A model generated the notes under the pieces. It searched no databases. It was not told where the DNA came from and saw nothing but the letters and a program-made list of their open reading frames with translations. A DNA stretch of 64,000 bases from Asterias amurensis (lineage: Eukaryota; Echinodermata; Asteroidea; Forcipulatida; Asteriidae): the NCBI RefSeq assembly GCF_032118995.1, contig NC_092650.1:16549501-16613500 (forward strand), written 5' to 3'. Made by a program: the position numbers and the translations under genes. Of the stretch, positions 1-64,000 are shown in pieces (position 1 is the first letter of the stretch; the number at the start of each line of letters is the position of its first letter).

Positions 1-125
1 TCTAGTTGAAACCAACGGTTCTTTTCAGAACCATCCAAACTCATTAGAGATAGTCATTATAACATGGTGTTACCGCAAACCTTTCTATATCGTATTTCCA
101 CCATGCAAAGTTCCTAATCATACTT
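1..125 (+). repeat. dispersed repeat with histone-type 3' stem-loop, copy 1
   Basis: Shares nearly all of its sequence with 20195-20318: a stem-loop followed by CATTAGAGATAG, then CATGGTGTTACCGCAAACC and TTTCCACCATGCAAAG. The stem-loop at 17-32, GGTTCTTTTCAGAACC, has a perfect 6-bp stem, a TTTC loop, CCAAC before it and ACC-like sequence after it. No histone coding sequence precedes it in the window. Confidence 0.7.
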
Positions 126-294
126 ATCACTAACCCTGTTCTGTAGACTTTGACTAAAATCCCAACCCCGTGAGAGCTCTTTAAATTTCAGTCACATCGC
201 CTAACGTCAGAAAAGTCCCCCAACCTAAGACCACGAACGCTACATTTTGACGGCGGATGTAGGGACCTCCAAGTTCAGGTAAACTGCTGTCATC

Positions 295-540
295 TCAGCC
301 CAAATTCGGGCAAAAAAAGCACCCGAGCACAAACAAAATGCTTGCTCAAATAGGGCTGGGTACTTTTATTGTGTGGACACAAAACACAATGTACACAAAC
401 TAACATCAAACTCACACACTTTGCAGATAATAGTGGTAGAAAGCTTCCCTTAAAATATTACTTGCTAAGGTGATGTAGATTTTGAGAAATGAGTAAAACA
501 AGAAGCACAAATAATTGTCGCCTCCAGGAGACGAATATTA
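295..540 (+). repeat. dispersed repeat also present at 10.8 and 13.9 kb
   Basis: AAACACAAT, GATAGTAGAAAGCTTCCCT-like sequence, AATATTACTTGCT and GTC-nnnn-CAGGAGACGAATATTA are shared with 10750-10925 and 13830-13990. Confidence 0.6.
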
Positions 541-630
541 TTTAGCATGTAAAACGTTTTTCTTTTTCTTTTTCGTGACAGTGCTTTACTCTTTTCTCAA
601 AAACTATATCACCTCAACAAGTAGTATTTT

Positions 631-1008
631 AAAGACACCGGACCAAAGACCAGTCTTCTCACTTTGTCTCAACAAATGCACAAAATAACAGACCTGTAAA
701 ATTTTGAGCTCAATTGGTCGTCGAAGTTGCGAGATAATAATGGAAGAAAAAACACCCTTTTCACACGAAGTTGTGTGCTTTCAAATGCTCAAAACCTCAA
801 AATCTAATTCTGAGGTCTCGAAATCAAATTCAAATTTTTTTGTGGAAAATTACTTCCTCTCGAACACTACGTTAATTCCTCTCGAACACTACGTTACTTC
901 AGAGGGATCCGTTTCTCACAATGTTTATACTGTCATCATCGCCAACAAGTAACTTTTTATGCTAACAAAATTGAATACAAACATCAATAGCATACAGTGT
1001 ATTTAAGG
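631..1008 (+). mobile_element. TTAA MITE family A, diverged
   Basis: AAAGACACCGG start, GAGCTCAATTGGTCGTCGAA and CACGAAGTTGTGTGCTTTCA interior. Right end worn. Confidence 0.7.
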
Positions 1009-2261
1009 TAAGATTTCTATCATCACCATCTCGAACCCCAAATCCTTCAAATCAGAATAAGGTTTACGAACCATGTCACATGTTCCATGTTCCATGATCT
1101 ATTTTTTTTCTGCTGGTAAGCTGCTCTATATAATTGGGTAATAGTGTAAATCTTCCTCTATTTTTTTAACTCGTCTTACAGGGTCACCATTAAACCTACC
1201 CGCAAACTCTGTATTTTAAACTCAATTCAGCTTGTAGCTGCAATGTTTGAATGTGTTTTAATAAACCAATAATACAAAAAAAAAAAAAAAATAAACAGTT
1301 AATCGTAGTTATGTTATCAAGTGGTTTAAGGAAGCACGTGGATAAATCGTTATTGTTTTTTCCTCAAAAGCTCATAGTTTGATTAATTTACACTCACATT
1401 ATGCAACGGCATGAACCATAAATGTATTTTCCAGTACTTGTTTCACTTCATATTTAAAATATTTCAGAAGACGATATTATTCGCGGGCAGCAACCACAAA
1501 ATCTGCATTTTTTTAGAAGTAAAATACCACCCTTTTGCTACAATCATGTTAATTGCTAACTTTACATAAGGAACAAACAAACAAAACTTGACTGTTCTGT
1601 AATTTGGCTGGTTTCTTTCTTTTTGAAAATCCTCTTCGAAACTGTAATTTCAGACATTGACTGAGTACCCTGGTAGACATGAGAATTGTGGAATGTTAAA
1701 GATGCTATGTCAGATTTTTTGCCGATTTGACCCAAACATTTTGATTTAAAATTCATTTAGGTATTCTGATGGGGGTCGAGAAAGTTACAAGCTTTCATTT
1801 GAGCCATTGCTCGAAAAAGTCCGCCAACTATTAGTAGCAGTGAAATAAAGTGCTCGAAATTAGTTTTTGTCGGGATCCCGACAATATATCATGTGACCAA
1901 TTCTTATGTGTTTTGTGAGAAACGTTTTAAATTTTTGTCATGGTTCCTGACCATTAAAAGTAAAAGTTAACCTTTTTTCGTTAGAGCGGGTGATACTCTT
2001 TGAAATACCATTCACTCAAAACAATCTATTTTTTAATGGTTGGGGCCAAAAATCTGACATAGCCTCTTTAATAAGCAACATGACTTTAACAAAGTAAGAG
2101 TACAGAACAACCTATAGAACACTCTGCCTATAGTGGTGTAGCAACTTAATCCCGCGTGTGCGATTTCATTTGCAATTTATTTTTAACTTGCTGTAGGTAG
2201 ACAATTTGTTTTACGTTTATAATAAATGTTAAATTCGAATGGGGATAAAGAATACTATTTT

Positions 2262-2470
2262 TGGTTCTGACCCTATACACCGATTCGTGTAAGCACAGTT
2301 TATCAGTACTTTCCCGAGCTCTTAAAAAAAAAAGTCACGGGCATAATTACCTGGGTGGGGTTCGAAACCACGACCCTTACAATTGGTTGTTTGTGTATAG
2401 CAAACCCTTCTTTAAGAATATGACAATACTGACTAAGACCCCTGTTGTTCGCTAGACCAATTCATGCTAA
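2262..2470 (-). mobile_element. tRNA-derived SINE, minus strand
   Basis: Minus strand carries an RNA polymerase III B box (GGTTTCGAACCCCACCCAGG), followed by the tail seen at 46.9 kb (CGGGAAAGTACTGA). Confidence 0.6.
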
Positions 2471-2664
2471 CACAAAAGCCATGGCACGCGACTCATTCTG
2501 AATGAGAAATTTCTCCATTCATTCTCCGACTGCTATAATAGTCGCCAAGCAAATACAATGCAGAGGAGACCCGCTTAGTGTTATATGCAAATATGTAAGA
2601 GTCTTAGTTCCTGCATCTTCTTCCATGTACAGGGGAGGTATGAGTGTTAGTTATTGTGCTGGAC

Positions 2665-2740
2665 TGCAGAGAGACAAGATGGCTGATACCAGAAGGGCCA
2701 ACGAGGGATTCGAACCTTCGCGCTTTCATTTTTTTTCTTG
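2665..2740 (-). mobile_element. tRNA-like SINE head fragment, minus strand
   Basis: Reverse complement contains AAGGTTCGAATCCCTCGTTG, a good B box with a CCCTC-type flank; no body recognised. Confidence 0.45.
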
Positions 2741-2744
2741 AATT

Positions 2745-4740
2745 TTAGCCACTCGCCGTACAATCTGTGTTCACTAAATTCGTTTTGCCAGCACCTTTTT
2801 ACCATAGAGAAGCTGTTCGAGCTTCTTTTTACATTTTTTGATGAGTGAGTGGCAATCATTTTGAGAGTCGTTCAACTGCATAACTTTAGCAATGAGGACC
2901 CAGTAGTTTCACTGTTGAGTCCCGAGGACCTTCGCAAGTTTCTCGCGACTAGAACACTATTTTCTCCACCAGTGACAGTTAGAACAAAGCCTAAAAAGGC
3001 CATAATCTTCGGCGTGGGGCTTGCGATAGGCTTGGATGTGCTCCGGTGAAATTACACCCGCGAATGCAGTTAAAACAAAATGAACAAAAAATGTTCACAA
3101 CACATTTTCTTGGCGAACACCAATGTTCGCATAATCTGGCTCGGTGGGGCTAGCCCGGCCCAAGCAGCTACAACCCGCCACACGCCCGGTCGATAGAGAC
3201 GGGCAGAGAGAACGCAATGCCGCGTGGTAAGTGTACGGCATTACCTCAAAATTATGAAATAAATTGTTTTCCAACTCAAGTGAGATATTCCTTTTGTAAT
3301 AAAATAGTGGAAAAAAGTGGCAGCACGACACGGAAGTTTTATAAAAAATCCGATTTTTCTACGGTTGGCACAAAGGGGCACTTCTTGCTATAACTAAGTT
3401 TGTAATTTTCGATTAAACGTGTCACAAACCAGCCTCAAATTAGCTCTCTTGTTATTTCATTTTGTAAAAATAAAATTTACATGGAGGTAAAAACAAAAAC
3501 ACTATGTTTGCCTGCTATGAACAATCGTAAAAACATGCATATCTTTCATCAAAGCTGATAAAACACAACATTTATTTTGGTAGACTTTATACTTAAAAGA
3601 AAACCTTCAAAATGAAAGGGCACCTGGGCCACCAATCAATCAGGAACGGAAATGGTGACGGTGGCACAAGCCCAACCCCCGTTAGATACGCAATTGGCTT
3701 ACAATTTTCTTTTTCCACCTTCAATACTATGATAAGGTTCTCAATCAATACATGTTCTTGAAATGTTTTTGTCACTGTATTTTTCCTTTTCACCCTTATT
3801 CTTCAGTTGATGATGAAGGAGTTTGCAGTGTGTGGTTTTTGTCTATGGATCTGGAAATACTTCAAATGTAAAGACGTAGAGGTTACAACAAAATGGTAAG
3901 AGGAAACCAAACATAAGTTTACCCCAATGTATTTTACAATTAATTACAGGAACTTGTTGATGTTGTTAATGTTGGTCACTGGTGAAACACTTGTCTTTGA
4001 GGGACCTTTCTTATACGGTGCATATTGGTCGTGTCCAATGATGCAGTCAAGTTGTTAGTTCCTGGCACACTCTTACAATTCTCTTACTGGTCGAACTTCA
4101 AGTCAACAGTTGTCATGTTTTAACAAAATATATTGTCATTGATTTCTTAATAAAAAACCCAAATAATTTATTGCAATGAAACAATATGAACTATGTTTTC
4201 CATATTTAGGAGCAGCATAACATTTGAAAAAAAACTTAAGTTCGTACAGTTGTCATTATAAGACTGATGTCATTGTTGATTTTTTGAAAATATTAACAAT
4301 AATTCAGATTTACTGAATTAAGTAAATATTTCTGATGATCAGCTTTACATACAATATTCTTTCTTGTAAAAAAACCTTATGTCCTATATATAAAATAGGT
4401 TGTTTCTTATGAAAATAGTTTTTTTATGATGCAGTTGTAAGCTCTTAAAAAAATCCCACGGGTCGAACTTCAAGTCAACAGTTGTCATGTTTAAGTTTAC
4501 ATATCATAAACTCATTATTTAAAAACTTATAAACCCATGTGCTTTTTCCCACTATAATAGATTGCTGTTGATTCCGGAAATATTAAGACAAATTTAGAAA
4601 AGCTAAATTTGTTTAATATTTCTTGTACCAACACAATATGATCAATGAAAAGTTTAACCACTTTAGCAAGAATGCCACAAGTATTTAAGAGCTTTATGCC
4701 CTGTAGTAAAACAAAATCTCAAAATAATGCTGATTTCAAG
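2745..4740. other. no gene seen
   Basis: AT-rich sequence with only short frames without conserved protein character; apart from the diverged repeat at 4086-4640 I see no structure I can support. Confidence 0.5.
4086..4640 (+). repeat. diverged direct repeat (about 370-bp offset)
   Basis: GGTCGAACTTCAAGTCAACA followed by GTTGTCATGTTT occurs at about 4089 and again at about 4461. The sequence after each (GTTGATT, AATATTAA, TTTAGTAAATATTTC-like) is similar but diverged. No genes seen. Confidence 0.5.
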
Positions 4741-5024
4741 CGCATCTAATCAGTAGCGCAGCACCTGACCAGGTTTAGCTGAAGACAAATACGCTGCGCG
4801 AAAAGAAAAAAAAAATGATGAAGAAAGAGAAAGAAGATCTGTATACGCCTCTGCCGATGTCACATTGAAGCATTGATGACGCGGACTAGCAAGAAATGGA
4901 CAGAGAATGATGCTGAGGTTTGTATTGGTAAGATATTATAGAAAGAGGCCTAGAGTAGACCCCCTAGAATTAAATGTGATCTTTTTCGCAGGTATTTTTC
5001 ATCATACGGGTCGGTAAAGTATGA

Positions 5025-5123
5025 GTTACTTAGTCTTGGTTCCGAGAAACACTTTCTTTTTGAGAACGAACAAAACAAAATGCTTTAAAAATTACTACTA
5101 TTCCGAACCAAGACTAAGTAACT
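5025..5123. repeat. inverted repeat (foldback, about 100 bp)
   Basis: AGTTACTTAGTCTTGGTTC near 5028 is matched by its exact reverse complement near 5104, with about 60 bases between the arms. Looks like a small MITE. Confidence 0.75.
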
Positions 5124-5362
5124 ATAACCCAATGCAAGCCCTAGAAGCAAGAGATGTTCCTTGAAGGAAGACAATGCAGAGAAGGTTAAGTATGAGGTAA
5201 ATATAAAAGTCTTGTATCATGGTATGAGTGAGGTTGGGTACTCTTGGGTAACCCGGCCTGACCATCATGTGCAGGGCCACTAACCCCCGTTTTCTCCGCA
5301 ACCTTTTATCATTTTACCAACAACCTTTCTTCGCAACCTTTAACTATTATATTTTCTATGCA

Positions 5363-6258
5363 TGCGTTAACAATCGTTTCCCCCCCCCTGTAGCATTAAC
5401 AACCGTTTCCCCCTCAGCATTGACAAACGTTTTCCTCTGCAGCATTAACAAACGTTTTCCTCTGCAGCATTAACAACCGTTTTCCTCTGCAGCATTAACA
5501 ACCGTTTTCCTCTGCAACATTAACAACCGTTTTCCTCTGCAGCATAAACAACCGTTTTCCTCTGCAGCATTAACAACCGTTTTCCTCCGCAGCATTAACA
5601 ACCGTTTTCCTCCGCAGCATTAACAACCGTTTCCTCCGCAGCATTAACAAACATTTTCCTCTGCAGCCATAACAACCGTTTTCCTCTGCAGCATTAACAA
5701 CCGTTTTCCTCTGCAGCATTAACAACCATTTTCCTCTGCAGCATTGACAAACGTTTTCCTCTGCAGCCATAACAACCGTTTTCCTCTGCAGCATTAACAA
5801 CCGTTTTCCTCTGCAGCATTAACAACCATTTTCCTCTGCAGGATTAACAACCGTTTCCATCTGCAGTCATAACAACCGTTTCCATCTGCAGCCATAACAA
5901 CCGTTTCCATCTGCAGCCATAACAACCGTTTCCATCTGCAGCCATAACAACCGTTTTTCTTTGCAGCATTTACAATCGTTTTCCTCTGCAGCATTAACAA
6001 CCGTTTTCCTTCGCAGCATTAACAACCGTTTTCCTTCGCAGCATTAACAACCGTTTTCCTCTGCAGCATTAACAACCGTTTTCCTCTGCAGCATTAACAA
6101 CCGTTTTCCTTCGCAGCATTAACAACCGTTTTCCTCTGCAGCATTAACAACCTTTTTCCTTCCCAGCATTAACAACCGTTTTCCTCTGCAGCATTAACAA
6201 CCGTTTTCCTTCGCAGCATTAACAACAGTTTTCCTCCACAGCATCAACAACCGTTTCC
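5363..6258. repeat. 25-bp minisatellite, about 36 copies
   Basis: Unit GCATTAACAACCGTTTTCCT plus CTGCA, repeated head to tail with few indels; most units contain a PstI-type CTGCAG junction. Variants with CCATAACAACCGTTTCCATC cluster at about 5860-5950. Because 25 is not a multiple of 3, long minus-strand frames in it pass through all three phases of the unit. No start context or conserved protein suggests coding. Confidence 0.95.
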
Positions 6259-6450
6259 CGCCAACGCTTTTCCAACATTCCTCACAATATCTTGTGGCGG
6301 CTGCCAACTTTTCCCTAACTAACAGATACCCTGGAGGTACAACTCGATAAGACAACTCAGTGACTGCAAGTCATTCATCCCTCTTTCTTGAGATCGATGT
6401 CTGCCTTAATGGCTCTCACAAAGTACTCTTAATGGAAGAGCAACACCAGT

Positions 6451-7990
6451 TGGTAATGTATCAGTTATAGTTTCAGCATATACCAGCAAAATAAAACCCT
6501 GAAGACATGCAGAGTAAACTGTTTGAAACTACGAAAACACGTCTGCTCTTTTCACTCTCTCAAAAGAGCAAACACTCTCAAAAGAGATTACGTAGCCCTA
6601 CCCGCAAGTTTACTAAGTATTTATAGTTTATTGAAGAAAAAAATTAAAACCCTTAAACAAATTAATTTGATACAACAGAAGCAGGAGTAAAAGTCTAGAC
6701 TGAATTTTAGACTTAAAAAAAGAGAAGTTTCTCAGCCCAGTAAACATATTTAGCTCGTTGTTTGAGAATAAAGAGTTGAAAACAAACATCATGGTAGGTC
6801 CATTCATTTAAGTTGTTTGGACTACAAGTTATTTAAATTCAATTCTACAAAACAAATCTGTTTATGAAAGACAAATAACGGTGCTCAATCCCTCCGAAAA
6901 AGTTCCATATTTCATTCTTCAAATAATAAATAGCTTATTATAATTATGTTATCGTGATTTCTTGTTTTTTGTTTCAGAGCTCAGCAGTTGCTACTGCCAC
7001 GAAGGCCTTTGACCAATATTGCTCAATGTTTGGTAATGTATCACTTAAAGTTTTAGCAAGTAACAGCAAAATATAAAACCCAGAAGACTGTTCAAAATGA
7101 TATCTAAACCACATCGGCCCTTTTCAGAGCCAACACTCCCTCACAAGAGATTTACAAATTCTTGTACCCGCAAGTTTACTATCTATTTATAGTTTCTTTG
7201 TACGAAATAAAACCCTTTAAAGCAATGAGCCTTCAAGGACAAAGATTTGCAGAATTTTACTCAGCACAGAAAAATCTCCTGGTTGTTTGAGAGTAAAGCG
7301 AGTGGTAAAAATATTTTTATGAAAGACAAGTAGTGGTGCTCAATCCCTCCTGAAAAGTTCAATCTCATTCTTCAAATAATAAATAGCTCATTATAGTTAT
7401 GTTATTGTAATTATTGTTTTTCAGAGCTCAGCATTTGCTCAGCAGAGCTCAGCGGTTGCTACGGCCACAAGGGCCTTTGACCGAAATTGCTCAATGTTTG
7501 GTAATGTATCACTTTAAGTTTTAGCAAGTACCAGCAAAATAACCCTGAAGACTGTTCAAAAGGATGTCTAAACTACACCGGCTCTTTTCAGAGCAAACAC
7601 TCTCTTACAAAAGGTATACAAACTTGTACCCGCAAATTAGTATATATTTATAGTTTCTTTCTACAAAATAAAACCCTTTAAAGCAATGAGCCTTCAAGGG
7701 AAAAACAAAAATTGCAGAATTTTTCTCGGCACAGAAAAATCACCTGACTGTTTGAAAATAAAGAGAGTGGAAAACAAACATGGACGTTCCGTTCACTAAA
7801 TACAAATTTGGTAGTGGACAGAAGTCATTTAAAATCAAATCTACATAGAGAACTTTTTATGATTGACAATAATTTTAATAGTGGTGCTCAATCCCTCCTG
7901 AAAAGTTCAATCTCATTCTTCAGATAATAAATGCTATCGTAATTTCTTGTTTTTCAGAGCTCAGCAGTTTTTCAGAGCTCAGCAGACCGA
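6451..7990 (+). repeat. diverged tandem triplication (about 470-580 bp units) with stem-loops and exon-like tails
   Basis: Units begin near 6451, 7030 and 7499 with GGTAATGTATCA. Each then has CAGCAAAATA, a stem-loop (7116-7131 with one mismatch; 7580-7595 with five of six pairs; degenerate at about 6545), CCCGCAAGTTTACTA-like sequence and an A-rich stretch. Each ends at a TTTCAG followed by AGCTCAGC (6978, 7425, 7958). The tails GCTACTGCCACGAAGGCCTT and its relatives look like duplicated small exons followed by GTAATG. Confidence 0.6.
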
Positions 7991-9296
7991 AGTTGCTCTA
8001 CGCAGATTATGTGCAGTGTGCATCGGCGAGTGACATTGGCAAGAAAAATACACCACCAGGACGCTTGGTAAGTTGGCAGGATTGATATTTCCGCTTTCCA
8101 CAAAGCCAGCTGCATTTTATTATTTCTACTTCATGGCAAAATCATGCAGTTCTCAAACCCAGAGAAAGTGAAATGCAACAACAACAACAACAAACAAAGT
8201 GTGTAAAAGGAAAAGTCTTGCTACACGAAGTAAAAGGTATTCCAATGTGAATGCCTTTTCTTCTAACTTTGAGATTGCCTTGATCTCTTTGCCTTGTATG
8301 ATACGGCCCCAATTTAATTAAAAACCAACACATTACACTTGTTTTGGTTTGGTCTAGTCAAGTCATGACAATCATCATCTTTTTATTTCTACAGCTGAGG
8401 AGTTCCTCTTGCCAATTGCTGAAGAGTTCGTCCAGCCAAGACTGTAGTGTGCATGGTGAATGTTGTGGACGTGAACATCTACTGGGACACATGGTAAGTT
8501 CAAGATTGAATGACAACTTGAAAACCTGTCTTCACTGATGGCCTCGAGTCGGAGAAAAGCTTTAAACTACTTTTACATGAGTCACTTATAATTGCTCTTA
8601 CGCTCTTAAGCAAGCAATTGTGTCCACTTTGTAAGCATAAAACCAGTAAAACTTCTGAAGACAATTGGAGCATCTGAACGAAATGTCAATAAACCATCGG
8701 ATGGTTTCAGAACCACATAATAAACTCAAAGAGAGATGGGTTACAAACCATTTTAGATTGTATCTCCATCATGGACTCTTTCAAATAAACTTCAGAACCA
8801 TGTGAAAAAACTGTCACAACAAAAACGGTATTTTTTCGAATTAATTATCAAACTACTGAATCTCTAATAAGTGACACAAACACTGACTAAGTGGTACGAA
8901 ATAAGTATTACAATACCTATTTAAAGTGATACAAAACACTAACTATTGTTACGGGCTGTGTCATCATCATACTGGCTAAAACTAAACTGACAAAAAATCA
9001 TATTAGTTTGTTCACATGGTATTGATAAAAGATGTGATTTTTTACTTTCACCTGTAGGCTTCGAAGAGGACTACAGAGATGACCTGAAGATACTTGAGGC
9101 AGCCAACTCTTTGGGGCTGATAATGGTGGTGTTTTCATCGAGCTGACGACGGACTACTACAAGTCTACCGGAAGATCTTCGTCTATGTTACTTGGTTCGA
9201 TGAGAGGCTGTCATAACTTCAACTACTTGACATTCGGCTATAAGGGTCATCTGCAGACTTACTTTGTGGGCAGTTGTTTTAAATGTCCACTTAAGT
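7958..9296 (+). pseudogene. exon-like segments of a decayed gene or non-coding transcript
   Basis: Three splice-bounded segments occur in order: 7958 or 7976 to 8067 (CAG before, GTAAGT after), 8395-8493 (TACAG before, GTAAGT after) and 9058 onward (TGTAG before). The first two are open in one compatible frame (LLYADYVQCASASDIGKK; CSVHGECCGREHLLGHM), but the third then stops after nine codons. In another frame the third reads FEEDYRDDLKILEAANSLG and then needs a one-base shift near 9114 to continue as GGVFIELTTDYYKSTGRS, open until TAG at 9295-9297. This coding-like text broken by a shift suggests a pseudogene; I do not recognise the family. Confidence 0.3.
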
Positions 9297-9446
9297 AGGA
9301 CTTTTCTTAAAACTTAAAGAGGGTCAGTCTTCAAGGTCATTACGGTCTGTGGCTGAGTGACTTTAGCATTGAATTATGAACTCTATAATTTCATAATTTC
9401 ATGCACAGCCACAGTCCTTAATTGAACTTTTGTACAGTCCCCTTTA

Positions 9447-9823
9447 AGACAGTGGACACTATTGGTAATTACTAAAAAATAATTATCAGCATAAAACCTC
9501 ACTTGGTAACAAGTAATGGGGAGCTGTTGATGATATAAAACACTGTGAGAAACGGCTCCCTCTGAAGTGACGTAGTTTTCGAGAAAGAAGTAATTTTCAA
9601 CAAATCTGATTTCGAGACCTCAAGTTTAGAATTTTGAGGTCACGAAATCGAGCATCTGAAAGCACACAACTTCGTGTGACAACGGTGGTTTTTTTTTTCA
9701 TAGTTATCTCGCAACTCCGACGACCAATCAAGCTCAAATTTTCACAGTTTTTTTTATGCATATGTTGAGATACACCAAGTGAGAAGACTGGTATTTGACA
9801 ATTTACTAAAAGTGTCCATGTCT
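9447..9823 (-). mobile_element. TTAA MITE family A
   Basis: Starts near GACAGTGGACACTATTGGTA and ends AGTGTCCATGTCT before TTAA at 9824-9827, which is also the left edge of the tandem duplication. Confidence 0.88.
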
Positions 9824-10202
9824 TTAAATGTATTTATCTCGCAGACTTACTTTGTGGGAATTTTTTTAGTGTCCACAAATTAAGTCTATTTCAAAAACAG
9901 AATATACCCTGCACCCATCAAAATACAAAAGCATAGGCCTAATGAACACACAGTATGGGAAGACCCAAAAACAATACATAACAGGCAGATTTTCATACAA
10001 CTGCTATGGTACAAAAAATATTGTTCACCTTAAAAACGTACCAGCTATGATGATGTCATTTCTATACACGTAGTGACGGGTTTCCACTTATTTTTCTGTG
10101 AGAAACTGGCTAGCTTCTCTTGATATTATAATAGAATCGATAATTATTATTTGCCATTTAACAGTAGTCGTAGTCGCAGCCACCAGTTTAGACAGGGCTT
10201 AA

Positions 10203-10515
10203 AGGAACACGTTGCTTTGGATCGGTCGAGTTGGGCTTTGAAAAGCGTTTGTTATAAAATGCATTATGGTTATAGAGAGATGTTTTAAAAGTAAAATACA
10301 ATGATCCACACACATTTGCCTCGAAATTGCGTGGTTTTCCTTTTACTTTGCGAACTAACACGGTCGGCCATTTATGGGAGAAAAACATGTGACACCCTTA
10401 GATGGCTGACCGTATTTGTCGACGAGGGAAAAGGGAAAACCACGCAATTTCGAGTGATATTTGTGTTCTACTTTTAAATTATCTTCTTAACCATATGCAT
10501 TTCATGTGTGTTCCT
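10203..10515 (+). mobile_element. TTAA MITE family C, right end decayed (duplication unit 1)
   Basis: Begins TTAA then AGGAACACGTTGCTTTGGAT; the centre is a foldback around GGTCGGCCATTTATGG and GATGGCTGACCG, with CGAAATTGCGTGGTTTTCC inverted on the other side. The right end is worn (GTGTTCCTATTAA). Confidence 0.8.
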
Positions 10516-11898
10516 ATTAAGTTAATTGTCATTAAGGATAGTAACATTTGGCTCAGGGAGTCTTAAAGGGGGACTGTCTTTAAGATCATAATAGGAGCGG
10601 CTGTCTCTTTCTTGGGGTCGGTACATTTAATGAACTCTAACCCATCATTTACTGCACACGCGCGTGTAGTGACTGGGTTGGAGTATTAAAGTTAAATGTT
10701 CAGCCACAGTGACCCTCCTTTGATCGTTACGACAGTCCAGGTACTTTTTGTAAGACACAAAACACAATAATTTACAGATTTACATTGACCTACACGGTTT
10801 TAAAAAAAAATGATAGTAGAAAGCTTCCCTGAAAATATTACTTGCTGAGGTACCAAAAACGAGTAAAACTATGTCACGAATATAATATTCGTCTCATCAG
10901 GAGACATATTTTAGCACGTAGGCATCAACTTATATTCAGTACTGGTAAATACCACCACTGGAAATACGTTGTGCAATCCGTAACATAGTGCTACTCAAAC
11001 CGTAGTATAATATTTAAATGTGTGGATATTGTGTTTCGTGTCAACCCTTTGAAGATGTTTGATCAACTTTCGTCTGAACTATGACTGCGCGACAAAAATT
11101 TGCAATAAATCCATCAGGGATGAAAGTGTCAGGAGCAACAACAATGAGCAAACTGTGCATTTGTATAACTGGCACCCGCATAAAAGCCACCATCCTATTG
11201 CAATATAACTCTATCACCATCATTACCTAACCAAAACATCACACCACACGCAAACAAGTCTTGCACGTTTCCGCTTGAAGACACACATGGCTACGACCTT
11301 CATTTGCTTGCTGAAACTTTGGCAAAGTTCAGACGATTGTCTTTGACTCAAATAATATATTGTACTTAAATTTTGTTTAGCATGCGCCTTGTTTCACCAA
11401 GTTATGGAAATAAATATTAAATTTAATTGAATCAAATTGATTGACTGGAATTCGGTAGTTTAAAATGTTCTTTCATCGGGGCCACATTAAAATGACAATA
11501 AATTATAATCATTATTGTTTTTATCAAAATAAATAATATTGAAATGACATGTTTTATAGCTGTTAATGCCTTTCACACACATTTACCGGCAGTCAACTTC
11601 CCACTTCATAATGGTGGTACTACAGTATACATGTTTTTCCTGCAAATATCTGACTGTCGCAAATAACTGATCGCCAAGAAGCTGTTACCTGTAATTTGTC
11701 CCGTGAGAAATACTCTTTATGACGTCGACTTAAAAATAATATTAATCGGGTTGTAATTTTATTCTTAAGTGTATCAATAAAAAAAGTGTAACTATTCAGA
11801 TGTGGGAATGTGCAGTTTTACTTATAATTGTTTCGCTGTATTCGTTTCTGTTGCTAGAATGGAATGCTTTTCCACAACTTTTGCTTTCGTTTGTTTAA

Positions 11899-12268
11899 AG
11901 ACACTGGACACTATTGGTAATTGTCAAAGACTAGTCTTTACAGTTGGTGTATCTCAACATGCATTTAACAAACCTGAGAAGTTTGAGCTCAATCGGTCGT
12001 CGAAGTTGCGAGATATTAATGAAAAACCCCTACCCCTGTCGAACCATGGTCACACGAAGTTGTGTGCTTTCAGATGCTTGATTTCGAGACCTCAAAAATA
12101 AATCTGAGGTCTTTAAGTCAAATTCATGGAAAATTACTTCTTTCTCGAAAAATACGTCACTTAGGGAGCTGTTTCTCACAATGTTTTACACTATCGACTC
12201 GTAATCAAGAGAGGTTTTATGCTAATAATTATTTTGAGTAATTATATTACCAATAGTGTCCATTGCCT
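11899..12268 (+). mobile_element. TTAA MITE family A
   Basis: AGACACTGGACACTATTGGT to CCAATAGTGTCCATTGCCT, TTAA both sides. Duplication unit 1. Confidence 0.92.
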
Positions 12269-12391
12269 TTAACTTTGGTTTGAAACACAATAATTGAGAA
12301 CCGAAATTCTTTATAATTTCATTCAAACATGAATTTGGTAACCTCGACACTTATTCAGTAATAAGAACTTTGTTGGAAACCACCCCTTTAA

Positions 12392-12751
12392 AGCCATTGG
12401 ACCCTTTCGGTACAGAAAATTTTTTAAAAAATCACAGATTTACAAATAATTTACAGGGTTTACAGAAGGTAATGGTGAAAGACTTCTCTTGAAATATTAG
12501 TCCATGAAATGCTTTTGAGAAAACGGTAAAACAATATAAATTCTCGTTAGCGAGAATTACGGATTTGTTATAAACACATGTCATGACACGGCGAAACGCG
12601 CGAAAACAGGAGTGGGTTCTCCTGTTATTTTCTCCCGACTCCGATGTCCGATTGAGCCTAAATTTCCACAGGATTGTTATTTTATATATAAGTTGTGAAA
12701 CACGAAGTGTGGGACTTGGACAATACTGTTTACCGAAAGTGTATAATGGCT
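12392..12751 (+). mobile_element. TTAA MITE family B
   Basis: Left end AGCCATTGGACCCTTTCGGT and right end GTGTATAATGGCT, TTAA on both sides. Interior carries CTCGTTAGCGAGAATT palindrome and CATGTCATGACACGG. Ends duplication unit 1. Confidence 0.9.
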
Positions 12752-13289
12752 TTAAATGTATTTATCTCGCAGACTTACTTGGGCATTTTTTTGGAGTGTC
12801 CACAATTTAAGTCTATTTCAAAAAAGAATATCCCCTGCATCCATCAAAATACAAAAGCATAGGCCTAAATAACACACAGTATGGGAAGACAAAACTTGCC
12901 AATGGATTTCAATGGATCAGGAGTATGGTAGTTAAAGATTTAGGAAGTGGATCCCAAAAGAAAATGAAAACCGTTTGTAAAAAAAATTGTAAAGTATAAG
13001 TAACTGATTATCTGTTATTTTCTGTACTTAGTATTCAGTGTTCTGCTGAAGAGACAAATTGAGGTTCAAAGGCTCAAGAAACAAGTTTTAATAATAATTT
13101 ACCACTCTTTCAATATGTTAATGTCTAAATTTAGCTATCCTTATAATTGTTAGGTACAGCTGTGGCTACGACAGTTGTTAAGGTGTTAAGGTGTTGCTAA
13201 GGAAGTTGCTTGAACTTCCACAGGCATGGTGCAGCGATCCATTCGTAACAGTAGTCGTAGTCGCAGCCACCAGTTTAGACAGGGCTTAA

Positions 13290-13595
13290 AGGAACACGTT
13301 GCTTTGGATCGGTCGAGTTGGGCTTTGTAAAGCGTTTGTTATCAAATGCATATGGTTATAGAAAGAAGTTTTAAAAGAAGAATACAATGATCCATTGCCA
13401 CGAAATTGCGTGGTTTTCCTTTTACTTTGCGAACTAACACGGTCGGCCATTTATGGGAGAAAAACATGTGACACCCTTAGATGGCTGACCGTATTTGTCG
13501 ACGAGGGAAAAAGGGAAAACCACGCAATTTCGAGTGATATTTGTGTTCTACTTTTAAATTATCTTCTTAACCATATGCATTTCATGTGTGTTCCT
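13290..13595 (+). mobile_element. TTAA MITE family C, right end decayed (duplication unit 2)
   Basis: Duplicate of the element at 10203-10515 with the same worn right end, so the decay predates the tandem duplication. Confidence 0.8.
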
Positions 13596-14982
13596 ATTAA
13601 GTTAATTGTCATTAAGGATAGTAACATTTGGCTCAGGGAGTCTTAAAGGGGGACTGTCTTTAAGATCATAATAGGAGCGGCTGTCTCTTTCTTGGGGTCG
13701 GTACATTTAATGAACTCTAACCCATCATTTACTGCACACGCGCGTGTAGTGACTGGGTTGGAGTATTAAAGTTTAATGTTCAGCCACAGTGACCCTCCTT
13801 TGATCGTTACGACAGTCCAGGTACTTTTTGTAAGACACAAAACACAATAATCTACAGATTTACATTGAGCTACACGGTTTTAAAAAAATGATAGTAGAAA
13901 GCCTCACTGAAAATATTACTTGCTGCGGTGCCAAAAACGAGTAAAACTATGTCACGAAAATAATATTCGTCTCATCAGGAGACATATTTTAGCATGTAGG
14001 CATCAACTTATATTCAGTACTGGTAAATACCACCACTGTAAACACGGTGTACATGCCGTAATATCCGTAACATAGTGCTACTCAAACCGTAGTATAATAT
14101 TTAAATGTGTGGATATTGTGTTTCGTGTCAACCCTTTGAAGATGTTTGATCAACTTTCGTCTGAACTATGACTGCGCGACAAAATTTGCAATAAATCCAT
14201 CAGGGATGAAAGTGTCAGGAGCAACAACAATGAGCAAACTGTGCATTTGTATAACTGGCACCCGCATAAAAGCCACCATCCTATTGCAATATAACTCTAT
14301 CACCATCATTACCTAACCAAAACATCACACCACACGCAAACAAGTCTTGCACGTTTCCGCTTGAAGACACACATGGCTACGACCTTCATTTGCTTGCTGA
14401 AACTTTGGCAAAGTTCAGACGATTGTCTTTGACTCAAATAATATATTGTACTTAAATTTTGTTTAGCATGCGCCTTGTTTCACCAAGTTATGGAAATAAA
14501 TATTAAATTTAATTGAATCAAATTGATTGACTGGAATTCGGTAGTTTAAAATGTTCTTTCATCGGGGCCACATTAAAATGACAATAAATTATAATCATTA
14601 TTGTTTTTATCAAAATAAAAAATATTGAAATGACATGTTTTAGCTGTTAATGCCTTTCACACACATTTACCGGCAGTCAACTTCCCACTTCATAATGGTG
14701 GTACTACAGTATACATGTTTTTCCTGCAAGTATCTGACTGTCGCAAAAAACTGATAGCCAAGAAGCGGTTGCCTGTAATTTGTCCCGTGAGAAATACTCT
14801 TTATGACGTCGACTTAAAAATAATATTAATCGAGTTGTAATTTTATTCTAAAGTGTATCAATAAAAAAAGTGTAACCATTCAGATGTGGGAATGTGCAGT
14901 TTTACTTATAATTGTTTCGCTGTATTCGTTCCTGTTGCTAGAATGGAATGCTTTTCCACAACTTTTGCTTTCGTCTGTTTAA

Positions 14983-15347
14983 AGACACTGGACACTATTG
15001 GTAATTGTCAAAGACTAGTCTTTACAGTTGGTGTATCTCAACATGCATTTAACAAACCTGAGAAGTTTGAGCTCAATCGGTCGTCGAAGTTGCGAGATGT
15101 TAGTGAAAAAAAAAACCACCCATGTCGAACCATGGTCACACGAAGTTGTGTGCTTTCAGATGCTTGATTTCGAGACCTCAAAAATAAGTCTTGAAGTCAA
15201 ATTCATGGAAAATTACCTCTTTCTCGAAAAATACGTCACTTAGGGAGCTGTTTCTCACAATGTTTTACACTATCGACTCGTAATCAAGAGAGGTTTTATG
15301 CTAATAATTATTTTGAGTAATTATATTACCAATAGTGTCCATTGCCT
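14983..15347 (+). mobile_element. TTAA MITE family A
   Basis: Duplicate of 11899-12268 in unit 2, with small indels. Confidence 0.92.
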
Positions 15348-15466
15348 TTAACTTTGGTTTGAAACACATTAATTGAGAACCGAAATTATAATTTCATTCA
15401 AACATGAATTTGGTAACCTCGACACTTATTCAGTAATAAGAACTTTGTTGGAAACCACCCCTTTAA

Positions 15467-15847
15467 AGGAACACGTTGCCTTGGATCGGACGAGTTGGTC
15501 AAAACAAAAACGTTTGTAACCGTTTTTTATAAAATGCATATGGTTGGAAAGATGTTTTAAAAGTAGAATACAATGATCCACACAAGTTTGCCTCGAAATT
15601 GCGTGGTTTTCCTTCTACTGTGCGAACTAACATGGTCGGCCATTTATGGGAGTCAAAATTTTGACCCCCATAAATGGCCGACGTGTTAGTCGACGAGGTA
15701 AAAGGAAAACCACGCAATTTCGAGGCATGTTTGTGTGGATCATTGTATTCTACTTTTACAACATCTTTCTACCATATGCATTTTATAAAAAACGGTTACA
15801 AACGCTTTTCAAAGACCAACTCGACCGATCCAAGGCAACGTGTTCCT
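15467..15847 (+). mobile_element. TTAA MITE family C, intact, 381 bp
   Basis: Terminal inverted repeats AGGAACACGTTGCCTTGGAT and its reverse complement, flanked by TTAA at 15463-15466 and 15848-15851. The matching place in duplication unit 1 (12388-12391) has one TTAA and no element, so this is a filled/empty pair. Almost the whole element folds back on itself; it has no open frame for a transposase. Confidence 0.95.
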
Positions 15848-15851
15848 TTAA

Positions 15852-16219
15852 AGCCATTGGACCCTTTCGGTACAGAAAAAAAAATAAAAAAATCACAGAT
15901 TTACAAATAATTTACAGGGTTTACAGAAGGTAATGGTGAAAGACTTCTCTTGAAATATTAGTCCATGAAATGCTTTACTTTTTGAGAAAACGGTAAAACA
16001 ATATAAATTCTCGTTAACGAGAATTACGGATTTGTTATAAACACAATGTCATGACACGGCGAAACGCGCGAAAACAGGAGTGGGTTTTCCCGTTATTTTC
16101 TCCCGACTCCGATGTCCTATTGAGCCTAAATTTTCACAGGTTTGTTATTTTCTATATAAGTTGTGATACACGAAGTGTGGGACTTGGACAATACTGTTTA
16201 CAGAGAGTGTATAATGGCT
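15852..16219 (+). mobile_element. TTAA MITE family B
   Basis: Duplicate of 12392-12751, now separated from its original left flank by the family C insertion. TTAA at 16220-16223 closes duplication unit 2. Confidence 0.9.
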
Positions 16220-17024
16220 TTAAAATAGTTTTAGATAGCGAGGTATTTTTTCACCAACAAATTTGAATCTGAGAAAGGTTTGCAGACAGGACTGCGCATT
16301 ATTAAACCAATGGCAGTGCATAATACGTTTGCCCATCCCAGCGCCTAAGAAAGGAGGCGTCAGACTGCTCAAAGCTTTGTAGCGAGTCTTGTGTGGAAGC
16401 CTTGGCAGCGATCTGCCGATTGGTGGCGCCTTTGCGTTTGGCGAACACAACAAACTTACTGTACACAGTACACATGATGTCGTTGATATGATAGTACACA
16501 CATCATCCTTTACTGAATAAAAGGTAAGTTTAATTTTTGTTTTTAATTTATGAAATGAGGCTCAGTATATTCAGCTTCGCCAATACAGTGATCTGCACAG
16601 AGTCTAATAATAAAGTGTATACCGAATTTTAGTGAGATCTGCTTTCAAAAATGAAAAGAGAACTTAAGGTAGAGAGTGCGGACCAAGCAAATAGCATGAC
16701 AAGTGAAGTGGTAGCCCCATAAATCGGTCCAATCCACTCCGTACCCTTGGCCCCAGCACCACTGATATCAAAACCTTTCGCTTCCTTGAAAAACCATCTG
16801 CAACGTTCTGCATCATGAAACTTACCGAGCTAATGCGTCAGAAGTTGCAGATAGCACTACACTTGGAATTGTTCAAATAGGTATCACAGATTTTGAGTAA
16901 AAATCAAGTGAATTTTGCGTGTGAATTTTCTCAACTAACGCTCTTTTATTTACCGCTAATGCCGATATGCCGATATGCTGATTGTCCTCCGACCGTGTGC
17001 AGATTTTTTTCCCACGACAAACAC

Positions 17025-17270
17025 GTTGTAGAACCATCTGCACAAGTTCGTCCTGGGAAGAAAAGATACCCAATCAGTGCTTCATGTACAAATATATGGG
17101 CATGCGTCTGGGAACTATTCTTCGAAGTTCCCAGACGCGTGTCCATATGTTTGTACACAAAGCACAGATTGGGGAACCATTCTTTGTAGTTCCCAGACGC
17201 GTGTCCATATGTTTGTACACGAAGCGCGGATTGGGTATCTTTTCTTCCCAGGACGAACAGGTGCAGATGG
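17025..17270. repeat. inverted repeat with one left and two right arms
   Basis: Left arm GAACCATCTGCACAAGTTCG through GGGCATGCGTCTGGGAACTA; centre TTCTTCGAA. Right arms at 17128 and 17190 both start GTTCCCAGACGCGTGTCCAT, and only the second continues to CCCAGGACGAACAGGTGCAG. Open frames here are mirror images of each other and not genes. Confidence 0.75.
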
Positions 17271-17514
17271 GGACAATTCGCTGAAAATAAAACGACTTAT
17301 GGGACTCTGTTTTGCAACGAGGAACTGATAACTTGAAGGGATCAGAAGACAGTCTAGTGGCAGGACGACCCTGTGTGACATTAAAACTTACATATCTATC
17401 AACATTTATGTCAATTTGACCGTTTTTACATTTAAAAAACAGAATAAGATCACAGATTTCCCTTCTGAAAGACAGGGGTAAAATGAAAAGAAGTTCTAAC
17501 CGAGCGTAGCATTA

Positions 17515-17665
17515 CCAGCCGTGGATTTCACCAAACTCTTCCTAACTTAGGGTTAATCTTTTTTAGGACTTGGGTCTTAGGACGAGTTAACTTCCATATC
17601 CATATAGGTTAGGACGCATTAAACCTATCCTAAGTTAGGACGGGTTACTCGTCCTAACTCGAGAT
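17515..17665. mobile_element. TTAGGAC-rich palindromic MITE
   Basis: GATTTCACCAAACTCTTCCT start and repeated CCTAACTTAGGA / TCGTCCTAACTCGAG motifs. Related copies at 24333-24495 and 52360-52490. Just upstream of OSGEP. Confidence 0.65.
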
Positions 17666-17883
17666 AGTATTATTTTAATCCTAGCATTCCGGTAATCGAC
17701 TGCAGTTCTTCTATGCTTTCTTTATCTTTATGATCTTATGTCATGAGGTTGTATTGTTATCCACAAAATTTTACAAATATTGTTTTGAAATGTTCTTACT
17801 AGGTGCTTTACATGTGAAGGCTTTAGTTCAGTCTTCTCCCTAGTTCTCAGCAGTGACATCAGAACTCATCCCAAGCCTCAGCA

Positions 17884-29331
<11,448 letters not shown>

Positions 29332-29774
29332 TGGAGAGGAGGATACAAGAGCAGCATCTTAGATGATGAGCTGAGGAAACATCCAGTCAAGAGCTTCAAG
29401 GAAGGAGGACGGATTCAAGATTGAACGCTCGTCTGTCATTGAATCGAGGGCTTAAGAAAGGACTTGAACAATACCTTTTCTACTCTCCCCCACCCCCTTA
29501 ACGGTGTGTAAAGACATTGATAACATAATTTGGAACATCTTGCGTGTGTTTGAACTCGTCACAATAACCTGTCAAGCAATCGGGCCTCAATTTTTATTTC
29601 TCCACCATTGTTTGTTACTAATGTCCTACTTCGTATTTAAAGAAGAGTCTTCCGGATATGCAAGGACAATGTACATACAAATTATTTTTGTATTGTGGAA
29701 CAGTGCAGTGCAGACATTTATCACGTTGTGGTCATTTTGATTTCACTCCATTCCAACTCGCTATACCAAACTGA

Positions 29775-30000
29775 GTCTAGACCATAGAGTTATATACAAG
29801 AACTAGAGGGCGCACTGGCCTATAAACGCGACCCGGCATGCGCGCAGGCGGCCATTTTCTAAGTTGACAAAGCGTGAGCGTTCAATAAAGAAAACTCAAA
29901 CGTGTACCGGTATTTCATATTCAACGCGCGCTTGTCATCTTGTGCAAGCAGCATCACCAGTGCGCCCTCCAGTTCTTACATATAACTCTATGGTCTAGAC
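29775..30000. mobile_element. foldback MITE, 44-bp arms, in the OSGEP 3' flank
   Basis: GTCTAGACCATAGAGTTATA (29775) and its inverse TATAACTCTATGGTCTAGAC (ending 30000) extend to 44-bp arms with about 3 differences, the inner part being GAGGGCGCACTGG. It contains AATAAA at 29884-29889. Confidence 0.85.
29884..29889 (+). promoter_or_regulatory. candidate poly(A) signal for OSGEP
   Basis: AATAAA 553 bases after the OSGEP stop codon and the first canonical one that I see on this strand. It lies within the foldback MITE at 29775-30000. Confidence 0.35.
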
Positions 30001-30264
30001 ACCATAATAGCCTGGTGCCATGCGCAATGAATGTTAACATTCATTACTGTTATTGGAAGCGGGGAGCATGACCAAGATGGTGACAATGGATAAGGGTCTA
30101 TTGAATAGCATCCAAGTACATTCTTGATTCAAGTTTACTATGTAGTTTATAAAGGGAACATACATGTAGCTCTTCATGTCTATAATATTTTAACTAATCC
30201 TTACTGTGTTCGAACTGTCATAAAAACTGCTAAGATTCGATGAAAACACACAAAAATAAATGGC

Positions 30265-33200
30265 TAAAATTACAAGGGGTAAGCCTTGCATTTTGGTCGA
30301 AATTTGTTGGCCTCATATGGATAAAATCACCAGCAAAGCGAGGGGGTAAGCCTTTCATTTTGGTCAAAAAGTAAATGGCAAAAGCTTGATAAAATCACAA
30401 CGGGTAAGCCTTGCATTTTGGTCAAAATTGATGGCCTAAAATTGGATAAAATCACAAGGGGACCATTTTGGTCAAAATTGATGGGCTGAAATTGGATAAA
30501 ATCACAAGGGGTAAGCCTTGCATTTTGGTCAAAATTGATGGGCTAAAATTGGATAAAATCACAAGGGGTAAGCCTTGCATTTTGGTCAATAATTGATGGG
30601 TTAAAATTGGATAAAATCACAAGGGGTAAGCCTTGCCTTTTTGTCAAAACTAAGGGGCTACCTTTTGATAAAATCACAAGGGGTAAGCCTTGCATTTTGG
30701 TCAAAATTGAAGGGCTAAAAATGGGTAAAATCACAAGGGGTAAGCCTTGCATTTTGGTCAACAACTAATGGGCTAAAATTGGATAAAATCACAAGGGGTC
30801 AGCCTTGCATTTTGGTCAAAATTGATGGGCTAAAATTTGATAAAATCACAAGGGGTAAGCCTTGCATTTTGGTCAAAATTGAAGGGCTAAAATTGGGTAA
30901 AATCAAAAGGGGTAAGCCTTGCATTTTGGTCAACAACTAATGGGCTAAAATTGGATAAAATCACAAGGGGTCAGCCTTGCATTTTGGTCAAAATTGATGG
31001 GCTAAAATTGGGTAAAATCAAAAGGGGTAAGCCTTGCATTTTGGTTAAAACTGATGGGCTTAACTTGGATAAATTCACAAGGGGTAAGCCTTGCATTTTG
31101 GTCAAAATTGATGGGCTAAAATTGGATAAAATCACAAGGGGTAAGCCTTGCATTTTGGTCAAAATTGATGGGCTAAAATTGGATAAAATCACAAGGGGTA
31201 AGCCTTGCATTTTGGTCAATAATTAATGGGCTAAAATTGGGTAAATCACAAGGGGTAAGCCTGGCATTTTTGTCAAAATGGATGGGTTCAAATTTGATAA
31301 AATCACAAGGGGTAAGCCTTGCATTTCTGTCAAAATTGATGGGCTAAAATTGGGTAAAATCAAAAGGGGTAAGCCTTGCATTTTGGTTAAAACTGATGGG
31401 CTAAACTTGGATATATTCACAAGGGGTAAGCCTTGCATTTTGGTCAAAATTGATGGGCTAAAATTGGATAAAATCACAAGGGGTAAGCCTTGCATTTTGG
31501 TCAAAATTGATGGGCTAAAATTGGATAAAATCACAAGGGGTAAGCCTTGCATTTTGGTCAATAATTAACGGGCTAAAATTGGGTAAATCACAAGGGGTAA
31601 GGCTGGCATTTTTGTCAAAATGGATGGGTTCAAATTTGATAAAATCACAAGGGATTTTAGTCTAAATTGATGGGCTAAAATTGGATAAAATCACAAGGGG
31701 TAAGCCTTGCATTTTAGTCAACAATTAATGGGCTAAAATTGGAAAAAACACAAGGGGTAAGCCTTGCATTTTTGTCAAAATTGACGGGCTAAAATTGGAT
31801 AAATTCACAAGGGGTAAGCCTTGCATTTTGGTAAAAATTGATGGGTTAAAACTGGATAAAATCACAAGGGGTAAGCCTTGTATTTTTGTCAAAATTGATG
31901 GGTTAAAATTGGGTAAATCTCAAGGGGCAAGCCTTGCTTTTTGGTCAAAATTGATGGGTTAAAATTTGATAAAATCACTAGGGGTAAGCCTTGCATTTTT
32001 GTCAAAATTGATGGGCTAAAATTGGATAAAATCACAAGGGGTAAGCCTTGCATTTTTGTCAAAATTGATGGGCTAAAATTGGATAAAATCACAAGGGGTA
32101 AGCCTTGCATTTTTGTCAAAATTAATGGGCTAAAATTGGATAAAATCACAAGGGGTAAGCCTTGCATTTCTGTCAAAATTGATGGGCTAACATTGGGTAA
32201 AATCAAAAGGGGTAAGCCTTGCATTTTGGTTAAAACTGATGGGCTAAACTTGGATAAATTCACAAGGGGTAACCCTTGCATTTTGGTCAAAATTGATGGG
32301 CTAAAATTGGATAAAATCACAAGGGGTAAGCCTTGCATTTTGGTCAAAATTGATGGGCTAAAATTGGATAAAATCACAAGGGGTAAGCCTTGCATTTTGG
32401 TCAAAATTGATGGGCTAAAATTGGATAAAATCACAAGGGGTAAGCCTTGCATTTTGGTCAATAATTAACGGGCTAAAATTGGGTAAATCACAAGGGGTAA
32501 GGCTGGCATTTTTGTCAAAATGGATGGGTTCAAATTTGATAAAATCACAAGGGATTTTAGTCTAAATTGATGGGCTAAAATTGGATAAAATCACAAGGGG
32601 TAAGCCTTGCATTTTAGTCAACAATTAATGGGCTAAAATTGGAAAAAACACAAGGGGTAAGCCTTGCATTTTGGTCAAAATTGACGGGCTAAAATTGGAT
32701 AAATTCACAAGGGGTAAGCCTTGCATTTTGGTCAAAATTGATGGGCTAAAACTGGATAAAATCACAAGGGGTAAGCCTTGTATTTTTGTCAAAATTGATG
32801 GGTTAAAATTGGGTAAATCTCAAGGGGCAAGCCTTGCTTTTTGGTCAAAATTGATGGGTTAAAATTTGATAAAATCACTAGGGGTAAGCCTTGCATTTTT
32901 GTCAAAATTGATGGGCTAAAATTGGATAAAATCACAAGGGGTAAGCCTTGCATTTTTGTCAAAATTGATGAGCTAAAATTGGATAAAATCACAAGGGGTA
33001 AGCCTTGCATTTTTGTCAAAATTAATGGGCTAAAATTGGATAAAATCACAAGGGGTAAGCCTTGCATTTCTGTCAAAATTGATGGGCTAACATTGGGTAA
33101 AATCAAAAGGGGTAAGCCTTGCATTTTGGTTAAAACTGATGGGCTAAACTTGGATAAATTCACAAGGGGTAACCCTTGCATTTTGGTCAAAATTGATGGG

Positions 33201-34588
33201 CTAAAATTGGATAAAATCACAAGGGGTAAGCCTTGCATTTTGGTCAAAATTGATGGGCTAAAATTGGATAAAATCACAAGGGGTAAGCCTTGCATTTTGG
33301 TCAATAATTAATGGGCTAAAATTGGGTAAATCACAAGGGGTAAGCCTGGCATTTTTGTCAAAATGGATGGGTTCAAATTTGATAAAATCACAAGGGGTAA
33401 GCCTTGCATTTCTGTCAAAATTGATGGGCTAAAATTGGGTAAAATCACAAGGGATTTTAGTCTAAATTGATGGGCTAAAATTGGATAAAATCACAAGGGG
33501 TAAGCCTTGCATTTTAGTCAACAATTAATGGGCTAAAATTGGAAAAAACACAAGGGGTAAGCCTTGCATTTTGGTCAAAATTGACGGGCTAAAATTGGAT
33601 AAATTCACAAGGGGTAAGCCTTGCATTTTGGTCAAAATTGATGGGCTAAAACTGGATAAAATCACAAGGGGTAAGCCTTGCATTTTTGTCAAAATTGATG
33701 GGTTAAAATTGGGTAAATCTCAAGGGGCAAGCCTTGCTTTTTGGTCAAAATTGATGGGTTAAAATTTGATAAAATCACTAGGGGTAAGCCTTGCATTTTT
33801 GTCAAAATTGATGGGCTAAAATTGGATAAAATCACAAGGGGTAAGCCTTGCATTTTTGTCAAAATTGATGGGCTAAAATTGGATAAAATCACAAGGGGTA
33901 AGCCTTGCATTTTTGTCAAAATTAATGGGCTAAAATTGGATAAAATCACAAGGGGTAAGCCTTGCATTTGTGTCAAAATTGATGGGCTAAAATTGGATAA
34001 AATCACAAGGGGTAAGCCTTGCATTTTTGTCAAAATTAATGGGCTAAAATTGGATAAAATCACAAGGGGTAAGCCTTGCATTTTTGTCAAAATTGATGGG
34101 CTAAAATTGGATAAAATCACAAGGGGTAAGCCTTGCATTTTTGTCAAAATTGATGGGCTAAAATTGGATAAAATCACAAGGGGTAAGCCTTGCATTTTTG
34201 TCAAAATTGATGGGCTAAAATTGGATAAAATCACAAGGGGTAAGCCTTGCATTTTTGTCAAAATTAATGGGCTAAAATTGGATAAAATCACAAGGGGTAA
34301 GCCTTGCATTTTTGTCAAAATTGATGGGCTAAAATTGGATAAAATCACAAGGGGTAAGCCTTGCATTTTTGTCAAAATTAATGGGCTAAAATTGGATAAA
34401 ATCACAAGGGGTAAGCCTTGCATTTTTGTCAAAATTGATGGGCTAAAATTGGATAAAATCACAAGGGGTAAGCCTTGCATTTTTGTCAAAATTGATGGGC
34501 TAAAATTGGATAAAATCACAAGGGGTAAGCCTTGCATTTTTGTCAAAATTGATGGGCTAAAATTGGATAAAATCACAAGGGGCAAATA
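30265..34588. repeat. 57-bp minisatellite, about 75 copies, with 900-bp higher-order repeat
   Basis: Unit AAAATTGATGGGCTAAAATT, then GGATAAAATCACAAGGGGTA, then AGCCTTGCATTTTGGTC. The first kilobase is more diverged; 34.0-34.6 kb is nearly homogeneous. Blocks starting at 31561, 32461 and about 33360 repeat at about 900 bp with shared variants (for example GGATTTTAGTCTAAATTGAT). As 57 is 19 codons, both strands stay open for up to 321 codons (minus strand 33689-34654; plus strand 33741-34589), but this follows from the period. It fills the space between the convergent OSGEP and AGXT2 3' ends. Confidence 0.97.
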
Positions 34589-35474
34589 AGGCCTGCACCT
34601 GCTGGATAAGAAATAAAAGTATAAATGATTAGAGGTAAATGGTTCATCTGTCATGATTAGGCCTCAAGTATCAAATAAACAAATAAAAAGGATGAATAAA
34701 TTGTTCAGAAATGTGTTTTATTTATTGTTGAAATCAATTATGAATTGTATTTAGTAAAACAAACTAATAACCAGAATCTATGTGTGAGATGTAAACAAAA
34801 GATAGAGTGCATTTTACATGTTGAAATCAAAACCACTTTTTGACATCTGATCTGGCCTGACGAAAACGAAATCCCAGTGGCACAAACAAAAGCACTCTCC
34901 GGCTCAAAAGTGCTCCCATTGTTACAAATAATAAAAATATTAATTTGTTCAATGAAATTGACACCATTATAAAGTTTGATAATTATCAAAATTTGTGACC
35001 TTAAATATTTTCAACACTAATCAGTTTTATAGCATAATTTGCCTCAATAGAAATGCCTCAATAAGCAGACACAATTATTATTATTAGAAGAAAAAATAGT
35101 ACTTTAAAATGTAAAGCTTTCTCATCAGTCATAGAAAAATATAATTTTAATCTACCATATTTGCATTTATATATGAATGTATCATTAGTTTTGTTGTATG
35201 AATATAATGTTGGCGGGTAGTTTTTCAAGATAGTAAAAGCTACCAGGCTATAAGAATAGAAACAATAATACTGGAAAAAACATGTCAAATGCAAAGTGCA
35301 GTATTCAATTCAAATACTGCTAATGTTATAGAAAGGCACCATAATTTAATACAACTTAGTTATTTATATATATAACAATTGAAGGTAATCATTCTTAAAT
35401 TTAACGGCAATACAAGCCTATTTGGTTAAAAAGAAGTACCAGCAGGTTTCGATAGTATAAAGCATTTTGAGAAT

Positions 35475-35833
35475 TTGTGACCCGCTACCCGAAAATTAGT
35501 CAGATGTTGACAATTTCAAGGATTGATTTGTATGCATGGCTGGAAAGAACACACCAGCTGCCAGCAGCAGTTATTTGGTATATGTCTAAGCTTTGGGGTG
35601 TGTCGCGTTGCTGAGTTAATCCTGTTTGAAATTAGCCAATACATGTACATCATTTTTTCTGAAAAACGAATTACAAGTAAAGTGATGTTTTAAACTACCA
35701 TTTCGCGTGAAAGGATACAAATTAGACATAAGTATGATCACAAAATTGTTGTATCCATAGCTTTATAGCCTAAAGGTAAGTGTTCTCAAGGTAACCTATG
35801 CAACTAAAGATCTTAAAAAGTAGTGGGTCACAT
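35475..35833. mobile_element. MITE with TGTGACCC ends
   Basis: TTTGTGACCCGCTACC at the left and GTAGTGGGTCACATTT at the right are inverted; between OSGEP and AGXT2. Confidence 0.6.
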
Positions 35834-36616
35834 TTCACTACAAAGTAGTGTGGCTACGAAAAAAATATAATTTTTTTTTATATCAGTTTTTATGACCCAA
35901 CATTTGAATGTGAAAAACGTTTCTGTCAGATTTGTTTCTAAGATTGTGTATTTAAGTTATGGATTAATCTTCCTGATGGGCGTAATTTACCACTACAGAC
36001 TTTTTGGAATTATGATCTCCCACATTCAAAACTTCACTCAAATTTAGCATGGGGTGTTTGTTTCATGTGTGTGCACAAGTCAACCAAATCAATATTCTAT
36101 AAAATTGTCTTGATGCAATTAATGCATCTATTAGAGTTTTTTTTTTCTCCACACAGGAAAGTATAATTATTATCCAATAATTGGACAAATGCATCACATA
36201 GTGATAATAAAAAAAAACTGATAATAACAATAATAACAATGATTAAAGAGTTGTAAAGCGCACATATCGGCCTATAATGGCACCCAAGGCGCACAAAGAA
36301 ACACAAGAAACACAAGAAACAGTAATTAAACAAAATAATGACAAGCATGTGTAATTTTGGTTCATACTAGCATAAAAAGACAAAAATATCAACAAATAAT
36401 TTGTGAATTGAATAACTTGCATCTTTGGATTCATGAATGAAGGAATAAACACTTGTTCATTGATTCTGATGTGTTACTTTGGCCACATCTTATTGACCAT
36501 GTAACCTTTGCTTTCAAAAAGAGCGACCTTGCACATTCCAGGTCATTTCCTGGCAGGCAAGATACCACATAGGTCATGAGAAATGTTACATTATGTGTAC
36601 TTATTTCCCCATGATT

Positions 36617-36705
36617 TGAGGCATTGCGTGGTGAGGTATCAATATATATTTGGTTTGTGGTAACACCATGTGTGTATCTACTTGCCACGTAGAGTTTGTC
36701 TTTTA
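36617..36705 (-). repeat. short dispersed repeat (also at 42.9 kb)
   Basis: ATTTGAGGCATTGCGTGGTG, TATATATTTGGTTTGTGGTA and ACACCATGTGTGTATCTACT recur at 42868-42955 with few changes. On the minus strand the TGGTGTTACC-CAAACC core also matches 70-115 and 20255-20300. Confidence 0.75.
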
Positions 36706-37278
36706 GAGAACTGTCTTTCTATATTCTACTATCGCGGAGTAGATTTAACAGATTGTTCAAGAAACCTCTCAGCTCTACAAAGTAATGTCCTGCTTTTTAA
36801 CTACCTGGGTGGTAGGTATAGAACATTTCTAACATATCTGATTTTTTTTCTTCGAATCCTCATATCATTATTATTAATATTAAAATTTAAACATTGGCTT
36901 GGTGATTCAATTATCAATGTTTATTTATAGGCTTTATTATAAAGATGCTGGTTAAGAAAAGAAATATTAAAGTCAATAATTATTTACACTTTTTATTAAA
37001 AGTTTTAATTATTTTTTTTAGTTTTGGTAAATTACTTTGGTAAATTTTAAAATCTAATAAAAATTATTTTGAATAAAATGAAGACAACTACTGGCTACAG
37101 AGTCATACAGAGTCTCACAGAACACTTTTAGTCACTGCAGATGTTTTCTTTCACGTATGGCTTCACCGGGAAATCATAGGTTGTCAAAAAGCCGATAAGT
37201 TTTACAGAGTTTTGCACTAAATACGTCTTTTAAACGAAAAGGCATTCATGAATGGAAAAAAAAGAGTAGTGTCTCATT

Positions 37279-37381
37279 CTTAAACTGCTGTTTAAAACTT
37301 TGCAGGGTCGTGGCCGTGCGATTAAGGCCCTCGCCTTCGGCTTGGGCCTACAAACCTGCCGGCTTTAAACGGCAGCTTAAG
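37279..37381. repeat. small inverted repeat in the AGXT2 3' flank
   Basis: CTTAAACTGCTGTTTAAAAC and inverse GCTTTAAACGGCAGCTTAAG are about 27-bp arms with mismatches, enclosing GGCCCTCGCCTTCGGCTTGG. Confidence 0.6.
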
Positions 37382-37525
37382 AACTTGTCGCTACCCCTTC
37401 ATTCCCTTAATTATAATCATTAAAACAAGTTTACATTGGAATCATATAAGGCGGTGATCAAATAAAACTGAGATAATTTGTACCTGGGGTCCCATTGAGG
37501 AAGACGGCCGACTGTTGAAGAATCT

Positions 37526-40500
37526 TTAGGTGTTCCTTTCTAAGTGGTTCTGCAGAGCTAACCTCAGGACGGACAGACCAAAGTCTGCGTCTTCTTTGCT
37601 GATAATCATGGCCGGTTTGATTCGGAACACCTGTGTGTCATGAGATAAAAATAACAAAGCATTGTTTAGAATTTTCAACTGTTAAGCCTGGTTCATACTT
37701 TCTGCGATTGAGATACAAATTTTGACGCAAACTATTTGTTGCAAATTTGTGACATCCAAATCTGACTGCAAGTATGAACTGGGCTATTAGTCTTAAAGTC
37801 ACTACTACTAAGGGAATAAATGAGTTTACAGGCAAAGAGGTCTTAAAGGGCCATTTCAAAATGACAGGGTTATGGTCATGCGATAACGGACCGAGCGAAT
37901 TTCACAACCCTACAATTTATAACCATTGTTATTTAAGTTTGAAAATCCTAAGACGATTTCTGTCAAGTTATTGCTCCAGTTTGTGAAGGGTCAAGATTGC
38001 ATTGTCGTTCAACAAGTAGGGTATGAGACGCAATCATTCTATGATGTCTATCTATCATGACATTCCTCAGTGGTCAATATGCAAGATATTGGTGTTGTGG
38101 AAGACCGTTTTGTATTTCCTTTTTTTAGAAATGCAAGCCCACTCAAGATGCTCCTTAAAGCTCGCGCAAACTTTATTTTGGCGCTCTATAAACAACTTTT
38201 TATATGATTGACTGATTGATCGATCTATCTATTGATTGACTGATAGATTGATTGATTGATTGATTGATTGATCAGTCAGATTGATGTCTGAAAACTTACG
38301 TTTCCATGGATACCTCCCTTGCCAATAAGGACGCCCATATCCTTAGCATCTTCCCATATTGGTCCCATTTGGTCTGGTGGAAGAGGTGTTCTCGATTCCT
38401 GCAAATCCAACATAAATTAAATGAGAGATGAGTTGGGAAGAGAATTTTTAGTTCAAGGGTAGGTATACAATTGGTAACCACTCTCCAAATTTATGGCAAA
38501 AACAACTTACTTGGTTATAAAGTACAGTGGATTTCAATAGTTAAGGGGTTTTCTGGAAAATGTTTGGCAGGCTTTGTCTCAGCTTTTGCAAAAAAAATAA
38601 AATAAAAAATAATTCCCTATGGTTGGCATGAACACACCCTATTACAGAATCCTACTCCTTAAAGGCAGTGGACACTATTGGTAATTACTCAAAATAATTA
38701 TTAGCATGAAACCTTACTTGGTAACCGGTAATGGGGAGCTGCTGATAGTATAAAACATTGTGAGAAACAGCTCCCTCTACAGTAACATAGTGTTTGAGAA
38801 AGAAGTAATTGTCCACGAATTTGATTTCAAGACCTCAGATTTAGAATTTGAGGTCTCGAAATCAAGCACTGAAAGCACACAACTTCGTGTGACATGGCTA
38901 TTTTTTCTCTTTCATTATTATCACGCAACTTCGACAACCGATTAAGCTCAAATTTCCACAGGTTTGTTATTTTATGCATATGTTGAGATACACCAACTGT
39001 GAGGATAGTGTCTACTGTCTTTAAAGGCAGTGGACCTATGTGATAATTACTCAAAATAATTATTAGCATAAAACCTTACTTGGTAACGAGTAATGGGGAG
39101 CTGCTGATAGTATAAAACATTGTGAGAAAGGGCTCCTTCTACAGTAACATAGCAGGCCTGATACTTCACGGAGGCGATTGCCTCCGTGCCCCTGGTCATT
39201 GCCTTGGTGCCCTTGAAATGCTACAGTACAAATTTACAATTTCCTCATAAGGTGCCCTTTACCAAGGAGAAAATGCCTTGGTGCCCTTGTCCTTTCAAAA
39301 ACGAAGCATACAGGCCTGACATAGTGTTCGAGAAAGAAGTAATTTCACACGAATTTGATTTCGAGACCTCAAGTTTAGAATTTGAGGTCTCGAAATCAAG
39401 CATCTGAAAGCACACAACTTCGTGTGACCAGGTTTTTTTTCTTCTCTAATTATTATCTGGCAACTTCCCTGACCAATTGAGTTCAAATTTTCACAGATTT
39501 GTTATTTTATGCATATGTTGAGATACACCAAGTGAGAAGACTGTCTTTGACAATTATCAAGTGAGTTTAACCCTTAAATTTTACAACACCATTAAATTTA
39601 TATGACCACCTGAAAAATTAAGCCCCCTTTTAAATTGACTTTTTGTGTTTACGGAATTTTTAGAGGTCTGTATCTACAACAATATATTAATATATTTTAA
39701 AACTCCTGTAACTCTCATGCATTCAGTTTTCTCAATAGGGAGTTTACGTTTTCGACGATGGATGGTTCTGCGATGGTTTTTCAGCCAAACGTTGTTGTCG
39801 TTTTCAGTACAACAAATATTCATCCCAAAAATGAGGGACGACCGTCCTTAAAGCCCACGCATGCGCAGATGACGCCAAATGTCATCATTACCGTCGCAGA
39901 ACCATCCGTAATCCTCCCTAATCATACCTTATCAGTCACCATCTCAACCCCGATCATGAGACCCTTGCCTCGGACATCTCCAACAATCTCAAACTCATCT
40001 CGCATCTTGGCTAGCTCCAGCAGCATGTAGGTGCCGACGTCTTGGCTGATTCCTTGGGTGTTCTCTTCTTCAATCACCTTCAGGGAAAATCCAGAATTGC
40101 AACAAGATGAGAGTTGCAGGCTTTGATTTCTAATTTGCTTATTTTCAGTGGTGTACATGTACTTAAAGACAGTGGACACTATTGGTAATTGTCAAAGACC
40201 AGTCATCTCACTCGCTGTATCTCAACATATGCAAAAATAACAAACCTGTGAAAATTTCAGCTCAATTGGTCGTCGAAGTTAGCGAGATAATAATGAAAGA
40301 AAAAAACAACCTTGTCACACGAAGTTGTGTGCTTTCTGATGCTTGACTTCGAGACCTCAAGTTCTAAATCTGGGGTCTCGAAATCAAATTAGTGGAAAAT
40401 TACGATACTTCAAAGGAAGCCGTTTCTCACAATGTTTTATACTATCAACCTCTCCCAATTACTCGTCACCAAGTAAGGTTTGATGCTAAAAACTGCCTTT

Positions 40501-43500
40501 AAACTTATTTTGTGTAATTTTCTTACGGTGTTTCTACTGTTATGCGCCCTCGAACAGGCTAATCCTGGAGTGAGCGCAATAAGAAAAGACTATTAATAGT
40601 GAACCTGCGGTTACAACCGAGTGTAATTTGGTTAAAGAAGGAGTGCTGGATCTGAAAAAGTAAGCTCTGTTCCTCTTCTTTTCTCCTGAAGACGAAGAGA
40701 GATACTGTTTGAACCGTCAAGACCACACCAGCTCTTTTCAGAGCTAACACTCCTCCGTAAGATATTTAACACATGATTGTACCTGCAAGCTAACCATTTT
40801 GTTTTGTTATTTCTTATACCTTGCATCTGGTTAGAAGATATTTAAAAATAGAAACATGGCTATAAGGAGAGGCAATTGCCTCCATAAAAAGTATGGCTTG
40901 CAAGATAAAAAAACAAAAGTCAAAATACAAAAAGGCACTGGGTAACCATACAGAGACTTTTCGTCTGAGTAGGGAGAAACTCTGGATAAGGCGCCTTCAG
41001 ATCATTCAACCCCATAGCGTGTCATGGCCGAGGGGTTAAGAGCACCGAATGCAAGCACTGGTGTTTGATCAGCAGAGTGTGGGTTCGGATCCCGGTCGTG
41101 ACACTTGCTACATAAAATTGGGGAGGTGGTGCTTTCTGCTCGAATTGATGATACCCAAGCCTACATTCGTATGGACTGTAAAAGGGGTAACCCTGTTTCA
41201 GCCCTAGGAGTAGGTGGCCTCTGGAAAATATAATTGTATCCCACACCTTGAAGTGGCCTTCAGGCCTTGTGTGTCGTCGGGCGACTTGCATAAAAAAGGA
41301 AGGAAAAAAAAAAAAAAAAAAAAAAAAACATTTTGGGTTACTCTCTCTGAAGTAACGTAATTTTTGAGGAAGAGGTAATTTCTCACTAAAATAATATGCA
41401 CACAAATTCGTCCAACGAGAGTGTTTTTTCTTTCATCATTTTCTCGCAACTTCGATGACCAATTGAGCCCAAATTTTCACAGGCTTGTTTAGTTATATGC
41501 TTATGATGGGATACACCAAGTGAGAAGACTGGTCTTTGACAATTACCAAACGTGTACAGTTCCTTTAAGCGACATGAGCACTTTTATGGATTTGTGCGCT
41601 TCATAAGTTTTCATTATTTTATTATTAACATTGAAGGAAAAAGGAAGGCTACCTCTAAGACTGCTTTTCCAACGGCTCCAGCAAGTGGGTTGCCTCCATA
41701 TGTGTTCAGATGCAGGGCCGATTTAAGCGTCTTGGCAATTTCTATGATGAAATAAGATAACAGACCAAAACTTCAAGTGAAAGTCAAGAATGGAAATGGA
41801 ACATATTCAACTTTACACTCTCTTTGTTTTTTTAAACCGACTGATGAGATTGTTTATATCATCCAGGTTGAGCGCTTTTGAGGCAGCAGACTGGCTCCAC
41901 AAGCAGGGCCCAATTTCATAGTGCTGCTTAGCGGCCGATTGTGTGCTTACTATGTATTTCCTTTATAGCGCTGCTAACTGTAAGCACACAAAAAGGCATA
42001 CTAACCTTCCTGTGCTTACCGCATAAAAATAAATGACGTCACAATGCAAATCCATGGTAAACGCACAATATGGCCGCCCAATTTTATTTTTTGCTAACCT
42101 GTAAAATACGCTTGCCTTCTGCTTGCACCTTTACAAATTTTTCTGCAACAGCAAGCATAAAAATAATTTGCTTACCGTTAAGCAGAGCCTTGATTAAAAC
42201 AGGATTACCAACCATATTTTCACATGAATTTCAGGGTAAGCGAACAACAGCTGAATACCAGTAACAAGCAATATGCAACAAATGAAAATTTGGATGGTAA
42301 TCCTGTTTTTATCAAGGCAGAAATTCCATGCTGAGCTAATCTTGTGTGCTTAGCAGCTCTATGAAATTGGGCCCTGGTCTAACCAAAAGCCCCTAACACT
42401 CACAACCAGCTGTGCGTGTGACAGCTCGTCACCATCAACACAAAAGCTCGGAATTAAAAATTGTGTTCTGCAAAAGAAACAATTTTTCATCTTCTAACCC
42501 GGTGCCTCTTATACAACACAATACATGTACAGAGGTGTAGCACATGTCCTTGAGTTAAAGAGGTTACGACTGTATAACTGTAACCAGAGGACATGTGCTA
42601 CACTTTTGTCCAACAAAGGTGACTGCAGTCACCTTTACTCACTTGGTGGAGTGGGAGTGGGGATGGATGGGGGGGGGGTGGGGGGGGGGGGTTGCTGAGA
42701 ACCACTGAGCGCCTGCCAGACTTTAAATTCTTACCTGGAGTGGTGACCACTGCAGCCAGTGGGAAGCCATTGCCGATGCCTTTTGCTAAAGTCACTGCGG
42801 GAAACAAAACGGAAGAAGCTTACCAAGACACTCCATTATCAAATTAAGTTTTTTGATATATATGATTTGAGGCATTCCATGGTGAGGTATCAATATATAT
42901 TTGGTTTGCGGTAACACCATTTGTGTATCTACTTGCCAGGTAGAGTTTGTTGATGCACTTATTTTCAAAACGGATAAGAGTCCTCATGAAGATACAGGAA
43001 CAAATAACAAGCTTCTGACCTCATTAAAATGTACTAAAATGTTGATCTTTAAAGGTAGGGTCAAAGATTAAAATTAAAAACCATTAAAACCTACATGATG
43101 AATAGCACCGCTAATGATGACAGTAAATTTAAAATATTTTTTTTAGGATTCCCCTAGAGGTAGTATGGTTTGGCAATTGTTTTACCCCAACAAATTTGAA
43201 TCTGAGAAACGATTCATGCATGATGTTGGAAGGATGGTTTCCCTTAACGAATGTCATAAATAATTTTCATTATGTAAAAAATCAAGAAAGAACCAATCTT
43301 TCAGGACTTCACATAATGTCAGAGCGTGTTAGTTTATGTTGTGAAACTACATGTACTAAATATTGGTAAAATATCGTACCTATGTCAGGTGTCACATCAT
43401 GTGCTTCAAATCCCCAGAAGTGTTCTCCTGTCCTACCGAAGCCCGTCTGCACCTCATCAGATATACACAGGCCCCCCTTTTCCCGGATCAATCCAAATGC

Positions 43501-46500
43501 TTCTTTTATGTATCCCTTGGGGAATTGGACTGCACCACCGACTCCCTGGGTAAGAAAACAAAAATATGGGTTTAGTTGAACATGTTGAAAGAGTACACTG
43601 TTTATCTTTATTCTAGTTTAAATCAGAACTGTAAAATCATTCAAAAAGGGATTTTATTGACTTTGCTGCTACCAATTAATTTGATATAGTCTCTAAAAAA
43701 CTGAATGTGAGAACACCACTCAAGAAACAAATTTTACTCAGTGAACAGACACAACACTCTAGAAAGCTGGGGGCAACTTGGATTCGGCTCTCAGTTAGCC
43801 TGGACTCTTAGGTAACCCGGGGAGATAGTCAGACTTGACTCCAAGGTAGCCCAGAGGACTTCCATGACAAAACATGTCAGCTTCTTAGGGTCACGGACGG
43901 ATGGGAGATTTAACCGAGTCGTCGCGTCCGCATTGGACTTTCTGGCTCGGTTAAACTGACCTCCTCAATCTTCCTGGGCACCTTTGGCTTGGTTAATCTA
44001 CCCATTCGGGTCGGGTAAGTTACCTGGGAGGAAAACTTCCTGGGCTGTTCGCATCGGACTTAAAATGGGTAAGTTACCCATTGGCTCGGTTAGTTTACTT
44101 ACCTAAATTAAGTCCAATGCGAACAGGGCTTAAGGCAGTCTGGCTGGCTACTCAAACTCTATTCTTAAGTTGCCTAGTACATGTAACACTAGACTCTTAG
44201 ATAGCCTGGCAAGCTATGGTCAAACCTGGCTCTTAAGTACAGGCATGCAACTGTAACTTCACCAAAAAAAAAGGGAAAAAACAAAATTTCAATGATTTTG
44301 TGTAATAATTATCAATTCTGATTGTCAAAACTGAGATTAAAAAAAGAGGAAATCAGCTGATCCGAGGAAAAGTTGCATGCCTGTAAGTACGACACAGTGA
44401 AAAAGGCAAAGATAGATTTGCAGCAACGAACATTCATGTTTCAAATACCTGAATACTTTCGGCAAACATTCCTGCAACTTTTTTAGGTACCGAGAATCGT
44501 AGGAGATCTTTAAGTTGATCGATGTACATGTCTTTGGCGTAGCACTGACCAGCAGCACAATCACAATTTCTTATCGTCTACAGGAAGAAACAGTCAATGT
44601 TGAGAGTAAAGGCCTTCTAACAGGATGTGACGTACGTACAAGAAAAACCTTTTTTTTCTAATACATTTTATAATGTCCCAAAGAAAATTATGTGGAAAAT
44701 AACAAGTGAATTGAATTTGGATTTTACCCTCACACAGGTGTGTTTTATTGAACCCTGTAAACTAAATACTTTTGCCAAGTTCAGTTAAAAAAAAATTAAT
44801 CGCCTGTTTTGTTTTTGTTTACTAGAACTTGGAATAGTACCGAGTACAGTGCTAAATTCACATCGGTATAACAACAAAAGCCAAATTATATTCTTTATCC
44901 CCAGAAGCAACGATGTACATAGCTTGAGTCCAGGGCCCAATTTCATAGAGCTCCTAAGCACAAAAATTTGCTTTAGCATGAAATTTCTTCCTCGATAAAA
45001 ACAGGATTACCAACCAAATTTCCAATTGTTGCATATTGCTTGATACAGGTATTCAGCGGTTGTTTGCTTATCCTGAAAATCACTTGGAAATTTGGTTGGT
45101 AATCCTGTTTTTATCAAGGAAGAAACGTCATGCTAAGCAAATTTTTGTGCTTAGCAGCGCTATGAAATTGGCATGATGTGCGTTCATTGCATTGCACAAT
45201 TACATGCACACCAGTGCAATTTGACTCTGAAAATGGCGAGCATGGTATACGTCTAGGCATGTCACCCAGGTGCATGCATGGAGTCAACACTGTTAGATGC
45301 AAGGTATTAGTACTAGGCCACTGACGTATAAATATATGTTTATTGCAACATGGGGATACAACAATTAATTACAGACCGTGGACACTATTGGTATTGTCAA
45401 AGACCAGTATTTCCACTTGGTGTATCTAAACATATGCATAAAATAACAAACCTCTGAAAATTTGAGCTCATTTGGTCGTTGAAGTTGCGAGATATGAATG
45501 AAACAAAAAACACCCTTGTCACACAATTATGTAAATAGCGTAGTTTCAAGTTGAAATCGTGGTTGCGATTCTACATGTTTTTAGAAATTATTTTTTACTG
45601 TCTTCTATTTTAAAACAATCATTCGTCGTCAGTTTAAAGACACTGGACACCTTTGGTAGTTGTCAAAGACCAGTCTTCTCACTAAACATATGCATACAAT
45701 AACAAACCTCAGTGTGAAAATTTGAGCTCGATTGGTCGTCGAAGTTGCGAGATATGAATGAAATAAAAAACACCCTTGTCACACGAAGTTGTGTGCTTTC
45801 AGATGCTTGATTTCGAGACCTCAAATTCTAAACTTGATGTCTCAAAATCAAATTCGTGGAAAATTACTTCTTTCTCGAAAACTACTTCACATCAGAGAGA
45901 GCCGCTTCTCACAATGTTTTATACTATCAACCTCTCCCCATTACTCGTTACCAAGTGAGGTTTTATGCTTTCAATTATTTTGAGTAATGACCAATAGTGT
46001 CCACTACCTTTAAAAAGGCACCATTTTCTCACCTGTACAGGAGAGTCTCTGCAGTTTGCCCCTCCCCATGGCCCTCTGAATGGATCAGGATTAATCACAT
46101 TATGATAACCGTACCCACCAGGAACATTATAAAGCCAATTACCGAGGGATGTTAAACCTAGAAGGTTAGGGCTGATCCCATGGTATGCATTCCTGAAATA
46201 AAGAACAAAATAATCAATGATTTTTAACTATTATTACAAATATTTTTTATGAAAAACCACCCATCATCAAAATGGCCGGTCAGCACTTCAAGTACTTCAC
46301 TTAACCGACTACGGGTGTCAACCAAAATCAATTGTTACCAAGGGCGTTGTAACCTTAGGGCTGAAACTGGGTTACTCCCTTCACAGTTCGTAAAGAAAGC
46401 ATGTGAATCAGTCAGTAACCACCATGACTACTGTGGCAGTGTCATGGTCGAGCGGTTAAGAGCACCGGATTCAAGCACTGCTGTTTGATCAGCAGGGTGT

Positions 46501-49500
46501 GGTTTCGGATCCGATACTTGCTACATACATAAAATTAGGGAAGGTAGTGCTTTCTGCTCTACCGGCCAGGCTTTCCGACTGATGATACCCAAGTCTACAT
46601 TTGATGGACTGTGAAAGGGGTAACCCTGATTCAGCCGTAGGTGGCAACTGCCTCTGGAAAAAATAATTGTAGCCCACACCTTGAAGTGACCTTTAGGCCT
46701 TGTGTGTCAGGCAACTTGCAAAAAAAAAAGAAATAATAAAAACTATAGACTAGAGAAAGTTGTTCATGTGCATGTAGTTGGTGATTGGGGAGGGCCTAGA
46801 GAATCCTTGTTTGTGGCACAGGAGAGAACAAATGCACAACTTTACACAAGTACTGAGTGTATACAGTGCGGTACCCGCTGCCAAAACATAGGATTCGAAC
46901 TGCCTCTAGCTACCGGGCAACCTCGGTAGTCTAGTTGGTAAGACACTGCTCTAGAATTGCAAGGGTCGTGGGTTTGAATCCCACCCGAGTAACATGCCTG
47001 TGGTATTTTTTCACAGGACTCGGGAAAGTACTGAGTATATAAAATGCTAACATACATTCGAGAGAAAATAACGAGGAAACCCACCCTTGTTCGACGTGTC
47101 ATGAAGTATGTTTAAAATAAATCGGTAATTCTCGATATCGAGATTCAATTTTTTTAAAATGTTTTCTCAAAAAGTAAAACATTTCATGGAATAATAATTA
47201 TTTCAAGAGAAGTCTTTCACCATTGCATTTTGTAAACCCTTTAAGTTATTTGTAAATGTGTGAACTTTTTTTTCTTTTTCTTTTCCGAAAGTGTCCACAG
47301 CTAAGAACCTAACCACAGCCACAGCGGTGAGAGGCGAGCGTTTCAAGCACTAGCCTTCCATTTCCACCCAATGGTCTACAGCGCTAGGGTTGCACCTGTC
47401 AACGCTTACCTTAAACTAATGATGTCATATGCACCTGTATGTAGCCTGGCCATAGTCACTGCCAGATCGTTTGCTTCAGTGCCACTGTTCACAAAGTAAA
47501 CATTCTGGAATCAAAGAGACAAAGTCAAGAATATTTTACAAAACTGGGCTTTGTCACACGAGGCAACTTTTGCAGGCAACTTGGAGGCAACCAGCTGCAG
47601 TGCATGCTACAGGATCACTTTGGTAGCACCATAGAGGTCTCTGTCCTTCCTCTATGGTAGTACACAGTCAATTTTAAAGGCAGTGGACACTATTGGTAAT
47701 TACTCAAAATAATTATTAGCATAAAACCTTTCTTGGTGACGAGTAATGGGGACAGGTTGATGGTACATGTATAAAACATTGTGAGAAACGGCTCCCTCTG
47801 AAGTGCCATAGTTTTCGAGAACGGAGTAATTTTCCACGAATTTGATTTCGAGATTTTAGATTTAGAACTTGAGCCCTCGTGTGACGAATGTGTTTTTTTT
47901 TGTTCGTTTTTATCTCACAAGTTCGATGACTGATTGAGCTCAAATCTTCACAGGTTTGTTATTCTATGCATATGTTGAGATACACCAACTGTGATGGCTT
48001 GTCTTTGACAATTACCAATAGTGTCCACTGCCTTTAAGTGTATATATCTCTACATTTATATAGGATTAAAACAAAATTGACAGTTCTGAAATCCAAAAGT
48101 ATACAGTGTACACGTACTTTGCCTTTTATTGTACAGAAAAAAGAAATGTCCGTAGAGTGACTGGAACACAGAGCAGTACGTCTCAAGTATTTCACAAGTT
48201 AGCAGGAAATTTTGCTTACACACTTGTGTCTATATAATCCCAAGTCACTTGGCATTTTTTGCTTACACAGTTAGCGCAGAATTAGCGCAGAATTTGGGCA
48301 AAAAGAGGCATGTGTACCATGTTTCTCATGTCAATTTCTTTCTGTAGTGAAACAAATATATACTCACTTTAAGGTTTCCAGGCATTTTAGCAACAAGCTT
48401 CTCTGCATACTCATAGATTGCTGGAATCATGTAGATGTTAGTGGTGTGCCAGATCTTATCAATCTGCTCATGTAGAGCCTTGTTCACCTTGCTGAAATAA
48501 AACAGGAAAGTACAAAATTTTTACTATCACTATTTCTAAAGGTTATTTTAATTTCTTGAATTTGATAAACAGTACTGGGCAGGTATAATATGTGGTCTTT
48601 GGAATTTTTTTTAATACTCTTTTGTCGTCAGCATTTTGTGTAATTGTCTTGCCCTTGTTTCTTCTTTGATGTTTATTTTTTATTTATTTTTTTTTTTTTG
48701 TGTGTTTTCTTGTCTGTATAAAGGCTGTTGTCTACAAGCCACGGCTTATCTAACAGCCTCATGCTTTCGCTCCTGTCTTGTACATAGTTAATTCCTAGTT
48801 ATTAATTTATTATTTGCTTTTAGATTATATTGTTTTTTTTGTGTAATTTAATACACTTAAGATTTGTTAAATTTCTATGTACTGTTTAATTCTCACAATT
48901 TTTTTTTTTTTTTCAACAAGAGTATGGAATAAACGTTTATTGAATTGAATTAAAAAAACTCTATTGAGTCACGGGCTGACCTACTTGTATGTACAAATGA
49001 TAGTTTAATACTTATAAGGCCATATATACATGTACATGTAACTAAACAAAGTTGTGATTTTTCCCAAAGGTAAAAATAAATTGGAAAAACAGACTTAAGT
49101 AGAAAGGTTATCATCAGGATTATCAGGAAACTCATGATACTCACTTCAAGGTTATCATCAGGATTATTAGGAAACTCATGCTACTCACTTCAAGGTTATC
49201 ATCAGGATTATTAGGAAACTCATGCTACTCACTTCAAGGTTATCATCAGGATTATTAGGAAACTCATGCTACTCACTTCAAGGTTATCATCAGGATTATT
49301 AGGAAACTCATGATACTCACTTCAAATTTTAATGAGACCCAATTGAAAGAAAACTCACGACAAAGTGTGCCCTCTACAGTTCACTCAGCAGTAGGCCTGG
49401 GCGAATTATTCGAATATTCGGTTCATGGTGAATAGGTTTTCCTATCCGTAACCGCGAATGCCTTTTTTTTCTTAACCGGATATCCGCATAGGGCGCGAAT

Positions 49501-52500
49501 ACCTATTTACAAACCGGATAATTCTGTAATTACAACCGAGTAACCGGATATTCTTTAGTATCCGAATATCCGCGGACGTCGGGCGACAACTGATATGAAT
49601 GTTTTGTCTGAATCCTTATGAAACTTCTATTAAGACAGCATAAAACAGCATAAATTAAGTATTTAACTATGCTCACCTCCGTGAAGAGTTAAAACAATGA
49701 CATTTCTGACGTAATTTGTTCAAAGATTACAAAAGTTTTCCTTCACGTAGAGTCAATCACGATCAAAAGAAAAAGCAAATCGCCATCTTTAAATTAGATC
49801 CGGTCATTTTTATGAATGAACCGAGTGACACTCTCTAAAACTAATATCAATCCGCCCATAAGATCTCATTCACAAACAAACAGCGCCCTCTAGCGGAAAA
49901 AAATAAATAAAAATAATTTTTTTTATTTTTTTATTTATTTTTTAAATAGCGCCCTCTAGCGGCGAAAAAACTATTCGAATATCCGGTTAATTTCGGATAG
50001 TTGGCCAGCGGTATCCGAATAACAAAATTTCACTATTCGCCCAGCACTACTCAGCAGAGATAATTTTTTCTAGAAAAAAGTCGACCAATCAAAGGCAGTG
50101 GACACTGCTGGTAATTACTCAAAATAATTATTAGCACAAAACCATTCTTGGTAATGAGTAATGGGGAGAGGTTGATAGTATAAAAACATTGTGAGAAACG
50201 GCTCCCTCTGAAGTAATGTGGTTTTCGGATGGAAGTAATTTTTCAAGAATTTGATTTTGAGACCTCAGATTTAGAATTTGAGGTCTCAAAATCAAGCATC
50301 TGAAAGCACACAACTTTGTGTGACCATGGTGCGACAAGGGTGTTTTTTCTTTCATTATTATCTTGCAACTTCGACGACCGATTGAGCTCAAATTTTCATA
50401 TGTTGAGATACACCAACTGTGAAGACTAGTCTTTGACAGTAACCAATAGTGTCCAGTGTCTTAATTCCAACTCGAATTTCATTATCAAGTTGGCAGTTTA
50501 GGAACTAGAAAACGGCCTCACAAGAAACAAACCCCAAATAAACATCTTATGCAATACACAAAGTGGTGAAACACAATCTTGTCTGTATTTCTCCTGTAGT
50601 CACTCAGCTGGCTGTGGCAAGCAAACCATGAGTGATGTGCAAAAAAAAAAAAATTGTATTCTGGGTTAACAACTTGATGATAGGCAACCCAAAAACTTGT
50701 TTGGCTTTTTTCCCCATGATTAACTGAAAAAAATTGCCTCTGATGGGCAAATCGTAGCCGGTTGCACTGGCCTACGAGTCGATCAGAATCCAAACGATCA
50801 TTAAATCTAGAGCAAAATCCCAACAAAAACATTAACCAATCTGAAGCTCTCGTATCTGTTGTTAACGTTCAAACAAAACCAGAAAGCAGTGGTTGCACGG
50901 AATATAAACACACAAAGTGTTGACACATCCGTTTTCGCTTTGTATCCGTAGTGTTGTGAAACCTCTCTTGTTTGACTGTGTACAATGCAGATAAATTTGT
51001 CACGAACCGGTTAATACACTTTAGACTACAGGTTCACATCCTGTTCTTGTCAATTTCTCTTGACCCCAAATTTACCTACGTACTATTATGTGCTTTCTCA
51101 GTCAGTTTCCGCTGAGGCTCACTACTTGTTACTTTAAAATGAAACTTTCAAATAAAATCTTCAACTCACGGATGACAGTGCCCAACGCTTACGGTGACGA
51201 TTCCTGAGAACAGATCGAGATAACGTTTGCCGTTCGAGTCAAACAGCCACTGCATGTAACCCTGGTGGAACATCAACGGTTTCTTGTAATACTCTAAGAT
51301 ACCTGGATTAATGTTGTTTGTCCGTACATTCCTTGCGGCGTCATAAGACATACCCTATACAGGAAGAGAAATTGGGGTAAGAGGAGTAGGCCTAGACGGC
51401 TAGTATACACATACATTGTATTGACTGGTAAATAGTGCATGTCTAGTCCAGAAGAGGGAAATAGGCCCTTCTTCTGGTCGGTCACAGGCTCAAGGGGGAT
51501 GGATAGGCATGCACTATTTACCAAACTATGCCAGTCCGTGTTTTATAACATCTCAGACTTAAAGCCATTGGACACTTTCGGTATTTCAGTATTGTCCAAG
51601 GCCCACACTTCGTGTACACAAACCTGTGAAAATTTAGGTTCAATCAGTCATCGGAGCCAGGAGTAAAATAGTGAACTTTTAATTTTTTTTCTGTTCCAAA
51701 AGTGTCAAATGGCTTTAAATGTGAATAAGAAAAGGTGACAGGTAGGGCAAAAGCAGGTGAATGAGCCAACAATGTACAAACTGACCTCATACTCTGTTGC
51801 TTTAAAGTCTGTATCAGGAACGGGAACAATGTCAGGCATTTGAGGCACTTTGGAGCGCTGACTGCTTACTACAATAAAATCAATAAAATGTTGTGTTAGG
51901 AAATGATTGCTGAGGAAAAATATTGCGTCCTTTTGTCTAGTTTTAATTATTAAAGACACTGGAACTTAATGTGAATAATAATAGTAGACCACGCAAACAG
52001 AGTTAAAGACACTGGACACTATTGGTAATTGTCAAAGACTAGTCTTCACAGTTGGTGTATCTATTATGCATAAAATGACAAACCTGTGAAAATTTGAACT
52101 CAACAGTCGATGAAGCTGCGACATAGCAATGAAAGAAAAAAAACACCCTTGTCACGAGAAGTTGTGTGCTTTCAGATGCTTGATTTTGCAAATCATTACC
52201 CCATATACAGGTACCTAAACATGACTTTAGTTTTGTTGAATCGCTCGCCCTTGGTGGGGTGGACTAAATTGGATTAAGAGCCAACCACTCAAACTGGTCT
52301 AGCTACAACACTGCCCTTGACAATTACCAAAGGTGTCCGGGGGTGGGGGGGGGGGGGCGATTTCTCAAAGAACTTAAGAACATAGTACTAACTTAGGACT
52401 AGTACTAGGATATATCAAAAACTTACTTAAAGTAGCTCGTCTGACTTGAGGTAAGACTAGTCTTAACTCTTTGTAAAATCCACCCCTGACGTTTAAATGA

Positions 52501-52642
52501 AAACACCATGACAAACAGAAATTCCCAACAAATCATTATTGAGCTCACCACTGAAAGGACTCGATTGCCGAATGAGCCCCATGAGGTAATTACTACATCG
52601 TAATCCCTTCATCTGAAGACGTACTCTACCGAGCTGATGCAT
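37526..52642 (-). CDS. AGXT2: alanine-glyoxylate aminotransferase 2, mitochondrial, 13 coding exons
   Basis: Class-III PLP aminotransferase of mitochondria; the family uses alanine with glyoxylate and also handles beta-aminoisobutyrate and dimethylarginines. Coding exons in transcript order: 52642-52549, 51868-51786, 51354-51170, 48491-48368, 47504-47410, 46192-46033, 44577-44449, 43545-43380, 42794-42735, 41741-41653, 40077-39928, 38398-38300, 37630-37526. All are GT-AG and in phase: 1539 nt, 512 residues plus TAA, close to the 514 I know for human. Residues 1-31 are rich in Arg, Leu and Ser with no acidic residue, as expected of a mitochondrial presequence. Landmarks: [28 protein letters not shown] (168-177, PLP phosphate region), [14 protein letters not shown], and [10 protein letters not shown] with the PLP lysine at 350. 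The first coding exon begins at a splice acceptor (exon edge 52651), so an upstream untranslated exon must exist. One family position differs: the helix reads FAESIQ where I expect FAEPIQ. Confidence 0.97.
37684..37794. mobile_element. MITE with GTTCATACTT ends, short
   Basis: TAAGCCTGGTTCATACTTTC / CAAGTATGAACTGGGCTATT; in AGXT2 intron 12, 54 bp from the last exon. Confidence 0.75.
38207..38276. repeat. GATT/GATC simple repeat
   Basis: About 17 imperfect GATT units just outside AGXT2 exon 12. Confidence 0.85.
38663..39020 (-). mobile_element. TTAA MITE family A (first of two back to back)
   Basis: Complete; its right TTAA (39021-39024) is also the left TTAA of the next copy. AGXT2 intron 11. 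Confidence 0.9.
39025..39560 (-). mobile_element. TTAA MITE family A, with a 166-bp insertion
   Basis: Starts AGGCAGTGGACCTATGTGAT; interrupted by another element at 39153-39318; right terminus worn (GACAATTATCAAGTG). Confidence 0.85.
39153..39318. mobile_element. short hAT-like element inserted in a family A MITE
   Basis: Ends CAGGCCTGATACTTC and GAAGCATACAGGCCTG are inverted, and ACATAG flanks both sides. The uninterrupted sister MITE reads AACATAGTGTTTGAGAAAG at about 38784, confirming the insertion point. The duplication seen is 6 bp; an ancestral 8 bp with two changes is possible. Confidence 0.8.
40167..40498 (+). mobile_element. TTAA MITE family A
   Basis: TTAA, AGACAGTGGACACTATTGGT, central palindrome, then a shortened right end AACTGCCT and TTAA. 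AGXT2 intron 10. Confidence 0.88.
40655..40800 (+). repeat. repeat with histone-type stem-loop, 40.7-kb copy
   Basis: Contains AGCTCTTTTCAGAGCT at 40730-40745 (6-bp perfect stem, TTTC loop) with ACACC before and AACACTCCTCC after. Flanks (CTGAAGAC, GACCACACC, ACTCCTCCGTAAGATATTT, TTGTACCTGCAAG) match the repeats at 7.1 and 7.6 kb. Sits in AGXT2 intron 10. Confidence 0.6.
41019..41329 (+). mobile_element. tRNA-Leu/Ser-like SINE with A-tail
   Basis: Head GTCATGGCCGAGGGGTTAAG (A box) and GGGTTCGGATCCCGGTCGTG (B box). Body includes GATGATACCCAAGCCTACAT and CACACCTTGAAGTGGCCTTC; ends GGCGACTTGCAT and a run of about 20 A. AGXT2 intron 9-10 region. Confidence 0.85.
41338..41564 (-). mobile_element. 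TTAA MITE family A, truncated by a SINE
   Basis: Starts inside the element (TCTGAAGTAACGTAATTTTT) right after a SINE A-tail and runs to ACCAAACGTGTACAGTTCCT and TTAA. Confidence 0.8.
41907..42374. mobile_element. MITE with CCCAATTTCATAG ends, 468 bp
   Basis: GGGCCCAATTTCATAGTGCT and AGCTCTATGAAATTGGGCCC at the ends; interior TGGTAATCCTGTTTTTATCA. AGXT2 intron 9. Confidence 0.8.
42868..42955 (-). repeat. short dispersed repeat (also at 36.6 kb)
   Basis: Second copy of the 36617-36705 repeat; AGXT2 intron 8. Confidence 0.75.
44937..45170. mobile_element. MITE with CCCAATTTCATAG ends, short
   Basis: GGGCCCAATTTCATAGAGCT to GCAGCGCTATGAAATTGG, with AAAACAGGATTACCAACC inverted within. AGXT2 intron 6. 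Confidence 0.8.
45373..45535 (+). mobile_element. TTAA MITE family A, left part only
   Basis: CCGTGGACACTATTGGT to CACCCTTGTCACACAA, then unrelated sequence. Confidence 0.8.
45638..46009 (+). mobile_element. TTAA MITE family A
   Basis: AGACACTGGACACCTTTGGT to CCAATAGTGTCCACTACCT with TTAA flanks; ends about 20 bases before AGXT2 exon 6 on the reverse strand. Confidence 0.9.
46438..46740 (+). mobile_element. tRNA-Leu/Ser-like SINE, second copy
   Basis: GTCATGGTCGAGCGGTTAAG head, B box shortened (TTTCGGATCCG), same body and GGCAACTTGCA plus A-rich tail as at 41.0 kb. AGXT2 intron 5. Confidence 0.85.
46840..47045 (+). mobile_element. tRNA-derived SINE of a second family
   Basis: CCTCGGTAGTCTAGTTGGTA (A box) and GTGGGTTTGAATCCCACCCG (B box), then GGGAAAGTACTGAGTATA. 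The acceptor stem pairs in only about 5 positions, so it is a SINE head and not a tRNA gene. A second piece lies at 46840-46920. Confidence 0.75.
47050..47297 (-). mobile_element. TTAA MITE family B, one end lost
   Basis: Interior (GAGAAAATAACGAGGAAACC, TTTCATGGAATAAT) and right end CCGAAAGTGTCCA are family B; the left end is replaced by SINE sequence. Confidence 0.75.
47678..48033 (-). mobile_element. TTAA MITE family A
   Basis: Perfect ends AGGCAGTGGACACTATTGGT and CCAATAGTGTCCACTGCCT, TTAA on both sides; the central palindrome is partly deleted. AGXT2 intron 4. Confidence 0.92.
48590..48957 (+). mobile_element. LINE-like 3' tail
   Basis: T-rich stretch ending in AATAAACGTTTATTGAATTG followed by an A run, preceded by TCTACAAGCCACGGCTTATC. 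This is the style of 3' end of non-LTR retroelements in marine invertebrates. No open frame remains. Located in AGXT2 intron 3. Confidence 0.4.
49109..49325. repeat. 44-bp minisatellite, about 5 copies
   Basis: Unit CACTTCAAGGTTATCATCAG plus GATTATTAGGAAACTCATGC plus TACT, nearly identical between copies, in AGXT2 intron 3. Confidence 0.9.
49392..50049. mobile_element. hAT-type non-autonomous element, 658 bp
   Basis: Terminal repeats TAGGCCTGGGCGAAT and ATTCGCCCAGCACTA, with a perfect 8-bp target duplication CTCAGCAG at 49384-49391 and 50050-50057. The interior repeats ATTCGAATATCCGG-type motifs and CAGCGCCCTCTAGCGG. No transposase. AGXT2 intron 3. Confidence 0.9.
50092..50460 (-). mobile_element. 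TTAA MITE family A
   Basis: AGGCAGTGGACACTGCTGGT to CCAATAGTGTCCAGTGTC, right TTAA at 50461; left target site mutated. AGXT2 intron 3, 42 bp after the hAT-like element. Confidence 0.88.
51563..51714 (-). mobile_element. TTAA MITE family B, short internal-deletion form
   Basis: Only the two ends survive (AGCCATTGGACACTTTCGGT and AAGTGTCAAATGGCT), with TTAA at 51559-51562 and 51715-51718. AGXT2 intron 2. Confidence 0.85.
52007..52340 (+). mobile_element. TTAA MITE family A, interior replaced
   Basis: Left 180 bp are family A; the end fragment GACAATTACCAAAGGTGTCC returns at 52318. A start fragment of another copy lies at 51951. Confidence 0.75.
52360..52490. mobile_element. TTAGGAC-rich palindromic MITE
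   Basis: CGATTTCTCAAAGAACTTAA to TTAACTCTTTGTAAAATCCA, with TTAGGACTAGTACTAGGA inside. Upstream of AGXT2 exon 2. Confidence 0.65.
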
Positions 52643-53059
52643 TGTGTTGGCCTGTCAAAGAAACAACAGTAAGGAATATTAATTTTGGTTTAACCCATTA
52701 ACACCAATGTGTGTTACCATCGTATATAGACCATGCCAACTCTGTTTACAATAAGTGTGACCTTGTACATTATTTGGGTATTCTGGCAGGCAAGATACTG
52801 CACTGGTCATTTGGGAAAGTTTACATTTTGTGTCATAATTTCCACATAACTCCAAGGGTTATGAAAGTAAAATCTGGACTACTTTTTGAGATGAGCCCCC
52901 TTTCATCATATCAACAGTTGATAAGAATTGGACAGTGCAATCTCTATAAAATATAACATTTTATGTTTTTTGTCCAGTGAGCTGTGTACAAATCATGCAT
53001 GCAGGAAGTCCAGGCTCTGTGGCTCTTTTGTAAACATGTGACGTCACAGGTCACATCGT

Positions 53060-53190
53060 CTATACTCAGTACTTTCCCGAATTCTGAGAAAAGAAATCCC
53101 AGGCATATGTATTACTCATTAGGGATTTTAACTCATGCCCTTTTCTAGCAAGACCATCAAGATTGCCCCTAGAGGCAGTTCAGAAAACAT
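53060..53190 (-). mobile_element. tRNA-derived SINE, minus strand, decayed
   Basis: Reverse complement has GGGCATGAGTTAAAATCCCT in place of the B box and the CGGGAAAGTACTGAGTATAG tail of the 46.9-kb family. Confidence 0.55.
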
Positions 53191-53804
53191 TCTAGCACTT
53201 TGAAAACTCCGGTTTGGGACGGTCAGTGTGTGTTTTAATAAGTTTTGTTATAGATTGCAACCATTCATCTGCTTGATTGTCCTGGAGCAGAAGGCAGCAT
53301 CAGAGTCCGTTTTGTCCCAGCAGCCAGTCATCTTTTTGTTTCTTGTCCCAAGTACATATGTATAGATTAGTCCCAACGGTACCTGGAACCATGTTACATG
53401 TGGTTTTGGGATGGCACACTTGTACACAATGTACTTGTTATACCTCTGTACAAATTGTGAAGTTTGATTGGTCGAGAACCAATCACATGCTGTGCAACAA
53501 ATACGCCTGTATCATGGCTAAAGATGCGCGCTACGCGTAATGCACAGTGCGCTGGGTAACATGAAAAGTGATATACACCGGTGTTCATCACCTTGATCGT
53601 TCCCACTGTTGGTCGATTTCAAGCGCTGTGTACGAAACACACGCGGGTTCGAGCGAACAGGTGAAGAATTGTTTCTTATTTGAACTGTTCGTCTGCTTAT
53701 TAAAACATGATTAAACTAAATGCACTGCTCCGTCTTAATAATGTTTGAAGATGACAACAGAACTTCGAGAAGAGGAATAACAATGTTACCAAGGTATAAC
53801 AAAA

Positions 53805-53947
53805 CAATTGTTGCACGCTGTGACTGGGGTCCATGGGTTTTGTACACCCTAGGTGGCAAATGGCACCCTCGGCCTCGCCTCGGGTGCCATTTTCCCCCTC
53901 GGGTGTACAAAATGCCATGGATCCCGTCACAGCGTGCAACAATTGTA
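53805..53947. mobile_element. foldback MITE, about 143 bp
   Basis: ACAATTGTTGCACGCTGTGA and its inverse at the other end, with GGTGTACAAAATGCCATGG inverted inside and a GC-rich centre GCACCCTCGGCCTCGCCTCG. Confidence 0.85.
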
Positions 53948-54030
53948 TAATGTTGTAGTGGGACTGTACAGGGTAGCTGCCCACTGTCAATGGTCCGGTG
54001 AGTAGCTCCATGGTCTGAGACACAGTTTAA

Positions 54031-54417
54031 GACATTGGACAGTCCGACACTACTCGTAATTGTCAAAGACTATCCTTCGAAGTTGGTGTATCTCTCTTGC
54101 ATAAAATAACAAACCTGTTAAAGTTTTAGCTAAATCAATCGTCAAAGTTGCGAGATAATAATGAAAGAAAAAAACACCCGTGTCACACGAAGTTGTGTGC
54201 TTTCAGATGCTTGATGATTTCGAGACCTCAAGTTCTAAATCTGAGGTTTCGAAATCAAATTCGCGGAAAATTAATTCTTTCTCGAAAACTACATTACTTC
54301 AGAGGGAGCCGTTTCTCACAATGTTTTATACCATCAACCTCTCCTCATTACTCGTAACCATGAAAGGTTTTAATGCTAACAGTTAATTTGAGTAGTTACT
54401 AATAGTGTCCACTGCCT
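54031..54417 (+). mobile_element. TTAA MITE family A
   Basis: TTAA, GACATTGGACAGTCC, central palindrome, CTAATAGTGTCCACTGCCT, TTAA. Confidence 0.9.
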
Positions 54418-54429
54418 TTAATGTTTAAA

Positions 54430-56460
54430 CAGTTTTCAAACCTGGCAAGCATGCCTGGTGGCTTGCACTGCTTTAACAGTGACCCCATAAATAACCATCC
54501 ACCAGATAGTTGTGTTGGCCCTTGGTGGAATAAAAATAAAATTGATTTATCGGTTACCACTAAAACTGTTCTAGCACAGTGACTGAGCTACATGCTGAGA
54601 ACAACAATACAAAATTTCTTTCAGCTTTGCAGCATAGCTACACCAAGGTTATTATCCTGGCATAGTGGCAAGCTAGAGCACTGGAAGCCCCTATTACTCC
54701 AATGTGTACTTAGCTACATGTAGGCCTATAATAATGACCTTAACCTTACCACTGCAAGCAGTCAAAGGTTGCTCGATGTATGACCATGGAGAAATAGACC
54801 TTCATCAAGCTATCAAGATCTTGGTCATGATGTTCCCTGTTTCCAATAACTGTAATTGATGCTTGGAACATTCATTGCACATGGCACCAAACTATTATTT
54901 CGTCCAGCCTCAGTTTGGTAACAATGAGTTGGAATGCTGTAAAATCCAGAAGGCCACACCATGATGATAAAGGTCAATAACGGTCTGACCATTCTCTGGT
55001 CCGATCCCTTGCTTTCTGAACGAACTCTGGAACCAATAATTGGGTCACCCTACGATCATGTTGGGGTTAGTACCATGTTAGTACCAAGTGTACAGGCGAC
55101 ACAACATTATTACAAGTTAGTTCCATTTCGCTCTGGGTTCTGGTAATTTTTTATTTTTTTCCCAAAAATATTTCATCAATGGTGTTTGAGTGTTAAGTAT
55201 TTATTAGACAATGAGGATCAAGCTCGTGCCCTTAGAATTTATGTCATGATTTTCGTAAGTGTTAAAAATGGAGAAACTTGGTGACTGGTAGTCGAAATTG
55301 TACGTGTTGGACCAAATTCGTGTTTGTTGTTCGAACCTCGTAACCCTCAGGCTCCGCCATCGGGAGGAGGGTTACGTTATCGCAACTATAAATTATTTTG
55401 CATTTTGCTAGGTTTCATTGATACATTATAATAATTCAAGGGTCATTGTTTGAAAAAACAAAACAAAAACATTACCAGGAGGGAGGAGTCAGTCATTCAT
55501 CGCTTATCAAAAATTGACTGACCGATTTTGCTTAATGGCCAATAGGCATTGTAGGAAGGAAAAGGAGCACTGACCGTGTAAGCCCCTTTTTTCTTCCCAT
55601 AGTACCTTTCGGCAATTCACAGGGATGAGAGTCAATGCCGACTACAAAGTTTGAAACTGGGACTCAAATCTTAGGGGGTACATTTTGTACATTGAAATGA
55701 GTTCTAGATTCCAAGGAGCTTTTGGGGAAGTGCTAGAGAAGCAAATGAAAGAGCATGTCTTATTTAATTTGGAGAATACAGCATTTTTTCATTACCAGGT
55801 AGACTTAGAAAAAGTCTGATATCCGACAAAAGACTAAAAAAAATCTCATCCCTGAATTGAGCGAAATCAGCCAGGTAATCACAGTAAGGTTTGATTCTGG
55901 GTCAATGTTTCTTACTGATTTTTTTTTGCTAGTATTTTTAAATAAAATTTCAACTTGTTTTTTTTTTGGGCACCCTGAATGTAAAAGATTATATATACAC
56001 AAAAAGGAAACCGCCAACTTATACCTAGGAAGGGCTAAATAATTTGAATCCCACTCTAGACAATTCTTTGTTCAACTCCCAAATACTAGAAAAACACCCT
56101 AAATATGAACATGATTTACTAACTTCTCAGTTTGAGGTTTCGCTATTGACCCCTTTCACGCACATCACACGCGGCGACTGATGCCACGCTCACCATGTTG
56201 GTGGTCAATAGGCTTACGTGTAAACGCCCCGTCACCTAAAAATGCGCACTTCATTGAATAACACACGTTGACATTAACCACCAAAATGGCGCATCCAAGA
56301 TTTATCTGATGACGACATCAGGTGAAATGGGTCAATAGTCTCCATGAACGATCGCAGAACGAACCTCATAATTCTAGGTAGACTCAGGAGTAACTGCCGA
56401 TAAAAAGTAAGTAGGCCTATTCTCAAGTAGAAATTTTTCCTCACAAGTCAAATAACATGA
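54430..56460. other. no gene seen (upstream of AGXT2)
   Basis: AT-rich spacer or first AGXT2 intron. Short frames only. No mobile element could be bounded. Confidence 0.45.
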
Positions 56461-56466
56461 GCTTAC

Positions 56467-56700
56467 CACGGTCAGCTACCTAGGTGAGAATTTTACGAAC
56501 AGCAGCAGTCAGCAGTTTTTCTGGTCCTCAAACAAGGCCCTTTAATGTCGGCAGACTTTTGCAACAAGTTGATCGAATCCAGCAACACAACGATTTCCTA
56601 CTCTGTGCTCTGTCACACTGAGCACCGACTCCTGGTGTTAGGGCTAGGCAACGCAGTCATTCATCTGCATCCTACTACTCTACAGTATACAAAAGGCTAA
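56467..56700 (-). other. candidate 5' untranslated exon of AGXT2
   Basis: The first AGXT2 coding exon is preceded by a splice acceptor, so a non-coding exon lies upstream (higher coordinates). A good minus-strand donor, CCGTG followed by GTAAGC, ends at 56467. A second candidate donor (CCAG followed by GTATTA) lies near 56886. I cannot choose between them; the upper edge given is a guess. Confidence 0.25.
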
Positions 56701-57783
56701 ATAAAACAAAAACGTATACCCATAGTATGGTAACCGTCCGTGTAACAGTAAACTGGTAAAGTGTAACTAGTAAAAGTTGTTGTATGTAACACCAGTTGCC
56801 AGTGGAGCACGACGTGTCACGTCCGTCAACTCAAGGCCCTGGTCACGGCTACAAGTTACAACTTATTATATAATACACAATGCATAGATTAATACCTGGT
56901 GGAACGGAATGATTTCACTGTCACGGAGATTTGGACCTGATAATGATTAAGGATTGCTGGCTGCAAGCGGTGTGTGTGGTTGACCCGACCGTGGGCTGGA
57001 CCTCCCCACAGTCTAGTCAGTGTCAAAACGTCAAAACAAGATAAAAATTAGATACATGTAAACCATAGTTGAGAGGAAGGACAGCAGCATGGATAAATAA
57101 ACTGCAACTGGTTGCAGCGCCCTCTGGCGTGTGAACAAGAACAGTCATTTTTTTTTTTTTATAAGGTTCGGGTGTGGGCGTCTCGACCCATGAGAAGGGG
57201 GGTGGGGGAGGTACTTAAAAGTAGTTGGCCCTATTGATGTCAGTGTCCTATAAAGGAGTATGTGTCGTTCTTATCAACACTTTATCTAGGGAATATAAAT
57301 GTGTGATGAGTCGGTCTGCACCTCGTGTTATGACTGGGTTGTCCATGGCAATTGCCAACAGTCGAGTGACGACGAAGTCCATTAACAACGGGCAACTTAT
57401 TTTCGAATGACCTCAAATTAATATCATAGATTATAATACTTGCATCGGGATGACAATTTCTTTTGGGGTTTACCTATGCATCGACGTGTGTTATAATAAA
57501 TAATTGTATGGAAAGTCGCATGCGCAAAGTATAACTTGTAATAAATCACATCATGGTCGGAAAGTGTTCTGTTCAAACTGAAATGTACATGTATAAGTAC
57601 CACTTTTTTAATAGAAAACATTCGTTGAACGTCTAATCAGTTCAGATACTACGTATTTGTACAAAATTTAAATTTAAGAAAACAAAATAATCTACTCTTC
57701 TGGCCGTGCCGACTTGTCTTTGCGGAGCGGGAGTCTATTATAAACAACATTTAATAAATAAGGAAAAAATAATATAATGTTAA

Positions 57784-58162
57784 AGGCAGAGGACACTATT
57801 GGTAATTATCAAAGACTAGCCTTCACAGTTGGTGTATCCTAACATATGCATAAGATAACTAACCTGTGAAAATTTTAGCTCAATCGGTCATCGAAGTTGC
57901 GAGATATTAATGACAGAAAAAAACACCCTTGTCACACGAAGTTATGTGCGTTTAGATGGTTGATTTCGAGAACTCAAGTTCTAAATCTGAGGTCTCGAAA
58001 TCAAATTCGTGGAAAATTACTTCTTTCTCGAAAACTATGGCACTTCAGAGGGAGCTGTTTCTCACAATGTTTTATACCATCAACCTCTCCCCATTACTCG
58101 TCACCAAGTTAAGGTTTTATGCTAATAATTATTTTGAGTAATTACCAATAGTGTCACTGCCT
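57784..58162 (+). mobile_element. TTAA MITE family A
   Basis: AGGCAGAGGACACTATTGGT to CCAATAGTGTCACTGCCT between TTAA sites. Confidence 0.9.
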
Positions 58163-58226
58163 TTAAGCGTCCCCGTCCGCTTCCATTTTTAGAGGCCGCC
58201 TGCTAAATTTTGTTCTTTCTTTTTAT

Positions 58227-58482
58227 AAATGAAAATACTTGCAATAATTTTAACAGTCTCAACAACAAAAACAGTGTTGAAAAACTAGCCCCAGCCATTA
58301 GTCTTTAATGTGTCTGGTGAACATTTTGAAAAAAGAAAAGCCTGAAAAAATACTTGCAAATGAAAATACTTGCAATAATTTTAACAGTCTCAACAACAAA
58401 AACAGTGTTGAAAAACTAGCCCCAGCCATTAGTCTTTAATGTGTCTGGTGAACATTTTGAAAAAAGAAAAGCCTGAAAAAAT
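58227..58482. repeat. 131-bp direct tandem duplication, 2 copies
   Basis: The segment starting AAATGAAAATACTTGCAATA at 58227 is repeated from 58358 with no difference that I can see until it ends near 58482. Confidence 0.9.
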
Positions 58483-58737
58483 TGCCCCTTCTCCCTTTTT
58501 CAAAGTGGGAGGGAGCTACACGTGTTTTTGTTATTAACCTTTACGTTATGCCAAGGCTAGCTATTAATTCAGGTAATATCAACAATTTTGTTTTATCATC
58601 CCGGTGGTGCTTTCAAACATTACAATAAATTATGCCACTTCACAAAGAAAGAAACAAGATCACAAAAACAAAAATCCGTCTTCCACAAACATCAACGACA
58701 TGACTGTGTATTACAATTAAGACAATGGACTTGAAGA

Positions 58738-59040
58738 CAATGGACACTATTGGTAATTGTCAAAGACCAGTCTTCTCACTGTATGTATATCAACATAATA
58801 TTATGCATAAAATAACCAACCTGTAAAAATTTGAGCTCGATTGGTCGTCGGAATTGCGAGATCAGATCCGATGTCTCGAAATCAAATTAGTGGAAATCTA
58901 CTTTATTTCAGGGGAAGCCGTTTCCAACAATGTTTTATACTTATCAACCTCTCCCAATTCCTCGTTACCAAGTAAGGTTTTATGCTATTGAGTAATATTA
59001 TTATTACCAATTTATTATAATAGTGTCCGATATCGTCCTA
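58738..59040 (+). mobile_element. TTAA MITE family A, diverged
   Basis: GACAATGGACACTATTGGTA start; the central palindrome is largely missing; end TAGTGTCCGATATCGTCC. Lies about 60 bp beyond the forkhead stop codon. Confidence 0.8.
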
Positions 59041-59103
59041 AAGGTAATGCCTCTCTTTGGGAATACAAGAGTTTGAAACAAGAACATTAATTGTTATCAT
59101 CTG

Positions 59104-62062
59104 TTATAAATAATTCCCTTCTATGGTTGTCAGTGGTGTATAGCCGTATGGCATGTAGTTGTTTGGGAGCAATGGCCTAGCTGGATATACAACGGGTGGG
59201 TACGTGGGTGGAACACACACTAATGGAGATCGCTGGTACCCAAGCCTGTCATGGCGGTTCTTGAGCATGGCAATATGATGACAATAAAGGGCATGTCTTT
59301 CCTGAAGAGCTCGGTTCCAGTAATGTTCGTAGAGACTTTTCATCATCACTTCGTCGGCGGGCGTGTGTGGGGCGGCCTCTGTTGCTGCTCGGTGCACGAT
59401 GGCATCGTCAAAAGAGGGCGGGCTGGTTGACTGGTGTACCGTGGCACGTGGTGACGTGGGTGTACTAACGGAACTTCTTCTTGTGGCGGAAGACATGGTT
59501 AAGACTGGGCAAAATGGGTCTCGCTCATTTGATTTGTCTCCTTGAGAGAGTGGTGGTGAGTTTAGGAAACGAGATATAGGCAAGGTGTTCCCCAACGTCA
59601 GAGAGTTTCTCTGGTGGATTGCAGTCGGTGTCCCGATTCGGCGGGGGGACTCGTGGGGTTTCGGAGATGTGGCATGGTTTGAGTTTTCCTCGAATGGGTC
59701 AGTGCGTTTTCTCACGTCAACGGGTTCTGGCTGCACGACAGAAGGATGGGCTATAATAATGGGTGATGTCCTTGCAGTTTCGTTGCCATCTCCGCTCAAA
59801 GGACTAGGCGAGCCGGTCGGAGGTGGTGTGTAGGACGGAGGTGGTGTGTAGGACGCCGGCGTCGAGTCATCAAAGGGTGAAGAGGTGGTGGGTGAAAGCT
59901 TAGGAGGCGTCTTCATGAAACTCACGGGGTGTGAATGGTCTGGATTCAAGGCCCAAAAGTTGTCCTTACCAAATGGTCTGTGGCTGTGGCGGAGTAGCTT
60001 CACGAAACAGTCGTTGACTGAGAGGTTGTGGCGGACACTGTTCTTCCAGCCGACGTACGAACCACGGAAGCACTCGTTGTTCTCCTCCAAGTGGCTTAAG
60101 ATTTCTCGCAATGTCAGCATGCAGTTTGGAGCCGACTGTAGATGAAAATAAGAAATGAAGTTATATTATTTAATTGATTTGTTGTTTTTATAAACTTATA
60201 ACAGAAAGAACTCCGTGACATTAAACATTATTTAAAGCAGGTTTATGTACTGGATCGCACTAAATACCGACAACTCATGACCCCTCACGACAACAAATTT
60301 AAAATGCTATGCAGCACATTTTGAACATAAGTCAGCCGTTAAATTATGCAGAAGAGTCATATTATGCATCTAAATCTCTTTCAAACTGTTGAAACAAATT
60401 TTTTGTGTCAGGACACTTCGTACCTTTTCAAGGTACGAAGAAATGTTGGACACTTCGTACCTTCTCAAGGGAGACCAGACAACTCGTCCGTCGGACAACT
60501 CGTCCGTTCGGACAACTCGACGGTTCGGACAACTCGACGGATGATTTACTCAACCGTCAGACAACTCGACTTGGGGTCAAGACAAGTCGACGGATGGCCG
60601 TGACGGGGGATCAGCGCGGGGTAAATAGCGGCCTGGGGGTGGTGATGTACTGACTAGCGACTTGCAATGATGCAAGGGCGTTCCCCGGGCAAACGGATAG
60701 TTGATTTTTTTTTTTTTTTTCATGACCCCCGGCATTTTCATTGTACAGCACAAAAACTATATTAGCAAGCACAGTGCTCCTGTAGCTGTCTAAACATTTT
60801 ATGCATGAAACATTTCTTAGATTGTGTATTCGGTTTCCAATAGATGAATTGCACATGACGTCATTCCACCGTCCTTAAAACAACTTTGAAAGTGCACGTG
60901 TTACGCGCTGCTCACGACTCTCAGCCAATGACAATCTTTCACGCGCGTGACTGTTTCAGCAAAGATGGCGGCAAAGCCAGATTTCGATCAAAACAATCGA
61001 ATGGCTTCTAAAACCAAGGTAAACAATTCACATTTGTTTTGTTTTATGTCCAAATATCACATTTAACTTAACAGAACTTTTAACAGAATTAGCTGTTGCA
61101 AACAACTCACCAACCAAAAGGATCGATGGTATAAATGCAATTTTTTGTTGAATAGCCTCAGGTGTTTCGACCACTAGCAGAGTCTTTCTGTGGAGGGGGG
61201 GGGGGGGGGGGGGGCAGGGGCTCCTTACACAAAGTGCGCCCTAACACACATTTTCTGCTGCAAACCGGAGTGTAATTAATAAATCTTGAGTATTCTGAAC
61301 CTCATCAAAATGGGGACCACAAAATTGACATTGCCCCCCAGCTACGAAACAAGAGCGTTTGTAAGAAACGGATCATTATAAACGGTAAAACCAGGGAGGC
61401 GGTGAGGAATGCATGTTCACTGAACTGAGCTTTACCGTTGGCAGTTTTAAGAATTATTCACATTACACAACATCAAAGCAGCCTGTGTGAAACACAAGTC
61501 ATGAGTCTCCAATCATATACCGTGCACGCAGTCACCTCTAAGTTCAACGTCAGGCTGCGCGATGTTTGCTCTATACTTACTCGCTACAAACACTCATTCA
61601 GTTTCTCCGCAAACGGTACGAAGTGTCCTGACACCAAATAAGCAGACACATTATATGAAATTCCAAATAATAAATACAACCTTGCTAAGATGTATTCGAC
61701 AAGAAAGTGTTGTTGAACTTGAGCATAAATTGGGTGCAAATGTTTGAACTGCACTACAGTAGACCTTCCTCATTCATTATAAACTTGAACTACCAATTCG
61801 TTCTTACCTTGATCGCATTTTTGATCAGGTCCACGTACGAGAACGGCGCTACGATCCGCCGTCTGTAGCCAGGCCGTTTGATTCCTTTAGTGGATACCCT
61901 GGCTCCCGAACGCTTCTTAGAGCTCGCCCCGGCCGGCACGAGAAGGTCGGGCCTGTCCTTGAACGAGCTTAACGGCCCCCAATGCGGTTCCTGCCCACCG
62001 TCATCTTCCTCCGTTACCCCCATGAGTATATCTACCGGCTCCGTCTTGATGGACAACATCAT
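59104..62062 (-). CDS. forkhead-box transcription factor, FoxH-like (subclass tentative), 2 coding exons
   Basis: Nuclear DNA-binding regulator. Exon 1 is 62062-61808 (85 codons) and exon 2 is 60135-59104 (343 codons plus TAA), giving 428 residues; the intron is phase 0 and GT-AG. The N-terminus is acidic (MMLSIKTEPVDILMG), followed by basic stretches SSKKRSGAR and KRPGYRRR. The forkhead domain covers about residues 72-155: APFSYVDLIKNAIK, then LTLREILSHLEE, GSYVGWKNSVRHNLS (recognition helix) and NDCFVKLLRH, ending in KDNFWALNPD. The intron cuts the domain after helix 1. The C-terminal half is rich in Pro, Ser and Thr (SPTTSSP, two TPPPSYTPPP-like runs, DVRKRTDPFEE), with a Tyr/Pro-rich tail ending EGNYL. 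GWK with NDCF and a FW-type wing resembles FoxH more than FoxF, FoxE or FoxQ, but I saw no clear Smad-interaction motif. The start is the first of two adjacent in-frame ATGs. Upstream exons cannot be excluded. Confidence 0.93.
60476..60600. repeat. 17-bp tandem-like repeats (GACAACTCG)
   Basis: GACAACTCGTCCGTCG, GACAACTCGTCCGTTCG, GACAACTCGACGGTTCG and GACAACTCGACGGATGA are consecutive; looser copies follow at 60562 and 60582. Confidence 0.8.
60925..60929 (+). promoter_or_regulatory. CCAAT box upstream of the antisense exon
   Basis: CCAAT 36 bases before the ATG at 60965, in a CpG-containing stretch (TTACGCGCTGCTCACGACTC before it, TTTCACGCGCGTGACTG after it). Confidence 0.35.
60965..61018 (+). 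CDS. possible first coding exon, antisense within the forkhead intron
   Basis: ATG in the context AAAGATGGCGGC opens 18 codons (MAAKPDFDQNNRMASKTK) and ends in a good splice donor, AAG followed by GTAAAC. A CCAAT box sits at 60925-60929, and the 120 bases before the ATG are richer in CpG than their surroundings, like a promoter. It lies on the opposite strand within the 1.67-kb forkhead intron. I found no convincing second exon up to 64000, so the gene may continue beyond the window or be a dead gene start. The protein is not recognised. The segment lies between two copies of a 20-bp inverted repeat (60405 and 61615). Confidence 0.4.
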
Positions 62063-62074
62063 TTACAGATAAGC

Positions 62075-63720
62075 TTGAAACAACGAATGCAGAGCGATAA
62101 ACCAGAATATTGATAAACCAACAACTGATCATGAGAGCTGAGCAACTGGCTAGAACCGTAACATGCTGCTCTCGTAAACTCTGGCATTCTCCGAAATGCA
62201 TTCAATACACCCATGAGTTGATCAAAAGACTAAAAAAGCCAACCAGCCTTGTTAACCCCAGTAATTGTTTATTGTGGTCTATGTTGTGTATAGATAGCTT
62301 ACAGATTCGCCCTATTGTGTTCCATGGTATTTGTTGTTGGTGCCGTGAAAACGACTCTCTTCTAATCAACTTTCTGAATGGTCTGTGCACTCATTCATTT
62401 TGATAACGTGAAAATTCATTGAAGCGTTCGTATCCTTTTATCATCACCTGGCAGCCTCTGGTATCTTCACGGGTTTGTTCTGGGGCTGCCAATGACCTGC
62501 GGCTTCATCAAACGGGCGTATGTTTGTACGTCCCTGACCGAGCTAAATTAATGTGGTCGAGGGGGTTTGCCAGTAAACGCAATCTACAGAAATTAGGACA
62601 ATACAGCTTATTTTAAAAGGGGATAATTAAGTCCTGCGTTGGAGACAGGTTTCAATACTCTTTTGTTTTATGAATTGAATTAGATAAGGTGCAAAGGGAA
62701 AGCAGGGAGATTAAAGCTATAAGATACGTTGCTATACAATCCATTGTCCTACTTTGGGGGTGGAAGGGCTGTATATCTGATGTTATGGAAACACCTTTGT
62801 ATATTACAAATGTGGATTACATCGGGTTATGTGAGCGTTGGGGGTTTAGTCATATGGGGTGTGACCCTTATAATTTGATTGAACATATTATTAAACCGCA
62901 TTGGTGGTCATCAAGTCTACCCATGGACAATGGCACACAAAAAAGATCAAACGAAAACGTAGCCAGCTTCTCCCTAACAACTAGTGTTGGTCGAATTGAT
63001 GGCAAACTTTCTTTTTAAATTGCCCCTTTTCACACGATATAGCCGAGCCGGAATTCTATTTTGTCTCGACCCTGTGATGAAATATTCCCACGCAAAGTCA
63101 ACAGCAGATACTTTACTACTAAAAAGACTTGTGAAAATGATATTCCAAAAAGCCACAACATTTTGCCGCTTTGGATAAAGCACCCTTAGGTTGTACGCAT
63201 TTATTGTAAATTCAAGTCTCTTCTCAAAACTTATCTAATGTCACAGGTTTTCAATGACTAATTACCGTTGTGTCTGTTTTTTCTTTGTGTTGTGTTTGGT
63301 TTTTGTTTTGTTTTTGGTTTTACTGCGCCTTGAACACCCAGCAGGGTGGACATGTGCGCATTACAAGTGCGCATTACAAGTCTTATCAGCAGCCCATCCA
63401 ACAAGCAGTATTGATTGAGGCCAGTTTACCAAACCCGAACAAGACGTCTTGCCGTGACGATAAAGTAAAATCAAATGGACCTTTTGAATGTAGCAGCCAA
63501 ATTGCACGTCTTCCATACCGAGGCTTGTCTCCCAAAAAAAAAATGTCTGTCTCCCAAACGTTATGATTAAAACCACCAAAAAGTGATCTATTGCATAACG
63601 CAAGATGAACAGGCTTAATGAAGTTGAGGTACTACGCGCAAGTTTTTATGCAAACAAAAACCCAGCTATAGCCTTATCGTTATATGATTTGCCTTTGTGG
63701 GTGTGGGGACATTCTGAGAA
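62075..63720. other. no gene seen (upstream of the forkhead gene)
   Basis: Probably the forkhead promoter side. No TATA box or exon could be supported. GTGCGCATTACAA is repeated twice at about 63354-63380. Confidence 0.45.
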
Positions 63721-63729
63721 TGTGACGTA

Positions 63730-63840
63730 TGCAAGGGGTCTTCAACTTCAACCTCTTGGACCATAGTTCGAATCCCCCCGGAGCACTATATAGGTGAATT
63801 GATTCGTTTTCCCCTACGTGTGTGCGAAGGTTTTGCCTGT
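63730..63840 (+). mobile_element. SINE fragment
   Basis: CCATAGTTCGAATCCCCCCG is a B box, followed by a T-rich GTTTTCCCCTACGTGTG stretch. Confidence 0.45.
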
Positions 63841-63944
63841 GTTCATTATGTGTCACCCGCCCCCCATAGACAAACTGAAACCGTATCCTTTATGTGGGAA
63901 CGTGTGGCAACGCTAGTCAAGTAGAGGCATAGGCACAATGCACG

Positions 63945-64000
63945 AATATAAATTGCTAAGCATGACATTTCTTCCCTGATAAAAACAGAATTACCGGCCA
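63945..64000. mobile_element. fragment of the CCCAATTTCATAG MITE cut by the window edge
   Basis: TTGCTAAGCATGACATTTCT and GATAAAAACAGAATTACC match the interior of the copy at 44937. Confidence 0.6.

Follow-up and report, generated by a model that had tools for sequence, protein, structure and literature searches.

A terminal repeat resembling the host histone 3'-end signal in a Penelope-like retroelement of Asterias amurensis

Penelope-like retroelements (PLEs) of the Penelope/Poseidon type, as portrayed in the relevant parts of the reports on Anolis PAc (PMC11167929) and on the Pen families of Adineta vaga (PMC3846280), combine RT with GIY-YIG, have short TSDs, and carry short terminal repeats that are also found inverted and head-to-head and that have two 3' ends 30-40 nt apart, the tail being given as 30-40 bp in the passages on PAc (PMC11167929). 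According to the same passages, PAc has a hammerhead-like core at the repeat, and the minimal type I hammerheads of PLEs, in the part of PMC6155905 that deals with them, show the order CUGANGA..GAAAC..GUH, a stem II and a CUC/GAG stem I, with a cut site that is the start of some copies. These features are shared, those of the hammerhead in a putative form, by a family of dispersed, hairpin-bearing repeats found in a stretch of 64,000 nucleotides of Asterias amurensis (NC_092650.1, positions 16,549,501 to 16,613,500; hereafter the window).

That the window hairpins belong to a dispersed repeat, as the initial annotation had proposed, is borne out by copy numbers, since the family has thousands of copies in the genome. 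In the 491.5-Mb Asterias amurensis genome the 16-mer GGTTCTTTTCAGAACC occurs exactly 3,199 times (reversed control, 0), AGTTCTTTTCAGAACT 2,365 times (control, 2) and the downstream block ATGGTGTTACCGCAAACC 4,433 times (control, 0). Within the window, GGYYCTTTTCAGRRCC is matched with at most two mismatches at 5 places versus 0.38 expected, a number reached in 0 of 100 shuffles, and there are 4 TTTC-loop hairpins with a perfect 6-bp stem versus a shuffle mean of 0.39 and a maximum of 2; one of these four, at 55446 on the minus strand, is AT-rich and unrelated to the repeat family. Relaxing the stem to 5 or more of its 6 pairs leaves no excess in the window (9 versus a shuffle mean of 6.6, maximum 16). 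Scans of the viral contigs and genome contigs collections with family patterns gave no match.

The perfect hairpins of copies A, B and C (Table 1) agree in sequence and coordinates with those listed before. The places of the three weaker hairpins likewise hold, those of copies D and E having one broken pair each, but in copy F (GGATGG..AGAACC) no more than 3 of the 6 stem positions can pair; this copy is not matched by the host-histone model (see below) up to E 1. The list was also incomplete, and a seventh copy (G) as well as the minus-strand copies H, I and J were added to it. Copies I and H are identical at 84 of 89 nt, and copy J reaches E 1.9e-5 with a model of copies C, D, E and G and 0.21 with an all-copy model. 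Homology upstream beyond CTGAAGAC was rejected, because the D/E/G model misses F and the D/E/G/F model reaches C only at E 0.034. Copy B sits within an intron of OSGEP/KAE1, and a MITE adjoins its 3' end. This MITE, flanked by TTAA, is an element of its own, and the idea that the repeat arose as a foldback or MITE was discarded. A snoRNA host gene was discarded as well, the window being without an Rfam snoRNA match at gathering.

Table 1. Copies of the repeat in the window, with hairpins and HDE-like elements
Feature	Positions	Strand	Description
Copy A	4..126	+	PLE pLTR plus tail, young subfamily; truncated at the start of the window
Copy A hairpin	17-32	+	
Copy A HDE-like element	45-51	+	TAGAGAT
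Copy G	6498..6623	+	older subfamily; within a tandem-duplicated unit; loop insertion interrupts the stem (around 6545)
Copy D	7077..7205	+	older subfamily; host-histone model 36.6 bits
Copy D hairpin	7116-7131	+	one mismatch
Copy D HDE-like element	7143-7151	+	ACAAGAGAT
Copy E	7531..7665	+	older subfamily; tandem duplicate of D; host-histone model 36.3 bits
Copy E hairpin	7580-7595	+	one mismatch
Copy F	8653..8786	+	purine patch kept
Copy F hairpin	8699-8714	+	decayed
Copy B	20199..20317	+	young subfamily; starts at GAGTTG, the predicted hammerhead cut site
Copy B hairpin	20213-20228	+	
Copy B HDE-like element	20241-20247	+	TAGAGAT
Copy I	36611..36736	-	second subfamily; hairpin position reads GTTCTCTAAAAGAC, no TTTC hairpin there
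Copy J	40595..40658	-	weak, degraded; head-to-head with C
Copy C	40684..40814	+	older subfamily; host-histone model 32.1 bits
Copy C hairpin	40730-40745	+	first pair compensated (A-U)
Copy H	42857..42998	-	second subfamily; homologous place without TTTC hairpin

Judged by its sequence features, the family consists of PLE terminal repeats (pLTR plus 'tail'), because its ends, its TSDs and a linked RT/GIY-YIG frame all indicate a retroelement. TSDs of at least 9 nt flank 10 of 52 hairpin-bearing copies, as compared to a mean of 0.4 and a maximum of 3 of 52 for re-paired flanks. The 3' ends fall preferentially at two places separated by about 34 nt, at 121-131 in 20 and at 156-159 in 19 of the 52 copies, which matches the length of the PLE tail in the passages on PAc (PMC11167929). 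At one locus (L069), an open stretch of 319 aa gives RVT_1 (E 7.3e-4) and then GIY-YIG (E 5.9e-4), in a single copy and with both below the Pfam cut-off scores, and has no PDB match; the 5' part of the repeat begins about 185 nt past the stop of this frame, and the hairpin follows about 120 nt further on. The RT/EN frame is flanked by an inverted hairpin copy, C1:7347762(-), and a direct one, C1:7349716(+), and head-to-head repeat pairs are found at three loci (L021, L022, L028).

The same retroelement features speak against the hairpins being fragments of a degraded histone cluster, an origin that is highly improbable. While tblastn aligns H3 residues 85-124 directly upstream of the hairpin at 7116 (E 4.0 and 6.1), these E-values are at chance level and neither a Pfam search with four frames nor a PDB search with one had a match, so that a decayed histone H3 upstream of the hairpins of copies D and E was rejected. 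Histone coding was not found in the window by tblastn, Pfam and PDB searches; in keeping with the earlier statement that no histone gene is nearby, tblastn of five histone sequences against the window returned nothing below E 0.2.

Directly upstream of the hairpin the repeat contains a hammerhead-like core. Of 18 truncated copies whose start lies between 5 and 51, 4 begin exactly at its predicted cut (binomial p 5e-4), two of the four being one head-to-head pair; these starts, like that of copy B, lie at the junction of GUC and GAG and are indirect signs of a putative cleavage. In the hairpin-bearing copies the core letters are present as C3 in 32/33, G5 in 32/33, G8 in 33/33, A9 in 31/33, A13 in 32/33 and A14 in 31/33, with departures at U4 (5/33, the position being A in 28 of the 33 copies covering it) and G12 (25/33). 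Compared with the minimal type I hammerheads, as far as these are set out in the pertinent part of PMC6155905, the core differs in that U4 is mostly A, the position beside stem II is unpaired, and Rfam hammerhead searches match none of 8 loci up to E 0.5 and none of 8 loci up to E 10.

The hairpin itself has the features of a histone signal, namely a 6-bp stem, a TTTC-type loop, an A/C-rich 5' side and ACC on the 3' side. In five verified host H2A/H2B genes the 3' end reads AAACCAACC-GGCTCTTTTCAGAGCC-ACCA..TTCAAAAAAGAGA, and a covariance model made from only those five genes finds repeat copies with E-values of 1.1e-7, 3.8e-6, 6e-5, 6.9e-5 and weaker in a search space made up of the window and, in addition, 200 kb from loci placed arbitrarily. 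The gathering score of Rfam Histone3 (RF00032) is reached at 12-57 (36.6 bits) and 20208-20253 (34.9 bits) as well as by element copies at other loci, with scores of 20.6-22.3 bits, below gathering, at 7575, 40725 and 7111. Since element copies reach this score, annotators of a genome of this kind should not equate every RF00032 match with a histone gene. The U7-type downstream purine element (HDE) that had been proposed as something to look for is present at about the spacing of the host H2A/H2B genes, CAAAAGAGAT of the repeat resembling their TCAAAAAAGAGA; the HDE-like sequence reads CAAAAGAGAU in older copies and is reduced to TTAGAGAT in young ones. A purine element 6-18 nt past the stem accompanies 46 of 73 distinct hairpins versus 1.3% at random places, in a count whose copies are related by descent and whose pattern was picked after viewing copies. 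As far as sequence can tell, the terminus closely resembles the host histone 3'-end signal in stem-loop, flanks and HDE-like element, the histone-type 5' and 3' flanks noted earlier being confirmed against this genome's own genes.

Such a likeness could be a passive relic, if an ancestral element had captured a histone gene 3' end that has since been spread unused. In line with this, the host-histone model scores older copies at 32.1-49.3 bits and young copies at 25.0-32.1 bits, as if the likeness were fading, and the function of the hairpin is so far putative. However, compensatory changes do occur: stem pairs 1 and 3 show paired changes, by which younger copies keep the stem, although the number of stem pair types is not above that in shuffles. 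Stem and loop are also less changed than the flanks (7/224 versus 49/574 sites in copies sampled blind to the hairpin; Fisher p 0.005), a difference that persists when the two most variable flank sites are removed (39/546 changed, p 0.04). This suggests modest selection on the hairpin, a result that in its modesty leaves the relic some room, and we regard a relic as improbable.

The main rival to a histone-type signal is that the hairpin might be the PLE protein's own recognition site, bound beside the internal start sites of reverse transcription, with a convergent likeness to histone genes. In the passages concerned, reverse transcription of Anolis PAc begins within an AC-rich stem loop, 111-118 nt into the ORF, for which the first 172 nt of the ORF are required (PMC11167929). 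The Asterias hairpin has the predicted hammerhead cut on one side and both clusters of 3' ends on the other, and in the second subfamily, by eye, the stem of the homologous hairpin is kept while CTA/CTAA replaces TTTC; many copies of this subfamily have, again by eye, a TTTC hairpin further upstream. But recognition by the PLE protein would leave the match of loop, flanks and downstream purines to the host histone genes unexplained, and the end clusters do not coincide with the hairpin but lie about 55 and 90 nt downstream of its end. We consider this rival rather unlikely.

The initial interpretation as a histone-type signal in dispersed repeats is thus partly supported, and we give an about even chance to a PLE which carries a histone-type 3'-end signal, with SLBP as its probable binding partner and U7 as a possible processing factor. 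Because the terminus resembles the host signal, the element may exploit the host's machinery for histone RNA. Where terminal repeats stand at both ends, the downstream one would then provide the element mRNA with a non-polyadenylated 3' end, and read-through RNAs would serve as templates, where SLBP/U7 binding, cleavage and a benefit to the element are all presumed steps. In most insertions the sequence runs on for about 50-85 nt beyond the predicted histone-type cut, which implies that their templates were not cut there. Alignment ends at 68-78 are seen in only 2 of 52 copies, one of which (L007) plainly continues past the stem with CAAAAGAGAT, and the other of which (L011) may or may not end there. 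Use of the SLBP and U7 snRNP pathway by the family for ending, exporting or translating its RNA without poly(A), coupled to S phase, is suggested more tentatively.

If true, a jumping element would be coupled to S phase, and the histone signal could have a second user in a retroelement that carries it thousands of times over. It could also explain how PLE RNAs end, which to our knowledge is poorly known. The PLE terminal repeat may be compared with a retroviral LTR, in which a poly(A) signal is included. Among the literature matches listed, no title or abstract opening joins PLEs or any transposon with the histone stem-loop; the main text of PMC11167929 does not contain the word 'histone', and the passages of PMC3846280 on the Pen families make no mention of a histone-type signal. 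Unlike the PLEs described in these passages (PMC11167929, PMC3846280), the Asterias element has a terminal repeat with a histone-type stem-loop plus an HDE-like element. With the host H2A/H2B 3' ends and RF00032 it shares the stem-loop at 16 of 16 nt in older copies (L048, L039), and with the host genes similar AACCAACC/ACAC flanks and, in older copies, the purine element at nearly the same spacing. In contrast to the host histone genes, the repeat lies inside a retroelement terminus with no histone gene upstream, and its conservation runs about 90 nt past the stem.

The six histone-type hairpins that an initial annotation had placed within dispersed repeats were all recovered at their positions, and the histone core pattern occurs five times in the window against an expectation of 0.38. 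Local profile searches added two relatives on the minus strand, H and I, along with a weak copy, J; H and I, identical at 84 of 89 nt beginning directly after the hairpin position, lack the TTTC hairpin at the homologous place. As the model of the older copies C, D, E and G also finds the young copy B (E 4.7e-4), the two subfamilies are joined. The window (C3:16549501-16613500) belongs to a genome of 491.5 Mb on 23 contigs, in which the exact 16 nt of the hairpin occur 3,199 times (reversed control, 0), AGTTCTTTTCAGAACT 2,365 times (control, 2) and a repeat block outside the hairpin 4,433 times (control, 0). An animal source is indicated by the forkhead ORF and by the OSGEP/KAE1 gene, which was matched exon by exon. 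Twenty arbitrarily placed 10-kb loci hold 13 family matches, spread over eight of them, which with the window's nine makes 22 in 264 kb.

The OSGEP/KAE1 intron within which copy B lies begins with GTATCCTT, resembling the U12-type donor consensus; the 3' end of this copy is the exact insertion point of one MITE.

Features of the window, and matches to the host-histone covariance model
Feature	Position	Remarks
Rfam Histone3, gathering score reached	12-57, 20208-20253	
Rfam Histone3, weaker matches	7111, 7575, 40725	
OSGEP/KAE1 exons	17884-29328 (+)	
MITE	20318-20692	~375 bp, TTAAAGCCATTGGACACTTTCGG-like ends, TTAA at flanks
MITE copies	15845-16220, 12385-12752, 23036-23409, 28104-28412, 51557-51718	
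Minisatellite array	30313-34600	57-bp unit, ~70 copies, both strands open with 19-residue repeats
tRNA-like repeat	41019-41200, 46439-46633	may be a SINE; follows copy C
Forkhead-domain ORF	59104-60165 (-)	Pfam E 2.1e-18
L048, host-histone model		49.3 bits, E 1.1e-7; further places 31.7 and 24.3 bits
L039, host-histone model		42.1 bits, E 3.8e-6
Copies D, E, host-histone model		36.6, 36.3 bits
Copies B, C, host-histone model		32.1 bits each
Copy A, L042, host-histone model		28.0, 25.0 bits
Last three places, copy G among them, host-histone model		E 0.24-0.93

When 52 exact-hairpin copies from loci L001-L068 (51 selected for the hairpin, and L042 from the arbitrarily placed loci) are aligned to a 159-nt reference read from the copies, 23 start at reference position 0, while 20 end at 121-131 and 19 at 156-159. 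Target-site duplications of at least 9 nt accompany 10 of the 52, against a mean of 0.4 with flanks re-paired, and amount to about eight events, since L001/L006 and L019/L020 look duplicated. Some copies have a longer 5' side in common; one of them, at L069 (C1:7348020-7350200), lies downstream of a frame in which both reverse transcriptase and GIY-YIG motifs are seen, and this frame has an inverted hairpin copy on its opposite side. These ends, duplications, inverted copy and linked frame are marks of Penelope-like elements (PLEs), for which passages of PMC3846280 and PMC11167929 describe pLTRs, inverted pLTRs, short target-site duplications and a tail from two reverse-transcription start sites. 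Another locus, L084, has tandem ~140-bp units of the second-subfamily terminal repeat.

With respect to the host's own histone genes, the best 75 of 111,810 first-look candidates in the genome were scored with RF00032, and the sequence at 14 of these was examined. The 75 include a 5.4-kb tandem array on contig C9, and further clusters lie on C12 and C6; five of the 14 places hold H2A or H2B genes (86-91% identity at the protein level), whose ends read AAACCAACC-GGCTCTTTTCAGAGCC-ACCA....TTCAAAAAAGAGA, the letters shown being invariant in all five. At least two of the remaining nine, L118 and L121, have a TCTC loop and a similar purine-rich downstream element (HDE). Older repeat copies share all 16 letters of the H2A/H2B stem-loop, along with similar flanks and, ~10 nt past the stem, CAAAAGAGAT, which we liken to the HDE, whereas the young copies differ in a GGTTCT/AGAACC stem and a shorter TTAGAGAT. 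A covariance model built from the five host ends and run on 264 kb gave 13 matches with E no higher than 1, copy F being absent from them. Since the agreement with the host covers the stem, the loop, the flank on either side and the element downstream, a chance likeness is improbable.

The tandem Histone3 matches at C9:17750544-17918224 (5.4-kb spacing; fetched hairpin L113) are probably the main histone cluster, the gene at L113 lying outside the five H2A/H2B identifications. Scattered matches, all of 42.1 bits, at L118, L119 and L123 (C3, C4, C17) and on C7 and C15 represent either scattered histone genes or another repeat; L118 reads GGCTCTTCTCAGAGCC, with CAAAAAGAGAT behind.

The seven aligned plus-strand copies A-G show two-sided changes at stem pairs 1 (GC, AU, UA) and 3 (CG, UA), with 88% of stem cells paired; of 500 shuffles, 1 attains their covariation score, 138 attain their number of two-sided pairs and 306 that of pair types. 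In a 14-copy set, comprising A-F and eight copies from arbitrarily placed loci (leaving out G, the copies with a CTA loop and one identical copy from L033), 88% of cells are paired (reached by 10/500 shuffles) and seven show two-sided change (1/500); the covariation score is reached by 6/500, two-sided pairs by 124/500, and the pair-type count is not above shuffles (494/500). These paired changes argue that the structure has been kept. A hairpin-blind sample was taken as the first 46 of 100 places listed among the 4,433 of the non-hairpin block; 15 cover the hairpin, nine of these having it in its exact form, and in the 14 used for rates changed sites number 7/224 in stem and loop versus 49/574 in the flanks (Fisher p 0.005), or 39/546 (p 0.04) without the two most variable flank sites, which hold 10 of the 49. 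The remaining 31 include the second subfamily, with loop CTA or CTAA at the homologous hairpin; many second-subfamily copies, read by eye, carry AGTTCT-TTTC-AGAACT ~100 nt upstream.

The simplest use would be the known one, binding of the stem-loop by SLBP, perhaps joined by U7 cleavage, whereby the element mRNA would gain a stem-loop end within its downstream terminal repeat. Counting against histone-type processing, most inserted copies extend ~50-85 nt beyond the expected cut, and their templates were therefore uncut there; however, PLE reverse transcription begins internally, according to a passage of PMC11167929, so that insertion ends do not reveal the mRNA end. The main rival, recognition of the hairpin by a protein of the element itself, fits both the hairpin's position and the subfamily with a different loop.

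Directly 5' of the hairpin stands a hammerhead-like core, CUC-C(A/U)GAAGA-stem II-GAAAC-GUC/GAG (final slash, predicted cut), whose letters are kept in 25-33 of 33 covering copies except for U4, which is A in 28; an Rfam search of the repeat loci gave no hammerhead match. The predicted cut is the exact start of 4 of 18 truncated copies (p 5e-4), two of which together make up the head-to-head pair L022; in the window, copy B likewise begins there. In an older copy, L048:3765-3879, an open frame runs from an AUG inside the hammerhead CUGAUGA core on through the stem-loop, a layout comparable to that of the Anolis PLE, in which, according to a passage of PMC11167929, the ORF begins at stem II.
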